Shown here piece after piece: positions 1-64,000 of a DNA stretch of 64,000 nt. Source of the DNA: an uncultured Acetobacteroides sp. (lineage in GTDB: Bacteria > Bacteroidota > Bacteroidia > Bacteroidales > ZOR0009); contig NZ_OY782755.1 in NCBI RefSeq assembly GCF_963678165.1, positions 2,418,001-2,482,000 of the forward strand. Reading direction: 5' to 3'. A program made the position numbers and the translations under genes. The notes below the pieces were generated by a model. It made no database searches. It saw only the letters and a list, made by a program, of their open reading frames with translations, and had not been told where the DNA came from. Numbering within the stretch: position 1 is the first letter of the stretch; every line of letters starts with the position of its first letter.

Positions 1-688
1 TGATAATCTCGTCAATCTTTTCGTTGGGGGCATTTAGAAGCACGTACTTCTTGTTCTTCGCCTCTAGCACTGCCTTAATTCGGAAGATCAGCTTTTCGAG
101 AATCTGGCGCCCCTCTTGATCCAGAATTGGCGATGATGCCAGGCAGGCTTCCGAAGAGAAAAGCACCTCTACCTCCTTCAGCCCATTCGTGAAGAGGGTA
201 CTTCCGGAGCTGACAATGTCGCAAATGGCATCGGCAAGGCCAAGGTTGGGGGCTATCTCTACCGAACCCGATATCTCGTGAATTTCTGCATCGATATTGT
301 TTTTGGAGAGAAATGCCTTTACGGTGTTGGGATACGAGGTTGCCAGTTTCTTGCCGTTTAAGTCGGTTTTTCCGCCATAGGATTGCCCCTTGGGAATGGC
401 AATGGATACCCTACATTTCGAAAAGCCTAGCGAGAGCTCGTTGGTGATATGCTTCTCGGCTTCTATAAGGGTGTTTTCGCCCAGGATGGCAACGTCGGCA
501 ACCCCATCTTCCAAATACTGGGGGATGTCGGAGTTGCGAAGGTAAAGAACCTCGATTGGGAAATTGGAGCTTGGAACAATTAGGCTGCTTGATGAGCCAT
601 CGAGGCGGATGCCGCACTCTTTGAGCAGCTGTAACGAATCGTCTTTAAGACGTCCTGACTTCTGGATTGCAATTTTTAGCCTGCGCAT
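1..688 (-). CDS. hisG: ATP phosphoribosyltransferase (partial, C-terminus outside the window)
   Basis: First enzyme of histidine biosynthesis: joins ATP and PRPP to give phosphoribosyl-ATP in the cytoplasm. The 229 codons visible begin MRRLKIAIQKSGRLKDDS and include the family stretches LEDGVADVAILGENT and ISGSVEIAPNLGLADAICDI, where the PRPP-binding loop lies. The reading frame is still open at base 1 and already reaches past the catalytic domains, so this is probably the long form with a C-terminal regulatory domain. The ATG at 688 is the first in frame and follows an attenuator by about 50 nt, so the gene should be the first of a his operon that continues to the left of the window. Function is certain from sequence; the length class is inferred. 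Confidence 0.95.
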   Translation of the reverse strand, partial: MRRLKIAIQKSGRLKDDSLQLLKECGIRLDGSSSSLIVPSSNFPIEVLYLRNSDIPQYLEDGVADVAILGENTLIEAEKHITNELSLGFSKCRVSIAIPKGQSYGGKTDLNGKKLATSYPNTVKAFLSKNNIDAEIHEISGSVEIAPNLGLADAICDIVSSGSTLFTNGLKEVEVLFSSEACLASSPILDQEGRQILEKLIFRIKAVLEAKNKKYVLLNAPNEKIDEII

Positions 689-730
689 GTGATGTAGTTT
701 TTGTTGGTGATGCTCAGGGGGCCATTGCTA

Positions 731-766
731 TAAACAAAAAAACCAACCTGAACATCAGGTTGGTTT
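731..766 (-). terminator. Attenuator terminator of the his leader
   Basis: A 12-bp perfect inverted repeat (arms 740-751 and 755-766, core AACCAACCTGA, 3-nt loop) is followed on the minus strand by a T-rich run at 731-740. It lies between the His-rich leader peptide and hisG, where a transcription attenuator is expected. Confidence 0.85.
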
Positions 767-788
767 CTATTTTTTATGCTATTCTACA

Positions 789-857
789 TTAAAACATCAA
801 ACCCATACCCGATGGCATGCAGTAATGATGATGATGATGTAGCGTAAAAAGTCTCAT
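789..857 (-). CDS. His operon leader peptide with five consecutive His codons
   Basis: A 22-codon ORF reads MRLFTLHHHHHYC and then nine more residues before TAA at 789-791. The five adjacent CAT codons, the position 100 nt upstream of hisG and the terminator hairpin that follows are the classic layout of attenuation: a ribosome stalled on His codons when charged tRNA-His is scarce would favour an antiterminator and allow hisG transcription. The peptide itself probably has no other role. The antiterminator fold was not modelled. Confidence 0.88.
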   Translation of the reverse strand: MRLFTLHHHHHYCMPSGMGLMF

Positions 858-879
858 TTCTTTGTTTTTTCGACGGTCG

Positions 880-909
880 CAATGTAGAAACTAAATTGCT
901 ATTGGCAAA
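880..909 (-). promoter_or_regulatory. Candidate his promoter
   Basis: On the minus strand a TTTG (906-909) is followed about 19 nt later by TACATTG (880-886), one base short of the Bacteroidota -7 consensus TAnnTTTG. Transcription would start just upstream of the leader peptide. Confidence 0.4.
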
Positions 910-929
910 AATGTAATCTTTAAAAAAGG

Positions 930-1487
930 TTATTCGCAGCCGCAACCGCTTCCGCAACCTTCGCCAGTGCTGCAATCGCCTTCGCAACTGCACTCGCTTC
1001 CACAGCCATCTGCGTGTACGTGTCCGTGAGTTAGCTCCTCTTCGGTAGCTTCGCGAACGCCAACAACTTCGCCAGCGAAGTGAAGATCGGCACCAGCAAG
1101 CATGTGGTTGAAGTCCATAACTACAACCTCTTCCTTAACCTCAAGAACGGTACCCATCATGCGGTGGCCTTCGCCGTCCATCATAGGCACTTGGTTGCCA
1201 AGGGTAAGAAGCTCTGGGTCGATTTGTCCTTCAACCTCGAAGATGTTCTTAGGAAGCTCAACGATAGCCTCATCAACCTTTGGGCCGTAGGCGTCATCGC
1301 AGGGAAGCTGGAAGTTGAACTTATCGCCAATCTTTAGCCCGCTTACATTAGCCTCGAACTTTGGAAGAAGGTAGCCAGCGCCAAAAATAAATTCCATTGG
1401 CCTTTCAGCAGTAACAGTTTCGATTACGTTACCATCTACGGTTAGCTGGTAGGTTAGTGAAACAACAGCGTCTTTTGAAATATTCAT
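930..1487 (-). CDS. slyD: FKBP-type peptidyl-prolyl cis-trans isomerase, SlyD-like
   Basis: Cytoplasmic prolyl isomerase and folding helper. The 185-residue protein starts MNISKDAVVSLTYQLTVDG, has FKBP core motifs (ERPMEFIFGAGYLLPKFE, then the inserted-flap region around DDAYGPKVDEAIVELP) and ends in a Cys/His-rich tail (HGHVHADGCGSECSC and further CxC and CG repeats) like the metal-binding tail of SlyD, which in Escherichia coli delivers nickel. I chose the ATG at 1487 because residues upstream of it do not resemble the family and a TAGTTTTG promoter element lies in that stretch. Monocistronic. Nickel binding here is inferred from the tail only. Confidence 0.9.
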   Translation of the reverse strand: MNISKDAVVSLTYQLTVDGNVIETVTAERPMEFIFGAGYLLPKFEANVSGLKIGDKFNFQLPCDDAYGPKVDEAIVELPKNIFEVEGQIDPELLTLGNQVPMMDGEGHRMMGTVLEVKEEVVVMDFNHMLAGADLHFAGEVVGVREATEEELTHGHVHADGCGSECSCEGDCSTGEGCGSGCGCE

Positions 1488-1540
1488 CGATAAAAAATTA
1501 AATTTCAACAATAAAGGAAGGTTCCCCTTCCCAGAAAGTG

Positions 1541-1548
1541 CAAAACTA
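1541..1548 (-). promoter_or_regulatory. -7 element of the slyD-like gene
   Basis: TAGTTTTG on the minus strand matches TAnnTTTG exactly, 54 nt before the chosen start. No good -33 TTG is seen at the usual distance. Confidence 0.4.
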
Positions 1549-1753
1549 AACAAATAATATTATTCCTCGGTTCAGCCGTTAACTTTTATTTAGTGAAGCG
1601 ACACGTAAATCATCATAAATTATTACCCGCGATTTTCGCGCAAATGGCTAAACAGCAAAGTCTATTGCCCATTTCTTTGATTGCTCAAAATAAAGAACGA
1701 ACTTTAAACACTCCGACCGCTTCTTTGTATAAGAGAATAAAACATCCAACGCC

Positions 1754-2461
1754 ATGAACATCGTAATTACAGGTGCGAGTAAAGGTATCGGCTTCGAAGC
1801 AGCCAAGCACCTTGCCGCCGCCGGCGACCACACCATTGTTGCCATCGCCCGAAACGAGGAGAACCTTAAGCAGCTCAAGAACGCCTGCCTGCACGAGAAT
1901 ATTAGGGCAAGGGTCTTCCCTATTCCGTTCGATTTGGGCGTGCTAAACGGCATAGAGGCGCTCCTCGTTAAGCAGATCCTCGCGGTTATCCCCAACGTTG
2001 ATATCCTTATCAACAATGCGGGGGTGCTCGTAAACAGACCATTTGCCGATACCACTATCGAAGATATCCAGGAAACCATTAGCACCAACTACCTAGCCCC
2101 TTCGCTGCTGATAAAGGCGCTGCTGCCGCACCTCACCAGCGGCGCGCACGTGGTTAACATCGCCAGCATGGGCGGCTTCCAGGGAAGCGCTAAGTTCGCC
2201 GGGCTATCGGCCTACAGCGCGGCCAAGGGCGCCATTGCCATACTCACAGAGTGCCTGGCCGAGGAGTACAAGGGTAGCGGATTCCGCTTCAACTGCCTGG
2301 CCTTTGGGGCGGTGAATACCGAGATGTTCCAGCAGGCATTCCCCGGCCATACCGCACCGCTTGAGGCGGCCGATATGGGAAAATTTGTGGCCGACTTTGC
2401 GCTTAACCAGGCGAGGTACTTCAACGGAAAGGTTATTCCGGTGTCGTCGACAACGCCCTAG
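1754..2461 (+). CDS. SDR-family NAD(P)-dependent oxidoreductase
   Basis: Classical short-chain dehydrogenase of 235 residues. It shows the Rossmann glycine motif near the N-terminus (ITGASKGIGFEAAKHL), the NNAG motif (DILINNAGVLVNR), the catalytic Ser in VVNIASMGG and the YxxxK pair in LSAYSAAKGAIAI. The absence of an acidic residue after beta-2 (IARNEENL) is compatible with NADP(H). Substrate cannot be told. It stands alone on the plus strand between two minus-strand units, so it has its own promoter, which I could not place with confidence. Confidence 0.88.
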   Translation: MNIVITGASKGIGFEAAKHLAAAGDHTIVAIARNEENLKQLKNACLHENIRARVFPIPFDLGVLNGIEALLVKQILAVIPNVDILINNAGVLVNRPFADTTIEDIQETISTNYLAPSLLIKALLPHLTSGAHVVNIASMGGFQGSAKFAGLSAYSAAKGAIAILTECLAEEYKGSGFRFNCLAFGAVNTEMFQQAFPGHTAPLEAADMGKFVADFALNQARYFNGKVIPVSSTTP

Positions 2462-2473
2462 AAGAAAAGTAGG

Positions 2474-2615
2474 CTTAGAGGTTCGAAACCTCCAAAATAG
2501 TGACCGAAGAGCCGACTGAAAGCCCTGAAATCAAAAGAAATGGAACAAAAAAGTCGACTCGGAAGGTTGAAAACAAAGGATAATGGGCGATAAGCTTACT
2601 CGGAAGCCTGAATAC
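2474..2615. repeat. Degenerate 41-42-bp tandem array (array H)
   Basis: Four diverged units with starts near 2474, 2515, 2557 and 2598. The clearest pair is ACTCGGAAGGTTGAAAACAA at 2557 and ACTCGGAAGCCTGAATACAA at 2598, exactly 41 bp apart. The first unit carries the dyad GAGGTT-CGA-AACCTC. It lies directly between the SDR gene and the IS-end-like sequence that follows. It is the weakest of the eight arrays. Confidence 0.5.
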
Positions 2616-2654
2616 AAAAAAATAGGGATGGCCGCAACTCCGTGAATACTCCCC
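2616..2654 (+). mobile_element. Relic resembling one terminus of the local IS256-family element
   Basis: The stretch AAAAAAATAGGG, then CCGTGAATACTCCCC, lines up with the left end of the IS at 23054 read on its minus strand (AAAAAATAGGG, then CCGTGAATAATCCC). No transposase sequence is attached. It is degraded, so descent from that IS family is an inference. Confidence 0.4.
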
Positions 2655-2689
2655 ACAAAAAAGCAAAGGTTGGCAACTTGCCAACCTTT
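2655..2689 (-). terminator. Terminator of the ptb-ptb-buk unit
   Basis: Perfect 12-bp inverted repeat (2665-2676 and 2678-2689, core GGTTGGCAA) followed on the minus strand by six Ts. It lies 26 nt past the buk stop. Confidence 0.85.
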
Positions 2690-2714
2690 TACCTAATATG
2701 TCTATCGAAGGATA

Positions 2715-3788
2715 CTACTTATACTCCTTGGGGGTAATCTCGTTCTTCAGAACGAATAGCCCGTTCATGGCCAGCGCCGCCATTTCGTCTTCGCCGGGGT
2801 AAACCACAATAGGAGCGGCAAACGAAACCATATCCTTTACGTAGTCTACAATGTAGGGGTTGTGAGCCATACCTCCGGTAAGAATAATGCCATCCACCTT
2901 ACCCTTCAGCACGCTAATCATGGTTCCAATCCACTTGCCAACGTTGTACGATAGCGCATCCTGGAGCAGCTTGGCATCGGCATCGCCCGCTACGGCTTTA
3001 GCCTCCAGCTCCTGCGCATCGTTGCTTCCGGTAAAGCCCACAAGGCCACCCTTTCCGTTGATGAGCTTACGTACCTCCTCGTAGGTGTACTTGCCGCTAA
3101 AGCAAAGCTTAGCCAGCTGTCCGGCAGGAAGCGTACCAGAGCGCTCGGGCGAGAAGGGGCCTTCGCCATCGAGCGCGTTGTTAACGTCGATAACGCGTCC
3201 CTTTTGGTGGGCGCCAACCGACACGCCGCCACCAAGGTGGGCAACAATCAGGTTAAGCTCCTCGTAGCTCTTGCCGATGCTATTGGCGTAGGTACGGGCA
3301 ATAGCCTTTTGGTTAAGGGCGTGAAAAATGGAGATGCGGCTGAATAGCGGATGTCCGGCAAAGCGGGCAACAGGCTGTAGCTCGTCTACCACCACAGGAT
3401 CGGCAATGTAGGCCTTTGCGCCAAGCTCCTTGGCGATATCGTCGGCAATTAGGCCGCCAAGGTTGCTGGCATGCTCGCCCATAACGCCCTTGCGCAAATC
3501 CGCCTTCATGGCCTCGTTCACCTCGTACACGCCCGATTCGATTGGCTTAAGCAGCCCGCCTCTACCCACAATTGCGGTGATGCTATTCAGCTCGATACCG
3601 GCATTGCCGAGCTCCTTTAGAATTACCTCCTTGCGGAACGAAAACTGGTCGGCAACCGTAGCAAAAGGCTTCAGCTCGTTGGCCGAGTGCTTGATATTTT
3701 TTAGAAAGATGTTCTCGTCGTTGGCATAAACAGCAATCTTGGTAGATGTAGATCCAGGATTGATGGCCAATATTTTATAGCATTCCAT
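2715..3788 (-). CDS. buk: Butyrate kinase
   Basis: Transfers phosphate from butyryl phosphate (often also isobutyryl or isovaleryl phosphate) to ADP, giving the acid and ATP. The 357-residue protein has the ASKHA-fold phosphate loops: AINPGSTSTKIAVY at the N-terminus, VAHLGGGVSVGAH about residue 180 and ILTGGMAHNPYIVDYV near residue 300. Full family length. It is the last gene of ptb-ptb-buk, 15 nt after the second ptb, and is followed by a strong terminator. Substrate chain length is not readable from sequence. Confidence 0.95.
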   Translation of the reverse strand: MECYKILAINPGSTSTKIAVYANDENIFLKNIKHSANELKPFATVADQFSFRKEVILKELGNAGIELNSITAIVGRGGLLKPIESGVYEVNEAMKADLRKGVMGEHASNLGGLIADDIAKELGAKAYIADPVVVDELQPVARFAGHPLFSRISIFHALNQKAIARTYANSIGKSYEELNLIVAHLGGGVSVGAHQKGRVIDVNNALDGEGPFSPERSGTLPAGQLAKLCFSGKYTYEEVRKLINGKGGLVGFTGSNDAQELEAKAVAGDADAKLLQDALSYNVGKWIGTMISVLKGKVDGIILTGGMAHNPYIVDYVKDMVSFAAPIVVYPGEDEMAALAMNGLFVLKNEITPKEYK

Positions 3789-3803
3789 TGTTATGTTGTT
3801 TTA

Positions 3804-4715
3804 TTAGTTTGCCATTAAGGATGCCGTTGCAATGCAGTAGAGCTTCGACTTAGCGCTCTCGCTGCGCGACATCATAATAACCGGCTTCGATGTTCCCTGA
3901 ATAAAGCCTCCCAGCTCGCCGCCGGCAAAGAGCATTAGCCCCTTATAAAAGGAGTTGCACGCCTCGATACTGGGGAAGATGAGGATATCGGCCTCGCCGT
4001 TTACGGGCGTAGGCACACCTTTTATCTCAACGCTCTTCGGATCGCAGGCCAAAAAGACATCCAGCGGTCCGTCGATGGTGCAGCTGGGGAGCTGCCCCCG
4101 CCTTGCCATTTGGCAGATGGTTGCATCAACCATCGTGTTGGGGATTGCCTCGCTGGGCTTTTCGACGGCGCTCACGAGTGCCACCTTGGGGTTAACGATG
4201 CCAAATCGGTTGGCCATCGCCACCGCATAGCCAACCATGGCCACCTTCTGCTGCAGCGTTGGAAATGGGATAACGGCCGGATCGGATATGAAGAGCAGCT
4301 TGCTATATGCAGGAATTTGCAGCGCACAAACGTAGGTCATTACCGCCTTGGGCAGCAAAAGGCCATTCTCCTTGTCGAGAACGGCCTTCAGGAACTTGTC
4401 GGTACCAATAAGCCCCTTCATCACCATATCAACCTCGTTGGTGCGAGCCATACGAACGGCCTCCTTGGCAGCGGCAGCATCGTTAGGGATATTAATGATG
4501 GTAAACTTATCGGGATCGACACCTTCGAACCTCAGCTTCTCTACGATTTTTTGCTCATCGCCTATCATAAAAGCCTCGATTAGGCCTAAATCGGTTGCCT
4601 CCGATACGGCACCAATGGTGTTTTCATCTTCGGCAAGCACTACCGCCACACGGCTTTTCTTTCCGGTTGACTTCAGCGTCAATATCAGCTCATCAAGGCT
4701 TTTGATAGGGGTCAT
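3804..4715 (-). CDS. ptb: Phosphate butyryltransferase-like protein (copy 2 of a tandem pair)
   Basis: Swaps CoA for phosphate on a short acyl-CoA, feeding butyrate kinase. 303 residues of the PTA_PTB fold, with the family stretches VDMVMKGLIGTDKFLKAVL, LLFISDPAVIPFPTLQQK, ALVSAVEKPSEAIPNT and DILIFPSIEACNSFYKGL. It lies 15 nt before buk and 17 nt after its paralogue, clearly one operon. The two copies share the fold and many motifs but differ throughout, so they are old paralogues rather than a recent duplication. They may differ in acyl preference or form a mixed complex; neither can be told from sequence. Confidence 0.9.
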   Translation of the reverse strand: MTPIKSLDELILTLKSTGKKSRVAVVLAEDENTIGAVSEATDLGLIEAFMIGDEQKIVEKLRFEGVDPDKFTIINIPNDAAAAKEAVRMARTNEVDMVMKGLIGTDKFLKAVLDKENGLLLPKAVMTYVCALQIPAYSKLLFISDPAVIPFPTLQQKVAMVGYAVAMANRFGIVNPKVALVSAVEKPSEAIPNTMVDATICQMARRGQLPSCTIDGPLDVFLACDPKSVEIKGVPTPVNGEADILIFPSIEACNSFYKGLMLFAGGELGGFIQGTSKPVIMMSRSESAKSKLYCIATASLMAN

Positions 4716-4732
4716 ATATTTGATGTGGTTTA

Positions 4733-5638
4733 TTACTTAGCAACTAGCGCAGCAAGCGCGATGGAGTATAACTTCGAAAGGGTCGAATCACCTCTCGACG
4801 ATAGCACAGCGGGAGCTTTCGTTCCGCAAACAATAGCACCTAACTCGGCACCGCTAAATTTAGTGCATGTCTTGTAGAAGACATTCCCCGATTCAATATT
4901 GGGGAAGAGTAGGCAGTCGGCATCGCCGGCAACTTCGCCGCCAACCTTCTTAACCTTGGCAACTTCGGCATCAATAGCAACGTCTAGCGAGATAGGGCCA
5001 TCAACAACCCCACCCCTTAGTTGTCCGCGCTCCGACATCTTTGCAAGAATAGAGGCCTCGATGCACGAAGGCATGCTTGGAAGCACCTTTTCCGATGCAG
5101 TAATTACAGCAACCTTTGGGCGTTCGATGCCCAACATCATTGCAACCTCAATCAGATAGTTGGCTATGGCTGTTTTCTGCTTTAAGTCTGGGGCAGGAAT
5201 AACTGCAACATCGCTTATGATTAGCAGCTTGTGGTATGCAGGAATTTCCAGAACAGCAACATGGCTAAGCACTCCCTTAGGAGGAAGAAGCCCGTTTTCC
5301 TTGTTGAGGATGGCGCGCATGTAGTTGTCGGTGCTGCAAAGGCCTTTCATCAGGATATCGCCCTCGCCAGCATTAATAAGCTCAACTGCTTTGCGGGCAG
5401 CCTTCACCTCGTTCGCCTCCTGAACAATAACGAACTTGTTGGCATCGATACCTTCTTCGGCGCAAACCTTTAGAATGGTTTCCCTATCGCCAACCAGCGT
5501 ACCATCTACCAATCCCTTTTCAATTGCCATATATACGGCCCCAATGGTGTGAGAGTCGTTTGCATAAGCAGCCACAATACGCTTCTTACTTCTAGTCTTA
5601 AGAAGCTCAAACATTTGTTCGAGTTTATTAATAGCCAT
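4733..5638 (-). CDS. ptb: Phosphate butyryltransferase-like protein (copy 1 of a tandem pair)
   Basis: Same reaction class as its neighbour. 301 residues from the ATG at 5638 (MAINKLEQMFELLKTRSKKR). The frame is open further upstream, but that part carries the likely promoter and has no family similarity. Motifs: GEGDILMKGLCSTDNYMRAI, LLIISDVAVIPAPDLKQK, VITASEKVLPSMPS, ADCLLFPNIESGNVFYKT. First gene of the ptb-ptb-buk operon, preceded by the terminator of the ackA unit, so it is transcribed from its own start. Confidence 0.9.
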   Translation of the reverse strand: MAINKLEQMFELLKTRSKKRIVAAYANDSHTIGAVYMAIEKGLVDGTLVGDRETILKVCAEEGIDANKFVIVQEANEVKAARKAVELINAGEGDILMKGLCSTDNYMRAILNKENGLLPPKGVLSHVAVLEIPAYHKLLIISDVAVIPAPDLKQKTAIANYLIEVAMMLGIERPKVAVITASEKVLPSMPSCIEASILAKMSERGQLRGGVVDGPISLDVAIDAEVAKVKKVGGEVAGDADCLLFPNIESGNVFYKTCTKFSGAELGAIVCGTKAPAVLSSRGDSTLSKLYSIALAALVAK

Positions 5639-5694
5639 AGCCCAAAAATTTACAATTATTACCGTTTCCGCTATTTCGCGTTTCAATTTCACAC

Positions 5695-5725
5695 CAAAAG
5701 TAATGCATTTTATTACAAACAAAAA
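5695..5725 (-). promoter_or_regulatory. Candidate promoter of ptb-ptb-buk
   Basis: On the minus strand TTTTTG (5720-5725) is followed after 17 nt by TACTTTTG (5695-5702), an exact TAnnTTTG. The -33 part overlaps the outer edge of the ackA terminator. Confidence 0.45.
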
Positions 5726-5754
5726 GGAGAAGCAAAATAATGCTTCTCCTTTTT
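5721..5754 (-). terminator. Terminator of pta-ackA
   Basis: A 14-bp inverted repeat (5721-5734 and 5741-5754, core AAGGAGAAGCA) with T-runs on both strands, 22 nt after the ackA stop. It separates acetate genes from butyrate genes. Confidence 0.88.
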
Positions 5755-5776
5755 CTATAAAAGTAACCTAGGAATT

Positions 5777-6985
5777 CTAGTTCTTAAGAATATTCATGGT
5801 GTCAGTAGCGATAACAAGTTCCTCGTTGGTGGTGCAAACCATCACCTTAACGCGAGAATTCTCCTTGGTAAGCACCTTATCCTGCCCGCGCACGCCACGA
5901 TTGGCATCTGAGTCGAAGTGAACGCCCATAAAGGCTAGGTGCGATCCAATAAACTCACGAAGAGGGCTGTCGTTCTCACCTACACCACCGGTAAACACAA
6001 TCAAATCTACCCCACCAAGAGTGGCAGCATACGATCCGATAAACTTAAGGATACGGTAGTAGTACATATCGATGGCTAGCTGGGCGCGCTCGTTACCTTC
6101 CTGAGCAGCAATATTCAGGTCGCGCATATCGGAGGTTAGCCCAGAGATACCTTTTACCCCACTCTGCTTGTTAACAAGGTCGTTGATTCCCTGAAGATCG
6201 AGTTTCTCCTTATCGGCTAAGTAAAGAAGAACACCAGCATCAACGCTTCCGCTTCGGGTTCCCATCATAAGACCATCTACAGGGGTGAATCCCATGGATG
6301 TATCCACCGATTTGCCATTGTTGATAGCGGTGATAGAGGCGCCATTACCAAGGTGACAGGTGATAATCTTGCTGGTGTTGAAGTTCATCCCTAGTATGCT
6401 ACAAGCCTTTTGAGCTACGTACTTGTGGCTTGTTCCGTGAAATCCGTAGCGACGGATGCCATACTTTTGGTAGTACTCGTAAGGGATAGCGTACAGGTAC
6501 GAGCAAGCGGGCATGGTTTGATGGAACGATGTATCGAAAACAGCAACCTGAGGAACACTTGGAAGAAGTGCCTCCATAGCCTCAATACCCTTCATGTTTG
6601 CAGGGTTGTGAAGTGGTGCTAGCTCGAAAAGGCTGGCAATACCTTCCTTAACCTTAGCATCGATTCGTACGCTGGTCTTAAAGAGCTCGCCACCATGCGC
6701 TACACGGTGTCCTACTGCTTCAATAGCTTTTATATCCTTTATTACCCCATGCTTTTCGTCAACAAGAGCCTTAAGGATTAGGTTAATCCCAACAACGTGG
6801 TCGTTAATGGGCTGAGTAATTGTATACTTCTCCTTACCTGCTGGTTTATGGGTAAGGACTCCGTCCTCTAACCCTATTCTTTCTACTAAACCTACTGCGA
6901 GTACGTCGTTATGCTTCTCGTCGATCATATCGAGGAGCTGGTACTTTACAGATGAGCTTCCGCAATTCAATACAAGTACAATCAT
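5777..6985 (-). CDS. ackA: Acetate kinase
   Basis: Makes ATP and acetate from acetyl phosphate. 402 residues, normal length. ASKHA motifs are intact: MIVLVLNCGSSSVKYQLLD at the N-terminus, VGHRVAHGG near residue 90, ITCHLGNGASITAI near 205, GTRSGSVDAGVL near 240 and VFTGGVGENDSPLRE near 325. It lies 30 nt after pta in the same unit and ends before a strong terminator. This gives the cell its main substrate-level ATP from acetyl-CoA. Confidence 0.97.
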   Translation of the reverse strand: MIVLVLNCGSSSVKYQLLDMIDEKHNDVLAVGLVERIGLEDGVLTHKPAGKEKYTITQPINDHVVGINLILKALVDEKHGVIKDIKAIEAVGHRVAHGGELFKTSVRIDAKVKEGIASLFELAPLHNPANMKGIEAMEALLPSVPQVAVFDTSFHQTMPACSYLYAIPYEYYQKYGIRRYGFHGTSHKYVAQKACSILGMNFNTSKIITCHLGNGASITAINNGKSVDTSMGFTPVDGLMMGTRSGSVDAGVLLYLADKEKLDLQGINDLVNKQSGVKGISGLTSDMRDLNIAAQEGNERAQLAIDMYYYRILKFIGSYAATLGGVDLIVFTGGVGENDSPLREFIGSHLAFMGVHFDSDANRGVRGQDKVLTKENSRVKVMVCTTNEELVIATDTMNILKN

Positions 6986-7015
6986 TCTTTTATGTGTGTG
7001 TTATTATAGTAAAAA

Positions 7016-8017
7016 CTATTTCCCTGCCGCCTGATTTGCTGTAATAGCAACTAGATTTACGATATCTTCTACCGAGCAGCCGCGCGATAGGTCGTTAATT
7101 GGTGCTGCCATGCCTTGAAGGACTGGTCCAATAGCCTCAGCCTTTGCCAAGCGCTGTACCAGCTTATAGGTAATGTTTCCGGTTTCGAGGGTTGGGAATA
7201 CCAGCACGTTTGCATGTCCGGCAATCGGGCTTCCGGGAGCCTTACTTGCACCAACAGCCTCTACAATGGCGGCATCAGCCTGAAGTTCGCCATCAATTTG
7301 CATATCGGGAGCCATCTCCTTAGCAAGACGGGTAGCCTCAGCAACCTTGTCAACCATTTCGTGCTTAGCGCTTCCTTTAGTCGAGAAGCTTAGCATGGCG
7401 ATTTTAGGCTCGAAACCTGCAATTGCGCGGGTGGTTTTACCGGTAGCAACGGCAATCTCGGCAAGCTCGCTGGCGGTTGGATTTGGGTGAACGGCACAAT
7501 CGGCAAAAACCATGATGCCATCGTTGCCGTAATCCTTATCCTTAAGTATCATGATAAATGCACCAGAAACAACGCTAATCCCGGGCATTGTTTTTACATA
7601 CTGAAATGCTGGACGAAGGACATCGCCAGTGGTGTTTGCAGCACCGGCCACTTCGCCATCGGCATCGCCACACTTTATCATCAGCGTTCCAAGGTATAGA
7701 GGATTAAGAATAAGCTTTTCGGCCTGCTCCTTTGTTAGCCCCTTGCTTTGGCGAATCTCCAGCATTACCCGTACGTACTCGTCCTTCTTGGGGTTATTGT
7801 TTGGGTCTATAATCTCTGCTTTAGAGATGTTCTTAAGGCCATTCTCTGCCGCCAGCTTTGAGATTTCCTGTGGATTTCCGATTAAAATTGGCTTGGCAAT
7901 CCCCTCTTCGATGAGGATATCTGCGGCCTTTAGGGTTCTTACTTCAGTACCTTCTGGAAGGACAATTCGCTTACCATGCTTCTTGGCATTGCCCTTTATT
8001 TTCTGGATTAAATCCAT
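7016..8017 (-). CDS. pta: Phosphate acetyltransferase
   Basis: Converts acetyl-CoA and phosphate to acetyl phosphate for AckA. 333 residues, the short form with only the catalytic PTA_PTB domain and no DRTGG regulatory region. Motifs: GKRIVLPEGTEVRTL, DGEVAGAANTTGDVLRPAFQ, MLSFSTKGSAKHEMVDKV, ANVLVFPTLETGNITYKL. First gene of pta-ackA. The upstream region is shared with the divergent oxidoreductase gene at 8260. Confidence 0.96.
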   Translation of the reverse strand: MDLIQKIKGNAKKHGKRIVLPEGTEVRTLKAADILIEEGIAKPILIGNPQEISKLAAENGLKNISKAEIIDPNNNPKKDEYVRVMLEIRQSKGLTKEQAEKLILNPLYLGTLMIKCGDADGEVAGAANTTGDVLRPAFQYVKTMPGISVVSGAFIMILKDKDYGNDGIMVFADCAVHPNPTASELAEIAVATGKTTRAIAGFEPKIAMLSFSTKGSAKHEMVDKVAEATRLAKEMAPDMQIDGELQADAAIVEAVGASKAPGSPIAGHANVLVFPTLETGNITYKLVQRLAKAEAIGPVLQGMAAPINDLSRGCSVEDIVNLVAITANQAAGK

Positions 8018-8056
8018 TGTTTTACTGATGATTTATGATGTTAACAAATTGATTCT

Positions 8057-8064
8057 CAAAATTA
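8057..8064 (-). promoter_or_regulatory. -7 element of pta-ackA
   Basis: TAATTTTG on the minus strand matches TAnnTTTG, 39 nt before the pta start. A TTG lies upstream at a rather short 15-nt spacing. Confidence 0.35.
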
Positions 8065-8259
8065 GATTAAATATCCTACCAACTAGCATATTTAACGTTA
8101 TTTTTCACCTCCGTAAAATACTACTTATCAATCCATTAAACAAACAATAGAAAAAAGTTTAGTTGTTATTATACTAACAATAAAGGATTTAGAAAATCGA
8201 CAAAAACTGACCTATTCCTTGTTCGAATTTTAATACTTTTAGCCGCAAATTTTCTATTA

Positions 8260-11187
8260 ATGAAACCGTTGATAATATCCGAAACCTTAAACGAGCTTGC
8301 CAGCTCGTTTACTGGTGAAATTAGCACAGATCCTACCCAACTCTGCATATATTCCACTGATGCATCTGCGTATAGCGAGCGTCCGCTGGCCGTTGTTTGG
8401 CCTAAAGATCGCGCCGATCTTGTTGCCGCTGTCCGATTTGCAGCAAAGCATAAGATTCCGCTTATCCCCCGCACGGCGGGCACCTCGTTAGCCGGACAGG
8501 TTGTTGGTAGAGGTATTGTTGTTGATATTTCGAAGCACATGACCTCTGTCTTGGAGGTAAACCCGCAGGAGCACTGGGTACGCGTGCAACCCGGGGTAAT
8601 TCTGGACGAGCTGAACATGGCCATGAAGGAGCATGGGCTCTTCTTTGGGCCAGAAACATCGACGGCCAACCGATGCATGATGGGCGGCATGATTGGCAAC
8701 AACTCGTGCGGATCGCACTCCATTATATATGGTAGTACACGCGACCACCTGCTGGAGGTTAGGATGGTGCTCTCGGATGGTAGCGAGGCCCACTTTAAGC
8801 CGCTCACCCGCGAAGAGTTCGAGCAGAAGCTCGAACTCGAAGGCATAGAGGGCAACATCTACCGTAAGCTAAACGAAATCCTTTCGGATACCAGTAATAT
8901 AAAGGAGATACAGGAACAGTTCCCCGAGCCATCGCTGAAGCGCCGAAACTCGGGCTACGCGCTGGATCTTTTGGCCAACAGCGAGGTATTTAGCCAGTCG
9001 GGCGAGAGGCTGAACATCTGCCAGCTGATTGCAGGCTCGGAGGGTACGCTGGGCATCATCACCGAGGCGAAGCTAAACCTGGTGCCGCTACCACCAAAGG
9101 AGAAGGCGGTGGTGTGCATCCATCTAAACAACCTCGAGGAGGCGTTTAGGGCAAACCTTATCGCCCTGAAGCATGAGCCAACGGCCGTGGAGCTGATGGA
9201 TAGGACCATCCTCGATCTTACCAAGGATAACCTGGAGCAAAGCCGCAACCGATTCTTCGTTGAGGGAGAGCCTGCGGCCATCCTCATCGTGGAGTTTGCC
9301 GAATCATCAAAAGAAACTATAGAGAAAAAATACGCCAGCCTTGTTGCGGAGATGCAGCAGGCCGGGTTTGGCTACCACTTCCCCATTGTTTGGGGCGCCG
9401 AAACGGCCAAGGTGTGGAGCCTGCGCAAGGCGGGGCTCGGCGTGCTGTCGAACATGAAGGGCGATGCCAAGCCGGTATCGGTTATCGAGGATACGGCGGT
9501 GGCCCCCGAGCGCCTTCCAGCCTACATGGCCGACTTTAAGATTATCCTAGATAAATATGGGCTCGACTGCGTGTACCATGCTCATATAGGCAGCGGCGAG
9601 CTGCACCTCCGCCCCATTCTCAACCTAAAGGACGAAAAGGATGTGGCCCTGTTTAAGGCCATCGCCACCGATGTGGCCCATCTGGTGAAGAAGCACCGTG
9701 GCTCGCTGAGCGGCGAGCACGGCGATGGGCGCCTGCGCGGCGAGTTCATCCCCATAATGGTGGGCGAGCGCTGCTACCAGCTGATGAGGGAGGTGAAGGC
9801 CGCCTTCGATCCCGACAATATCTTCAACCCAAATAAGATTGTAGCCACCCCTCCCATGAACTCGCACCTGCGCTACACGCCGGGAGCAAAGGAGCGGAGG
9901 TTCGATACCATCTTCAGCTTTGCCGAGTCGGATGGGTTCCTGAGGGCGGCCGAACGCTGCAACGGTTCGGGCGACTGCCGCAAAACGATCCTCACCGGAG
10001 GAACGATGTGCCCCAGCTACATGGCCACCAAGGACGAGGATAAGACCACCCGCGCCCGCGCCAACATGCTGCGCGAGGTGCTTACCAGCAGCGACCGCCC
10101 CTTCGAGAGCCGCGAGCTGTACGATATCCTCAGCCTGTGCCTGTCGTGCAAGGGGTGCAAATCGGAGTGCCCCTCGAACGTGGACATGGCCAAACTGAAG
10201 GCCGAATTCCTGCAGCACTACTACGACAGGAACGGCATTCCGCTGCGCACGCGGCTGATCGCCTACATCACCTATATATATAAGGTAGGAAGCATCGCCC
10301 CTAGGGTTGCAAACTTCTTTATGGGGACCAAGGCCATCGCCAAGCCCATCCAGCGCGCGCTTGGCTTTAGCGACAGGCGCACACTGCCGCTGCTGCATAG
10401 CACAACGCTAGGGAAATGGTTCAAGGCAAATCGGCAGAAAGCGGTGGAAAGCAAGGGGCGCGTGTACCTCTTCGGCGACGAGTTTACCCGCTACAACGAC
10501 GTGGAGGTGGGTATCAAGGCCATCATGCTGCTCCAGCAGCTGGGCTACGAGGTGATCATCCCGCACCACGGAGAGAGCGGTAGAACCTACATCTCCAAGG
10601 GGCTTATCCGCACCGCCAAGCGCATTGCCAACCGCAACATCGAGCAGCTAAGCCCGCTGGTTACGGACGAAGCACCGCTTATCGGCATCGAGCCATCGGC
10701 CATACTCTCGTTTAGGGACGAGTACCCCGACTTGGCCACCCCCGAGAATCTCGGCAAGGCCCACGAGCTGGCCCGCAACACCCTTCTTATTGATGAGTTC
10801 CTGATGCGCGAGATGCAGCGGGGCAGCATCAGCAAGGACCAGTTTACGAGGGATGAGGTTAAGGTGATCTTCCACGGCCACTGCCAGCAGAAGTCGATTG
10901 CCACCACCACCGCCACCAAGTACGTGCTCGGCTTCCCCGAAGGGCACACGGTTACCGAGATCCGCTCGGGCTGCTGCGGCATGGCCGGCTCGTTTGGCTA
11001 CGAGAAGGAGCACTACGACCTGTCGATGGCCATCGGCGAGCTGATGCTCTTCCCTACCGTACGCCAGGCCGACAGCCAAACGGTGGTGGCCGCCCCCGGC
11101 ACCAGCTGCCGCCACCACATTAAGGATGGAACAGGCCGCACGGCGGTTCACCCCGTAGAGGTGCTGTACGATGCGCTGAGGAAGTAG
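8260..11187 (+). CDS. FAD-binding and Fe-S oxidoreductase (2-hydroxyacid or D-lactate dehydrogenase type)
   Basis: 975-residue fusion equivalent to GlcD plus GlcF, similar in plan to YdiJ. Order seen: FAD PCMH domain in the first 220 residues (IPLIPRTAGTSLAGQVVGRG), FAD-oxidase C-terminal domain to about 540 (HAHIGSGELHLRP and LSGEHGDGRLRGEF), a ferredoxin-like part with Cys clusters near 566 (CNGSGDCRK, then MCPSYMATKDED) and near 626 (CLSCKGCKSECPSNVD), and a CCG heterodisulfide-type domain with GHCQQKS near 871 and SGCCGMAGSFG near 904. It likely oxidises a D-2-hydroxyacid (lactate, malate or 2-hydroxyglutarate) and passes electrons on. No membrane segment. The exact substrate is open. Divergent from pta, so it may link lactate to acetyl-CoA metabolism. 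Confidence 0.88.
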   Translation: MKPLIISETLNELASSFTGEISTDPTQLCIYSTDASAYSERPLAVVWPKDRADLVAAVRFAAKHKIPLIPRTAGTSLAGQVVGRGIVVDISKHMTSVLEVNPQEHWVRVQPGVILDELNMAMKEHGLFFGPETSTANRCMMGGMIGNNSCGSHSIIYGSTRDHLLEVRMVLSDGSEAHFKPLTREEFEQKLELEGIEGNIYRKLNEILSDTSNIKEIQEQFPEPSLKRRNSGYALDLLANSEVFSQSGERLNICQLIAGSEGTLGIITEAKLNLVPLPPKEKAVVCIHLNNLEEAFRANLIALKHEPTAVELMDRTILDLTKDNLEQSRNRFFVEGEPAAILIVEFAESSKETIEKKYASLVAEMQQAGFGYHFPIVWGAETAKVWSLRKAGLGVLSNMKGDAKPVSVIEDTAVAPERLPAYMADFKIILDKYGLDCVYHAHIGSGELHLRPILNLKDEKDVALFKAIATDVAHLVKKHRGSLSGEHGDGRLRGEFIPIMVGERCYQLMREVKAAFDPDNIFNPNKIVATPPMNSHLRYTPGAKERRFDTIFSFAESDGFLRAAERCNGSGDCRKTILTGGTMCPSYMATKDEDKTTRARANMLREVLTSSDRPFESRELYDILSLCLSCKGCKSECPSNVDMAKLKAEFLQHYYDRNGIPLRTRLIAYITYIYKVGSIAPRVANFFMGTKAIAKPIQRALGFSDRRTLPLLHSTTLGKWFKANRQKAVESKGRVYLFGDEFTRYNDVEVGIKAIMLLQQLGYEVIIPHHGESGRTYISKGLIRTAKRIANRNIEQLSPLVTDEAPLIGIEPSAILSFRDEYPDLATPENLGKAHELARNTLLIDEFLMREMQRGSISKDQFTRDEVKVIFHGHCQQKSIATTTATKYVLGFPEGHTVTEIRSGCCGMAGSFGYEKEHYDLSMAIGELMLFPTVRQADSQTVVAAPGTSCRHHIKDGTGRTAVHPVEVLYDALRK

Positions 11188-11203
11188 GCGGAAGAATTAC
11201 GGT

Positions 11204-11248
11204 AAAGGTCGAACGTTGATGCTTTTTGCTCGAATGTTCGACCTTTTT
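11204..11248 (+). terminator. Hairpin terminator after the FAD/Fe-S oxidoreductase
   Basis: Arms AAAGGTCGAAC (11204-11214) and GTTCGACCTTT (11236-11246) followed by TT, 16 nt after the stop. The right arm also fits as unit 0 of the 21-bp array that follows, so terminator and array share sequence. Confidence 0.7.
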
Positions 11249-11672
11249 GGGTGAAGCTTCGCCCTTTTACCCTGAAGCTTCAGCCTCCGACCCCCAAGCT
11301 TCGAGCTTTAACCCTGAAGCTTCGGCAAATTTTAGTGAAGCTTCGCACTTCGCCCCCGAAACTTCAGCCTCCGAACCCCAAGCTTCAAGCTTTGACCCTG
11401 AAGCTTCGGCAAATTTTAGTGAAGCTTCGCACTTCGACCCCGAAGTTTCAGCCTCCGACCTCGAAGCTTCGCACTTTTACCCTGAAGCTTCGGCTAATTT
11501 TAGCGAAGCTTCGCACTTCGACCCCGAAGCTTTAGCCTCCGAACCCCAAGCTTCGAACTTTGACCCTGAAGCTTCAGCCTCCGAACCCCAAGCTTCGAGC
11601 TTTAACCCTGAAACTTCGGCAAATTTTAGTGAAGTTTCGCCTTCCGACCCGAATGCATTCCGCTTCTTTGGG
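11233..11672. repeat. Tandem array A, 21-bp period, about 21 units
   Basis: The motif AAGCTT or a variant recurs at 11254, 11275, 11296, 11317, 11338 and on to 11632 with a spacing of exactly 21. Each unit carries the 8-bp palindrome GAAGCTTC plus a C-rich half (ACCCC or ACCCT). Units alternate among a few types (with TCAGCCTCCGA, TTCGGCAAATTTTAG or TTCGCACTTCG), suggesting duplication of blocks. Because 21 is a multiple of three, a frame of repeated heptapeptides (ASxFDPE-like) stays open across it, but I see no start signal or codon constraint and do not call a protein. Confidence 0.92.
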
Positions 11673-11886
11673 GATTGATTCCGCTCCGAGCTGAATTGAT
11701 CTTGCTTTTTCTCTATCGCCCCATCTTCCTTGGCATACAATCGTACATCATCGAAAAATGTTCGAGTACTTTCCCCCAAGCCATCCCCCTAAAAATGCGG
11801 AGTTTGGCTCAAAATGGACCGTATCGAGCTGCAACTCCCGCCAATTTGAAGTATATTGCGGATCATTTCAAAGAAAAAAAACACCA

Positions 11887-12354
11887 ATGGGTAAAGTAGT
11901 AATTAAGAGCTTCGATGAGCTCGAAAAGCTAGTGGGCCACGACCTCGGCATATCGGAGTGGCACGAGTTTACGCAGGAGCAGATCAACCTGTTTGCCGAT
12001 GCCACCATCGACCACCAGTGGATCCATGTGGATCCCGAGAAGGCTAAAACCGAATCGCCCTTCGGCAACACCATCGCGCACGGCTACCTCACGCTGTCGA
12101 TTCTCCCCCACCTTTGGGATCAAATTGTTGACGTACAAAACCTGAAGATGCAGGTCAACTACGGCATCGAGAAGCTGAAGTTCAACCAGCCCGTGCTGGT
12201 TAACAGCCGCGTGCGCCTATGCGCAAAGGTGATCAGCGCCGTTAACCTTCGCGGGGTAACCAAGGCCACCATTGGCGTAAAGCTCGAGATAGAGGGCAAC
12301 AAGAAGTCGGCCTACGATGCCGAGGTAATCTTCCTCTACCACTTCAACGGCTAG
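11887..12354 (+). CDS. MaoC-family dehydratase (enoyl-CoA hydratase type)
   Basis: Hot-dog-fold hydratase of 155 residues, likely hydrating trans-2-enoyl-CoA to the (R)-3-hydroxyacyl-CoA. The catalytic signature is present: FADATIDHQWIHVDPEKA holds the Asp and His of the hydratase-2 motif, followed by FGNTIAHGYLTLSILPHLW. The start at 11887 (MGKVVIKSF) is chosen over an upstream ATG at 11758 because the family begins here. Followed by a strong terminator, so monocistronic. A role in beta-oxidation or (R)-hydroxyacyl supply is inferred; the substrate is unknown. Confidence 0.88.
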   Translation: MGKVVIKSFDELEKLVGHDLGISEWHEFTQEQINLFADATIDHQWIHVDPEKAKTESPFGNTIAHGYLTLSILPHLWDQIVDVQNLKMQVNYGIEKLKFNQPVLVNSRVRLCAKVISAVNLRGVTKATIGVKLEIEGNKKSAYDAEVIFLYHFNG

Positions 12355-12374
12355 TCGTTCCACACAACGATACG

Positions 12375-12412
12375 AAAAAGGCAGCCCCCGAATGCTCGGG
12401 GGCTGCCTTTTT
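12375..12412 (+). terminator. Terminator of the maoC-like gene (bidirectional)
   Basis: Perfect 17-bp inverted repeat (12375-12391 and 12396-12412, core GGCAGCCCCCGA) ending in T-runs on both strands, 20 nt after the stop. Confidence 0.93.
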
Positions 12413-12470
12413 TAATATCGCTAGTTCGATCTAAGATCTTGATATTATTGGTTAAGGATGCACAGAGGGT

Positions 12471-12602
12471 ATTTCTCCCGCCTTAGCGGGAGGTCAGCGA
12501 AGCTGGGGGTGGTTGTTGGAAAAACATATAACAAATCTCTCCTATTTGGCATTAACCACCCCGCCCTACGGGCACCCCTCCCTAATAAAGGAGGGGAATC
12601 GC
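12471..12602. repeat. Hairpin-ended intergenic element (MITE-like or repeat family)
   Basis: A 132-bp block made of nested inverted repeats: a hairpin at its left (CTCCCGC/GCGGGAG, 12475-12492), a central pair GGGGTGGTT (12506-12514) and AACCACCCC (12554-12562), and a hairpin at its right (CCCCTCC/GGAGGGG, 12575-12596). It has no coding potential. Elements of this look are often dispersed in Bacteroidota genomes, but no second copy is present in this window. Together with the terminator it fills the gap between maoC and the DPP III gene. Confidence 0.6.
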
Positions 12603-12666
12603 GCTAATTTTCACCTAATGCTAGCGATAAAAGTTAGATTATTACAGATTCTAGCAATATGGTTTG

Positions 12667-14625
12667 CTACCCGTCAATCCCCAAGAACGAGTGCTCCTTC
12701 GAGTAGCGCAGCATCTGCTGGGTGTACCCCTCGGAGTAGTCGATTGCCACGTCTACTATCTCGCCATTCTTAGTAGTAGGCCTGTAAACTGGGTTGATGA
12801 AGCCGCTGTATGGGGCCAGCCCCAGCTTCTTATAGCGCTCAAGGATCTCCTTATGCAGCTCTTGGTCGAGCTTCACGCCGTAGCCCTCCACCAGCTGCTT
12901 GGCCGCCTGGTAGTCACCGGTCGATTTGATGCGTTGAATCTCGCGCAGCAGCTCGCCAAAGAGCCTACGTAGGCTATCGTAGCTGTTTACCACCACGTAG
13001 GTCTTGCCATCGCGCACCACATACGCTATCACCTTTTCCGATGATCCCTTTTCGAAGCACCATTCGGCAATCAGCTTACGGTTGCGCATGTGGGCCTCCT
13101 CCACGTTCTTGCCCAGTTCGATGCGAACCATCTGGGTGAGCAGCCCGTTGCGGATGTAGTCGTTGTAGAGCGCCTTGGCCACATCGAGCGAAGGAATCAG
13201 CCCCAGCTCCACCATCTTGGGGTCCATCATGTAGTAGAGCGCAAACAGATCGGCGCGTGCCTCCTCGATGGTCGAGCCGTAACTCTTCAGCTCGTCGCCC
13301 ATCACCCCTTCGGCTAGCTGGCCGCTGCCGTGGCCCAGGCACTCGTGCATATCGGTATGCAGCGAGTCGGCTAGGAACCCATGCTGGTATTCGAGCTCAA
13401 CCTCCTCCTTCGAGTAGGCAAACTCCTCGATGAAGCCCGTTCCGTGCGACGCCTGATCGTAGGCGTAGGAAATGTTGTCGATGGTAACCGATTTCGATCC
13501 GTGAACCTTACGAATCCAGTCGGCATTGGGCAGGTTGATGCCGATAGGCGTAGCGGGGTAGCAGTCGCCCGCCAGGAAAGCCGCGTTTATCACCTTTGCG
13601 CTAACGCCCTTCACCTCCCGCTTCTTAAACCTCGGATCAACGGGCGAGTGATCCTCGAACCACTGGGCGTTATTGCTAATCACCACGGTGCGCTGCGTAG
13701 CGGCATCGTTGCGGAAGTTCACGTGCGACTCCCACGTAGCCTTGTAGCCCAACGGATCGTTGTAGGTCTCAATAAACCCGTTTATAAAGTCCACCTGCGA
13801 GGCCAAATCCTTCACCCAGGTGATGCTATACTCGTCGAAGTACTCCAGTTTGCCCGTAGCGTAGAAGGATATCAGGAACTCTATTGACTTGCGCTGCTCG
13901 TCGTTTTCGGCCACATCCATCGCCTTGCGCAGCCAGTGCACAATTTGGGTGATGGCCTTGCCGTACTTGCCGTCCTGCTTCCACACTACCTCGCGGAGCG
14001 TATCGCCCTCCTTCACCAGGTTGGTGTTAAGCCCGTGGGATAGCGGCGTCTGGTTCTCCGGATCGAGCAGCTGGCCGTAGAACTCCTCGGCCTCCTTCTG
14101 GGTAACCCCCTGGTAGAAGGTGCTACTGGAGCTGGCCACCATGTCCACCTCGGGATTGGAGCAAACCCTATGCTTATCCAAATCGGGGTTAAAGATGGGC
14201 TCTTCTACCCTACTGCGAATCTCTTCAACCGAGGTAAAGTGAGGCTTAAAGCACGCTAGTGGCGTATTTTCTAAAAGATGGATGAAGTAGCTGCGCGATA
14301 TTTCGGGAACAAACTTCTCGTTGCCGTAGTGGTGGTGAATGCCATTCGAGAACCACACCCGCTTAAGGTAAACCTCGAGCTGCTTAAACTCCCCCGACGT
14401 TCTATCGCCCGAGTAGCCCTCGTAGATAGCCTCAAGGACAAACCTAACGGCAAGGTTGTGGCGGTAGTTCTGGTCGAAAAGAATATCGCGCCCAGCCGCA
14501 GCCGCCATCGTTAGGTAGTATATCAGCTTTTTCTGCTTTATCGAAAGAGATTCAAAATCGGGTACCTGATACCTCAAAATTCGTAGGTCGCCAAACTGGT
14601 CGACCTTCCATTCAAAATCACTCAT
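12667..14625 (-). CDS. Dipeptidyl peptidase III family zinc peptidase (M49)
   Basis: 652 residues without signal peptide, so a cytoplasmic metallopeptidase removing dipeptides from the N-terminus of oligopeptides. The M49 zinc motif HExxGH is present as HECLGH (His427, Glu428, His432), and the third ligand is expected in TIEEARADLFALYYMMD some 45 residues on. Matches to this Bacteroidota subfamily are often annotated only as DPP3-family proteins. It is the last gene of a run HU, SpoU methyltransferase, unknown secreted protein, DPP III; it follows the secreted protein by 18 nt. Peptidase activity is inferred from the motif. Confidence 0.85.
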   Translation of the reverse strand: MSDFEWKVDQFGDLRILRYQVPDFESLSIKQKKLIYYLTMAAAAGRDILFDQNYRHNLAVRFVLEAIYEGYSGDRTSGEFKQLEVYLKRVWFSNGIHHHYGNEKFVPEISRSYFIHLLENTPLACFKPHFTSVEEIRSRVEEPIFNPDLDKHRVCSNPEVDMVASSSSTFYQGVTQKEAEEFYGQLLDPENQTPLSHGLNTNLVKEGDTLREVVWKQDGKYGKAITQIVHWLRKAMDVAENDEQRKSIEFLISFYATGKLEYFDEYSITWVKDLASQVDFINGFIETYNDPLGYKATWESHVNFRNDAATQRTVVISNNAQWFEDHSPVDPRFKKREVKGVSAKVINAAFLAGDCYPATPIGINLPNADWIRKVHGSKSVTIDNISYAYDQASHGTGFIEEFAYSKEEVELEYQHGFLADSLHTDMHECLGHGSGQLAEGVMGDELKSYGSTIEEARADLFALYYMMDPKMVELGLIPSLDVAKALYNDYIRNGLLTQMVRIELGKNVEEAHMRNRKLIAEWCFEKGSSEKVIAYVVRDGKTYVVVNSYDSLRRLFGELLREIQRIKSTGDYQAAKQLVEGYGVKLDQELHKEILERYKKLGLAPYSGFINPVYRPTTKNGEIVDVAIDYSEGYTQQMLRYSKEHSFLGIDG

Positions 14626-14643
14626 AGTATAGATTTTGGGAAA

Positions 14644-15495
14644 TTAGTACGTTTTGATTTTCTTAAAATCCTTCTTACGCTTCCTGTCGGGCATCCTTAC
14701 ATCGAGGTTTTGCTTCAACGTCCAGATGCCGTCTCCCAAGATAAAGCCATCCTGCGACCCATCTGGTCCATAAAACTGGAGATCGTTGGCTGCGTTTGGC
14801 TCCGATGGGGCCAGATGATCAAATACAATTGCCTTTTGCTCGGGCATGTAGCGCAGGGTCATCAGGTAGCGGGCGGAATGCTCAAAAATAACCCTCGAGG
14901 CATTTCGTTTACCATCGAAGAATATGGGAGCACCAAACACAACTCCGCCATCGGTAATCTCCATCACCTCAATTACCTTACGCGATGTAAACAAATCATT
15001 AAACGACGTGCCAAGTAGCGTATAGTAATTCTTTCCATTCGATTTGGTTGGGATGATCTGGTAGTATAGCGCCCCATACCACTTCTCGGGGGTAAGAATT
15101 TCATCATTTGGCTTCACAACCTCTTCCCTTTTATCCACCAATCTTGTAACCTTAAACCCAGCTCCATTGGGCTGCTGCAAAAAGCCAAAGTGCATGAAAG
15201 TACCATCCTTATACCGTAGGTTAAAGAGGTAAAAGGTAAACGCATTATCAGGCGATTCGATCATCCCTAGATGCTTAATGCGCTTAAAATCGAAGTTCTT
15301 TGCGCTATTATCCTTAAGGAAGCTGGTGAAATCGGGAATTATCCGCTCAGCAATCGAATCTTTTACACGATCGTTCTGCTCCGCAAACAGCGCATTAAAC
15401 CTCGTTACGATAGTTGTATCCTGCGCCTTTGCCTGAAATGTGGTTGCCAGTAGTACAAGCGCAACCAGCTCGACAGCTTTTCTAACCATCTTCAT
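14644..15495 (-). CDS. Conserved secreted protein of unknown function
   Basis: Not assigned to a known family. 283 residues from MKMVRKAVELVALVLLATTF, a clear Sec signal peptide ending near QAKAQ, so the protein is exported. The mature part is rich in aromatic beta-strand-like segments (FTFYLFNLRYKDGTFMHFGF, NYYTLLGTSFNDLFTSRKVI, RYLMTLRYMPEQKAIVFDHL) and ends in a basic tail (RKRKKDFKKIKTY). I chose the ATG 8 nt after the methyltransferase stop; an in-frame ATG at 15516 would overlap that gene by 13 nt. Tight spacing to both neighbours suggests cotranscription. Confidence 0.75.
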   Translation of the reverse strand: MKMVRKAVELVALVLLATTFQAKAQDTTIVTRFNALFAEQNDRVKDSIAERIIPDFTSFLKDNSAKNFDFKRIKHLGMIESPDNAFTFYLFNLRYKDGTFMHFGFLQQPNGAGFKVTRLVDKREEVVKPNDEILTPEKWYGALYYQIIPTKSNGKNYYTLLGTSFNDLFTSRKVIEVMEITDGGVVFGAPIFFDGKRNASRVIFEHSARYLMTLRYMPEQKAIVFDHLAPSEPNAANDLQFYGPDGSQDGFILGDGIWTLKQNLDVRMPDRKRKKDFKKIKTY

Positions 15496-15503
15496 CTCAA
15501 CAC

Positions 15504-16202
15504 CTATTTTAAACAAGAATTCTCCTCAAGAAACCTCTTAATAATTAGTTCAGGGCGCTTAACCGCCTTGTTGAGCCAGCTATATAGGAGTTCGTCATGC
15601 TCCTCATCGTTCAACTTCCAATCTATATTCTGCTCGCTTAGCTTACCTCGTAGGGTATGTATTGTCATCGCAGCCGCCACCGAAATGTTGAAGCTTTCGG
15701 TAAATCCGTACATGGGAATATACAAGAATTCATCAGCCTGATCGAGCAACGTTTGAGATACCCCGTTATGCTCGTTTCCAAAAAATACGGCAGCCTTCCC
15801 TTTCGTAAGATCAAAGTCTTCGAGCGCAACACCATCCACATGAGGCGAAGTTGCAACAATCCTGTACCCCTTCGATTTTAAGTTGCCAATGGCATCGCTG
15901 GTAGGACATGCAGAGCTATCGTAACGATGAATCGTAAGCCACTTGTCCGATCCCCTAACCACATCAGGGTTTATGCTAAAGCTATGTGCATTCTCTACAA
16001 TATGCACATCCTGCAAGCCAAAAGCCTCAGCGCTTCTCAGCACCGCCGATGCATTTTGCGACTGATATATATCTTCAAGACAAACGGTGATATACCGAGT
16101 TCTATTCGAAAGAACCCTTTTAATAATGCCAATGCGCTCATCGCCAAGGAACGATCCTAAATGCTCCGATATGCTGTTCCGAATTTCTGGGGTGAATTCC
16201 AT
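15504..16202 (-). CDS. SpoU-family RNA 2'-O-methyltransferase (TrmH type)
   Basis: 232-residue SPOUT enzyme using S-adenosylmethionine to methylate a ribose 2'-hydroxyl; the short length and motifs fit TrmH, which modifies guanosine 18 of tRNA. The three SpoU motifs are present: QSQNASAVLRSAEAFG (motif 1 with the conserved Arg), AAVFFGNEHNGVSQ (motif 2) and IPMYGFTESFNISVAAAMTI (motif 3). I used the ATG at 16202 (MEFTPEIRNSI); the open frame upstream lacks similarity. It lies 92 nt after the HU gene. The RNA target is inferred. Confidence 0.85.
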   Translation of the reverse strand: MEFTPEIRNSISEHLGSFLGDERIGIIKRVLSNRTRYITVCLEDIYQSQNASAVLRSAEAFGLQDVHIVENAHSFSINPDVVRGSDKWLTIHRYDSSACPTSDAIGNLKSKGYRIVATSPHVDGVALEDFDLTKGKAAVFFGNEHNGVSQTLLDQADEFLYIPMYGFTESFNISVAAAMTIHTLRGKLSEQNIDWKLNDEEHDELLYSWLNKAVKRPELIIKRFLEENSCLK

Positions 16203-16294
16203 CTTTAGAATATTAACATTCCAAAGATAGCAATTTAAAAAGCGCAATAAAAAAGGGTGCGGAAGCACCCTTTCAAAATCTGAATCGCTGAAAA

Positions 16295-16567
16295 CTATTG
16301 AACCGTATCAGTTAAACCTTTTCCAGCTTTAAATCTTACCACTTTTTTAGCAGCAATTTTAATTTCCTTACCACTTCTTGGATTTCTACCTGTTCTTGCT
16401 TTCCTCTCAGAAATTCCAAAAGAACCAAATCCAATTAAAACAACGCTATCACCACTCTTAAGAGCATCTGAAGTAACCTTAACAAAAGCATCAAGAGCTT
16501 TTTTAGCATCAGTTTTTGTCAATTTGGCTTCATCAGCCAATGCATCAATCAACTGAGTTTTGTTCAT
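16295..16567 (-). CDS. hup: DNA-binding protein HU family
   Basis: 90-residue histone-like protein that bends and compacts DNA. Starts MNKTQLIDALADEAKLTKTD and carries the HU signature GFGSFGISERKARTGRNPRS with the basic beta-arm and the intercalating-Pro region (GRNPRSGKEI). Full length, typical core copy. Its presence is of note only because several helically phased arrays lie in the same window; no link is shown. Confidence 0.95.
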   Translation of the reverse strand: MNKTQLIDALADEAKLTKTDAKKALDAFVKVTSDALKSGDSVVLIGFGSFGISERKARTGRNPRSGKEIKIAAKKVVRFKAGKGLTDTVQ

Positions 16568-16742
16568 AACTTAATCTTTTAGCGGTTAAAAAAATATTTG
16601 ACTAAAGATTCTTTGATCACGTAAAAGGAAACTAATGCGCCTTTTGTGTTAACAATATCTTTCATTTGCTAATTTATGGAAATTATTTTCAACACGTGCA
16701 AATTGCTAGAAAAAAAAATAAAACAAACAAGTTTTTTTCTTC

Positions 16743-16772
16743 TTGCAGACTCCAATTTTGGAACTACTTTTG
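16743..16772 (+). promoter_or_regulatory. Promoter of tRNA-Ser
   Basis: TTG (16743-16745), 19-nt spacer, TACTTTTG (16765-16772): exact match to the Bacteroidota sigma-ABfr type consensus, 5 nt before the mature tRNA 5' end. Confidence 0.75.
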
Positions 16773-16777
16773 TCCTC

Positions 16778-16862
16778 GGAGAGGTGGCAGAGTGGTCGAT
16801 TGCGGCGGTCTTGAAAACCGTTGAGGGTCAAACCTCCGGGGGTTCGAATCCCTCCCTCTCCG
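16778..16862 (+). tRNA. tRNA-Ser(UGA)
   Basis: Acceptor GGAGAGG pairs with CCTCTCC at 16855-16861, discriminator G. The anticodon loop CTTGAAA holds anticodon TGA. Long variable arm as in class II tRNAs (TTGAGGGTCAAACCTCC) and the TpsiC arm with GGTTCGAATCC. CCA is not encoded. Confidence 0.96.
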
Positions 16863-16886
16863 CAGACCACAACATCAAAGCACAAC

Positions 16887-16927
16887 AAAACCCTGTAAAT
16901 CGAATGGTTTACAGGGCTTTGTATTTT
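16887..16927 (+). terminator. Terminator of tRNA-Ser
   Basis: Inverted repeat CCCTGTAAA (16891-16899) and TTTACAGGG (16908-16916), then a T-rich tract with five Ts. About 150 nt then lead to the xylE terminator with no further gene. Confidence 0.8.
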
Positions 16928-17026
16928 TACCCATTTTATTATTTCACACCTATTTCTAAGTATAGAGATACCTATTCGGTGAACTCCTCCTTTTCAGCCC
17001 CAAACAGATAACTTCGAAAATGATAA

Positions 17027-17054
17027 AGAGGCTGCCCTTTTACCGACAGCCTCT
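17027..17054 (-). terminator. Probable terminator of the xylose porter gene
   Basis: AGAGGCTG (17027-17034) pairs with CAGCCTCT (17047-17054), 29 nt past the stop on the minus strand, followed by a T-rich stretch. Weaker than the others. Confidence 0.55.
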
Positions 17055-17082
17055 CCTCACACAATCAATTAATACATTCTTT

Positions 17083-18756
17083 TTACTTCACCTTCTTGGT
17101 AACTACGGCTTCCATTTCCTCTAGGGTTTTCCCCTTCGTTTCGGGAACCATCTTTAGGATGAATACCGCCGATAGCACGCTTATAATGCCGTAAATCCAG
17201 TAGGCAAAACCGTTGTGGAACTTCTCGGTAAGCCAAACGTTGTCGTTAAGCATGGGGAAGGTAAGCGAAACAATCCAGTTGGCAATCCACTGTGCTGCTA
17301 CCGCAATCGACAGAGCCCCACGGATGGAGTTGGGGAATATTTCGGCCAGCAGCACCCAGCAAACGGGGCCCCAGCTCATGGCAAAGGCAGCGGTGTAGGT
17401 AAGCATAAACACCAACGCCAGCAACCCTACATGCCCCGAATAGAAGGTAAAGCCGAGGGCAATCATGCTGATGGCCATGCCAATCGAGCCAATAATCATC
17501 AGCGGCTTTCGGCCAAACTTGTCAACCGTAAGTATTGCCACCACCGTAAAGGCAAGGTTTACCACGCCAACGATAATGGTTTGCAGCAGCGACGAGTCGG
17601 TGCTGGCTCCCATGTTGCGGAAGATATTCCCGGCGTAGTAAAGCACCACGTTAATGCCCACGCCCTGCTGGAACACCGATAGGAGGATGCCGATGAGGAT
17701 AACCCCAAAGCCATACGACAGCCAGGGCGCATTCTTCTCGTGCAACGTTCCTTTAATGTCGTTTAGAATGGCAGCAGCATTGCTCTTCCCCGAAATCTTG
17801 TTGAGCACCTTAAGGGCCTTCTCGTCCTTGCCCTTCATGGCAAGGTATCGGGGTGTTTCAGGTACAAATAGGAGAAGGATGATGAATATTCCGGCAGGAA
17901 CTGCGCCCGAAAGGAACATCAAGCGCCATCCGTCGGTAATCAGCCACTGCTCATCGCCCTGCTTGGCAATAAAGTAGTTGACGAAGTAGATTACCAGCAT
18001 CCCAAAGATGATGGCAAATTGGTTAAACGAAACGAGTTTGCCGCGCACGTTGGCAGGGGCAATTTCGGCAATGTACATGGGCGATATCATCGATGCGATA
18101 CCTACTCCAATCCCCCCAATGATGCGGTAGATGGCAAACGAGTAAACGTCGAGCGTTCCAAAGACGTTGAACGTTTCGGGTTTCCAGGCACCAACGGCCG
18201 AGATAAAAAAGGCAACACCCGAAATAAACAGGCCGTTCTTACGCCCAAACGACTTGGAGATGAATCCGGCAGCAGCGCCGCCAATCACGCAGCCAATGAG
18301 TGCACTGGCAATCACAAATCCTTTTACGGCATCGGCCGTATTCTTCATCTCTACGATATCAGTAGCAGCGGGTAGCGCCTTGCCTAAAAAGCTGATGGCC
18401 CAAACCGTTAGTCCGGCCAAAATAACGCCACTTGCAATGCCCCCTTTTTTGAAGCCCAGCAGGCGGACGATCTGCGCGCAGATCACAATAAATACGAGGT
18501 AAAGCACCAGGGTCATCATCAGCTTGTACTGGCCAAATACAGCAGCGATGTTGGAGTTGAAAATGTAGTCAGATCCGTTGGTCTTGTAGATGAAGAATTC
18601 GACAAGCGATTTTTCGGCGCCATTAACAACCGCGGTGTCGTACCCAAAAAGCAGGCCCCCTAAGGTGGCCACGATGGTAAGCAGAACGATGTACAGCTTG
18701 CTCCCCTGCTGGAACGAGCTGGAGGATTGGTTTCCTCCGGTGTCTATAAATGCCAT
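17083..18756 (-). CDS. xylE: MFS sugar porter, D-xylose type
   Basis: Inner-membrane sugar:H+ symporter. 557 residues from MAFIDTGGNQ, with twelve predicted membrane segments and the sugar porter signatures LGGLLFGYDTAVVNGA (TM1), KSFGRKNGLF (between TM2 and TM3), VPETPRYLAMKG after TM6, DKFGRKPLMIIGS and PETKGKTLEEME at the end. It is longer than Escherichia coli XylE (491) because of an insertion of about 60 residues after TM1 that seems to add membrane segments. Its place after xylA in an operon led by a xylose regulator supports xylose as substrate. A weak terminator lies between xylA and this gene. Confidence 0.88.
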   Translation of the reverse strand: MAFIDTGGNQSSSSFQQGSKLYIVLLTIVATLGGLLFGYDTAVVNGAEKSLVEFFIYKTNGSDYIFNSNIAAVFGQYKLMMTLVLYLVFIVICAQIVRLLGFKKGGIASGVILAGLTVWAISFLGKALPAATDIVEMKNTADAVKGFVIASALIGCVIGGAAAGFISKSFGRKNGLFISGVAFFISAVGAWKPETFNVFGTLDVYSFAIYRIIGGIGVGIASMISPMYIAEIAPANVRGKLVSFNQFAIIFGMLVIYFVNYFIAKQGDEQWLITDGWRLMFLSGAVPAGIFIILLLFVPETPRYLAMKGKDEKALKVLNKISGKSNAAAILNDIKGTLHEKNAPWLSYGFGVILIGILLSVFQQGVGINVVLYYAGNIFRNMGASTDSSLLQTIIVGVVNLAFTVVAILTVDKFGRKPLMIIGSIGMAISMIALGFTFYSGHVGLLALVFMLTYTAAFAMSWGPVCWVLLAEIFPNSIRGALSIAVAAQWIANWIVSLTFPMLNDNVWLTEKFHNGFAYWIYGIISVLSAVFILKMVPETKGKTLEEMEAVVTKKVK

Positions 18757-18804
18757 GATGTAGGTGTTAAGTGTTTGTCTAAAATAGGTTGGAGTACGGT
18801 GTGT

Positions 18805-18841
18805 AAAAGTCCGTAAGCGCACACGGTGCCTACGGACTTTT
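18805..18841 (-). terminator. Hairpin between xylA and xylE
   Basis: Perfect 11-bp arms AAAAGTCCGTA (18805-18815) and TACGGACTTTT (18831-18841). T-run is only four, so it may be a partial terminator lowering xylE relative to xylAB. Confidence 0.65.
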
Positions 18842-18851
18842 ATGTTGGATA

Positions 18852-20162
18852 TTAGATGTACAGGTTAATCAGCTGCTCGTATAGCTCCTGCTTGCCACTT
18901 GTAAGGGCAGGCTCGCCTGTTGCCTTGGCGTATGCGCGAAGATCTTCGAGCGAAAGCTTGCCGGCGTCAAACTCGGCACCCTTACCGGAGTCGAACGAGG
19001 CGTAGCGCTTCTTTCTCATCTCAAGTAGATCCGAGTTCTTAAGGATGTCGTCGGCAACCACAAGAGCGCGGGCGAATACGTCCATACCAGCGATGTGGGC
19101 GATGATGATATCGTCAAGGTCGGTAGAGTTTCTGCGGGTCTTAGCATCGAAGTTGATACCGCCGGTGGTGAAGCCACCTGCCTGCTGAATGACAAGCATG
19201 GCTTGGGTAACCTCGTAGATGTCGATGGGGAACTGGTCGGTGTCCCAGCCGTTTTGGTAGTCGCCACGGTTAGCGTCGATGCTACCAAACATGCCCGCGT
19301 TGGCGGCCATTTGCAGCTCGTGCTCGAAGGTGTGGCCTGCCAGCGTTGCGTGGTTTACCTCTATGTTCATCTTGAAGTCCTTGTCGAGGTTGTACTGACG
19401 GAGGAATCCGATAACCGTTTCGGTGTCGAAGTCGTACTGGTGCTTGGTTGGCTCCATGGGCTTAGGCTCGATGAGGAAAGATCCCTTGAAGCCATTCTTA
19501 CGGCCGTAGTCGCGAGCCATGGTTAGGAATTGGCCAAGATGCTCTTTCTCGCGCTTGGTATCGCTGTTTAGCAGCGTCATGTAGCCCTCGCGGCCACCCC
19601 AGAATACGTAGTTCTCGCCTCCTAGCGCTATGGTAGCATCAATGGCATTCTTTACCTGAGTTGCGGCATGCGCTAGTACGCTAAAGTCGGGGTTGGTAGA
19701 AGCACCGTTCATGTACCTTGGGTTGCTAAACACGTTGGCGGTACCCCACAGCAACTTCACGCCGGTCTCCTTTTGTAGCTTGGCGGCATACTCTACCATT
19801 TTGCCAAGGCGCTCTTCTATCTCGAATACCGAGCCGTCTCCGGCAACATCGGTATCGTGGAAGCACCAGAAAGGAATGCCCAGCTTGGTGGCAATCTCGA
19901 AGGCTGCATCCATTCTGTCGTGGTTGCGCTGCATAAGATCTGATGCTTGCTCCCAAGGGAAGGCTTTGGTGCCTGGGCCAAAGGGATCGCCGCCGGTGCC
20001 GGTAAGCGTATGCCAGTAGGCCATGGCAAAGCGAAGCTGCTCCTTCATGGTCTTTCCGTTTACCATGCGATTCTCGTCGTACCATTTGTAGGCAAATGGA
20101 TTCTTAGACTCACGTCCTTCGAACTTGATCTTTTCTATAGATCCGAAAAATTCTTTGCTCAT
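18852..20162 (-). CDS. xylA: Xylose isomerase
   Basis: Interconverts D-xylose and D-xylulose, using two divalent metals. 436 residues from [16 protein letters not shown], group II length. Seen: [14 protein letters not shown] with the catalytic His and Asp near residue 98, [16 protein letters not shown] near 185, [17 protein letters not shown] near 230, [17 protein letters not shown] with metal ligands near 265 and [20 protein letters not shown] near 295. An upstream in-frame ATG at 20195 would run back into xylB and is unlikely. It follows xylB by 8 nt. Confidence 0.97.
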
Positions 20163-20170
20163 CTTGTTCT

Positions 20171-21643
20171 TTATTTTAGTAGCTGACTTAAACAACGATT
20201 CCAGTTTTCGTAGGCTTCCTGAAGCATGGGGTTGCTTTGGGGTTCGACAACCTTTTCCACCTTAAGGGTTGCAAAGGCTTCCGAGGGGGTGCTGTAGTAT
20301 CCGGCACCAAGGGCTGCACCGCGTGCGGCGCCAATTGCGCCGTTGGTGTTGTAGAGCTCTATTGTTGCACCCGTTATATCGGCAACGGTTTGGGTAAACA
20401 GGTCGCTCTGAAAGAGGTTGGCGATGCCTGCACGGATAATCGTGGGGGTAACGCCTACGGTTTTCATCACCTCCACACCGTACTGCATGGAGAATGCGAT
20501 GCCTTCCTGGGCGGCCCTTAGCATGTGCGCCGTGCTGTGCAGGTTGAAGTTGATATTCTGCATGTGCGCCCCCAGCTCCAGGTTGCCCAGCACGCGCTCG
20601 GCGCCATTGCCAAACGGAAGTATGGTAAGCCCATCGCTGCCGGTTGGCGCTTGCGATGCCAGCTCGTTCATCTGCACGTAGGAGAGATTTTTGGTGGCAT
20701 TCCGGCGCATCCAGGAGTTTAGGATTCCGGTGCCGTTGATGCACAGCAGCACGCCCAAGCGCGGATCGCTGCTGGTGTGGTTGACGTGCATAAAGGTGTT
20801 CACCCTCGATTGTGGGTCGTAGGCAATGCGGCTGCTTACGCCGTACACAACGCCCGATGTTCCTGCGGTTGCCGCAATTTCGCCAGGGTTGAGCACGTTT
20901 AGCGAGAAGGCGTTGTTGGGCTGATCGCCGGAGCGGTAGGTGATCGGCGTTCCTTCCTTTATGCCCAGGAGCGTCGCGGCATCGCGGCTCAGCGCCGACT
21001 GGTGCCCAAAGCAGGGAACCTGACGGGCCAGCAGCTCTTTGCTTAAGCCGTACTGGTCGAGGACGGTTTCCGATACCTTTTCCTCCTTGAAATCCCAGAA
21101 TATCCCTTCGGATAAGCCTTGGGCGGTTGAGGTTGCCTCTCCCGAGAGCTTGTAGGCGATGTAGTCGCCGGGGAGCATGATCTTACTGATTCGGCCAAAC
21201 AGTTCAGGCTCGTTCTCCTTAATCCAGGCCAGCTTCGAGGCGGTAAAGTTTCCAGGCGAGTTCAGGTGGTGCTCTAGGCACTTCTCGGCTCCGATGCTCT
21301 CCATCGCCCGGTTGCCTAATGATACGGCTCGGCTGTCGCACCAGATGATGGACGGGCGAACAACGGCTCCATTGCCATCGATTGTAACCAGCCCGTGCAT
21401 TTGGTAGGTAATGCCGATGGCCTTGATCTCGGACAGGGTAACGGTAGCCGATAGCTGCTTAGCGGCATCCACGAAGTAGCTCCACCACATGTCTGGAGCT
21501 TGCTCTGCCCAGCCTTTTTGCGGCGAGCTGATGGCCATCTCTTCCGAGGGCATTTGCGTTGAGGCCAGGCAGCGGCCTGTTGATGCATCAAAAACGGCAA
21601 CTTTTACGGAGGAGCTGCCAATGTCGATCCCAAGTGTTTTCAT
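20171..21643 (-). CDS. xylB: Xylulokinase
   Basis: Phosphorylates D-xylulose to xylulose 5-phosphate for the pentose phosphate pathway. 490 residues, FGGY family: [19 protein letters not shown] at the N-terminus, [18 protein letters not shown] near 80, a substrate-binding region [25 protein letters not shown] near 345 and [19 protein letters not shown] near 435. It starts 4 nt after xylR, so the two are translationally linked. Full length with no defects. Confidence 0.95.
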
Positions 21644-21647
21644 AGGG

Positions 21648-22379
21648 TTAAAATATTTTCAGCTTCTTCAGCTTCTTTTGTTCCTGACGGTACGAGTGGG
21701 CATCAAACTGGTAAAGAAGGGCCGGCTTATGGTTCACCTTGGCCTCCTTCTCGTCGAGCTGTATCAGAAATGGGTACTTCAGGATTTTCTTTCTGAAGTT
21801 TCGGTTGTCGATGTCGACGCCCAGTATGGCTTCGTAGAGGTTTTGCAGCTGCTTGATGGTAAATTTTTTGGGGAGCAGCTCGAAGGCGATAGGCGTGGAC
21901 TGCATCCGGCTTTTTAGCCGGTCGAGCCCCTTTAGGATTATCTCCTTATGGTCGAACGATACGTGCTTCAGCTCCTGAACGTCGCACCACGAGGCTTTCC
22001 CCTGCATGGTTGCCTTTAGCACGCTCAGGTTGATTTTTACCAGCGAGAAGTACGAAACCGTAACGATGCGGGTGGCCGTAATGCCGTACGTAAACTCGAT
22101 CCATTTCTTATCGTCCTCGTTGCTGATCCGGTTGGGATCCGAGAATACGTGTAGCTGCTCGAGGTAGATGTTGTTTAGGCCCGTAAGGTTCTGTAGCGTA
22201 TGGTGGGCGCTGGTGTCGAGATCTTCGTTCTCGGCGATCATGCTCCCCGGCAGCTTGTACTCTTTGGTGGCGCTGCTATTCAGCTTTTGCCGTTCTACAA
22301 GGAGCACTTTCAGCCGGGTTCCATCGAAGCCGAACACTACGATATCTACTGATATTGACGGGTTAATTGCTGTACGCAT
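21648..22379 (-). CDS. xylR: NUDIX-wHTH transcriptional regulator of xylose genes
   Basis: 243 residues: a NUDIX-hydrolase-like domain (SVDIVVFGFDGTRLKVLLVE onward) with a degenerate Nudix box (the region YKLPGSMIAENEDLDTSAHH lacks the catalytic REUXEE Glu set) followed by a winged-helix C-terminus (LPKKFTIKQLQNLYEAILGV). This is the NrtR/AraR-type architecture in which the dead NUDIX domain senses a sugar or sugar phosphate. I chose the ATG at 22379 because an exact -7 box lies just before it. First gene of xylR-xylB-xylA, so it is probably autoregulated. Xylose specificity is inferred from context. Confidence 0.85.
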   Translation of the reverse strand: MRTAINPSISVDIVVFGFDGTRLKVLLVERQKLNSSATKEYKLPGSMIAENEDLDTSAHHTLQNLTGLNNIYLEQLHVFSDPNRISNEDDKKWIEFTYGITATRIVTVSYFSLVKINLSVLKATMQGKASWCDVQELKHVSFDHKEIILKGLDRLKSRMQSTPIAFELLPKKFTIKQLQNLYEAILGVDIDNRNFRKKILKYPFLIQLDEKEAKVNHKPALLYQFDAHSYRQEQKKLKKLKIF

Positions 22380-22395
22380 CCGATTTACGTTTTGC

Positions 22396-22428
22396 CAAAT
22401 ATAGATGTTGGAAACCATCTTTGCGCAA
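22396..22428 (-). promoter_or_regulatory. Promoter of the xyl operon
   Basis: TATATTTG (22396-22403 complement) is an exact TAnnTTTG 16 nt before the xylR ATG; a TTG lies 22 nt further upstream. Confidence 0.55.
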
Positions 22429-22433
22429 TAATT

Positions 22434-22444
22434 GTACTTAGTAC
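22434..22444. promoter_or_regulatory. Palindrome upstream of the xyl promoter, candidate operator
   Basis: GTACT-T-AGTAC is a perfect 5+5 palindrome immediately upstream of the -33 region of xylR. It is short and no second copy is seen before xylE or the other sugar porter, so assignment to XylR is tentative. Confidence 0.3.
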
Positions 22445-22489
22445 GGTAAGCTTTAGCGTTTATTTGCGACATGGCAAACACAATTACTT

Positions 22490-22800
22490 TTAATTGCTTT
22501 TAATATCAGCGAAATGATATGGGGCGTTGGTGACCGCCGAGGGGGTATGGGCGTATGAGGGTAACGTTAAACTTACGCTAACCCCGACGAACGGGGTGCC
22601 GCCCTCCGAAAGGGTACGCGGCTTTACGGATTGTTTTGCCGCCGATGCGGGGCAATAGATCGGCAGCATTTCCTGAAGCGGGGGTTGGAAAATCATTTTC
22701 TCAGCTAAGCCGAGGCTACCAGTAATACGTACGCTCGACGGTCGGTAGGCTGCGAGCAGCCAAAACCTAAAAGACCTATGCAATGGTAATATGGGAGGAA
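22490..22800. other. Gene-free GC-rich stretch with hairpins
   Basis: No gene supported. It holds small inverted repeats such as ACCCCG/CGGGGT and GCCGC/GCGGC between 22580 and 22625. A 97-codon minus-strand frame crosses it without recognisable domain, start signal or similarity to neighbours. It could be a repeat element or a decayed gene. Confidence 0.3.
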
Positions 22801-22827
22801 TACTCTCCGTTAATATACCCTACTACT

Positions 22828-23053
22828 ACCCTGCTTTTTGCAGCCTCAACCCTGCAATTTTGAAGGTTCACCCTGCTTTTTGCAGCCTTGACCTTGCAAT
22901 TTGCAGCCTCTACCCTGCTTTTTGCAGCCTGCACCCTGCTTTTTGCAGCCTTCACCCTGCAATTTGCAGCCTCTACCCTGCTTTTTGCAGCCTGCACCCT
23001 GCAATTTGCAGCCTACACCCTGCTTTTTGCAGCCTACACCCTGCAATTTGCAG
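22828..23053. repeat. Tandem array B, 21-bp period, 11 units, split by an IS
   Basis: ACCCTGC recurs at 22828, 22849, 22870 and every 21 bp to 23038 (once as ACCTTGC). Each unit has a dyad: CTGCTTTTTGCAG in one unit type and the longer CTGCAATTTGCAG in the other. The array stops inside a unit at the IS left end, and its remainder (ATTTGCAGCCTCTAAC) resumes at 24492 beyond the IS right end. Confidence 0.93.
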
Positions 23054-23128
23054 GGGATTATTCACGGAACTGTGTCTACCCTATTTTTTCGGAAGCAGGA
23101 ATTACGCCTGCCTTTTAGGTTAGGGCTG

Positions 23129-23185
23129 CTAGCGGGGCAAGGGTGGCGGAGGAACGGAGCCACTTGTATACCCTTGCCCCGCTAG
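23129..23185. repeat. Large hairpin inside the IS, downstream of the transposase
   Basis: A 16-bp perfect inverted repeat, CTAGCGGGGCAAGGGT (23129-23144) and its complement at 23170-23185, 25-nt loop. It lies after the transposase stop and could stop transcription or be part of the end structure. A degraded version of its outer flank recurs in the relic at 34062. Confidence 0.75.
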
Positions 23186-23214
23186 GAGGCCTGGCCTTCC
23201 TTCGCGGGTGTTCT

Positions 23215-24438
23215 TCATGCTCCAAACTTGGCCATCCGCTCGGCAAATTTAATGCAAAGCTGCCCGTAGATGAGCTTCCACCCCGCAACTTCCCGCTTTG
23301 GGCTCGAGTTGATATCCCGAATAACGAGGTATATCAGCTTCTTGATGGCCATGTCGGAGGAGAAGCACCCCTTGGTCTTGGTCACCTTCCGCATGCGCCG
23401 GTGGATGCCCTCGATGGGGTTGGTGGTGTACATGAGCCGGCGGATCTCCCTGCCGAAGTCGAAGAAGGAGCTCAGCTTGTACCAGTTTTCCCGCCAGCTC
23501 TTGACGGCGGTGGGGTACTTCGTCCCCCAGCGCTCGGCGAAGCGCTCGAGCTCCGCCTCGCCCGCCTCCAGCGTGGGGCTGCCGTAGATGGCCCGCATGT
23601 CGGCGGTGATGGCCTTGTAGTCTTTTTTAACCACGTACTTGAGCGTGCTGCGCACCTGGTGGACGATGCAGCTCTGGATGACCGTCTCGGGAAAGGTGCT
23701 GCTGATGGCCTCGCTGAAGCCCTTGAGGTTATCCGTGCAGGCGATCAGGATGTCCTCCACGCCCCGAAGGCGCAGATCCTGCAGCACCTCCAGCCAGAAG
23801 CGGGCCGACTCGCTCCCGGCAATGTAGATGCCCAGCAGCTCCCGAAAGCCCTCCTGGCTGACCGCGTAGACGTTGTAGAGCGCCTTGCCCTGCACTGCAC
23901 CGCCCTCGCGGCACTTGAAGTGGATGGCGTCGAACCAGACTATCGCGTAGAGCGGGCTCAGCGGGCGCTGCTGCCACTCCTGCAGCTCGGGGATGAGCCG
24001 ATCGGTGAGCTCGCTCATCTGGGCGGGCGAGAGCGAAAGCCCGTAAACCTCCATCAGCAGCTTCCGAATGTCGGCGTAGCTCATCCCCTTGGCGTAGAGC
24101 GAGAGCACCTTCTCGCAGAGCTCGTCGTCCAGCAGCACCTGCCGCTTGGCCACGATCTCTGGGGTAAAGGATCCGTTACGGTCTCTGGGGGGGCTGAGCT
24201 CAAACTCGCCGTTCGAGCTCTTAACCGTTTTGGTGGTAGCGCCGTTGCGCTTGTTGCCCTCCGAATCCTTCAGGTGCTGCTCCAGCTCCAGCGCTAGGGC
24301 CTTCTCCAAAAAGTGCTTGAGCAGCGGGGCGAACACCCCATTCTCGCCGCTTAGGCTCTTGCGCTCGTAAAGGCCTTTGATGGCCTCCTTCTCAAATTCC
24401 TCGTAGCTGAAGCTCGCTACTTTTTCTTCCTCTTTCAT
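23215..24438 (-). CDS. IS256-family transposase
   Basis: 407 residues from MKEEEKVASFSYEEF. Transposase of the mutator/IS256 type (MULE fold): a Zn-less N-terminal region with KDSEGNKRNGATTKTVKSSN, then the DDE core with Asp in AIVWFDAIHFKCREGG, Asp in ILIACTDNLKGFSEA and the CxxHQ helix SCIVHQVRSTLKYV, and the catalytic Glu expected in TNPIEGIHRRMRKVTK. Full length, no frameshift, so probably active. I start at 24438 rather than 24462 because TAACTTTG, an exact -7 box, lies at 24445-24452, between the two. Confidence 0.92.
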   Translation of the reverse strand: MKEEEKVASFSYEEFEKEAIKGLYERKSLSGENGVFAPLLKHFLEKALALELEQHLKDSEGNKRNGATTKTVKSSNGEFELSPPRDRNGSFTPEIVAKRQVLLDDELCEKVLSLYAKGMSYADIRKLLMEVYGLSLSPAQMSELTDRLIPELQEWQQRPLSPLYAIVWFDAIHFKCREGGAVQGKALYNVYAVSQEGFRELLGIYIAGSESARFWLEVLQDLRLRGVEDILIACTDNLKGFSEAISSTFPETVIQSCIVHQVRSTLKYVVKKDYKAITADMRAIYGSPTLEAGEAELERFAERWGTKYPTAVKSWRENWYKLSSFFDFGREIRRLMYTTNPIEGIHRRMRKVTKTKGCFSSDMAIKKLIYLVIRDINSSPKREVAGWKLIYGQLCIKFAERMAKFGA

Positions 24439-24444
24439 TGTCTG

Positions 24445-24452
24445 CAAAGTTA
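24445..24452 (-). promoter_or_regulatory. -7 element of the transposase gene inside the right end of the IS
   Basis: TAACTTTG on the minus strand matches TAnnTTTG and is preceded after 20 nt by CTG in the terminal repeat. It predicts a nearly leaderless mRNA. Confidence 0.45.
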
Positions 24453-24521
24453 TCGTTATCATTTTGCAGACACAGTTGCATGAACAGTCTCATTTGCAGC
24501 CTCTAACACCCACAACATGGG

Positions 24522-25406
24522 CTACCCCTTATCCTTCTTCCGGTACTCGCTTGGCGACATGCCCATCTTCTTCTGGAAAATTCGGGAGAAGTAGAGCGGA
24601 TCCTCGATGCCAACCTTGGGGCTGATCTGGGTAATCTTCATCTTGGTATGGTCGAGGTACTGGCAGGCCTTCTGGACCTTAAGCAGGATAAGGTAGTCGA
24701 TGGGCGAATAGCCCGTTCGGGCCTTAAAGATGGCAGTTAGCTGGGTGCTCGAGTACTTGGCAAATGCGGTCAGGTCATTTAGCGTAAGCTTTTTCTCGAT
24801 GTTCTCGTTCATAAAGTGGATGCACTGGCTAACCGTATCGGCAGCGGGGCTGGCGCCGTCGTTGCGGTTGGCGTACTGATCTTTGAACAGGATGCTCCCC
24901 AAGAAGTACTGGAGGCAAATGCTGGCGTAGCACAGATTATCGACGCCGTAGCCCATTTCGAGCGTGCTGTAGATGCTTTCGAAGAGGCCGATTCTTTCCT
25001 CGTTGCGCGACGTGCTGCTGGGCTCCAGGTTTACGGGTACACCCAGCCGTTGAGCGTAGAGCTGCGCCTGCTCCCCCTTAAAGTGCAGCCAGTAGATGCT
25101 CCACGGGGTCGATGTGTCGGAGCCGTACTGGTGCGGCGTGCCTGCCGGAAGAACAACCAGCTGATTCTCGTTTAGCCTACTTCGCCGTCCGTCCACCTCC
25201 ACCCAGCCACACCCGCTGATGCAGTATAATAGTATATGTTGCTCTATCCCCTCGTCCCTCTTCCTGAAGTGAAATTTTGCGTTGGGGTAGTAACCGATAT
25301 CGGTAACATGCACGTTAGCCGTGATGGGATCTTGCTCCAGCGCTTGGATAATCGACTTTGGTAAAACAATGGTTCTTTGCCCGCTAAAACCTTCCTTTTT
25401 CTTCAT
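24522..25406 (-). CDS. AraC-family transcriptional regulator
   Basis: 294 residues: N-terminal cupin sugar-sensing domain (HILLYCISGCGWVEVDGRRS, VVLPAGTPHQYGSD) and C-terminal double helix-turn-helix (LTLNDLTAFAKYSSTQLTAI and GIEDPLYFSRIFQKKMGMSP). Start at 25406 (MKKKEGFSGQ), since the open frame upstream has no similarity. It is divergent from the MFS porter, DUF5107 and GH2 genes with a 269-bp intergenic region, so it most likely activates that unit in response to a sugar. The inducer is unknown. Confidence 0.88.
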   Translation of the reverse strand: MKKKEGFSGQRTIVLPKSIIQALEQDPITANVHVTDIGYYPNAKFHFRKRDEGIEQHILLYCISGCGWVEVDGRRSRLNENQLVVLPAGTPHQYGSDTSTPWSIYWLHFKGEQAQLYAQRLGVPVNLEPSSTSRNEERIGLFESIYSTLEMGYGVDNLCYASICLQYFLGSILFKDQYANRNDGASPAADTVSQCIHFMNENIEKKLTLNDLTAFAKYSSTQLTAIFKARTGYSPIDYLILLKVQKACQYLDHTKMKITQISPKVGIEDPLYFSRIFQKKMGMSPSEYRKKDKG

Positions 25407-25562
25407 ATTGATGTTACTATTTGGGGCGATGCCGCCATGTAAGGGCTGCAATCGCCTCCGGTAAAAACAGGTGCAAGTACGGATGAGCAAATATAGGTTG
25501 ATCTGCGTAATATAATCCATGTACATTGTGCAATCTACCATTCTTTTTAGGCTAGTACGACC

Positions 25563-25578
25563 ATAGATTTGCATCTAT
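25563..25578. promoter_or_regulatory. Palindrome in the divergent araC/porter region
   Basis: ATAGAT-TTGC-ATCTAT, 6+6 bp, 98 bp before the porter start. A candidate operator; nothing else links it to the regulator. Confidence 0.3.
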
Positions 25579-25675
25579 TGAATGTAGCATGTTGGGCAAA
25601 ATAGCGACTGAGACTTAGCAGGTATTTTGCAGGCATCAGCAAACGATCAACCTAACAAACAAAAAATTAATCGGT

Positions 25676-27061
25676 ATGAAAAAAATAAACAGCTGGTACG
25701 TCTTCTTTATTGCAAGCGTTTCAGCAATGGGGGGACTACTTTTTGGGTACGACTGGGTGGTTATTGGAGGGGCAAAGCCCTTCTACGAGCGCTTTTTTGA
25801 TATTGCGAGTTCAACCAACCTACAGGCATGGGCCATGAGCTGCGCCCTTATTGGCTGCATTGTAGGTGCGGTTGCATCTGGAGTAATTAGCGAGAAATTT
25901 GGAAGAAAAAAGCCGCTGCTGCTATCGGCCCTCATTTTTGTTGTAGCATCATTAGGAACGGGATTGGCAAACAGCTATTCCCTATTTGTGGTATTCCGTA
26001 TGATAGGTGGCGTTGGCATCGGCTTGGCATCGGCCATTTCGCCCATGTACATTGCCGAGGTTGCCCCATCGCACCTCCGCGGACGATTTGTCTCGCTCAA
26101 CCAGATGACCATCGTTATCGGCATCCTGCTGGCTCAGGTCATTAACCTACTTATTGCCGACAAGGTACCCGCAGGTGCAACCGACGAATTTATCCGCTCG
26201 TCGTGGAATGGGCAAGTCGGTTGGCGCTGGATGTTCTTTGCATGCGCGGTTCCTGCCTCAGCCTTTTTTATTCTAGCATTTTTAGTACCCGAAAGTCCAC
26301 GCTGGCTTATCAAGATGGGAAAGACCGACAAGGCACTTCCTACCCTCGAAAAGATAGGCGGAGCAACATTTGCTCGCGACGAAGTAAGCAAAATACAGGA
26401 GACGCTGAACGATGTAAGCGAAAAGGTAGATCTAAAAGCGCTGCTTAACCGCAAGTACCGATTCGTGCTGCTTATCGGTATCGTGTTGGCAGTATTTCAG
26501 CAGTGGTGCGGCATCAACACCGTATTCAACTACGCCGAAGAGATATTTACCGCCGCAGGATATGGGGTTAGCGACACCCTATTCAACATCGTTATTACGG
26601 GTAGCGTTAACCTAATCTTTACGCTGGTGGCCATGTTTACCGTTGACAACTGGGGTCGAAAGAAGCTAATGCTCTTTGGATCGGTTGGGCTATCCGCCAT
26701 CTACATCCTTCTGGGAGGTGCTTTCTTTTTCGGATTTAAGGGTATACCCGTGCTTACGCTTGTGGTAGCAGCCATTGCCGTTTACGCCATGTCGCTTGCA
26801 CCAATTGTGTGGGTAATACTCTCCGAGATATTCCCGAACCGTGTACGTGGAGCCGCAATGGCTTTGGCAACATTCGCGCTCTGGGTTGCCTGCTTTATTC
26901 TTACCTACACGTTCCCACTTCTAAACAGCTCATTGGGAGCTGCAGGAACATTCTGGGTATATGCCGGAGTTTGCCTAGTAGGATTTCTATTCATCGTAAA
27001 GAATTTGCCCGAAACCAAGGGTAAATCGCTAGAGGAGATAGAGCATCAAATAGTAAAATAG
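25676..27061 (+). CDS. MFS sugar porter
   Basis: 461-residue sugar:H+ symporter of the inner membrane with twelve membrane segments and all family signatures: GGLLFGYDWVVIGGAKPFYE in TM1, SEKFGRKKPLLLS, RMIGGVGIGLASAISPMYIA, VPESPRWLIKMG, DNWGRKKLMLFG and PETKGKSLEEIE. It is a paralogue of the xylose porter at 17083 but without the extra N-terminal insertion. First gene of porter-DUF5107-GH2, so it probably imports a sugar released by the GH2 enzyme. Substrate is not readable. Confidence 0.88.
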   Translation: MKKINSWYVFFIASVSAMGGLLFGYDWVVIGGAKPFYERFFDIASSTNLQAWAMSCALIGCIVGAVASGVISEKFGRKKPLLLSALIFVVASLGTGLANSYSLFVVFRMIGGVGIGLASAISPMYIAEVAPSHLRGRFVSLNQMTIVIGILLAQVINLLIADKVPAGATDEFIRSSWNGQVGWRWMFFACAVPASAFFILAFLVPESPRWLIKMGKTDKALPTLEKIGGATFARDEVSKIQETLNDVSEKVDLKALLNRKYRFVLLIGIVLAVFQQWCGINTVFNYAEEIFTAAGYGVSDTLFNIVITGSVNLIFTLVAMFTVDNWGRKKLMLFGSVGLSAIYILLGGAFFFGFKGIPVLTLVVAAIAVYAMSLAPIVWVILSEIFPNRVRGAAMALATFALWVACFILTYTFPLLNSSLGAAGTFWVYAGVCLVGFLFIVKNLPETKGKSLEEIEHQIVK

Positions 27062-27142
27062 CCAACTGGGCAGTAACCTAAAAAAACAAACAGGCTCACA
27101 CCTAGGAGGAGAACTTTTAATTGACAATAAATAAAATACCAT

Positions 27143-30100
27143 ATGGACGCTAACGTAAAAGTTTGGGAGGAGAAAGTTATCATCCCCACCTACGAAATAG
27201 GGAAAGCTGAAAAGAATCCGATCTTCTTGGAGAAGCGAGTATACCAAGGTAGCTCGGGGGTGGTTTATCCATATCCTGTAGTCGAGAAGATTGAGGACGA
27301 AAAGGTAGATAAAGCCTACGATGCTGTATACCTCGAAAATGAGTACGTTAAGATAATGATCCTCCCTGAGCTGGGAGGACGCGTTCAAATGGCCTACGAC
27401 AAGATTAAGCAGCGCCACTTTATATACTACAACCAGGTAATAAAGCCCGCACTCGTTGGTCTTACAGGTCCATGGATATCGGGCGGAATAGAGTTCAACT
27501 GGCCCCAACACCACCGTCCAAGTACCTTCCTTCCCGTCGACTATACAATCGAGAAGTTCGAGGATGGCAGCGTTACCGTATGGGTTAGCGAAATGGAGAA
27601 GATGTTCCATCAAAAGGGAATGGCTGGTTTTACGCTACACCCCGGGAAGGCTTATTTGGAGATAAAAGGTAAGCTCTACAATCGAACGCCATTTCCGCAA
27701 ACCTTTCTGTGGTGGGCTAATCCTGCTGTTGCCGTTAACGACGACTATCAGTCGGTCTTTCCTCCCGATGTAAACGCCGTCTTCGATCATGGCAAGCGTG
27801 ACGTATCAAACTTCCCCATAGCAACTGGCACCTACTACAAAATGGACTACTCGGCGGGTGTTGACATCTCGATGTACAAGAACATCCCCGTTCCAACGTC
27901 GTATATGGCAATCAAGTCGGAGTACAACTTTGTAGGAGGATACGAGAACGACACGCAGGCGGGCGTGCTGCACGTTGCCAACCACCACATATCACCAGGC
28001 AAAAAGCAATGGACCTGGGGTAACGGCGACTTTGGCAAAGCTTGGGATCGCAACCTTACCGACGAAGATGGACCATACATCGAGCTGATGGCAGGCGTTT
28101 ACACCGACAACCAACCCGACTTTACCTGGCTTCAACCCTACGAGGAAAAGACATTTACCCAGTACTTCCTTCCATATAGGGAGCTTGGCGTTGTAAAGAA
28201 TGCCAGCCAAGACTTCCTTCTTAATTTAGATTTGGTAGAAGGTAAGGCTATTGTAAAGGTGTTTTCAACAGGGATTCACAATAGCGTAAGCATTACGTTG
28301 AGAGGTAAGAATGGTGTTTACCTTAACGATGGGATTAGCATTTCGCCTCTGGAGGTTTATACCAAGGAGGTTGATGGAGTTGCTGATTTATTCCACGAGC
28401 TACAGGTTGAGGTGAAAGACTCCGATGGCAATGTTTTAATCAGCTGGAAGCCAGAAAAGCCTGAGCTAAAGGAAATGCCAAATGCCGCAAAGCCCGCATT
28501 AGCGCCCGAGGAAATCTCGTCAATAGAGCAGCTTTACCTTACAGGGTTGCACATCGAGCAGTACCGCCATGCCACCTACACCGCAACCGACTACTACCGC
28601 GAGGCTTTAAAGCGCGAACCTTCGGATGTTCGCAACAACAACGCCATGGGCTTATGGCTGCTACGCAAGGGTAAGTTTGCCGAGAGCGAACCCTACTTTA
28701 GGCGTGCAGTAGAAACGCTTACCGAGCGCAATCCAAATCCCTACGATGGAGAACCGTTGTACAACCTTGGAATAGCGCTTAAGATGCAGAACAGGCTAGA
28801 TGAGGCGTACGACTCACTCTACAAATCGTGCTGGAATGCGGCATGGCAAGATTCCGGCTACTTTACGCTATCGCAGCTATCAGCACAAAAGGGTAACCTA
28901 AAGGCAGCATTGTACGAAATAGACAAATCGCTAATCCGCAACTGGCACAACCACAAGGGACGTCACCTTAAAGCTGCTATTCTTCGTAAACTTGCGATGA
29001 ACGAAGAGGCTCTTAAGCTTATTCATAAATCCCTCGAACTCGACAGGTTCAACTACGGCTGCCGATACGAGCAGTACCTAATTACTAAGGATTCCAACGT
29101 ATTGCTAGAGATGAACAGGTTGATGCGCAACGAAATTCACAGCTACGAAGTAATTGCACTCGATTATGCAGCTGCCGGGCTATTTACGGAGGCCGTTAGT
29201 CTGCTGGAAGAAGGTGCTAAGGTTTGCCCAACCTCGCCAATGACCTACTACTACATGGGTTGGTGCCTCGATAAGCTAGGCTTGGAGCAAAAAGCAAAAG
29301 AGGTATATGCAGTAGCAGCAGCGCATAAGGCAGATTTCTGCTTTCCCAATAGGCTCGAAGCCATCCTTGCGCTCGAAAACGCGCAGGCACTAAACCCGGC
29401 AGATAGCAAGGCTCCGTACTATCTGGGGAATCTCTGGTACGATAAGCGTCAGTACACCGAAGCAATTGCATGCTGGGAGAAATCGTTTGCTCTCGACGGC
29501 TCCTTCCCTACCGTATGTAGGAATCTATCGTTAGCCTACTTCAACAAGCTTAACGATACGGTTCGTGCAGTTACCATGCTCGAGTTGGCTTTCGATTTGG
29601 ATAGAACCGACGCCCGCATCCTGATGGAGCTCGATCAACTATACAAGCGCTTATGCTATCCTCATCAAAAAAGATTGGAGCTGCTCGAAGAGCATATCGA
29701 CTTGGTAATGCAGCGAGATGACCTTTACCTCGAACGTGTAACCCTGTACAATCAGCTGGGGAGCTACGAAAAGGCCATTACGCTTATCGACCAACGCAAG
29801 TTCCACCCTTGGGAAGGTGGCGAAGGTAAGGTATCGGCCCAATACCAGATTGCAAGGGTCGAGCTTGCCAAGCGTTTGCTTTCGCAGAAAGAGTACGCCA
29901 AGGCAAAAGAGTTGCTCGAACAATGCCTTATATACCCGCACAACCTCGGAGAAGGCAAGCTGCATGGTGCTCAGGAAAACGACTTCCACTACTACCTCGG
30001 CTGCGCGTACGAGGGCATGAACCAGATGGAAGAAGCCACCAAATACTGGGAGCTTGCCAAAGAGGGCATCACCGAGCCTGCAGCGGCAATCTTCTACAAC

Positions 30101-30430
30101 GATCAAAAGCCCGATAAGATCTACTACCAAGGATTAGCGTTGCTTAAGCTCGGACGAAAAGATGGCGCCAACAGCCGCTTCAACAAGCTTATCGCCTACG
30201 GCGAAAAGCACCTGTTCGAGACCGTGAAGCTCGACTTCTTTGCCGTTTCGCTTCCCGATTTGCTAATATGGGAAGACGACCTTACCTTCCGTAACAAGAT
30301 ACACTGCTACTACATGATGGGGTTAGGGTATGTCGGTTTAGGCGAGGTTGAAAAAGGGCAGGCTTACCTGACAAAAGCGTTCGACATGGATGGCAACCAT
30401 CAAGGCGTGCAAGCGCATCTTTGCCGCTAA
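27143..30430 (+). CDS. DUF5107 domain protein with C-terminal TPR repeats
   Basis: 1095 residues, no signal peptide, so cytoplasmic. The first 390 or so residues form the DUF5107 region, rich in aromatic and Gly motifs like a mutarotase-type beta-sandwich (LPELGGRVQMAYDKIKQRHF, PWISGGIEFNWPQHHRPSTF, LHPGKAYLEIKGKLYNRTPF). From about 460 on come many tetratricopeptide repeats (GMWLLRKGKFAESEPYFRRA-like units, PLYNLGIALKMQNRLDEAYD). DUF5107 proteins recur in sugar loci of Bacteroidota. A sugar-binding or carbohydrate-active role is inferred from fold and context; no catalytic residue is claimed. It lies 81 nt after the porter. Confidence 0.82.
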   Translation: MDANVKVWEEKVIIPTYEIGKAEKNPIFLEKRVYQGSSGVVYPYPVVEKIEDEKVDKAYDAVYLENEYVKIMILPELGGRVQMAYDKIKQRHFIYYNQVIKPALVGLTGPWISGGIEFNWPQHHRPSTFLPVDYTIEKFEDGSVTVWVSEMEKMFHQKGMAGFTLHPGKAYLEIKGKLYNRTPFPQTFLWWANPAVAVNDDYQSVFPPDVNAVFDHGKRDVSNFPIATGTYYKMDYSAGVDISMYKNIPVPTSYMAIKSEYNFVGGYENDTQAGVLHVANHHISPGKKQWTWGNGDFGKAWDRNLTDEDGPYIELMAGVYTDNQPDFTWLQPYEEKTFTQYFLPYRELGVVKNASQDFLLNLDLVEGKAIVKVFSTGIHNSVSITLRGKNGVYLNDGISISPLEVYTKEVDGVADLFHELQVEVKDSDGNVLISWKPEKPELKEMPNAAKPALAPEEISSIEQLYLTGLHIEQYRHATYTATDYYREALKREPSDVRNNNAMGLWLLRKGKFAESEPYFRRAVETLTERNPNPYDGEPLYNLGIALKMQNRLDEAYDSLYKSCWNAAWQDSGYFTLSQLSAQKGNLKAALYEIDKSLIRNWHNHKGRHLKAAILRKLAMNEEALKLIHKSLELDRFNYGCRYEQYLITKDSNVLLEMNRLMRNEIHSYEVIALDYAAAGLFTEAVSLLEEGAKVCPTSPMTYYYMGWCLDKLGLEQKAKEVYAVAAAHKADFCFPNRLEAILALENAQALNPADSKAPYYLGNLWYDKRQYTEAIACWEKSFALDGSFPTVCRNLSLAYFNKLNDTVRAVTMLELAFDLDRTDARILMELDQLYKRLCYPHQKRLELLEEHIDLVMQRDDLYLERVTLYNQLGSYEKAITLIDQRKFHPWEGGEGKVSAQYQIARVELAKRLLSQKEYAKAKELLEQCLIYPHNLGEGKLHGAQENDFHYYLGCAYEGMNQMEEATKYWELAKEGITEPAAAIFYNDQKPDKIYYQGLALLKLGRKDGANSRFNKLIAYGEKHLFETVKLDFFAVSLPDLLIWEDDLTFRNKIHCYYMMGLGYVGLGEVEKGQAYLTKAFDMDGNHQGVQAHLCR

Positions 30431-30468
30431 GCTGTTATAAACTATTTGATGTATCATCTTTGCAACAG

Positions 30469-30491
30469 CAGCCTCCGTATTTAGGAGGCTG
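30469..30491 (+). terminator. Hairpin between the DUF5107 and GH2 genes
   Basis: CAGCCTCC (30469-30476) pairs with GGAGGCTG (30484-30491) but only TCC and TTTG follow, so it may be a partial terminator or an mRNA processing or stability hairpin. GH2 starts 28 nt later. Confidence 0.45.
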
Positions 30492-30519
30492 TCCTTTGCA
30501 TTTCAAAAGAAGGATGGCT

Positions 30520-33333
30520 ATGAAAACAAAAGCATACTATGCAGCAATACTAATGGGCTTGGTGCTCTCTGCGGCATCGGCAACGCAAGGTTTTGGAGAG
30601 AAGGTAAGCTCGACAAAAGCCCTTACCCTCGCTGGCGAATGGCGATATGCGCTAGACAAGAATGATGTTGGCGTAGCGCAAAAGTGGTACGACTCGCTAT
30701 TTGTTGGGCGAATCGCGCTACCGGGCACCCTCGACGGCGCAGGCATCGGCAATCCGAATATGCTCCTGCCCAAATTGGAGAAGCCTCAGATTCTTCATCT
30801 AACCCGTAAGTTCTCCTACGTTGGTCCCGCCTGGTACGTAAAGGAGTTCGTGGTTACCAAAGATTGGGCCAATAAGGAGCTAGTCCTAAACCTCGAACGG
30901 GTTCTTTGGACCTCGGATGTTTGGGTTGACGGAACCTTCGTCGGCGAATCGAAGAGCTTGGTTGCGCCACATCGCTACACCATATCGGGGCTAAGCGCGG
31001 GTAAGCATCGAATTGCCATCAGAATTGACAACCGCAAGCAGTTTGATATCTCGGTAAACGACATGGCGCATGCCTACACCAACGAAACTCAGGTGATGTG
31101 GAATGGGGTTATTGGCGATTTGTCGTTGCAGCTTAAGGATAAGCTTAGCGTAAAAAGCATCAGCGTATTCCCCGACATCGAAAAGAAGGGTGTTCGCGTT
31201 ATTGTTGATGTTGCCAACGAAACGGGGAAACCGGTAAGCGGAACCGTTAAGTTCTCGGCATCACTTAAAGGCATCCCCGTTAGGGCAACGACCGAAAAGT
31301 TTGCCATCAGCGGCAATCACGGGAAAATAGAATCGTTCTATAGCCTAGGCAACGATGCGGCGCTCTGGAATGAGTTTAACCCCAACGTGTACACGCTAAG
31401 CGTTGCCCTAAATTCGGGGAAGCTATCCGACAAGGCATCAACCACCTTCGGGATGCGGAGGCTTTCCAACGAAAACGGCTACCTGCAGCTTAATGGAACT
31501 CGAATATTTCTACGAGGAACGCTCGAATGCTGCATATTCCCCCTAACCGGAAACCCACCGATGGATAAGGCAGGCTGGCAGAAAGTATTTGGCGCCGCAA
31601 AGCAGTGGGGGCTAAACCATCTTCGGTTCCACTCGTGGTGCCCACCACAAGCCGCGTTTGAGGTTGCCGACGAGATGGGGTTCTACCTACAGATCGAGCT
31701 TCCGCTGTGGAGCCTAACCGTTGGAAAGGATACGGCTACCACCCATTTCCTGGAGCATGAGGCGCAGCGAATAGTGGCGGAGTATGGGAATCACCCCTCC
31801 TTTTGCCTGTGGAGCATGGGGAACGAGCTGGAGGGAGATGCCAACATCCTCAGCTCGCTGATGTCCTCGCTAAAGGCGCAGGACCCACGGCATCTGTACA
31901 CCACCACCACCTTCAGCTTCCAGAAGGGGCTGGGAACTGCACCTCAGCCCAACGACGACTTCTTTGTGACGCAATGGACGAACAACGGATGGATTCGGGG
32001 GCAAGGCATATTCAACTGCGAACCGCCATCGTTCGATAAGAGCTACAGCAAGCCTCTTCGGGGGGTAACGGTTCCGGTGATATCGCACGAGATTGGCCAG
32101 TACTCCGTCTACCCCAACCTAAAGGAAATAGAGAAGTACACGGGCTCCCTCATCCCGCTTAACCTAATGGCGGTTAAGGCCGATTTGGAGCGCAAGGGGC
32201 TGCTCCATAAGGCCGACGACTTTCTCCATGCCTCGGGCAAGCTAGCCGCAATCCTTTACAAGGAGGAGATTGAGCGCGCCCTAAAAACGCCCGAGTTCAG
32301 CGGCTTTCAGCTGCTCGACCTGCACGACTTCCCCGGACAGGGTACGGCCCTTGTCGGTCTCCTCGATGCGTTTTGGGATAGCAAGGGCATCGTTACCCCC
32401 AACGAGTTTAAGGCGTTCTGTGGCCCAGTAGTTCCGCTGGCCAACTTCCCAAAGGCGGTGTACCTAAGCTCCGACACGCTAACGGCTGCTGCCGCCATTG
32501 CCAACTTCACCGGTAAGCCAATCGCGCAAAAGCGCCTAGCGTGGACCTTATCCAGCAGCAGCAACGAGGTGGTGGCAAGCGGCACAATCGATGCCAGCAG
32601 CCTAGCGGTTGGCTACACTGCCAACATCGGCAAAATAGAAGCTCCGCTGCAATCCATTGGCAAAGCCCAGCAGCTAACCCTTAGGCTTGGCGTCGAAGGA
32701 ACACCCTATCAGAACAGCTGGAGCATCTGGGTGTACCCCTCCAAGCTAAAGATCAATGCCGGAGAGGTTGTGGTTACCACCGATGTGCAAGCCGCCCAAA
32801 AGGCGCTCGCCGAGGGCCGAAAGGTGCTGCTTAACCCCAGATGGAAGGAGATTAAGGGAATCGAGGGGAAATTTGTCCCCGTGTTCTGGAGCCCCGTTCA
32901 CTTCCCCAAGCAGGCGGGCACCATGGGGGTACTCTGCAACCCCAACCATCCCGCGCTAGCCAGCTTCCCAACCGAGCCATTCGCCGACTGGCAGTGGTGG
33001 GATCTGAATATAAATTCCACAACGGTAATCCTCGATAGCATCTCTACGGTTACGCCGCTGGTGGAGATGATCGACAACTTCGTAAATAACCGCCACCTAG
33101 CCTCCATCTTCGAGGCGAAGGTCGGAAAGGGCACCCTCATGTTTAGCTCGATAGACGTTACCTCGGATCTGGAGAAGCGCCCCGTAGCGAGGCAGCTCCT
33201 CTACAGCCTTCTTTCGTACATGAACGGATCGGCATTCGACCCGCAGCACGAGCTGAGGCCCGACGAGCTCGCCAAGCTCACCACCTCCAAAACGGAGGAG
33301 AACGCAAAGAAAAAGTCGGAGGACATCTACTAG
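30520..33333 (+). CDS. Glycoside hydrolase family 2 protein, exported
   Basis: 937 residues. Starts MKTKAYYAAILMGLVLSAAS, a Sec signal peptide cleaved near TQG, so periplasmic. Order: galactose-binding-like sandwich, Ig-like domain, (beta/alpha)8 barrel, then a C-terminal extension. The GH2 acid/base is Glu436 in CLWSMGNELEGD and the nucleophile is probably Glu524 in VPVISHEIGQYSVYP. GH2 members include beta-galactosidase, beta-mannosidase and beta-glucuronidase; the activity here cannot be told. Start chosen because AGAAGG lies 6 nt upstream; ATG at 30514 is an alternative. With the porter it forms a small sugar-use unit lacking SusC/SusD. Confidence 0.87.
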   Translation: MKTKAYYAAILMGLVLSAASATQGFGEKVSSTKALTLAGEWRYALDKNDVGVAQKWYDSLFVGRIALPGTLDGAGIGNPNMLLPKLEKPQILHLTRKFSYVGPAWYVKEFVVTKDWANKELVLNLERVLWTSDVWVDGTFVGESKSLVAPHRYTISGLSAGKHRIAIRIDNRKQFDISVNDMAHAYTNETQVMWNGVIGDLSLQLKDKLSVKSISVFPDIEKKGVRVIVDVANETGKPVSGTVKFSASLKGIPVRATTEKFAISGNHGKIESFYSLGNDAALWNEFNPNVYTLSVALNSGKLSDKASTTFGMRRLSNENGYLQLNGTRIFLRGTLECCIFPLTGNPPMDKAGWQKVFGAAKQWGLNHLRFHSWCPPQAAFEVADEMGFYLQIELPLWSLTVGKDTATTHFLEHEAQRIVAEYGNHPSFCLWSMGNELEGDANILSSLMSSLKAQDPRHLYTTTTFSFQKGLGTAPQPNDDFFVTQWTNNGWIRGQGIFNCEPPSFDKSYSKPLRGVTVPVISHEIGQYSVYPNLKEIEKYTGSLIPLNLMAVKADLERKGLLHKADDFLHASGKLAAILYKEEIERALKTPEFSGFQLLDLHDFPGQGTALVGLLDAFWDSKGIVTPNEFKAFCGPVVPLANFPKAVYLSSDTLTAAAAIANFTGKPIAQKRLAWTLSSSSNEVVASGTIDASSLAVGYTANIGKIEAPLQSIGKAQQLTLRLGVEGTPYQNSWSIWVYPSKLKINAGEVVVTTDVQAAQKALAEGRKVLLNPRWKEIKGIEGKFVPVFWSPVHFPKQAGTMGVLCNPNHPALASFPTEPFADWQWWDLNINSTTVILDSISTVTPLVEMIDNFVNNRHLASIFEAKVGKGTLMFSSIDVTSDLEKRPVARQLLYSLLSYMNGSAFDPQHELRPDELAKLTTSKTEENAKKKSEDIY

Positions 33334-33350
33334 CAAACCATAAAATAAAG

Positions 33351-33389
33351 CCAAGCGCAGCCACCACCCCGGCTGCGCTTGGCTTTTTT
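33351..33389 (+). terminator. Terminator of the GH2 unit; also copy 1 of a local repeat
   Basis: Perfect 12-bp arms CCAAGCGCAGCC (33351-33362) and GGCTGCGCTTGG (33371-33382) followed by six Ts. The right arm and the sequence to 33414 recur in degraded form at 34000-34056 and 34359-34401. Confidence 0.9.
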
Positions 33390-33513
33390 GCTACTTTTGG
33401 GTTGCGGATTGGAGAACGATGCTGAGCAACGAAGAGGTTGCAACAGAGCCTAGCCTCGGCGCGGGATGCACAAGTAAAATACATTTTACAATCATCTGAA
33501 ACTATTTTTTAAA

Positions 33514-33873
33514 ATGAATATACGGGAGAAAATTGACTACGTGAATTCTTTGAAACTTGATGAAAGAATCAATTACTGGCAAGATTTGATTTTATTGGCT
33601 AATGAATATTTGAGTTTGGGAAATATTGACGAACAACAAAGTTTAGATTTTATTGATTGTTTTAGAGGACTTCGAACTTCAAGGTTTATTCAATCTGATA
33701 TTGATATGATATTATTAGATACATCTCTCCTAATTGCTCGCAAATTAAAAAGCAATAGAAAAATCTTAAAAGGAATATTAGATGATATATTATATTATTC
33801 GGATTTTTATCCAGAAAAATATAATAGAGATGAATTAGAGAACGAAATTAATGAATTAGACAAACCTTACTAG
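33514..33873 (+). CDS. Orphan AT-rich gene, hypothetical protein
   Basis: Not recognised. 119 residues, acidic and helical, with many Ile, Leu, Asn and Lys (starts MNIREKIDYVNSLKLDERIN, contains LLDTSLLIARKLKSNRKILK). No membrane segment, signal peptide or known motif. Base use is unlike the neighbours: two 60-base lines inside it have 18 and 13 G+C, while flanking genes are about half G+C. This marks recent transfer. It sits alone between two copies of a degenerate terminator-like repeat. Size and composition would suit an orphan immunity protein, but nothing in the sequence proves that. Confidence 0.7.
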   Translation: MNIREKIDYVNSLKLDERINYWQDLILLANEYLSLGNIDEQQSLDFIDCFRGLRTSRFIQSDIDMILLDTSLLIARKLKSNRKILKGILDDILYYSDFYPEKYNRDELENEINELDKPY

Positions 33874-33999
33874 CCGTAGGTGTTCCTTAACTACCGTAGT
33901 CTAAATAAGCGCACAAGGCTCGGCCAAATTTGCAATTGACTATGTCGAACTTCGTTTCCGTCGAACATAAGTTCAGGTCTCTAGGCCGCCATTAATCGC

Positions 34000-34056
34000 C
34001 ATACCACACCCCCCGGCTGCGCTTTGCTTTTTGGCTGCTACAGGTTGCGGTCTGTA
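34000..34056 (+). repeat. Copy 2 of the terminator-like direct repeat
   Basis: CCCCGGCTGCGCTT, then GCTTTTT, GGCT and GGTTGCGG line up with 33366-33414, but the left hairpin arm of the terminator is lost. Together with copy 1 it brackets the AT-rich gene. Confidence 0.6.
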
Positions 34057-34061
34057 GGTCG

Positions 34062-34146
34062 CTAGCAGTTCTAGCGTAGAAGGCAGGCGTAATTTCTGCT
34101 ACCAAGAAAAAAGGGGACGCATAGCTACGGGAATACTCCTGCACAT
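34062..34146 (+). mobile_element. Relic of the left end of an IS256-family element
   Basis: CGCTAGCAG, then GGCAGGCGTAATTTCTGCT, then the A-rich AAAAAAGGGG and GGGAATACTCC, match the left 85 bp of the IS at 23054 read on its minus strand (CGCTAGCAG, GGCAGGCGTAATTCCTGCT, AAAAAATAGGG, GTGAATAATCCC). No transposase remains. Its outer end lies 2 bp before the first unit of array C. Confidence 0.65.
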
Positions 34147-34148
34147 CA

Positions 34149-34357
34149 GAGGTCGCTGGTCATATATCAGCGGTGTACAGCAATTCTACAGCGGTGTACG
34201 GTAATACTTCAGCGGTGTATACCAATACTACAGCGGTGTATACCAATACTACAGCAGTGTATACCGATACTACAGCGGTGTATGGCATACTTCAGCGGTG
34301 TATGGCAATACTACAGCAGTGTATAGCGACACTACAGCAGTGTATGGCGTACCTGAG
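34149..34357. repeat. Tandem array C, 21-bp period, 10 units
   Basis: CAGCGGTGTA or CAGCAGTGTA recurs at 34170, 34191, 34212, 34233, 34254, 34275, 34295 (one 20-bp step), 34316 and 34337, with a diverged first unit at 34149. Some units carry the short dyad GGTGTATACC. Confidence 0.92.
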
Positions 34358-34358
34358 A

Positions 34359-34401
34359 CAGCCACCGCCAGGGCAACGCTTTACTTTTTGGCTACTTTTT
34401 A
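34359..34401 (+). repeat. Copy 3 of the terminator-like direct repeat
   Basis: CAGCCACCGCC, then CGCTTTACTTTTTGGCTAC match the terminator at 33359-33396 (GCAGCCACCACC, CGCTTGGCTTTTTTGCTAC). It closes the interval holding the IS relic and array C. Confidence 0.55.
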
Positions 34402-34512
34402 TTAAGTTGATTGCCCATTAGCAGCCCCTAACCAAAAAGGGGATGCATCCTTGGCCTTCATTGCTTTTGGCATTACCGTCGTATGCCGAGCTGGCCTCAA
34501 AAAAGAATTGTT

Positions 34513-35058
34513 ATGCTCCACTTCATCGCCATCGTACCGCCCGCTCCCATCCTGTCCGAAATCCGGCAGCTAAAGGAGTACGCGGCAGCGCACTTCGACT
34601 CGCGCCACGCGCTACGGTCGCCGGCGCACATCACCCTCTTCCCTCCTTTCGACATAAAGGATAGGGCCGAAGCCCCCCTAGCTCTAGCCCTCGACCAGCT
34701 AGCCGCCCAGCAGCTGCACTTTACCCAAACGCTGAAGGATTTTGCCTACTTCGAGCCCCGGGTGGTATTTGTGAATGTGGTGATGAACGAGAATTTGCAG
34801 GCGCTGAAGGATCAGCTGGTCGATTGCCTGCGCGAGCATGGGCTGAAAAACGAGAAGTTTGCCACCCTCCCCTTCCATCCACATGTAACCATAGCCTTTC
34901 GCGACCTTACCGCTCCGCAGTTCAAGGCAGCAGAGGCCTACTTCTCCAACCAGCGCTACGAGGCATCGTTTACCGTAGCGGATATATGCCTGCTGAGGCT
35001 GGTTGCAGGCCGCTGGCACATCGTAAATCGGTCGCCATTCCTCGAGGGCCCAGCATAG
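34513..35058 (+). CDS. 2'-5' RNA ligase / cyclic phosphodiesterase family protein
   Basis: 181 residues of the 2H phosphoesterase fold, from MLHFIAIVPPAPILSEIRQ. Both catalytic HxT motifs are intact: AHITLFPPFD near residue 39 and HPHVTIAFRD near residue 123. Such enzymes open 2',3'-cyclic phosphates or join 2'-5' bonds; the natural substrate is usually unknown. The ATG at 34513 gives the family N-terminus; an earlier in-frame ATG at 34483 adds residues without similarity. It stands alone between arrays C and D. Confidence 0.85.
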   Translation: MLHFIAIVPPAPILSEIRQLKEYAAAHFDSRHALRSPAHITLFPPFDIKDRAEAPLALALDQLAAQQLHFTQTLKDFAYFEPRVVFVNVVMNENLQALKDQLVDCLREHGLKNEKFATLPFHPHVTIAFRDLTAPQFKAAEAYFSNQRYEASFTVADICLLRLVAGRWHIVNRSPFLEGPA

Positions 35059-35131
35059 CCCCCACCGCAAGGCAATCATCTACAAATCGGGAGAAGCGCT
35101 AAGCAAAACAAACCGCCACCACCGCTAGTCC

Positions 35132-35395
35132 CCCGTACTGAAGCCAGTACACCTCCGTGCAGTATGCAGGAACCCGTACTGAAACCAGTACGCCTCCATG
35201 CAGTGTGCAGGAACTCGTACTGAAGCCAGTACGCCTCCATGCAGTGTGCAGGAACCCGTACTGAAGCCAGTACGCCTCCATGCAGTGTGCAGGAACCCGT
35301 ACTGAAGCCAGTACAGCTCCATGCAGTGTGCAGGACCCCGTACTGAAGCCAGTACGCCTCCATGCAGCGTGCAGGAACCCGTACTGAAAGCAGAA
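35132..35395. repeat. Tandem array D, 41-bp period, 7 units
   Basis: GTACTG recurs at 35135, 35176, 35217, 35258, 35299, 35340 and 35381, exactly 41 bp apart. Each unit holds two dyads about 20 bp apart: GTACTG-AAGC-CAGTAC, whose loop varies (AAAC in unit 2) while the stem is kept, and TGCAGTGTGCA. It lies between the convergent RNA ligase-like and DUF5020 genes. Confidence 0.93.
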
Positions 35396-35412
35396 CGGAC
35401 TAGCGTCAGCCA

Positions 35413-35444
35413 ACAAAAAAGGTGCCCCATACTGGAGCACCTTT
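35413..35444 (-). terminator. Terminator of the DUF5020 gene
   Basis: AAAGGTGC (35418-35425) and GCACCTTT (35437-35444) with six Ts on the minus strand, 25 nt after the stop. Confidence 0.83.
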
Positions 35445-35469
35445 CCATCCTAAATATCGTCGTATAATC

Positions 35470-36168
35470 CTAGAAGTTCCACTTAACCGCTGCGGTAGGG
35501 TATGCAGCAAAATCTTCGCTTGCAAAGCCACGGCTAATCTCCACCTCGCTACCCACCGAGAAGTGCTTGTTGAAATTGTACCAAAGCTGAGGTTCGGTTA
35601 GGAACACAAACTTGCGGTTATGCTGGGTTTGCTTCCAGAAATCGGCAAAACCGCTGAAGGTAACCTTGCCATCGAGCATGTGCATGTACCAAACGCCGGT
35701 AAGCTGGTACGATGGCGCTCCAAAGCCTTGAATGTACTTGTACATCGCCTCGAGGGTAAAACCTCTGGTAAAGCTGGAGTTATTCCATGCATAGTCAACG
35801 CCCAAGAGCCAAGCATCGTTAATGCGGAATGCGCCGGTTGTATTATCATTAATCTTGAATGCTCCCATCCCACCGTTATACTCAATATGAGCAGCCAATG
35901 GGCCATCCCAAAACTTGAGGCTACGGGCAATCTCCCAGTAGGCAAGGCTAACGCCCTTTATACCACTTTCGCCGTAGTTCATATCAATAAAGAAGAAGGT
36001 GCTACCGTAGCTATCTGGCTTAAACATCTCCACTGTACTCGTAAAAACACCTGCAGGAACAGCGGCTTTATCGTTTCCTCTTCTAAAATCGTAGTGCAGC
36101 TGTACATTTTGCGCAAAAGCACCAAGACCAGCAACCGTAAGCGCTGTAGCAAATAACAGTTTTTTCAT
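35470..36168 (-). CDS. DUF5020 outer-membrane protein (Tsx-like channel family)
   Basis: 232 residues, starting MKKLLFATALTVAGLGAFAQ, a clear signal peptide. The mature part alternates aromatic and polar residues in beta-strand fashion (VQLHYDFRRGNDKAAVPAGV, STFFFIDMNYGESGIKGVSL, EPQLWYNFNKHFSVGSEVEI) and ends with an aromatic residue (AVKWNF), as outer-membrane barrels do. The family resembles nucleoside-specific channel Tsx. A pore for small solutes is inferred. The start at 36168 is set by the signal peptide. Confidence 0.85.
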   Translation of the reverse strand: MKKLLFATALTVAGLGAFAQNVQLHYDFRRGNDKAAVPAGVFTSTVEMFKPDSYGSTFFFIDMNYGESGIKGVSLAYWEIARSLKFWDGPLAAHIEYNGGMGAFKINDNTTGAFRINDAWLLGVDYAWNNSSFTRGFTLEAMYKYIQGFGAPSYQLTGVWYMHMLDGKVTFSGFADFWKQTQHNRKFVFLTEPQLWYNFNKHFSVGSEVEISRGFASEDFAAYPTAAVKWNF

Positions 36169-36235
36169 TTTAATTTGATTGTTATGGATGGTTGTTCGAC
36201 TTTTCACTTCCATAGCGCACCGATCTTAGCCGCTG

Positions 36236-37654
36236 CTAGTTTTTTGATGGTATATGCCGCTTCAGCATCTCGATGTAGCGTGGATCGCTAACGGCATCGG
36301 CGCAGAACTCGAAGAACTCTTCCGAAGTAGAACTATCGAGGACAAGCCCCTTCTCGAACTCGTCCAAGCTCCCCGAAACGTTTTCCTGCAAGTAGTAGTA
36401 GGCGGCCAGGCGATAGTGCAGCGCGGCCACATCGGCGTTGCTCTCTAGCGCTCTTTTAATGACATCGACCCCCTGCTGTAGCGATTCGTCGCCGGCGATC
36501 TCGGATAGCAGCAGCCACGACTCAAAATCGAGATGATCGAGCGCTACGGCGGTTTCGAACGCTGCCGTTGCCTCCTCCAGCTTGTTGAGGCGCATGTTGA
36601 GCTTCCCTAGGCCAAACCAGTACTCGGGAACATTCGGATCTAGCTCGACGGCCTTGGTGGCCAGCTCGTAGCTCTCGTCTACGTTATCGAACTCCAGCTC
36701 TACCACCGCTAGGCCGTAAAGGGCATCGGGGTTTTCGGGGTCGCTCTCGAGCGATTTCCGGTAGTAAATGCCGGCATTCTTAAAATCGCTAAGCTTCTCG
36801 TAGCACTCGCCGATGCAGCACATGGCCATGGCGGCATCCTCCTCCATCTCGGCGTACTCGAAGAATACGGTAAGCGCCTCCTCGAACCGCGCGTCGTTGG
36901 CCAGCGCGTTGGCCTTGCTAAAGTACGAGAGCGAAGCATCGGGCTCCAGCGCTATGGCATAGTCGAACGCCTCTATGGCCTTATCGTTCTTACCCAGCTT
37001 GGAGTACAGCGTTCCCAGGTTCGACCAGCCAAAGGGCAGGAAGGGGTCGCCATCGAGCATCTTCTCGTATGCCTCTATGGCCTCCTCCGTTCTGTTGAGC
37101 TTCTCCTGTATAAAGCCGAGCTCCCCGTAGGTTTGCGTGTTGGTTGGATCGAGCTCCACCCCCATCTTCAGGTACCTGCAGGCTGTTTCGAACTGGTCGT
37201 ACTCCTCGAGGATGGCCACCACCTCAAAGAGCATGTCGAGCTTCTGATCAGTGCTCATGGCCAGCACCTGATCGAACATGGCAAGCGCCTCGTCGGTCTT
37301 GCTCGCAGCCATAAAGGTTTTTCCTTTAATCAGGTAAAAGTCGGGATTGTTCTTTTCGAGGGCCTCTACCGAGGTGAGATCAACAAGGGCATCGTTGTAG
37401 CGGCCGGAGAATAGCTCTATTTCAGCCTTCTTGATGGTGAGCTCCGAGGAGTTGGGGTGCTGCTTCCGGGCGATTCGGAGCACGCTAATGGCGTCTTCCG
37501 ATCGATTCTGAAGGATGTAGTGATCGACCATCTTTTCGTAATCGCATACGTCGAAGTAGGCTATGCGGTTGGTTTTCACCATTGCCTCGTAACGCTTCAC
37601 AATTTCTGGAAGGTTGTCGTCTTCGCTGAAGTACAATTCGCTATCTTCTTTCAT
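36236..37654 (-). CDS. Tetratricopeptide repeat protein
   Basis: 472 residues, acidic, made almost wholly of TPR units about 34 residues long: for instance NPDFYLIKGKTFMAASKTDE, TYGELGFIQEKLNRTEEAIE, GWSNLGTLYSKLGKNDKAIE, ALYGLAVVELEFDNVDESYE. No signal peptide, so a cytoplasmic scaffold or protein-interaction module. No enzymatic domain. It lies about 70 nt upstream of the DUF5020 gene on the same strand and may share its transcript. Partner unknown. Confidence 0.88.
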   Translation of the reverse strand: MKEDSELYFSEDDNLPEIVKRYEAMVKTNRIAYFDVCDYEKMVDHYILQNRSEDAISVLRIARKQHPNSSELTIKKAEIELFSGRYNDALVDLTSVEALEKNNPDFYLIKGKTFMAASKTDEALAMFDQVLAMSTDQKLDMLFEVVAILEEYDQFETACRYLKMGVELDPTNTQTYGELGFIQEKLNRTEEAIEAYEKMLDGDPFLPFGWSNLGTLYSKLGKNDKAIEAFDYAIALEPDASLSYFSKANALANDARFEEALTVFFEYAEMEEDAAMAMCCIGECYEKLSDFKNAGIYYRKSLESDPENPDALYGLAVVELEFDNVDESYELATKAVELDPNVPEYWFGLGKLNMRLNKLEEATAAFETAVALDHLDFESWLLLSEIAGDESLQQGVDVIKRALESNADVAALHYRLAAYYYLQENVSGSLDEFEKGLVLDSSTSEEFFEFCADAVSDPRYIEMLKRHIPSKN

Positions 37655-37700
37655 GCATTACCCCCGTTGTGCGGGTAAAAGTAGAAAAATTAGCCGGAAG

Positions 37701-37738
37701 AAAAAAGCAAGGAACCTACAGCCGGTTGGATTCCTTGC
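37701..37738 (-). terminator. Terminator of the dihydroorotate dehydrogenase-like gene
   Basis: GCAAGGAA (37707-37714) and TTCCTTGC (37731-37738), then six Ts on the minus strand. It is 145 nt past the stop. Confidence 0.75.
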
Positions 37739-37882
37739 CTAGAATGCGCAACGGAACGCCCCGCCAGGAAGCAAGAGCCATTTGGTCGGCCAAATTACTT
37801 TCCGCTGGCAGCGGATTGCCATTTACTCGACCAAACGGCAGCTGCAAAGCGTGAATCTCCCCAACGTAGCGCTCCGTAGCCC

Positions 37883-38875
37883 CTACCGATCCTTAAAGTA
37901 CCTCATGAACTGCACCCGCTCGAATGCTGCGGGGTTGTAGGTTCTGTCCTTCGACATTTTCCCCCTAAACGCATCGAGGTTTGGATACGATTGCTCCTCC
38001 ATCCACCGCTTCAGGTCGCTTAGCATCTCCTGCGCGTAGGGTATCCCATGGACGTAGAATGCCGATGCTGCCGAAACCACCTTGGCGCCTGCCAGCAGCT
38101 GCTTAACCATCGTTTGCCCGCTATGAATGCCGGTTGATGCCGCCAGATCGCACTTTACCCTCTCGGACATGATGGCAATCCACCGCAGCGACGTTGCAAA
38201 GTCGGACGGGTGGCTTAGCACGTTGGTGGTGGTAAACTCCAGCGTATCCACGCTAAAATCGGGGTCGTACATCCGGTTGAACAGGGTGATGCCCTTTACG
38301 CCCGTTTCCGAGAGCCGCTGGATAAGCATGCCGAGCGCTGCCGAGTAGTACCCAATCTTTAGCGATACGGGAATGGTTATCTTGGATAGGATCTTGGCAA
38401 CAACGTCAAAGTACATCGCCTCGTTATCCTGGCCGGTTCGGGTAAAGTCGGACGGAAGGATAAACAGGTTGAGCTCTAGCGCATCGGCACCTGCCTGCTC
38501 TATCTTCTGGGCGTAGTCGAGCCACCCCTCGGCGTTAAGGCAGTTTATGGAGGCAATTACCGGGATGGTAAGCTCGGCCTTCGCATTCCTAATCAGGTTG
38601 AGGTAGTCGCTGAGGGGATCCTTGATCTGGTTAAATTCGAACTCGAAGTAGTCCATCGCCTCCGGGTAGATGAAGCCGGATGAGAGCATCCGCGTTATCG
38701 ACACCTTGGTGTAGTGGATGATCTCCTCCTCGTAAACTGATTTTAGGATAACGGCACCTACCCCACTCTCCTCAAAGCTTCTCAAGTTCTTAAGATTCGA
38801 AGTTAGCCCGCAGCTGCTGGCAACCAGTGGCGAGCGTAGCTTCAGCCCCATGTAATCCGTTGAAATATCTACCAT
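37883..38875 (-). CDS. Dihydroorotate dehydrogenase-like flavoprotein
   Basis: 330 residues, TIM barrel of the PyrD/PreA group: VDISTDYMGLKLRSPLVASS at the N-terminus, VGAVILKSVYEEEI, VIASINCLNAEGWLDYAQKI, and the FMN phosphate-binding end DLAASTGIHSGQTMVKQLLA with VVSAASAFYVHG. The active-site ISCPN motif of true dihydroorotate dehydrogenases is replaced by LNLFILPSD, so pyrimidine synthesis is unlikely. It lies after gltBD, separated by a terminator. A redox role on an unknown cyclic substrate is the most I can infer. Start: second Met of MMVDIST. Confidence 0.82.
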   Translation of the reverse strand: MVDISTDYMGLKLRSPLVASSCGLTSNLKNLRSFEESGVGAVILKSVYEEEIIHYTKVSITRMLSSGFIYPEAMDYFEFEFNQIKDPLSDYLNLIRNAKAELTIPVIASINCLNAEGWLDYAQKIEQAGADALELNLFILPSDFTRTGQDNEAMYFDVVAKILSKITIPVSLKIGYYSAALGMLIQRLSETGVKGITLFNRMYDPDFSVDTLEFTTTNVLSHPSDFATSLRWIAIMSERVKCDLAASTGIHSGQTMVKQLLAGAKVVSAASAFYVHGIPYAQEMLSDLKRWMEEQSYPNLDAFRGKMSKDRTYNPAAFERVQFMRYFKDR

Positions 38876-38937
38876 CATGTCTCAAGTTTTTTATGAAAGC
38901 GTTTTGATAAACTCTACCTGTAGAACATCCTAAAACG

Positions 38938-38981
38938 CAAAAAGCTTACAAGGGGCACCAAACGGTACAGCCTTGTAAGCC
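38938..38981 (-). terminator. Terminator of gltB-gltD
   Basis: GCTTACAAGG (38944-38953) and CCTTGTAAGC (38971-38980) with five Ts on the minus strand. Confidence 0.8.
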
Positions 38982-38993
38982 TTTTAGTCTAAT

Positions 38994-39098
38994 TCAAGAA
39001 TCAAGATATTAGATACTAGACATTAGACTTTAGATAATAGATAATAGATACACGTACTGCGAAATCCTCTTGATACATGTGTCGTGCGTCTTGATTCC
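38994..39098. repeat. Inverted-repeat-bounded element with TAGATA-type short repeats
   Basis: GAATCAAGA at 38998 and TCTTGATTC at 39089 bound about 100 bp containing imperfect copies of ATTAGATA, ACATTAGAC and ATAGATAATAGATA. The right arm runs up to the gltD stop codon. Such TTAGATA-rich elements look like a dispersed repeat; no other copy is in the window. Confidence 0.5.
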
Positions 39099-40579
39099 TA
39101 AAGTATGGTATACCCCATCAGGTATTCGTCCACCGCCTTGGCGCACTCGCGCCCTTCGTTGATGGCCCACACCACCAAACTCTGACCGCGACGAACGTCG
39201 CCGCAGGCAAATACCTTATCGACGCTGGTGGTAAACTTCCCGTAGTCGGCCTTTACGTTGGTTCTGCCATCGGTTTCGACGTTCAGCTGCTTTAGGATCT
39301 CCTGTTCTGGACCAACAAATCCCATTGCCAGCAGCACCAAATCGGCATCGATCACCTCCTCTGTTCCTGGTACTTCGGCAGGCTGCATTCCGCCACTTGG
39401 TCCTACAGCCCACTTAATCTTCACAGTTTTAATCTGAGTAACCTCACCCTTATCGTTCCCTACGAACTCCTTAACAACCGTACCAAAGGTTCTGGGATCG
39501 TCGCCGTACTTTTGGGCAAACTCCACCTGACCGTAGTCGGTTTTATGCACCTTGGGGAACTGTGGCCAAGGGTTATTGTTGGCGCGCAACGGCGGCAGCT
39601 TCTCCATGATTTCGATCTGCATCAAGCCCGCACATTCATGGCGAAGGCTGGTTGCCACGCAGTCGGTTCCGGTATCGCCACCACCAATAATGATGACGTT
39701 CTTATCCTTTGCCGAGATGTAGCACTCATCTTTTAGATGGGAGTCGAGCAAACTCTTGGTGGTTGCCTTAAGGAAGTCTACCGCAAAGTGGATGCCCTTG
39801 AGCTCGCGCCCCTTTGCCACAATGTCGCGAGGCTTGGTTGCCCCACAGGCCAGCACAACCGCATCGTAGCTGCTATGCAGCTCCTTTGCATCTACATTTC
39901 CCCCAACATCGGCATTGGTTTTAAAGGTGATTCCCTCCTTTTTCAGAAGGCGAACGCGGCGGTCGATAACCTTTTTGTCGAGCTTCATGTTGGGAATGCC
40001 GTACATCAGCAAACCGCCAACCCTATCGGCACGTTCGTACACGGTTACCGTATGCCCAGCCTTATTCAGCTGATCGGCAACAGCCAATCCCGAAGGACCA
40101 GAGCCTACCACCGCAACCGTTTTGCCCGTTCGTACCTTGGGCGGATGGGCAACAACCAGCTTATCCTCAAAGGCACGCTCGATAATTGAGCACTCATTTT
40201 CTTTAATTGTCACCGCTTCACCGTGAAGCGCTACCGTACAGGCAGCCTCGCAAGGGGCTGGACAAACACGCCCGGTAAACTCCGGAAAGTTGTTGGTTTT
40301 ATGCAGGCGAACCACCGCCTCGTTCCACTTACCCTTAAAGATAAGGTCGTTCCACTCCGGAATTAGGTTGTGGAGCGGACATCCCGTAGTCATGTTGTTA
40401 ATGGTAACACCCGACTGGCAGAATGGTATCCCGCAATCCATGCAGCGAGCACCCTGCTTGCCCTGCTCGCTTTTGGGCAGAAGAACTATATATTCCTTGT
40501 AATCTTTTAATCGTGCCGTAGGATGCTTCTTGGAGGAAACGCTCCTTGGTATTTCTAAAAATCCTGTAGGTTTTCCCAT
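39098..40579 (-). CDS. gltD: Glutamate synthase small subunit
   Basis: 493 residues. Takes electrons from NADPH through FAD and Fe-S clusters to GltB for making two glutamates from glutamine and 2-oxoglutarate. N-terminal cluster cysteines are seen in ARCMDCGIPFCQSG, GCPLHNLIPEWND and GRVCPAPCEAACT; FAD motif in VAVVGSGPSGLAVADQLNKA; NADPH motif in NVIIIGGGDTGTDCVATSL; second FAD contact in VDKVFACGDVRRGQSLVVWA. It begins 11 nt after gltB. Full length. Confidence 0.96.
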   Translation of the reverse strand: MGKPTGFLEIPRSVSSKKHPTARLKDYKEYIVLLPKSEQGKQGARCMDCGIPFCQSGVTINNMTTGCPLHNLIPEWNDLIFKGKWNEAVVRLHKTNNFPEFTGRVCPAPCEAACTVALHGEAVTIKENECSIIERAFEDKLVVAHPPKVRTGKTVAVVGSGPSGLAVADQLNKAGHTVTVYERADRVGGLLMYGIPNMKLDKKVIDRRVRLLKKEGITFKTNADVGGNVDAKELHSSYDAVVLACGATKPRDIVAKGRELKGIHFAVDFLKATTKSLLDSHLKDECYISAKDKNVIIIGGGDTGTDCVATSLRHECAGLMQIEIMEKLPPLRANNNPWPQFPKVHKTDYGQVEFAQKYGDDPRTFGTVVKEFVGNDKGEVTQIKTVKIKWAVGPSGGMQPAEVPGTEEVIDADLVLLAMGFVGPEQEILKQLNVETDGRTNVKADYGKFTTSVDKVFACGDVRRGQSLVVWAINEGRECAKAVDEYLMGYTIL

Positions 40580-40590
40580 CGTTTAATCCC

Positions 40591-43500
40591 CTATTTCTTT
40601 ACGGTTATAACATCAGCAAAAGCAAGCCTCTCCGCCTCATCGAAGCCATAACCTGCCTGCTCGTATCGCTTAATCAGCGTCATAATCTTCTTGTAGTCCT
40701 TAGGCAGCACCTTTACAAACTGAATTTTTTTCAGATCGAAGCGATCCAGCACCTTCTTGGTTACTGCCGAGCGGGTGTGCTTATAGTGATCTTCCAGCAT
40801 TTGCTGTAGCACCACCTCGTCCTCGCCATCGAGCTTCTCGACGTACACCATGTCGGTGTTGATGCGGCTTCGGTTCATGCCCGTTTCATCCTGAATGTAG
40901 GCAATACCGCCCGACATACCAGCGGCAAAGTTTCTGCCAATGGTTCCTAGGATAACCACCCTACCACCTGTCATGTACTCGCAACCGTGGTCGCCAACAC
41001 CTTCCACTACAGCATCGACACCCGAGTTACGAACGCAGAAGCGCTCGCCTGCCGCCCCGTTGATGTACGCCTTACCGCTTGTCGCGCCGTAGAAGGCAAC
41101 GTTACCGATTACAATATTCTCGTATGCCTCGCGGCTGGTGGACTGCTCCTCCTGAACGATAATCTTACCGCCCGAAAGGCCCTTGCCCACGTAGTCGTTA
41201 GCATCGCCCCAAAGCTCGAGGGTTATACCGCTTGGGATAAAAGCGCCCATGCTTTGTCCGCCTGCGCCCTTCATCTTAATCCAGATGGTATCTTCGGGAA
41301 GTCCTTTATTCTGGTACCTCCTGGTAATTTCGCTACCAAGTATGGTTCCAATGGTTCTATTCACATTATCGACATGCAATTCGATGGATACCTTTTCGCC
41401 AGCGTCCAGCGCCTTCGAAGCCTTGTCTAGCAACACCGTTGCATCGATGGTTTCGTACAGCTTCTGGTCGTACTTCTGCTCGAAATGGTAGTTCGAGTTT
41501 GGCATCTTGAAGTTCTTGAAGAGCACCCTAGTTAGGTTTACCTTCTGTGCCTTCCACCCTTCAACCGTCTTCTGGCAAAGCTTATCGGTACGCCCAACCA
41601 TCTCGTCGATGGTACGGAAGCCAAGCTCCGCCATGTACTCGCGCATCTCTTGGGCGATAAACATCATAAAGTTTACCACGTACTCAGGCTTTCCTGTAAA
41701 ACGCTTGCGCAGCTCCTCGTTTTGGGTGGCAATACCAACCGGGCAGGTGTCGAGGTTACATACGCGCATCATTACGCAGCCAATGGCAGCTAGTGGAGCC
41801 GTTGCAAAGCCGTATTCTTCGGCACCCAAAAGAGCAGCAATCACCACATCCTTACCCGTCATCAGCTTGCCATCGGTTTCAATCTTAACGCGCTGACGAA
41901 GCCCATTCAGCACCAGTGTTTGATGCGCCTCGGCAAGCCCCATTTCCCAAGGTAGTCCACCATGACGAATAGAGGTCATTGGCGATGCACCTGTTCCGCC
42001 ATCGTAACCACTTATAAGGATTACATCGGCGCCACCCTTGGCAACACCTGCGGCAACCGTTCCAACGCCTGCCTCCGACACCAACTTAACGTTGATAAGC
42101 GCTTGCTGGTTGGCGTTTTTCATGTCGTAGATTAGCTGGGCTAAATCCTCGATAGAGTAGATATCGTGGTGAGGTGGTGGAGATATCAGCCCCACTCCTA
42201 CCGTTGCGTGGCGAGCCTTGGCAATCCAGGGGTAAACCTTTGTTCCGGGAAGCTGACCTCCCTCGCCAGGCTTGGCACCCTGCGCCATCTTTATCTGAAT
42301 TTCCTTTGCATTCAGCAGATACTCCGAGGTAACGCCAAATCTACCAGAGGCAATCTGCTTAATTGCCGAGCTTCGAAGATCGCCGTTCTCATCGCGGGTG
42401 AAGCGCTCGCGCTCCTCGCCTCCTTCTCCGGTATTCGACTTGCCGCCAAGTCGGTTCATGGCAATAGCCAAGCACTCGTGCGCCTCCTTGCTGATTGAGC
42501 CGTACGACATAGCTCCCGTCTTAAAGCGCTTAACGATATTCTCAGCAGGCTCAACCTCTTCTATCGGAATTGGCTCCTGAAAGCGGAAATCGAGCAGGTT
42601 GCGGAGCGTAACAGCCGACATTTCGTTATGGAATAGGGCTGTGTACTCCTTAAACTCCTTGTAGCTGCCGGTTCGGCAGGCGTTCTGCAACTTGTAAATC
42701 GACATGGGGTTGTACAGGTGCTCCTCCTGCGAACTGCGGTACTTAATGCTACCCTCCGAGTCCAACGAAAAGTCGGTAACCCGGCTATCAAATCCACGAG
42801 CATGCCTTTCGATAGTCTCCTTGGCAACGTCCTCAATGTCGAGCCCCTCAATGCGGGTAGGTGTACCTGCAAAGTATGTCTCAACCAGCTTACTCGACAG
42901 CCCTAGCGCCTCGAATATCTGCGCACCGCAGTACGACTGGATGGTGGAAATTCCCATCTTGGAGATAACCTTTACAACACCTTTAAGAATAGCCTTATCG
43001 TAGGTGTGAACGGCATCCTTGTACGACTTGGCAATGGTCTTGCTATCAACCAAGTTTTTGATAATATCGTAAACGAAGTATGGGTTGATGGCGTTTGCCC
43101 CAAAGCCCAGCAGCAGCGCAAAGTGGTGTACCTCGCGGGGCTCTGCCGACTCTACAACGATGCTTGCCTTTGTTCTCTTAGCCTTCTTTATTAGGTGATG
43201 GTGCAGCGCCGATGTTGCCAGCAGCGCTGGTATCTGTACCTTGTTTTCATCAACCTCCTTATCGCTAAGAATAAGGATTGATGCCTTCTTAGCGATAGCC
43301 TTATCGGCCAACTTGCAGAGCTCCTTAAGCGCAATCTCCAGCCCGTTTTTGCCCAACGACTTGTCGAAGTAAAGTGGCAGGCGAACGCTTCGGAAGCCTC
43401 TGTTGTCAAGGCCCTCGATATTCTTTAGGTCGAGGTTGCTGATAATGGGGCTAGCCAGCTTAATGCGGGTACAGTTCTTCTCCGAATCCTCTAGGATATT

Positions 43501-45111
43501 ACCCTCGGCACCCAAGTACACCCTCACCGAGGTTACAATCTCCTCGCGAATGGCGTCGATTGGCGGATTGGTTACCTGCGCGAACATCTGCTTAAAGTAG
43601 TCGTACAGCAGCTTGCTCTTGTTGCTGAGCACCGCCAACGGCGTATCAACCCCCATTGCCGATAGCGGGTCATCGCCGGTTGTCGCCATGGGCTGGATGA
43701 TGGAGTAAACATCCTCGTAGGTATAGCCAAACCCCTTCAGGTAGCGGCTGTAGTCAACCGTAGACTCCTCGTGCTCATCGATAGCCTGCTCCAGCTTAAC
43801 CAAGCTGCGCTCAATCCACTTCGCGTACTGCTTGCGGCGCGAGTAGGTATCCTTTAGCTTCTTATCGTTGATGAGTTCGCCCTTAGCGGTATCCACCAAA
43901 AGCATCTTACCAGGCTTTAAGCGTCCTTTGGTTTTAATATTTTTCTGAGCCACATCGAACACCCCAACCTCCGATGCAAGCAAAAGGTAGTCATCTTTGG
44001 TGATATAGTAGCGAGCCGGACGAAGGCCGTTTCTGTCGAGTACCGCCCCCAGCTGCTCGCCATCGGTAAAGGCGATGGCTGCCGGACCATCCCAGGGCTC
44101 CATCATGGTCGATTTATACTCGAAGTAGTCGCGCACGCTACGGTTCAGCTCCTTATTCTTGCTCCAAGGCTCGGGAATGTGCATCATCACCGCTTCGGGG
44201 AGGGTACGCCCATTCATCACCATAAACTCGATGGAGTTGTCGAGCATGGAGGAGTCCGAACCATCGGGGTTAATTACGGGAAGCACCTTCGAGAGGTTAT
44301 CGCCAAACACCTTCGAGGTAAAGTTGCCCTCGCGGGCGGTCATCCAATTCTGGTTTCCCTTAATGGTGTTGATCTCGCCATTATGGATGATCAGGCGGTT
44401 GGGATGCGCCCTCCTCCACGAAGGAAAGGTGTTGGTGCTAAAGCGCGAGTGAACCAGCGCCAGCGCGCTTTCCATAGCCTCGTCGTTTAGGTCGGGGTAG
44501 AACACCTCGAGCTGCTTAGAGGTTAGCATCCCCTTATAAACGATGGTTCGGCACGAAAGCGAGCAGATGTACGAGTCGGGAGCGAGCTTCTCGAACTCCT
44601 TTCGTATAGCGAATAGGTCGACATCGAACTTTTGCCTATCGGTGCTATCGTCGTTACGCTTTACAAATGCCTGCGCAATGTAGGGCATGGCGTCGCGCGA
44701 TGCATCGCCAAGGCTCGAAGCGTTAATCGGCACCTCCCTCCATCCCAGAAAAGTATGGTTGTGTACATCTACAATGTTTTCGAAGATGAGCATGGCGCGC
44801 TTTCTCTCGGCTCCATCGTGAGGTAAAAAGAACATCCCTACGGCGTATTGCCCCTCTTCGCCAAGCGAAAAACGAATCTTCTTTGTGAGAAACTTATGCG
44901 GAAGCTGAATCAGAATGCCAGCACCATCGCCAACGTTGGGATCGGCTCCCACACCGCCACGGTGATCGAGCTTGGTGAGCACCCGAAGCGCATCGGTGAC
45001 AATTTTATGCGACCGAATACCCTTAATGCTGGCAATTGCACCTATTCCACATGCGTCTTTCTCAAAAGCAGGATCGTACATTCCTTGCTGCTGGGGATAA
45101 TCCTTTTCCAT
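40591..45111 (-). CDS. gltB: Glutamate synthase large subunit
   Basis: 1506 residues, typical length. N-terminal class II glutaminase domain whose nucleophile is Cys21 in [13 protein letters not shown], so a 20-residue propeptide must be removed. Central and FMN-binding synthase domains follow (SAEDIA-like region [60 protein letters not shown]), the 3Fe-4S cysteines in [15 protein letters not shown], and the C-terminal beta-helix glycine repeats ([20 protein letters not shown]). With GltD it assimilates ammonia via glutamine. A palindrome upstream may be the operator. Confidence 0.97.
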   Translation of the reverse strand: [1506 protein letters not shown]

Positions 45112-45175
45112 AAGTGTGCTTCCTTTCCTATATTTTACTCAAAAAAACATTCAAAGCTCCTCGAAATCCTACCAT

Positions 45176-45192
45176 GCTTACAATATGTAAGC
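45176..45192. promoter_or_regulatory. Palindrome upstream of gltB, candidate operator
   Basis: GCTTACA-ATA-TGTAAGC, perfect 7+7 bp, 65 bp upstream of the gltB ATG. Its size and position suit a dimeric repressor or activator, perhaps nitrogen-responsive. No regulator gene is next to it. Confidence 0.4.
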
Positions 45193-45905
45193 ACTATACA
45201 ACAATACCATCAAATTACTTAACTAATCGACTATATATCTAGGTATTTTATGCATTACAATATATCGCATAAGCACGATTTATCCTGTTGCCTCGTGTTT
45301 TTAGCAGCGTAATCCAAATGCCCCGAACAACAAATCCGCTACTACGCAAGATGCCTTGTAAAAAACGCCCACACCAGTACAGTATCTAGACAGCGTCTAG
45401 TAAATTATATAAGCCAACATGCAGGGCGAGCAATTACTACTATAACAGTATCCGCTTACAAAGCGACTTAAAAACAGGTTAAAGAACAAGAATGAGCTCA
45501 CGCGTAAACAATGGCTTGCTTTGGTGTAATGCTATGCCAACATTACAATTTACCGCCTACTCCTTAATAACTCTAAAATAATCAGAGAGAGCTGTACGAA
45601 TATTGGCTTTCTATTTTCGCGTTTTGCTAAAAGTAGAGATTATTTCCAATAATAAAAATCAATCGAATTGGGGCTGACTGCCAATACATAAATTGATTAT
45701 AAGCATTATAAAGCCGTTTTCTTACTACTATTTTTAAATACTCCTAATTTAGAACTTGAGATGTAGAGCAGCCCCAAAAAAGCGCTTACAAATTGTAGCT
45801 TAATCTTCGAAATTGCATTTAATACTCTTTTAACCTTTACATGTACACCTTAATAGATTAGGACTTGCATTGAATACAGGTTGCTATTTTAGCTGTAAGC
45901 CCAAA
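45193..45905. other. AT-rich gene-free stretch upstream of gltB
   Basis: About 700 bp without an ORF of note on either strand, without a tRNA-like fold and without tandem repeats. Composition is more AT-rich than coding DNA. It may hold the distal gltB control region or an unrecognised small RNA; I see nothing I can support. Confidence 0.4.
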
Positions 45906-45963
45906 TGTCAGACGCTACTCCTGCTTCCGAGAAAATAGGGTAGACACAGCTCCGTGAATAATT
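45906..45963 (+). mobile_element. Relic of the left end of an IS256-family element
   Basis: CTCCTGCTTCCGAGAAAATA, then GGGTAGACACAGCTCCGTGA and ATAATTCC match the left end of the IS at 23054 on its minus strand (CTGCTTCCGAAAAAATAGGG, TAGACACAGTTCCGTGAATA, ATCCC) with few changes. This is the best preserved relic. No transposase is attached; outer end points right toward array E. Confidence 0.7.
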
Positions 45964-46097
45964 CCTGAATCCCCACCAGCAGCCCCGCACCTGCGGCTTA
46001 CACATTGGCACCTTACCCTTTACGTTGCCTATTTCTCGCCTAAGCGACGAGGCTTACAGGCCTTGCACCCCCTTTGCTGATGATGAAAGCCACGGTG

Positions 46098-46285
46098 GAA
46101 GCCTCAATAACCAGTTCGGAACTGGTTATTACCTGCTCGAAACAGGTTACGAACCAGTTCGGAACTGGTTATTACCTGCTCGCAACTGGTTATTACCTGC
46201 TCAGAACTGGTTACGAACCTGTACGCAACTGGTTATTACCTGTTCGGAGCCGGTTATAAGCAGTTCAGAGCAGCTTATTGGGTAT
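46098..46285. repeat. Tandem array E, 21-22-bp period, about 9 units
   Basis: AACTGGTT or a variant recurs at 46120, 46163, 46184, 46205, 46227 and 46248 (steps of 21 or 22, one double step of 43). Unit core: AACTGGTTATTACCTGCTC. Dyads include AACCAGTTC-G-GAACTGGTT at 46152-46170 and GGTTATTACC. It lies downstream of dapA, 140 bp right of the IS relic. Confidence 0.85.
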
Positions 46286-46400
46286 CCTGAGGCACCTCGC
46301 ATCGCTCTTTACGACCACGCGATGGCCCCAGAGTAAGGTTGTAAGGCTGCTCGAGGTGGCTTATTGCCAAAGCCTATACCTTGGAGGTGAATCAATAGAA

Positions 46401-46436
46401 AATAAAAAGCCCAAGAGCAGAGTTGCTCTTGGGCTT
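46401..46436 (-). terminator. Terminator of ligA-DUF6913-dapA
   Basis: Perfect 13-bp arms AAGCCCAAGAGCA (46407-46419) and TGCTCTTGGGCTT (46424-46436), then Ts on the minus strand, 26 nt past the dapA stop. Confidence 0.9.
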
Positions 46437-46461
46437 AACCGTATCGTAGAGGCTATAGAGG

Positions 46462-47337
46462 CTACATATTGCCGTCGATGTACTTCACAATATCGCCGTA
46501 AAGCTTATCGGAAGCAGGCACCAGAGGGAGGCGGAGAACATTCTTACAGATGCCCAACTTGCCAAGAGCAGCCTTGACGCCTGTTGGATTTCCTTCAGCG
46601 AAAAGCTGGTCGATAGGATCGGCGAGCTTGTATAGCGTTGGTAAAGCCTCCTCAAACTTGCCGCTCAAAACGAGGTGAACCATGCTGCAGAACTCCTTTG
46701 GGTAAGCGTTGGCGGCAACCGAAATCACGCCATCGGCGCCAACGGCAACTTGAGGAATCACGTGAGCGTCATCAGCCGAAAGAACAAGGAATCCTTCGGG
46801 TCTCCCCTTTAGCACCTTAATCATCTTGTTCATGTCGGTATCGGCCTCCTTAATGGCGATGATATTCTCAAAGTCGTTCGCCAGGCGGATGATGGTTTCA
46901 GCGGTAAGGTTCACGCCTGTACGTCCTGGCACATTATACAGCACAACAGGCTTCTTAGAAGCCGAGGCTATTGCCTTGTAGTGCTCGTACAGCCCTGCCT
47001 GATTAGGCTTGTTGTAGTATGGCGTTACCGATAGGATGGCATCGGCATGCTTGTACATCTCATCATTCAGAAGAGCGATAACCTCGGCGGTGCTATTGCC
47101 GCCGCATCCAATAACCATCGGAAGCTTAGCCTTGTTGCTCTCGTGAACATGTTTGACGATTGCCCGCTTTTCCTCTTTAGTCAATGTAGGGGTTTCGCCG
47201 GTTGTTCCGTGAACAACTAGGTAGTCAACATCATTGGTAGAAACGTACTCTACCAAACGAGTTAACGACTCAAAGTCTACGCTTCCATCTTCGTTAAAGG
47301 GTGTAACAAGCGCTACACCAACTCCTCTTAAATTCAT
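46462..47337 (-). CDS. dapA: 4-hydroxy-tetrahydrodipicolinate synthase
   Basis: Condenses pyruvate with aspartate semialdehyde, the first step towards lysine and diaminopimelate. 291 residues from MNLRGVGVALVTPFNED (an ATG two codons earlier is possible). Class I aldolase TIM barrel: VVHGTTGETPTLTKEEK (Thr-Thr pair), LSVTPYYNKPNQAGLYEHYK (catalytic Tyr), VVLYNVPGRTGVNL (Arg binding the substrate) and IIAIKEADTDMNKMI with the Schiff-base Lys near residue 162. Last gene of ligA-DUF6913-dapA. Confidence 0.95.
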   Translation of the reverse strand: MNLRGVGVALVTPFNEDGSVDFESLTRLVEYVSTNDVDYLVVHGTTGETPTLTKEEKRAIVKHVHESNKAKLPMVIGCGGNSTAEVIALLNDEMYKHADAILSVTPYYNKPNQAGLYEHYKAIASASKKPVVLYNVPGRTGVNLTAETIIRLANDFENIIAIKEADTDMNKMIKVLKGRPEGFLVLSADDAHVIPQVAVGADGVISVAANAYPKEFCSMVHLVLSGKFEEALPTLYKLADPIDQLFAEGNPTGVKAALGKLGICKNVLRLPLVPASDKLYGDIVKYIDGNM

Positions 47338-47358
47338 ATGCATTAATTCTTAAAACAA

Positions 47359-47898
47359 CTATCCAATTTTTTGCAGATAGGCAAACATCTGCTCCTGCAA
47401 GAATTCCAAGTCTACGTTGCCATCAACATCGATGGTAAAATCGAAGGGAGAATCGGCAATGTCGATGCTTCCTATCTTGAACTTAGCCAACGATGCGGTG
47501 GCAAGGTAAGCACAAAGCTGCGATTCTAGGCGGCTCAAATCTATTAAATAATCGTGATTCTTCTGTAAAAGTTTCAGAAGCTCCTCGTTTTTGGGCACTC
47601 CATTCCACTTCACCTCCTGCGTGCTAGCACGGTAAAAATTAGCCGTCTTAGGGTATGCCGACTGAAGGTCCTTTGATTTACCCACCATAATACAATCAAC
47701 GTCGATACCTTTTGCCACTACCCTATCGATAAAGGCATAAAGGTCCGAGAGCTGATTTTCGTTTTCAACTTTATACAGAAGAACAGCGCTTTTTACCTTA
47801 TCAAGTGGGGTGAAATACCTTTCTCGCATTGCGCTTACATTGGATTGCAATGCAGCAAACGCCCGTTTTTGAAAACTTCTCTTAATCGCAGTAAGCAT
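47359..47898 (-). CDS. DUF6913 family protein
   Basis: 179 residues of a Bacteroidota family of unknown function, found between ligA and dapA in many members. No signal peptide or membrane segment. Order: basic N-terminus (MLTAIKRSFQKRAFAALQSN), an alpha/beta part (SAVLLYKVENENQLSDLYAF, GIDVDCIMVGKSKDLQ), and a C-terminal part with ESQLCAYLATASLAKFKIGS and DIADSPFDFTIDVDGNVDLE. It begins 4 nt after ligA, so translation is coupled. Function unknown; family name recalled from pattern, so moderately sure. Confidence 0.75.
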   Translation of the reverse strand: MLTAIKRSFQKRAFAALQSNVSAMRERYFTPLDKVKSAVLLYKVENENQLSDLYAFIDRVVAKGIDVDCIMVGKSKDLQSAYPKTANFYRASTQEVKWNGVPKNEELLKLLQKNHDYLIDLSRLESQLCAYLATASLAKFKIGSIDIADSPFDFTIDVDGNVDLEFLQEQMFAYLQKIG

Positions 47899-47902
47899 AA
47901 AC

Positions 47903-49906
<2,004 letters not shown>

Positions 49907-49916
49907 CTATTTTAAG

Positions 49917-49924
49917 CAAAAGTA
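49917..49924 (-). promoter_or_regulatory. -7 element of the ligA unit
   Basis: TACTTTTG on the minus strand, exact TAnnTTTG, 16 nt before the ligA ATG. The -33 region is only T-rich. Confidence 0.45.
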
Positions 49925-50008
49925 CTTGTTTGTTTTTTGATAAAAAACAACACTAAACCGATGGTTAAGATAAATTATTTCCTTCGATAATTAATATTTT
50001 TACGAAAA

Positions 50009-52216
50009 ATGATACGTATGGAAGATCTGGATTTAGAAAAAGAGGAGAAAAGGGAGCTACTCAGCCGTTTTAGAAGCCTATACAAATCGTGCAAACAGAG
50101 CAGCTCGCAGGAGGAACTTCTTCTTTTAAAGAAGGCCTTTCGCGTTTCGGCCAATGCCCACAGGGAGAAACGCCGCGAAAATGGCGATCCTTTTATCTTC
50201 CATGCCCTAGCCGTAGCCCAAATCGTAGTCGATGAAATCGGCCTTAAGGGTACGGCTGCCATATCGGTTTTGCTCCACGAGACCTCGCGGATTAACGGCT
50301 TTGACGACGATGATTTTGCCAAGGAGTACAACCCCGAGGTTGCCACCATCGTTACGGGGCTGAACAAAATCTCTAAAATAGATCCAAAAACCAGCTCGAG
50401 CGAGGTGGAGAACTACCGCCAGCTGGTGATATCCTACTCGGCCGATCCACGCGTTATCCTGATAAAGCTGGCCGATAGGCTCGATGTGATGCGCCATCTT
50501 TACTTCTTTGCCGATAGCAAGCAGGTGAAGAAGGCCAACGAAACGCTTACCCTATACGCGCCATTGGCGCACCGCCTGGGGCTCTACTCCGTAAAGACGG
50601 AGCTCGAGGATCTCTCGCTGAAGTACACCGAACCCGCCGACTACATCAATATCACAACCAAGCTCGAGGAGACCGCCAAGGAGCGTAATACCTACATCGA
50701 GAAGTTCGTAAAGCCCATCGTGGCCGGGCTCGACCAGTACGGACAGAAGTACGAGATTAAGAGCCGAACCAAATCGATCTACTCCATCTGGAAAAAGATG
50801 AAGAAGCAGAAGATTCCCTTCGAGGAGGTGTTCGACCTGTTCGCCATCCGTATCATCCTCGAAAGCGAGCTGCCCCTCGAAAAGGCCGAGTGCTGGAGGA
50901 CCTACTCTATCGTTACCGAGAAGTACATCCCCAACCCCGAGCGCATGAGGGACTGGATATCGGTGCCCAAGTCGAACGGCTACGAGAGCCTGCATGCCAC
51001 CGTCATCGGCCCCGAGGGGAAGTGGGTGGAGGTGCAGATCCGCACCCGCCGCATGGACGAGATCGCCGAAATGGGTATCGCCGCGCACTGGAAGTACAAG
51101 GGCATTAGGCAGCAGCAGGGCATCGACGACTGGCTGACCGACCTGCGCAACCTGCTGGAGCAGGCCGAGGACTCGACCGACATGGTGGAGAGCCTAAAGC
51201 AGCTGGACAGCTACCAGAAGGAGATCTTCGTGTTTACCCCCAACGGCGACCTCAAGAAGCTCCCCGCCGGGGCAACGGTGCTCGACTTTGCCTTCGAGGT
51301 ACACTCCAAGCTGGGCGTGTCGTGCGTGGGCGCCAAGGTAAACAACCGCCTGGCCTCCATTAAGGATGCCCTGCGGAATGGCGATCAGGTGGAGATCATC
51401 ACCTCCAAAAACCAAAAGCCTACGAAGGACTGGCTGTCGTTCGCCATCACCTCTAAGGCGCGCAGCAAGATCAAGCAGAGCCTCAAGGAGGAGGAGCTGA
51501 AGGTGGCCAACATCGGCAAGGAGCTCCTGCTGCGCAGGCTCAAAAACTGGAAGCTGGAGCTTACCGACGAGATGGCCTCGCAGTTCATCAAAAAGAATAA
51601 GATTAAGTCGATTACCGAGTTCTACGCCATGCTGGCCAACGAGAAGATCGACATTGCCGATATCAAGACCTACATCGAAACCGCAGACCAGGTTGAGGAG
51701 AAGAGCAGCGCGTCCGAGATTGCCTACGCTCAGCCCAAAGAGCAGGAGAGCGGCGACTTTCTGATTATCGACGAGCGCCTGGCCAACGTGGACTACAAGC
51801 TGGCCACCTGCTGCAACCCCATCTTTGGCGACGACATCTTTGGCTTTGTAACCATCAGCCACGGCATCAAGATCCACCGCGCCACCTGCCCGAACGCCAA
51901 GAGCATGCTGGAGCGCTACCCCTACCGCATCGTGAAGGCCAAGTGGCAGCAGACGCGCGAGTCGAGCTCGTTCCAAACCACCATCCGCATCATCGGCGAG
52001 GACCAGATTGGGCTCTTCAACCGCATCTCGGAGGTGCTCACCAAGGAGCTGAAGGTGAGCCTGCGCTCGGCCTCGTTCGACACCAAGGGCGGCGTTTTCG
52101 AGGGGAAGATCAAGGTGTTCGTGGGCAACATCAAGCAGCTGGACATGATTATCCACCGCATCAACCGCATCAAGGGGGTGATCAGGGCCAGCCGCGTGGC
52201 CACCTCGGCCGAGTAG
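50009..52216 (+). CDS. RelA/SpoT-family (p)ppGpp synthetase with degenerate hydrolase domain
   Basis: 735 residues controlling the stringent alarmone (p)ppGpp. Domains: N-terminal HD domain, synthetase (TKSIYSIWKKMKKQKIPFEE, PKSNGYESLHATVIGPEGKW), TGS (IFVFTPNGDLKKLPAGATVL), helical and zinc-finger-like part with ATCCNPIFGDDIFGFV, and ACT (TTIRIIGEDQIGLFNRISEV). The HD box is altered: HALAVAQ is present but the HDxxED of active hydrolases reads HETSRIN (His90, Glu91), so hydrolysis is doubtful. The synthetase loop RMRDWIS is of the RxKD type found in bifunctional enzymes. Divergent from ligA. Confidence 0.92.
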   Translation: MIRMEDLDLEKEEKRELLSRFRSLYKSCKQSSSQEELLLLKKAFRVSANAHREKRRENGDPFIFHALAVAQIVVDEIGLKGTAAISVLLHETSRINGFDDDDFAKEYNPEVATIVTGLNKISKIDPKTSSSEVENYRQLVISYSADPRVILIKLADRLDVMRHLYFFADSKQVKKANETLTLYAPLAHRLGLYSVKTELEDLSLKYTEPADYINITTKLEETAKERNTYIEKFVKPIVAGLDQYGQKYEIKSRTKSIYSIWKKMKKQKIPFEEVFDLFAIRIILESELPLEKAECWRTYSIVTEKYIPNPERMRDWISVPKSNGYESLHATVIGPEGKWVEVQIRTRRMDEIAEMGIAAHWKYKGIRQQQGIDDWLTDLRNLLEQAEDSTDMVESLKQLDSYQKEIFVFTPNGDLKKLPAGATVLDFAFEVHSKLGVSCVGAKVNNRLASIKDALRNGDQVEIITSKNQKPTKDWLSFAITSKARSKIKQSLKEEELKVANIGKELLLRRLKNWKLELTDEMASQFIKKNKIKSITEFYAMLANEKIDIADIKTYIETADQVEEKSSASEIAYAQPKEQESGDFLIIDERLANVDYKLATCCNPIFGDDIFGFVTISHGIKIHRATCPNAKSMLERYPYRIVKAKWQQTRESSSFQTTIRIIGEDQIGLFNRISEVLTKELKVSLRSASFDTKGGVFEGKIKVFVGNIKQLDMIIHRINRIKGVIRASRVATSAE

Positions 52217-52244
52217 GAAATTTCATACAAGCTTTATACGGACT

Positions 52245-52282
52245 AGACCTGACAGATTTTAAAAACCTGTCAGGTCTTTTTG
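52245..52282 (+). terminator. Terminator of the RSH gene
   Basis: AGACCTGACAG (52245-52255) pairs with CTGTCAGGTCT (52267-52277), then five Ts. 28 nt past the stop. Confidence 0.9.
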
Positions 52283-52301
52283 TAAGTGTAGGTCTTTACA
52301 A

Positions 52302-52675
52302 AATGTGGAAGGCTGCCTACTCAGTAGATAGACCTCCGCAAAAATGTGGAAGGCTACCTACTCAGTAGATAGCCTTCCGCAAAAATGTTGAAACCTCCCT
52401 ACTCAGTAGATAGGCTTGCGCAAAAATGTTGAAGCCTCCCTACTCAGTAGATAGGCTTGCGCAAAAATGTTGAAGCCTGCCGGTTCAGCCGAGAGGCTTG
52501 CGCAAAAATGCTGAGGCCTGCCGGTTCAGCCGATAGGCTTCCGCAAAAATGTTGAAGCCTGCCGGTTCAGCCGAGAGGCTTGCGCAAAAATGCTGAGGCC
52601 TGCCGGTTCAGCCGATAGGCTTCCGCAAAAATGTTGAAGGCTGCCGGTTCAGCCGAGAGGCTTGCGCAAAAATGT
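52302..52675. repeat. Tandem array F, 41-bp period, 9 full units plus a partial one
   Basis: AATG recurs at 52302, 52343, 52384, 52425, 52466, 52507, 52548, 52589, 52630 and 52671, exactly 41 bp apart. Each unit has an outer stem (AAGGCT with AGCCTT, or AAGCCT with AGGCTT) around an inner stem that is CTACTCAGTAG in units 1-4 and CGGTTCAGCCG in units 5-9, separated by the linker GCGCAAAAATG or CCGCAAAAATG. Units 5/7 and 6/8 repeat as pairs, so the array also grew by 82-bp doubling. It lies between the convergent RSH and AsmA-like genes. Confidence 0.95.
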
Positions 52676-52713
52676 TTGGGATCATTTGGGATGAAAAGAC
52701 ATTCCCGAATTTA

Positions 52714-52745
52714 TGTAGGGAGCCGCGATGAATCGCGGCTCTACA
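52714..52745. repeat. REP-like palindrome
   Basis: TGTAGGGAGCCGCGAT (52714-52729) and ATCGCGGCTCTACA (52732-52745) form a long near-perfect hairpin with a 2-nt centre. Palindromes of this wording are dispersed in many genomes; only this copy is in the window. Confidence 0.6.
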
Positions 52746-52753
52746 GAAACAGG

Positions 52754-52777
52754 AAAGGCGCCCTCTCGGACGCCTTT
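52754..52777 (-). terminator. Terminator of the AsmA-like gene
   Basis: AAAGGCG (52754-52760) and CGCCTTT (52771-52777), 24 nt past the stop. T-run is weak on the minus strand. Confidence 0.6.
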
Positions 52778-52800
52778 CTTTCGTTATCATCATTGCTGGA

Positions 52801-55779
52801 TTACCTGCGTTTGAAGAGTTCGTTGAGTTTCTTTTTAGCCGCATCCTTGAGCTGGTCTTCGCTCTTCTTTTTGGCCGTATCGGTTTTCGATCCGCCAATT
52901 ACCTTATCGAGCAGCTTATTGGCCTGCTTGGTTACCTCCTTGGTGGCCTCCTGCTTCACCTTATCCTGAACGGCCTGCTTCACCTCCGACTGCACGGTCT
53001 TGCCGCCGGCGCTGGTTACGCTAAGCAACTTCACCGAAGGCTTGCTGTAGGTACCGGTAACGCCAAGGGTCACCTTCATGTCGCCCGAAGCTGCGCTTGA
53101 TCCTAGGTATCGGCTCATGGCGCTGTTCAGCGATTTGGTAACGGCATTGGCCGGAACGTCCATCAGCAGGTTGTAGTTGATGCCGCCATCGAGCGAGGTG
53201 TAGCCGCTGACGGTGGTCTTACGGCCGTGCATCGAGATGTCAAATGGCTTCACCGACAGCTTGCCATTTTCGAGGGTTGTCGATAGGGCCAGCTCCCTGA
53301 GCTCGGTCATCGTACCGGCCGTGGTTGGCTTGGAGAACTGGGCCACCAGCGAGGTTAGCTTGGTATCCTTAAGCGTTCCGCTAAGGATTTTCACCAGCCC
53401 GCCGCCGTTCATCGAGGCCACGTTGGGCATCATATCCTTGGTAAGATCACCCTTCAGGTTGTAGTTAAGATCCATGTTACCCACCACGTACTGCGAAATC
53501 GGCGCGTACTTCTGGATGGTTTCAAACGTTTCAAAGGCCTTAGGGATGGATATCGATTTCACGCCAAGGTTGAAGTCGAAGGTTGGCTTCTTCACGTCGG
53601 AGTCGAAGGTACCCTTAACGTTTACCAGCCCGCCGATGATGCCCATGTTGGCATCCTTGATGGTCATGATGCCCTTCGAGATGCTTACCAGCGCGTTTAC
53701 GTTGTCGGCAACAATCTTGTCGTAGGTAAACTTGCCGATGTGGGCCTTAAGGTCGAAGTCGATGTTCTTGGGGATCATCGAAACCGAGGTGCTCGTCTCC
53801 GACTTGGTTGGCTGTGCAGCCTGCTGCTTGGCCACGGCCTCCTTATCGGCAGGGGTCATCCACTCGTTGGCGTTGAAGGTTGGGATATTTACGTTAAGAT
53901 TTCCGCCCAGCACGCCATCTGGCTTAAACAGGAATCCCATATAGTTGGATACGCTTCCGGTAGCCGAAATTTGGCTGCTGCCCACCTTCGACTCAAACTT
54001 GGTAAGGTTGATCGATGCAGGGTTGAACACCACCGCAGCGGTGCTAATGGTAACGCCCTGCTTAAAGGCTGGGCTCGAATACGAGAAGTTCGATACGTTC
54101 ATGTTACCCGAAGCCTTAACGTTGGCGTAGCGCTTGGCGGTAACGTCGGATAGCTTACCGGAGGTAGCCAGGTTAGCCTTAACCCTCCCCTTAAGCGTCA
54201 TATCCTTTAGGTTGAAAATTTTGGCAATCTTTTCCAGATCCACGCCACCGGCAACCTTTACGTTCCAGGCAAGGTCCTTGATGTTTTGCACGCTACCGGT
54301 AGCCGTCAGGCTTTCGCCGGCAAGCAGCATGTTGAAGTTGCCAATCTGAACAACGGTGTTCACCGCCTTACCGGTGGTGTTGGAGGCCGTCATGGCAAAG
54401 TTGAGGTTCTGGAGCGGCGTAGGCAGCAGCTTATTCTGCACAAAACCGTTGGTAAGCTTCGCCGAAGCGGCAAGTATTGGGAATGCCCCCGTCTTATCGT
54501 CGTAAACGCCCTTGGCGTTAAGCGCCAGGTCGAAGATCCCCTTAATGGTCATCCCCTCTATTGGGAATGCCGAAGTTAGCTCTCCAAGGTTCAGGCGAGC
54601 ATTCACCTTAGCATCTACAGGGAAGTTTCTCAGGTTAGCCACCTTCAGGTAGCCATCAAATGGGTTGGTTCCAATCTTAAAGCTAAACTTGTTAAGGTTG
54701 ATGGAGGTGCTTGGGATAAGCCCATCCTTGTTGTCAACGTTCAGGTCGATGTTGATGTCCTTAATCGCCTCCGACACCTTTGGATACTTAAACGAGGCAT
54801 TCTTGGCAACCAGTTTCACGCCAAAAGCAGGCAGTAGGCTATCCTTGTAGGTTCCCTTAGCGTATCCGCTGAAGTCGAAGTCGCCATCAGCCTTAATATC
54901 GCCGAAGCTCTCGGTGTACACGCCAGGAACCAGCGATAGCAGCCCCTTAAACGAGTTATCGAGCGCCTTAAAGGTAACGTCCATCTTTACGGCATTCTGC
55001 TGCGCCAGCTGCACCCAGCCGTCGAAGCCAAAGTTGAAATCGTTAACCTTAATGGAGTTTTCCTTAAAGGTGTACTTCTTGTTGTTCATGTCCATGTTCA
55101 CCACAAAGTTCAGGTCGAGCGACTTGTTGGAGAGGTACTCAGTACCGTTCATGGCTACGGTAGCCTTATCGGCGGTAAGCTTGGTGGTAAGGTCGAAAAC
55201 ATTTTCAGCCAAATCGCCGCTACCGGTAATGTTTAGGTTCTTAACGCTGGCAAACATCTTCGACTTCTGGTCGCTGTAGATGATGTCGGCATTCTTAAGC
55301 GATAGTTCCTTTAGGCGAAACTTAACGGGTTCCGATTTGGTGGTATCAGCCTTCTTGGTGGTATCGGGCTTTGGCTTGTAGATATCGTAGTTAGCCTTGC
55401 CGTTGGGCAGCACCATTACGTTAAGCTTTGGATTATCGAGGATAATCTTGTTCACCTCGATGCGCCCCGAGCTGATCAGCGCAAATATGTTAACCGTAAC
55501 CTCAAACTTCTTCAGGCTAACAAGCGTATCGCCCTTAAACTCTTCGCGCCCCACAACGCTCAGATCCTCGAGCGCAAGGGTAAAGTTGGGGAAGTGGCTA
55601 AACATGCCGAGGCTCAGCCCATCCTGTGGAAACTTCACATCCGCATTGATATTCTCTGCGATAAACTTATCCGCAGCTTGCTTTATCGTTGGCTTAAATA
55701 GGTATGGCAGAATTAGCATCGCTAATATCAGCACCCCTAAAATTGAACCAAGAATAATCAGGAGCTTCTTCTTCTTCAT
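52801..55779 (-). CDS. AsmA-like inner-membrane protein
   Basis: 992 residues: one N-terminal membrane anchor (MKKKKLLIILGSILGVLILA) and a long periplasmic beta-rich body with AsmA-type N-terminal motif (NADVKFPQDGLSLGMFSHFP, NFTLALEDLSVVGREEFKGD) and C-terminal domain (LNYNLKGDLTKDMMPNVASM, LNGGGLVKILSGTLKD-like region). It ends in a Lys-rich tail (DTAKKKSEDQLKDAAKKKLN). Members of this superfamily bridge the envelope and are thought to move phospholipids or aid outer-membrane assembly. Role here inferred from family. Monocistronic. Confidence 0.88.
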   Translation of the reverse strand: MKKKKLLIILGSILGVLILAMLILPYLFKPTIKQAADKFIAENINADVKFPQDGLSLGMFSHFPNFTLALEDLSVVGREEFKGDTLVSLKKFEVTVNIFALISSGRIEVNKIILDNPKLNVMVLPNGKANYDIYKPKPDTTKKADTTKSEPVKFRLKELSLKNADIIYSDQKSKMFASVKNLNITGSGDLAENVFDLTTKLTADKATVAMNGTEYLSNKSLDLNFVVNMDMNNKKYTFKENSIKVNDFNFGFDGWVQLAQQNAVKMDVTFKALDNSFKGLLSLVPGVYTESFGDIKADGDFDFSGYAKGTYKDSLLPAFGVKLVAKNASFKYPKVSEAIKDINIDLNVDNKDGLIPSTSINLNKFSFKIGTNPFDGYLKVANLRNFPVDAKVNARLNLGELTSAFPIEGMTIKGIFDLALNAKGVYDDKTGAFPILAASAKLTNGFVQNKLLPTPLQNLNFAMTASNTTGKAVNTVVQIGNFNMLLAGESLTATGSVQNIKDLAWNVKVAGGVDLEKIAKIFNLKDMTLKGRVKANLATSGKLSDVTAKRYANVKASGNMNVSNFSYSSPAFKQGVTISTAAVVFNPASINLTKFESKVGSSQISATGSVSNYMGFLFKPDGVLGGNLNVNIPTFNANEWMTPADKEAVAKQQAAQPTKSETSTSVSMIPKNIDFDLKAHIGKFTYDKIVADNVNALVSISKGIMTIKDANMGIIGGLVNVKGTFDSDVKKPTFDFNLGVKSISIPKAFETFETIQKYAPISQYVVGNMDLNYNLKGDLTKDMMPNVASMNGGGLVKILSGTLKDTKLTSLVAQFSKPTTAGTMTELRELALSTTLENGKLSVKPFDISMHGRKTTVSGYTSLDGGINYNLLMDVPANAVTKSLNSAMSRYLGSSAASGDMKVTLGVTGTYSKPSVKLLSVTSAGGKTVQSEVKQAVQDKVKQEATKEVTKQANKLLDKVIGGSKTDTAKKKSEDQLKDAAKKKLNELFKRR

Positions 55780-55808
55780 TCGAATATATTCTAATGGTTA
55801 TTTTAACC

Positions 55809-55816
55809 CAAAACTA
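55809..55816 (-). promoter_or_regulatory. -7 element of the AsmA-like gene
   Basis: TAGTTTTG on the minus strand, exact TAnnTTTG, 29 nt before the ATG. Confidence 0.4.
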
Positions 55817-55935
55817 GTGAAATTTCGCAGCAATAGCCTTTCCCAACTAGTAATAAGCGCTAAGTTTTGCGGCCTTTTGTGAATCAGTAAAAAGACAGAA
55901 GGGATCAATCCGAAAATTCGGTGAGGATATAAATA

Positions 55936-55971
55936 GAAAAAGGGATAGCAATTTTAATTGCTATCCCTTTT
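55936..55971 (-). terminator. Terminator of the tRNA-Leu pair
   Basis: Perfect 16-bp arms (55938-55953 and 55956-55971, core AGGGATAGCAATT) with Ts on the minus strand, 6 nt after the second tRNA. Confidence 0.93.
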
Positions 55972-55977
55972 CATTTG

Positions 55978-56061
55978 TGCTCAGGATGAGACTCGAACTC
56001 ACACGGGCTAACGCCCACTACCCCCTCAAAGTAGCGTGTATACCAATTTCACCACCTGAGC
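55978..56061 (-). tRNA. tRNA-Leu(GAG)
   Basis: 84 nt on the minus strand. Acceptor GCTCAGG with CCTGAGC, discriminator A. Anticodon stem CTACT/GGTAG with loop TTGAGGG, anticodon GAG. Long variable arm. CCA is not encoded. Second of two tRNAs on one transcript. Confidence 0.95.
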
Positions 56062-56082
56062 ATTTGCTTTAATCAACTTGCG

Positions 56083-56166
56083 TACCCGGAACAGGACTCG
56101 AACCTGCACGCTATTGCTAACACTAGTCCCTGAAACTAGCGCGTCTACCAATTCCGCCATCCGGGC
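56083..56166 (-). tRNA. tRNA-Leu(CAG)
   Basis: 84 nt on the minus strand. Acceptor GCCCGGA with TCCGGGT (first pair G-U), discriminator A. Anticodon stem CTAGT/ACTAG with loop TTCAGGG, anticodon CAG. CCA is not encoded. It lies 21 nt before tRNA-Leu(GAG). Confidence 0.95.
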
Positions 56167-56200
56167 ATTGCTTGTGTCAGCGTTTCAAAGATTGACGGTG

Positions 56201-56230
56201 CAAAAGTATAGATTTTTCGGGTATCTGCAA
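56201..56230 (-). promoter_or_regulatory. Promoter of the tRNA-Leu pair
   Basis: TTG (56228-56230), 19-nt spacer, TACTTTTG (56201-56208) on the minus strand, same spacing as before tRNA-Ser. 34 nt lie between the -7 box and the first tRNA. Confidence 0.75.
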
Positions 56231-56268
56231 GGATTTCGCTGAAAAAAGCTACACTTTTTTAGGATTGA

Positions 56269-56306
56269 AAAACAAATGGAGAATGGGCTTTAACCATTCT
56301 CCATTT
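56269..56306 (-). terminator. Terminator of the DPP IV gene
   Basis: Perfect 13-bp arms AAATGGAGAATGG (56274-56286) and its complement (56294-56306), then a T-rich run on the minus strand, 27 nt past the stop. Confidence 0.85.
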
Positions 56307-56333
56307 ATTCTTATTGACTTACAAGTTTACCTG

Positions 56334-58505
56334 CTATAGGTTTGTTTCTACGTAATTCAAAAATTTGGTGTAGAGCTGCAGCCTTGTTTTGCCCCCGTAG
56401 ATGCTGTGGTTCTTATCGGGGTAAACCATCATATCGTACTGCTTGTTGGCCTGAATGAGCTTGGAGACGAACTCAAAGGAGTTTTGGATATGCACGTTAT
56501 CGTCGGCGGTGCCGTGTACGATTAGTAGCTTGCCCTTAAGCTTATCGGCGTGGTTGATGGGCGAGTTATCGTCGTAGCCGCTGGGGTTGTCGTTGGGTAG
56601 GCCGTTGAAGCGCTCGGTGTAAACGCTATCGTAGAAGCGCCAGTTGGTAACGGGAGCAACGGCAATAGCCATCTTGAAGATGTCGGCACCCTGTAGGATG
56701 GCGTTGAGCGACATAAAGCCTCCGAAGCTCCATCCCCAAATGCCGATGCGGCTTTTATCAACGTAGGATAAAGATCCTACGTACTTGGCGGTGCTGATTT
56801 GATCGATCACCTCTAGCTTGCCGAGTTGCCCGTAGGTTTGCTTGCGGAATGCTTCGCCACGGGCACCCGTTCCGCGACCATCGACGCAAACAACTAGGTA
56901 TCCCTTTTGGGCAAGTACGTTCTCCCACCCTAGCCCCCAGCGGTCGAGCACCTCCTGCGAGTTAGGACCGCTGTACTGGGTCATCAGCACGGGGTACTTT
57001 TTAGCGGGATCGAAGTTAACCGGCTTAATCATCCAGCCATTTAGGGTAACACCCTCGGGAGTTACAAAGGTAAAGAACTCCTTGGGGGTGATATTGTACT
57101 CGGTGACCTTTTGCGCTAGTGCAGCGTTATCCTCCAAGGTTCGAATTTGCTTACCGGTTGCCTGATGCAGCGTGATAAGCATTGGGGTGGTAGTGCTGTT
57201 GAAGAAGCTGATGTAGTACTTAAAGCCTGTGCTAAATACAGCCTTATTGGTTCCTGCATTGGTCGAGAGCATACGGCTTTCGCCGCTCTTAAGGTTGGCC
57301 ACGTAGAGCTCGCGCTGCATGGGCGATTTGGCAGCGGCAATGTAGTAAGCCAACCCGTTCTTCTGGTCAACACCTATAAAGTCGGTTACATCCCAGCTGC
57401 CCTTGGTGATCTGCTTTACCTGTTTCCCGTTCATATCGAAAAGGTAGAGGTGGTTAAAGCCATCCTTTTCGCTGTTGATGATGAACTGGGTGCCGTTGTC
57501 GAGAAAGGTGAGGTAGCTGTCGGTTACCTCGGAGATGTACCTATCGTTCTTCTCGGAGTAGAGCGTGGTGGTGGTGCCGTCGGCGGAGCTGCCAACGAGG
57601 ATGTCGAGCTGGTTTTGGAGGCGGTTAAGGCGTACCATGGCGAGCTTTGCGGGGTTCTTGGTCCATCGGATACGGGCAATGTACTGGTTATCCTCGTTGC
57701 CGACGTTCATCTTGGTGGATTTGGCCGCCGCTAGATTGTAGCAGTAGATGGAGACAACTGAGTTCTGCTCGCCAGCTTTGGGGTACTTGTAGCTGTAGTT
57801 GTCGGGGTAGAGCTTACCCTCGAACTTGGTCATGTTGAAGAGCTTTACGCGCGACTCGTCGAAGCGGTAGTAGGCGATGGTTTTGCTGTCGGGCGACCAC
57901 TCGAAGGCCTTGGGGAAGCCGAACTCCTCCTCGTACACCCAATCGGTAGAGCCGTTGATGATGCTGTTGAACTTTCCATCGGTGGTTACCTGTACCTCCT
58001 TGCCGGTGGCTAGATCGACGTAAAAAATATTGTTGGAGCGGACGAAGGCTACCTTGGCGCCATCGGGCGAGAAGGTGGCGTAGCTCTGCTTGCCGCTTGC
58101 CGAAAGCGGCTTGATCTCCTTGGTAGTCCTATTGAAGATGTAGTAGCTGGCGGTAAACGATCGACGGTAGATGGGGGCGCTGTCGGTGAGCAGGAGCACC
58201 TGCTTTTCGTCGGCGCTGAACTCGTAGTCGGAAACCGATTTCAGCCCAAACTTCTGCAGCTGCGCTGCCGTAAGAATGGTATCAACCGCCCTGCCGGTTT
58301 TGTAGCTGTACTCGACGATGTCGCTCCCGCTAAAGGCGGTATAGTTAACGCCATCGTTCATTGAGCTGATGCCCGAGACCGATTTCGCCCTGAATGTTCC
58401 CTTATCCATGAGGTCGGAGATGGTGATCTCCTTCTTTTGAGCCAACGATGGTATGCCTACGAGTAGTAAAGCAGCCAGCCCAAGGGCTAATCTCCCCTTC
58501 TGCAT
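56334..58505 (-). CDS. Dipeptidyl peptidase IV (S9 family serine peptidase)
   Basis: 723 residues, exported: signal peptide MQKGRLALGLAALLLVGIPS with cleavage near AQK. N-terminal eight-bladed propeller (with the substrate-binding pair in STDWVYEEEFGFPKAFEWSP), then an alpha/beta-hydrolase domain. The catalytic triad is Ser593 in IWGWSFGGFMS, Asp668 in HGTADDNVH and His700 in DKNHSIYGG. It removes X-Pro or X-Ala dipeptides from peptides in the periplasm, supporting peptide use together with the DPP III-family enzyme. Monocistronic with its own promoter and terminator. Confidence 0.95.
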   Translation of the reverse strand: MQKGRLALGLAALLLVGIPSLAQKKEITISDLMDKGTFRAKSVSGISSMNDGVNYTAFSGSDIVEYSYKTGRAVDTILTAAQLQKFGLKSVSDYEFSADEKQVLLLTDSAPIYRRSFTASYYIFNRTTKEIKPLSASGKQSYATFSPDGAKVAFVRSNNIFYVDLATGKEVQVTTDGKFNSIINGSTDWVYEEEFGFPKAFEWSPDSKTIAYYRFDESRVKLFNMTKFEGKLYPDNYSYKYPKAGEQNSVVSIYCYNLAAAKSTKMNVGNEDNQYIARIRWTKNPAKLAMVRLNRLQNQLDILVGSSADGTTTTLYSEKNDRYISEVTDSYLTFLDNGTQFIINSEKDGFNHLYLFDMNGKQVKQITKGSWDVTDFIGVDQKNGLAYYIAAAKSPMQRELYVANLKSGESRMLSTNAGTNKAVFSTGFKYYISFFNSTTTPMLITLHQATGKQIRTLEDNAALAQKVTEYNITPKEFFTFVTPEGVTLNGWMIKPVNFDPAKKYPVLMTQYSGPNSQEVLDRWGLGWENVLAQKGYLVVCVDGRGTGARGEAFRKQTYGQLGKLEVIDQISTAKYVGSLSYVDKSRIGIWGWSFGGFMSLNAILQGADIFKMAIAVAPVTNWRFYDSVYTERFNGLPNDNPSGYDDNSPINHADKLKGKLLIVHGTADDNVHIQNSFEFVSKLIQANKQYDMMVYPDKNHSIYGGKTRLQLYTKFLNYVETNL

Positions 58506-58546
58506 TTCGTTTTTTATTTAGTAAGTATTTACGGACACTGAAGCGC

Positions 58547-58577
58547 CAAAAGTATGCAACTACGGGCAAAGCGCCAA
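58547..58577 (-). promoter_or_regulatory. Promoter of the DPP IV gene
   Basis: TTG (58575-58577), 20-nt spacer, TACTTTTG (58547-58554) on the minus strand, 41 nt before the ATG. Confidence 0.6.
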
Positions 58578-58653
58578 TTAATATAGACACCCAAATTCCC
58601 TAAAACTGGCAGCTCGTAAAAGATTATCTTTAGCCAATCAAATACGATACGCT

Positions 58654-59391
58654 ATGAACGATACGGCACCGGCATACCAGCGCCTAATGGACGAGCTGGT
58701 AAACCTTCAGGATCCATCGACCCAAAAGGTGGTTCAGTACTTCTTTAAAACCGAGCAGGGGCAGTATGGCGAGGGGGATAAGTTTTTGGGGATTAAGGTG
58801 CCGGTGGTGAGGGCTACCATTAAGCCGTACCTACACGAGGTAGCGCCTATAGAGGTTGAGCACCTGTTGCACTCGGAGTACCACGAGGTGCGGATGGCAG
58901 GGCTGCTGGTTTGGGTTAACCAGTACAAGAAGCTGAAGGATGAGGCTGCCCGTAGGGAGATCGTTGACCTCTACCTTAGGAATACGCGATACGTGAACAA
59001 CTGGGACTTGGTGGACCTGAGCTGCGAGTTCATCGTTGGCGAGTACCTGCTGGATAAGCCCGCCGATTGGCTCTTCGCCCTGGCAAAGTCGGAGAACCTG
59101 TGGGAGCAGCGCATCGCCATTGTCTCGACGCTGACCTTTATCCGGAAGGGGCGCTACGGGGATACGCTGGCCCTGTGCGAGGGTTTCCTAGACCACCAGC
59201 ACGACCTGATTCATAAGGCCTCGGGATGGTGCCTGCGCGAGATCGGAAAGCGCGACGAGGCTGTTCTTAGAGAGTTCCTCGAAGCGCATGCGCACGCTAT
59301 GCCCCGCACCATGCTGCGCTACAGCATCGAAAAGATGAACGAGCAGGATAGGAAGTACTTCATGGAGGCTAGGGCAAGAAGCGGCAGGTAA
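58654..59391 (+). CDS. DNA alkylation repair protein (AlkD-like)
   Basis: 245 residues, all-helical HEAT-like repeat fold of the AlkC/AlkD DNA glycosylase superfamily. Seen: KFLGIKVPVVRATIKPYLHE near residue 45, HEVRMAGLLVWVNQYKK, TRYVNNWDLVDLSCEFIVGE with the NNWD(L)VD motif that holds the catalytic Asp, and LIHKASGWCLREIGKRDEAV. These enzymes remove alkylated bases without base flipping. Whether this member acts on DNA is not shown. Divergent from DPP IV; followed by array G. Confidence 0.88.
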   Translation: MNDTAPAYQRLMDELVNLQDPSTQKVVQYFFKTEQGQYGEGDKFLGIKVPVVRATIKPYLHEVAPIEVEHLLHSEYHEVRMAGLLVWVNQYKKLKDEAARREIVDLYLRNTRYVNNWDLVDLSCEFIVGEYLLDKPADWLFALAKSENLWEQRIAIVSTLTFIRKGRYGDTLALCEGFLDHQHDLIHKASGWCLREIGKRDEAVLREFLEAHAHAMPRTMLRYSIEKMNEQDRKYFMEARARSGR

Positions 59392-59402
59392 GGAATTGCT
59401 AG

Positions 59403-59675
59403 CCCTGCGGGAATAGCGCTAAGCGTGGAAGCCTTTGTGCTAAGCGCAGGAGCGTATGTGTAATCCGCAGGAGCGATTGTGTAACTCGCAGGTGCGATTG
59501 TGTAAGCCGCAGGTCTGAATGTGTAACTCGCAGGTGCAATTGTGCAAGTCGCAGGTGTGATTGTGTAAGCCGCAGGTGTAATTGTGTAAAGCAACGGAGC
59601 GATTGTGTAGAGCGACGGAGCCAATGTGTAAGCCGCAGGTGCCAGTGTGTAAATCGCAGGTGCGAGTATGCTGAA
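59403..59675. repeat. Tandem array G, 21-bp period, 12-13 units
   Basis: CGCAGG or a variant (CAACGG, CGACGG) recurs at 59445, 59466, 59487, 59508, 59529, 59550, 59571, 59592, 59613, 59634 and 59655, exactly 21 bp apart, with diverged units at 59403 and 59424. Core: CGCAGGTGCGATTGTGTAA. Adjacent units form TGCGA/TCGCA dyads across their border. Three minus-strand frames stay open because 21 is a multiple of three. It lies between the convergent AlkD-like and beta-barrel genes. Confidence 0.93.
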
Positions 59676-60036
59676 TCGGCAAGCCATAGCGGGAGTTGAG
59701 GTGATAATGGTAAACGGATACGGGGCAATCGTGAAATTTTTTGCAAAAAAAACGCCCTTCGTTTTTGCAAAAATTAAAAAAAGCCGTACTATTGCACCAC
59801 TAACAAGCAAGTTCTTTAACAAAAAGATATTCCTCAGCATCTATATGCTTAACATGTAGCTATTTTTTAGCGAGGTGTTGAGTCTGTTGATTTGGGTTTG
59901 GTTGAGACAGGAGTAGAATTCTGTCACCGTTGCTCCACTTAATTTCGGCATTGCGCCGGCTAACGTAAGCCAAGAGCTGAGTGAGGTTTACGTGCGGTTT
60001 TTGCGAAATAACCTACTAGTGGGGCATACAAAAAAT
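59676..60036. other. Gene-free stretch after array G
   Basis: 360 bp with A-rich runs (59745-59790) and a segment near 59974-60004 that faintly recalls group II intron domain V. No ORF, tRNA or clear promoter. I see nothing I can name. Confidence 0.35.
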
Positions 60037-60068
60037 AAAAGGTCGATTGTTGCAATCGGCCTTTTTTT
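60037..60068 (-). terminator. Terminator of the beta-barrel protein gene (bidirectional)
   Basis: GGTCGATTG (60041-60049) and CAATCGGCC (60053-60061) flanked by A- and T-runs on both strands, 83 nt past the stop. Confidence 0.8.
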
Positions 60069-60150
60069 TGGCTCTATACCAAATGGGATGGGGCTGTAGA
60101 ATCTGGGGCTGCGGCTTGCTAGAGAGCGCGCTCAGCCACTTCGAGGCAGC

Positions 60151-62607
60151 CTATCTCCCCGCCCCTTCGTTCCGATCCTTGCTGCTACTTGGCTTAACAT
60201 CGTCGTTGCTAATTCCGCGCTGGGCTTTCTTAACGGCTTGCCCCATCTTGCCGAAGCGGTAGCTGATTGCAAGCTGAAGCACCCGTGCCTCCCGTCGGTT
60301 TTCGCTAACGGAGGAGAAGGTGGCTCCTTCGGCATATCTCCTAGAGGTGTAATATCTCTTGAAAGGATTTTGCACGGAGATGGCTGCGTTGAACTTTCGA
60401 TCAAGGAAGTCCCTGCTAAGGGTGAACCCGTGATAGGTGTAGGATGACCATCTGGCTTGGAGCTCCATCGATCCATTTCCATACTCTCCGAAGCCCGAAA
60501 GGGTAAAGCCTTTGGCAAAGCACCATCTGAAGCTACCGCTAATACTTTTGGTCCACCCGCTGCTTTCCATTTTCTCGCCCGACGATCCGCTCCTGTAGGT
60601 GTTGTACTCTACGGATGGTACTAGGCTAATGGACAGCTTAGCGGAGGGGGTAACCGATCCGTAGAATGAGGCGCCATAGGTGCTGCTGCGCCCCCTGTTT
60701 CGGTAGGTTTGAACCTGCACGCCGGTGGGTAGCGTAAATATTAGCGTTTGGATGGCGCTGCTGCTTTGGCGAGCATAGAGGCTGAAGTCGAACTTAAGCT
60801 TGCCGGTGAAGTAGCTATAGCCGCAGTCGACGGAGTTCACCTTTTCGGCTTTCAGGTTTGGGTATCCGTAGGATATATACTTGGGATTTTTGTCGTCGAT
60901 GTAGGGGTTAAGGTACTCGATGCCGGGGCGCTGCAGGCGCTGGGTGTACGAAATCCTGATGCTGCTGGCTTCGCTGAGGTGGTACGCCACGCTTGCATAG
61001 GGAATGAGGTCGGTTTGGCGGTTGCTGAATGAGGTGTCCGCCACCTGCTTAAACGAGGCATCGGTATAGGCACCTTCGAGCCTTAAGCCAGCCTTGACCG
61101 AGATCGTTTTAAGCTTAAGGAGGTAGCCTAGGTAGCCAGCAGCAATGCTTTGGGTGTAGCTTAAGTCGTTGCTGCGCGAGGGGTTGGGCTCCCACTCCTT
61201 GGCGGTGGTGCTGTAGGTGTAGCAGCTTACGTCGCTCGGATTGGTTCGTAGGATGTACTTTACGCCTGCCTCGTATAGGCTGTTTTTGTTGATGGGGTTA
61301 ACGAAATCGAGCTGGAAGGTGTTCTCGTAGGAGCCTGCCGTATTCTTCGACCTGGTAAGAGACGAGCCGTAGCTAATATCGCCAGTGATATCGTTGGTGT
61401 AGCTAGCCTCTTGGGGGGTATAGTCGAATTTGTAGGAGATGGTTAGCAGCTTATCGGGCTTCCGGTACGAACGCTGGTAGTCGACATTCCCTGTTATTGA
61501 AGCCCAATCGTTTTTAGCATAGCTGTCGGTTGTAAAGCGCTGCGTAAGCCCACTTGTGGCGGAATAGGCAGCGGTTGAGGAGTACGAATCAATTTTCCAC
61601 ACGCTTTTATAGCAGATAAAGGAGGCGCTTATGAGGTTCAGCGAGTCTATTTCGTAGCTGAACTCTCCGCTGAGGTAGTCGGCAGCGCCATGGCGCTTGG
61701 CGCTCCCCTCCCCAACCGTTAACCGATAGTCTTCGCTACCGAAATTGCTTAGGGTAGAGTGGCTCTGCGATGCGGGAAACCTCCAGCAGCCATGCCCGTA
61801 GTTCATCGAAAACGCAAACTTCCCAAGCGTAGCCGTTGCGTATAGGTGCCTCATATATCCGTCCAAGTTATCGAGGCGAAACAGGAGGCTCCCCGAAAAG
61901 CCCGATAACCCTTTTTTGCTGGTGATGATGTTGATGATGCCGCCAATCCCCTCGGCGCTGTACTTGGACGATGGGTTGGTGATCACCTCGATGCTCCTGA
62001 TGCTGCTGGCCGGCATGGCCTTGAGCACATCCTTTGCGTTAGCCGACATCAAGGCCGACTCCTTGCCGTTGACGAGGATTTTGTAGCTGCTGGCACCTTT
62101 AAGCTTGATGTTATCCTCGCCGTCAACCGTAAGCAAAGGCACCTTACGCATCATGTCTAGCGCGGTTAAGGTCTGCGATTCGGGGTCGGCATCGGTATTG
62201 TACGAGATCTTGTCCACATCGATCTTTACCAGCTGCTTTTGGGCCTGAACAACCACCTGGTCGATCTTCGTGGATAGCTCGCTCATCGTAATGGAACCGA
62301 GATTTTCCTTGGCTTTGGCGCCCGCCAAGAATTTTACCGTTACGGGTTTATAGCCAACTGCAGAAATAACCACCTCGCCTCTAAGGTTCTCCTTAAGCGA
62401 AAACTCGAATGCGCCACTGGCATCGGCGGCTAACCGCTTTAGCACCTTACTCTGCGAGTCCTGAACCGTAACGGTTACAAATGGAACGCCTTTTCGTGAA
62501 AGAGAATCAACGACTTTTCCTGAAATGAGCGTAGAGACCGAATCGCCAAAGGTGCGTAGCGGGAACGCCCCAGCGAGAAGCAGAAAAACGAAAAAGAACC
62601 GACACAT
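60151..62607 (-). CDS. Outer-membrane beta-barrel protein with CarboxypepD_reg-like domain (TonB receptor-like)
   Basis: 818 residues. Signal peptide MCRFFFVFLLLAGAFPLRTF, then a CarboxypepD_reg-like domain (TLISGKVVDSLSRKGVPFVT), a plug domain (KISYNTDADPESQTLTALDM, RSIEVITNPSSKYSAEGIGG) and a beta-barrel of the OMP_b-brl_3 type (YASVAYHLSEASSIRISYTQ, LNPYIDDKNPKYISYGYPNL). It probably forms a gated outer-membrane channel; there is no SusD partner, so the ligand is unknown. Tail VKKAQRGISNDDVKPSSSKD lies after the last strand and is shared with the paralogue upstream. Confidence 0.88.
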   Translation of the reverse strand: MCRFFFVFLLLAGAFPLRTFGDSVSTLISGKVVDSLSRKGVPFVTVTVQDSQSKVLKRLAADASGAFEFSLKENLRGEVVISAVGYKPVTVKFLAGAKAKENLGSITMSELSTKIDQVVVQAQKQLVKIDVDKISYNTDADPESQTLTALDMMRKVPLLTVDGEDNIKLKGASSYKILVNGKESALMSANAKDVLKAMPASSIRSIEVITNPSSKYSAEGIGGIINIITSKKGLSGFSGSLLFRLDNLDGYMRHLYATATLGKFAFSMNYGHGCWRFPASQSHSTLSNFGSEDYRLTVGEGSAKRHGAADYLSGEFSYEIDSLNLISASFICYKSVWKIDSYSSTAAYSATSGLTQRFTTDSYAKNDWASITGNVDYQRSYRKPDKLLTISYKFDYTPQEASYTNDITGDISYGSSLTRSKNTAGSYENTFQLDFVNPINKNSLYEAGVKYILRTNPSDVSCYTYSTTAKEWEPNPSRSNDLSYTQSIAAGYLGYLLKLKTISVKAGLRLEGAYTDASFKQVADTSFSNRQTDLIPYASVAYHLSEASSIRISYTQRLQRPGIEYLNPYIDDKNPKYISYGYPNLKAEKVNSVDCGYSYFTGKLKFDFSLYARQSSSAIQTLIFTLPTGVQVQTYRNRGRSSTYGASFYGSVTPSAKLSISLVPSVEYNTYRSGSSGEKMESSGWTKSISGSFRWCFAKGFTLSGFGEYGNGSMELQARWSSYTYHGFTLSRDFLDRKFNAAISVQNPFKRYYTSRRYAEGATFSSVSENRREARVLQLAISYRFGKMGQAVKKAQRGISNDDVKPSSSKDRNEGAGR

Positions 62608-62756
62608 GATTATGCTATTTGGGGTTATTCGTTAAAAACATCCGTACAAACCTCTAGCATTCCATGCTTAGTTTCAACTTTAATCGATATACGCCCATTA
62701 TTTGCCGATGAAGCAGGAGGCTTGGATGATCTTCCCGAAAACAGGACGGCTTAAAC

Positions 62757-62792
62757 AGCAAAAACGGGAATCCCTCAGTTGGGATTCCCGTT
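62757..62792 (-). terminator. Terminator of the second beta-barrel gene
   Basis: AACGGGAATCCC (62763-62774) and GGGATTCCCGTT (62781-62792), then five Ts on the minus strand, so the two paralogues are separate transcripts. Confidence 0.9.
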
Positions 62793-62838
62793 CTTTTATC
62801 ATAGTGATGTGTCGGTATAAATCGGGTAGTTAGGCAGA

Positions 62839-64000
62839 CTAGTTGCCACCGCCGCCGTTACCGCCTTTGCTGCCGCCACTCTTAACGTCGTCGTTATTGA
62901 TGCCGCGCTGAGCCTTCTTAACCATGGCGCCCATCTTACCGAAGCGGTAGCTGATGCCGAAGCTAAAGGTGCGGTTAAGGGATCGATTCTCGTTGTGCGA
63001 GCTGAAGGTATCATCCCTCATATCAGACTTCCAGGTTCTGTACTCCTGGAAAGGATTGCTTACCGAAATGCTCACGTTCATCTTGCTCTTGAGTAAATCC
63101 TTTCGGAGGCTAACTCCATTGTAGAAGAATCCTTTTGATTTTCCCTGAAGCTGCAGCCAGCCGGTACTTCCGCCGCCGTAGGTCGATAGCGAAAGCCCCT
63201 TTATGATGGTCCAGCGAATCGATCCGCCCATGTAGGTTTCCCATCCTTCCTTACGGAGCTTTTCGCCGTTGCTATTGCGCTCCATAATGGAGTAGGAAGT
63301 CTCGCCGTGTATATCGAGCGATAGAATTGACCAAGGACGGTAGGAGCCGTACAGGTTTCCCCCAAAGGAGTTGTTGATGCCGCTATTCTCGTAGGTTTGA
63401 ACCTGAACACCATCGCTGCGCACGGAGATAATGCTTTGGATGGCGTTATCATTCAAACGCGTCGACAGACCTGCTTCGAGGTTTGCTTTTCCGCTAAAGT
63501 AGCTGTAGCTGATATCGAAGGCGTTAACCTTTTCCGTCTTTAGGTTAGGGTTACCGTAGGATATCATTTTAGGCTTGGAGTCGTCGACGTAAGGGTTGAG
63601 GTACCAGATGCCGGGACGCTGCAGGCGCTGGGTGTAGTTGAACTTCACGCTGCTAGATTCCGCTAGCTTGTAGGAGAGGGTGAAGTAGGGAACCACATCC
63701 GTTACGTTATTGTTGAATGGGGTTTTGGTAGCAACACCCTGCTTAGAGTTGGCATCGGTGTAGGCACCTTCGAGCCTGAAGCCCGTTTTGAGCGATACCT
63801 TCTTCATCTTGTACAGGTAACCGGCATAGGCGGCAACAATGTTCTGGGTGTAGGTAAGCTTATTATAGCGGGTAGGGTCGTCAACCCAATCGCTATTTAC
63901 GAAGTTGTAGTAGTCCGTTTCGCTGGGGTTGGTGCGTAGGATATACTTGGTGCCCACCTCATACTGGTGCCTTTCGGTGATGGGGTTAACGAAGTCGACC
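62839..64000 (-). CDS. Outer-membrane beta-barrel protein, paralogue (partial, N-terminus outside the window)
   Basis: 387 codons of the C-terminal barrel are visible and the frame is open at base 64000, so the start lies to the right of the window. It matches the neighbour at 60151 along its whole length: YEVGTKYILRTNPSETDYYN against YEAGVKYILRTNPSDVSCYT, QRLQRPGIWYLNPYVDDSKP against QRLQRPGIEYLNPYIDDKNP, and the tail VKKAQRGINNDDV. The Gly-rich end (GGSKGGNGGGGN) differs. Same likely role as a ligand-gated outer-membrane channel. Tandem duplication with later divergence is inferred. Confidence 0.87.
   Translation of the reverse strand, partial: VDFVNPITERHQYEVGTKYILRTNPSETDYYNFVNSDWVDDPTRYNKLTYTQNIVAAYAGYLYKMKKVSLKTGFRLEGAYTDANSKQGVATKTPFNNNVTDVVPYFTLSYKLAESSSVKFNYTQRLQRPGIWYLNPYVDDSKPKMISYGNPNLKTEKVNAFDISYSYFSGKANLEAGLSTRLNDNAIQSIISVRSDGVQVQTYENSGINNSFGGNLYGSYRPWSILSLDIHGETSYSIMERNSNGEKLRKEGWETYMGGSIRWTIIKGLSLSTYGGGSTGWLQLQGKSKGFFYNGVSLRKDLLKSKMNVSISVSNPFQEYRTWKSDMRDDTFSSHNENRSLNRTFSFGISYRFGKMGAMVKKAQRGINNDDVKSGGSKGGNGGGGN

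Follow-up and report, generated by a model that had tools for sequence, protein, structure and literature searches.

What in a bacterial cell could measure 21 bp of duplex DNA without reading its sequence? The question is raised by eight tandem arrays in the window (the whole stretch of 64,000 nucleotides analysed here). Tandem repeats are usually classed by sequence, whereas here length alone is conserved, across more than 100 sequence groups and three genomes, and it is this that makes the question testable. The first-pass annotation had proposed that a period of 21 or about 41 bp is shared by arrays of unrelated sequence and that a common mechanism lies behind it, an interpretation that is partly supported by the results below. 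An answer might uncover a new nucleoid protein or a form of duplication that proceeds in quanta; an insertion sequence is also drawn to the arrays, which could serve as strain markers.

Genome Samples and the Period Ladder

Arrays were detected with Tandem Repeats Finder (TRF) in the genome that holds the window (own genome; G000), a close relative (G002) and a further genome of the same genus (G001). The own-genome sample comprised 844 kb (the window and 39 stretches of 20 kb spaced evenly); about one fifth of the own genome and one quarter of G002 were covered. In this sample 70 of 72 arrays have a period of 20–22, 41–44, 84, 85 or 105 bp, and the same ladder accommodates 67 of 73 arrays in G002 and 9 of 11 in G001. 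The shared period is therefore real and genome-wide: a plot of periods over the genome and its relatives had been named beforehand as the test, and the peak at 21 and 41–42 bp was found in the own-genome sample, G002 and G001. Against a flat spread of periods from 15 to 110 bp, the own-genome ladder has P ~1e-41 (computed for 69 of the 70 arrays), and Markov resamples of 40 sample sequences yielded no TRF rows at a score of 80 or more. Array density in the own-genome sample is about 85 per Mb, the commonest unit size among ladder arrays is 41–43 bp, and higher-order multiples (63, 84, 105, 123, and 126) occur among the TRF rows. In samples from other families of the order, the 21-bp ladder is sparse at most.

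None of the 72 own and 73 G002 arrays has a period near 31 or 52 bp, which would correspond to three or five helical turns; unit length thus seems to follow multiples of 21 and not simply whole turns. With TRF arrays masked, intergenic self-similarity still peaks at lags 21, 42, 63, 84, and 105 in the own genome (20 and 22 lie near baseline) and at 21, 42, and 63 in G002, z values here assuming independent positions and short lags of 5–12 also being raised. Periods of 41, 43 or 44 bp account for 19 of the 72 own arrays, which excludes the reading frame as the cause; the array set does not have the form of coding repeats (7 or 14 residues; an open frame with a period divisible by 3), though single 21- or 42-bp arrays might still code. 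The same periods do not fit an origin from 7 bp (21 = 3 × 7), which was rejected although a 7n ladder occurs in relatives within the order. Halves of units are related in the 21/42/84/105 class (identity 0.467 at lag 21) and unrelated in the mixed 41/43/44/22/81–85/122 class (0.255 at lag 21, 0.340 at lag 22); much of the 41–43 class is thus not a doubled 21-mer, though it lies on the ladder.

Arrays of the Window

The arrays and associated features are as follows (window coordinates; arrays carry no strand).

2474..2640, array A: decayed, period ~41–42 bp; the orthologous G002 intergene holds a clear 41-bp array
11251..11617, array B: TRF period 42/84 bp (weak 21); related 42-bp array at the same G002 site
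22828..23053, array C: TRF period 21/63 bp; cut near its right end by an IS256-family element; relative at L085:1696-2007 (88%)
34167..34352, array G: TRF period 21 bp (62/83)
35132..35388, array D: TRF period 41 bp; belongs to the largest dispersed family seen, with four further loci in the genome
37777..37835, proto- or relic array: 41-bp repeat with ~1.5 units here and ~6.5 at the corresponding place in G002
46107..46278, array E: TRF period 21/43/64 bp; relative at L094:5209-5348
52246..52281, plus strand, terminator-like hairpin and T run: 3′ of relA, ahead of array F; also in G002 (read by eye)
52300..52676, array F: TRF period 41/123 bp; relative at L204:4040-4417 (71%); unrelated 42-bp array at the same G002 site
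59435..59665, array H: TRF period 21/42/63 bp; relative at L089:13492-13801 (84%); the 42-bp array found at this site in G002 resembles it in part (by eye)

Seven of the eight were recovered by TRF; array A is too decayed and falls below detection at score 40. Its top self-match lags are 125, 42, 83, 41, and 84, the best reaching only about the 99% level of shuffles; together with the 41-bp array in G002 they indicate a period of about 41–42 bp, and the period of 21 bp originally assigned to it was not borne out. ORFs of 150 and 173 codons overlap arrays B (11251) and H (59435) and are taken as chance ORFs built of repeat.

Units are near-identical inside each window array. A tandem, intergenic arrangement with a fixed step might suggest guide-RNA or CRISPR-like arrays (CRISPR, TIGR, VIPR), a reading that is hardly credible here: the near-identity extends over whole units and hence leaves no variable spacers, the alternation of constant repeats with variable spacers that marks CRISPR and TIGR is not seen in the window arrays, and a density of some 85 arrays per Mb also argues against it. 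VIPR repeats, as characterised in passages of PMC13142463, are pentamers found chiefly in phages, which likewise speaks against that member of the group.

Many Sequences, One Length

At a strict threshold, 159 arrays from the three genomes fall into 126 groups (24 with at least two members, 102 singletons); at a looser threshold, 101 arrays form 73 groups with 52 singletons. The claim that sequences are unrelated between arrays holds only in part, since five of the eight window arrays (22828, 35132, 46098, 52302, and 59403) have relatives elsewhere in the genome. Where related arrays occupy different loci, homology is confined to the array: among 11 pairs examined, similarity runs no further than about 25 bases from the edge of the array, aside from two matches (19 and 23 bases) at chance level. 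A period shared by so many sequence groups points to a common mechanism.

Gene Context, Hairpins, and Helical Phase

The arrays had been placed outside genes, and the genome sample agrees: with chance ORFs that consist of repeat left out, 2 of 70 own arrays and 6 of 67 in G002 lie in ORFs. That they lie mostly downstream of genes is, on the other hand, no rule in the own genome. According to simple ad hoc gene calls, 38 of the 70 own arrays are in co-directional, 14 in divergent and 13 in convergent intergenes (2 are in ORFs and 3 at stretch ends), orientation classes that are close to their share of intergenic bases (convergent, 13 of 65 placed arrays vs 17% of bases); some convergent excess is present in G002 (18 of 59 placed arrays vs 19% of bases; p 0.02).

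Hairpins are a tendency of the units, not a rule: of 127 units, 43 give a better fold than shuffled versions of themselves (p ≤ 0.05) and 31 have a significant dyad. The hairpin was rejected as the invariant; z falls below −2 for 54 of 97 against a null of shuffled tiled units, the signal shrinks with unit-level shuffles, and pair-breaking changes dominate. Moreover, a 41-bp array of nine copies drifts by about 9 bp relative to a 42-bp array (by arithmetic), so long-range helical phase is not kept. Dyads repeated on one face of the DNA, as first envisaged, are therefore not upheld. Curvature with a 10-bp signal was also considered and rejected: even harmonics of 42 are raised (10.5 and 7 included), but the harmonic analysis doubled the 21-bp units and so favoured even harmonics, and direct self-matching inside arrays gives nothing at 10–11 bp and little at 7 or 14. 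An unmarked unit interior is what a protein tiling the array would predict; the absence of 10- or 11-bp self-similarity within units is compatible with tiling and is not positive evidence of it.

A role at the RNA level, with the arrays transcribed into rows of hairpins that lie at the ends of transcripts and stabilise, terminate or insulate them, draws on the units that fold, on the G002 convergent excess, and on the pattern of substitution, where compensatory double changes outnumber uncompensated ones by 22 to 16 (p 0.0016 against a one-third chance, the changes not being independent) and oriented single changes favour G.T over A.C by 56 to 38 (p 0.08). Such a role is nevertheless improbable: single changes that break a pair are the predominant class (328), most units lack a significant fold, divergent intergenes hold arrays too, array F lies between two terminator-like hairpins (by eye), and in the window Rfam matches nothing but tRNAs.

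Insertion Sequences at Array Edges

A search for flanking motifs turned up an IS256-family end and some dispersed repeats. In the window the family is represented by:

23054..24491, minus strand, IS256-family element of 1438 bp: transposase at 23215–24462, minus strand (NF033543, 378.8 bits; cut-off 150)
34060..34139, minus strand, solo end remnant of the IS256-family element: 27 bp from array G (nhmmer E 6.7e-17)
45900..45965, minus strand, solo end remnant of the IS256-family element: 144 bp from array E (nhmmer E 4.7e-19); remnant and array E are both missing at the G002 site

The assignment to IS256 follows from the transposase (NF033543) and from 8-bp target duplications, seen by eye at L140, L144, L145, and L147 among the eight full copies in the genome, with none obvious at L142. 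The element is found at the edges of arrays and usually has one orientation there. In 6 of the 8 full copies an array lies within 30 bp outside the same end; with partial copies included, 13 of the 16 own-genome loci have one 0–144 bp outside it. This regularity, and the presence of both IS remnant and array here but of neither in G002 at the L149 and array E sites, could mean that the element makes arrays at its end. That is very unlikely: at L147, G002 has the same 42-bp array without the element, which contradicts it unless the IS left G002 cleanly; array C is itself cut by the element, a fragment of its unit following at 24492 with the 8-bp duplication ATTTGCAG (read from sequence); and just 7 of 70 own sample arrays adjoin a recognisable end.

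Mobilisation by RAYT (Y1) transposases, as in a REP/BIME-like system, would suit arrays that are intergenic, dispersed and adjoin IS copies, and the genome has seven Y1_Tnp matches (five with open frames that exceed the cut-off, a sixth interrupted by stops and a seventh below the cut-off), two of which, L197 and L199, lie in palindromic clusters among the three loci examined. To the eye those palindromes look unlike array units, no 21-ladder array reaches a TRF score of 55 in the ~1.5-kb flanks of any of the seven loci, and no sequence is common to all arrays, which together make this origin quite improbable.

Turnover and the Origin of the Step

Of 18 syntenic sites, G002 has the array at 11 and lacks it at 7. 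At orthologous sites an array may persist, differ in unit number, be absent, or belong to another family. Comparison of unit number between relatives, as the first-pass annotation had suggested, indeed shows it to differ (37777 vs G002 C17:46492, listed above). After relA both species have an array between flanks of 85–89% identity, the 42-bp G002 array being unrelated to array F and 80% identical to own L090:11038-11375. No clean insertion footprints were visible at four aligned sites that are array-less in G002, their intergenes being too diverged.

Variable unit number and alike units would also be expected of pure mutational satellites, which arise by slippage or unequal recombination aided by small hairpins, a fixed-step replication or repair enzyme setting the 21 bp, and which would need neither a binding protein nor a function. 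A third of the units fold more stably than their shuffled versions, and the own genome lacks an orientation preference. Exact 10-base two-copy repeats outside TRF rows, which may be decayed arrays, lean the same way in the own genome (7 at 20–22 and 7 at 41–43 of 76 pairs; ~1.5 expected). In G002 the lean is weak (4 at 20–22, 6 at 41–43, and also 5 at 30–32 of 82; 1.65 expected), and we know of no slippage process with a 21-bp quantum across unrelated sequences; we regard this origin as rather unlikely.

Our leading explanation, to which we give somewhat less than even weight, is that the arrays are bacterial satellites of rapid turnover and that their quantum of 21 bp is fixed at the level of duplex DNA, most likely by a DNA-binding protein with a two-turn footprint. 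The arrays are mostly non-coding and intergenic, and nearly all of those sampled are built on 21 bp (two helical turns) or small multiples whatever the sequence; a sequence-indifferent factor would set the quantum on double-stranded DNA, a hypothetical protein with a two-turn footprint might tile the array, and only duplications in register with 21-bp steps would arise or survive. Counted against a tiling protein are the 41-bp phase drift and the G002 two-copy repeats, as common at 30–32 as at 20–22 (5 and 4 of 82). An expansion of HU or of PF00808 as the source of the register was rejected, HU-family matches numbering 3 in G000, 2 in G001, and 3 in G002 and the PF00808 histone fold having no match in the genus.

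More tentatively still, the genus may carry a 21-bp ruler that is blind to sequence, either a protein or a machinery of replication and repair; it would deposit or maintain arrays in steps of two turns at several hundred sites, most of them intergenic (extrapolated from 85 arrays per Mb). The arrays would then be the equivalent, in bacteria, of satellites phased by nucleosomes, and their families would exchange at sites that stay fixed.

Comparison with Known Systems

REP elements and BIMEs of E. coli, Pseudomonas, and Stenotrophomonas similarly lie between genes, are in many cases palindromic, undergo tandem amplification, vary from strain to strain and serve as targets of insertion sequences; for ISRm5, also of the IS256 family, sections of PMC1525189 place 5 of 7 copies in intergenes with REPs. 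The present arrays likewise lie between genes (ORF-borne in only 2/70 and 6/67). As to palindromy, 43/127 units stand out by folding and 31/127 by dyad score. According to PMC2817692 and PMC3733652, the REPs of one genome fall into a single class or a few classes of sequence, and a GTAG-type tag and a RAYT gene accompany many of them. In contrast, the arrays form dozens of sequence groups whose common feature is unit length (159 arrays, 126 groups, and 102 singletons in partial genome samples), and no cognate RAYT stands beside them (seven Y1_Tnp loci, ~1.5 kb each side).

Intergenic VNTRs and minisatellites are also tandem, with unit number or presence differing between relatives, as is found here. 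They differ in that the present arrays share one unit length across unrelated sequences, and to our knowledge there is no VNTR set of that kind. Intergenic repeats of Planctomycetota, as far as covered in parts of PMC9426551, are tandem and vary in unit number between relatives. Searches of an open-licence library turned up no paper listed as describing a 21-bp unit length common to unrelated bacterial arrays.

Eukaryotic satellite DNA consists of alike units with higher-order repeats and turnover of families. The arrays have all three in common with it; they are bacterial and short, occupy many sites, and are built on a 21-bp base unit.

Genomes and Arrays Compared

The Acetobacteroides genome that holds the window (the home genome) is one contig of 4,298,710 bp, of which the window spans bases 2418001–2482000. 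Among named hits, its RelA protein is closest to those of a MAG labelled Chitinophaga pinensis (50% in the best segment) and a Saprospiraceae MAG (44%), which points to Bacteroidota. The home genome was compared with a close relative (G002; RelA 96% identical) and a more distant genome (G001; RelA 80%), both of the same genus, and with other families of the order. TRF samples comprised 844 kb, 1.09 Mb, 371 kb and 286 kb, respectively. The period of an array is the shortest TRF period whose score reaches 0.3 times that of the top row, and the home-genome census counts arrays at a TRF score of at least 80. The arrays described in the first-pass annotation are real: TRF recovers seven of the eight, and the sequence was also inspected directly. 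The array letters follow an order consistent with the periods given in that annotation. Features of the window are as follows.

2474, array A: present but decayed, with a period of 41–42 bp in place of the 21 bp first assigned; matching G002 array clear; not among the seven recovered by TRF
11233, array B: relative at the corresponding G002 site
12485–12625: dispersed intergenic repeat, about 30 matches in G002
16301–16567: one of three HU matches
22828, array C: interrupted by the insertion sequence (IS)
23054–24491: resident IS256-family element
33345–33465: dispersed intergenic repeat, matches in both G001 and G002
34149, array G: no relative among the DNA compared
35132, array D
39004–39050: degenerate heptamer tract, AGATATT-like
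46098, array E
52302, array F, after relA
59403, array H

A Period Ladder Within the Genus

The proposed rule, a step of 21 or about 41 bp in every array, extends genome-wide as a ladder of periods near 21 bp or small multiples of it.

Array periods (bp) by sample, with numbers of arrays in parentheses
Home genome: 72 arrays; 20 (1), 21 (20), 22 (3), 41 (13), 42 (24), 43 (5), 44 (1), 84, 85 and 105 (1 each); 2 off the ladder, 27 and 228
G002: 67 of 73 arrays on the ladder (periods 21, 22, 41–44, 81, 84, 106, 122, 189); 6 off, 7, 8, 14, 15, 255 and 258
G001: 9 of 11 arrays on the ladder; off, 12 and 30
Other families: 9 arrays; one 21, one 42; the remainder 7, 7, 10, 14, 18, 115 and 249

Markov resamples of the home sample yielded no arrays, and periods of 28–40 and 45–80 bp are absent among home-genome and G002 arrays. 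Three more 20-kb stretches from other families held two arrays, both in genome G031, the first with a period of 41 bp and the second with its top-scoring TRF row at 121 bp; two 12-kb named loci of such families held none. The ladder is strong within the genus and, in the samples taken, at most sparse elsewhere. The arrays just counted for other families of the order include single ones of 41 bp (G031, L211:16885–17054) and 21 bp (G032, L137:6168–6298). One home stretch (110001–130000) has a G+C content of 0.39, vs. 0.44–0.55 in 19 other stretches compared, is 96% coding and lacks any array of score 80; it is perhaps an island or prophage.

With arrays masked, self-similarity of home intergenic DNA peaks at lags 21, 42, 63, 84 and 105, lags 20 and 22 lying close to baseline, and that of G002 peaks at 21, 42 and 63; lags 5–12 are also elevated. 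The periodicity persists beneath the TRF cut-off, and some of this intergenic sequence may consist of decayed arrays. Intergenic DNA of other families of the order displays a 7n self-similarity ladder.

Positions were scored on crude gene calls made within the analysis, excluding ORFs that are more than 30% array; long chance ORFs are common in arrays because 21 and 42 are divisible by three. Ladder arrays of the home genome (n = 70) are co-directional in 38 cases, divergent in 14, convergent in 13, within ORFs in 2 and at stretch ends in 3; the G002 counts (n = 67) are 25, 16, 18, 6 and 2. In the home genome, 13 of 65 placed arrays are convergent, where convergent intervals make up 17% of intergenic bases (p 0.30); in G002 the figures are 18 of 59 and 19% (p 0.02).

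Array Families and Change at Fixed Sites

At a strict BLAST threshold, 159 pooled arrays (81 home, 69 G002, 9 G001; a non-random pool, some having been found via IS and array searches) form 126 groups, 102 of them singletons. The first-pass annotation held the window's arrays to be unrelated in sequence, which holds in part: relatives elsewhere in the home genome were found for arrays C, D, E, F and H. Across 11 related pairs, similarity reaches no further than about 25 bases from the array edge, leaving aside two matches, of 19 and 23 bases, at chance level; related loci share the array alone and no larger element.

A syntenic place in the G002 DNA examined was found for 18 of 64 home array sites (L095 included), with an array at 11, two of which (both from stretch L014) hit a single G002 array with poor junctions, and none at 7. 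The same BLAST group occupies both species at 4 of the 11 (L007:11893, L017:768, L017:8231 and B); some other pairs are partly similar by eye. At L007:3317, in loose synteny, one half of a 41-bp unit is apparently kept and the other apparently replaced. At site F, both flanks align as far as the array edges (identity 89% and 85% over the long segments) and the arrays are unrelated, the G002 array belonging to a family located at L090 in the home genome. A G002 contig (C3) starts with a 42-bp array beside a flank that adjoins a 41-bp F-family array at home locus L204, a comparison resting on one flank. At home position 37777, there are about 1.5 units vs. about 6.5 at the G002 counterpart.

The IS256-Family Element at Array Edges

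The home genome carries eight full copies of the element and eight partial-end loci (17 hits, two being a single locus). The end adjoining the transposase stop codon, labeled LE here, is the right end by convention. An array starts within 30 bp outside LE in six of eight full copies (rough binomial values: 7e-9 relative to the genome, at an estimated array cover of 2.5%, and 2e-4 relative to intergenic DNA, at an estimated 14%); a seventh (L143) has a 21-bp repeat in two copies on the opposite side, seen by eye and uncalled by TRF, and L146 has no array. Seven of eight partial loci have an array within 144 bp outside LE; that of L156 is on the inner side. Scanning the 844-kb sample with an LE profile yielded eight strong hits, of which seven have an array 1–144 bp outside, and two weak ones, neither with an array. 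Among five LE-bearing G002 contig starts, three lead into an array, one has a weak array at a greater distance and one has none; three contig starts with the opposite IS end have no array within 3 kb. The array predates the IS at L147, where G002 carries the same array free of IS, and at C, which the IS cuts. A miniature element made of both ends of the IS256-family element (L151/L155, home 2728923–2729018) adjoins a 21/42/63-bp array. ISRm5, also of the IS256 family, is reported to prefer REP-bearing intergenes (PMC1525189).

Hairpins and the Origin of the Step

Small inverted repeats are present in many units; against unit-level shuffles, folding is significant in 43 of 127 units, and a dyad in 31 of 127. 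Among arrays whose consensus has a stem of at least five pairs (n = 61), 2133 cells retain the pair, 328 are altered on one side, 22 are compensatory and in 16 both sides differ and do not pair. Structure is a tendency rather than a preserved feature and is perhaps a seed for duplication; its weak conservation weighs against an RNA role.

Differences in unit number, likeness of units, dispersal, different families at a given site, IS copies bordering arrays and the ladder are direct observations; the ladder itself would be set on duplex DNA. Codons are excluded as its cause because periods of 41 and 43 occur. Units of three or five turns are lacking, which favors a 21-bp footprint over mere face-of-helix phasing. 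Simple doubling of 21-mers is disfavored by the 41-type units, whose halves are unrelated and which still fall at four turns. A quantised mutational process that sets the step is a strong rival. A candidate protein was sought among the HU and PF00808 histone-fold families, and none was found.

Relation to Known Systems

Three home loci (1998192, L197; 1151636, L198; 656628, L199) encode RAYT-like Y1 transposases, and palindromic repeat clusters surround L197 and L199. The 104-nt repeats of L197 are spaced 105, 629, 210 and 105, with smaller repeats 51–52 apart; these spacings are near multiples of 10.5 bp, and those of L199 misfit. Tandem repeats between genes, clusters of the REP/BIME type and targeting by IS elements are all familiar. 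No account of a unit length common genome-wide to unrelated families was found in the open-access literature searched, which included PMC9426551, PMC13142463, PMC2267715, PMC1525189, PMC2817692 and PMC3733652.
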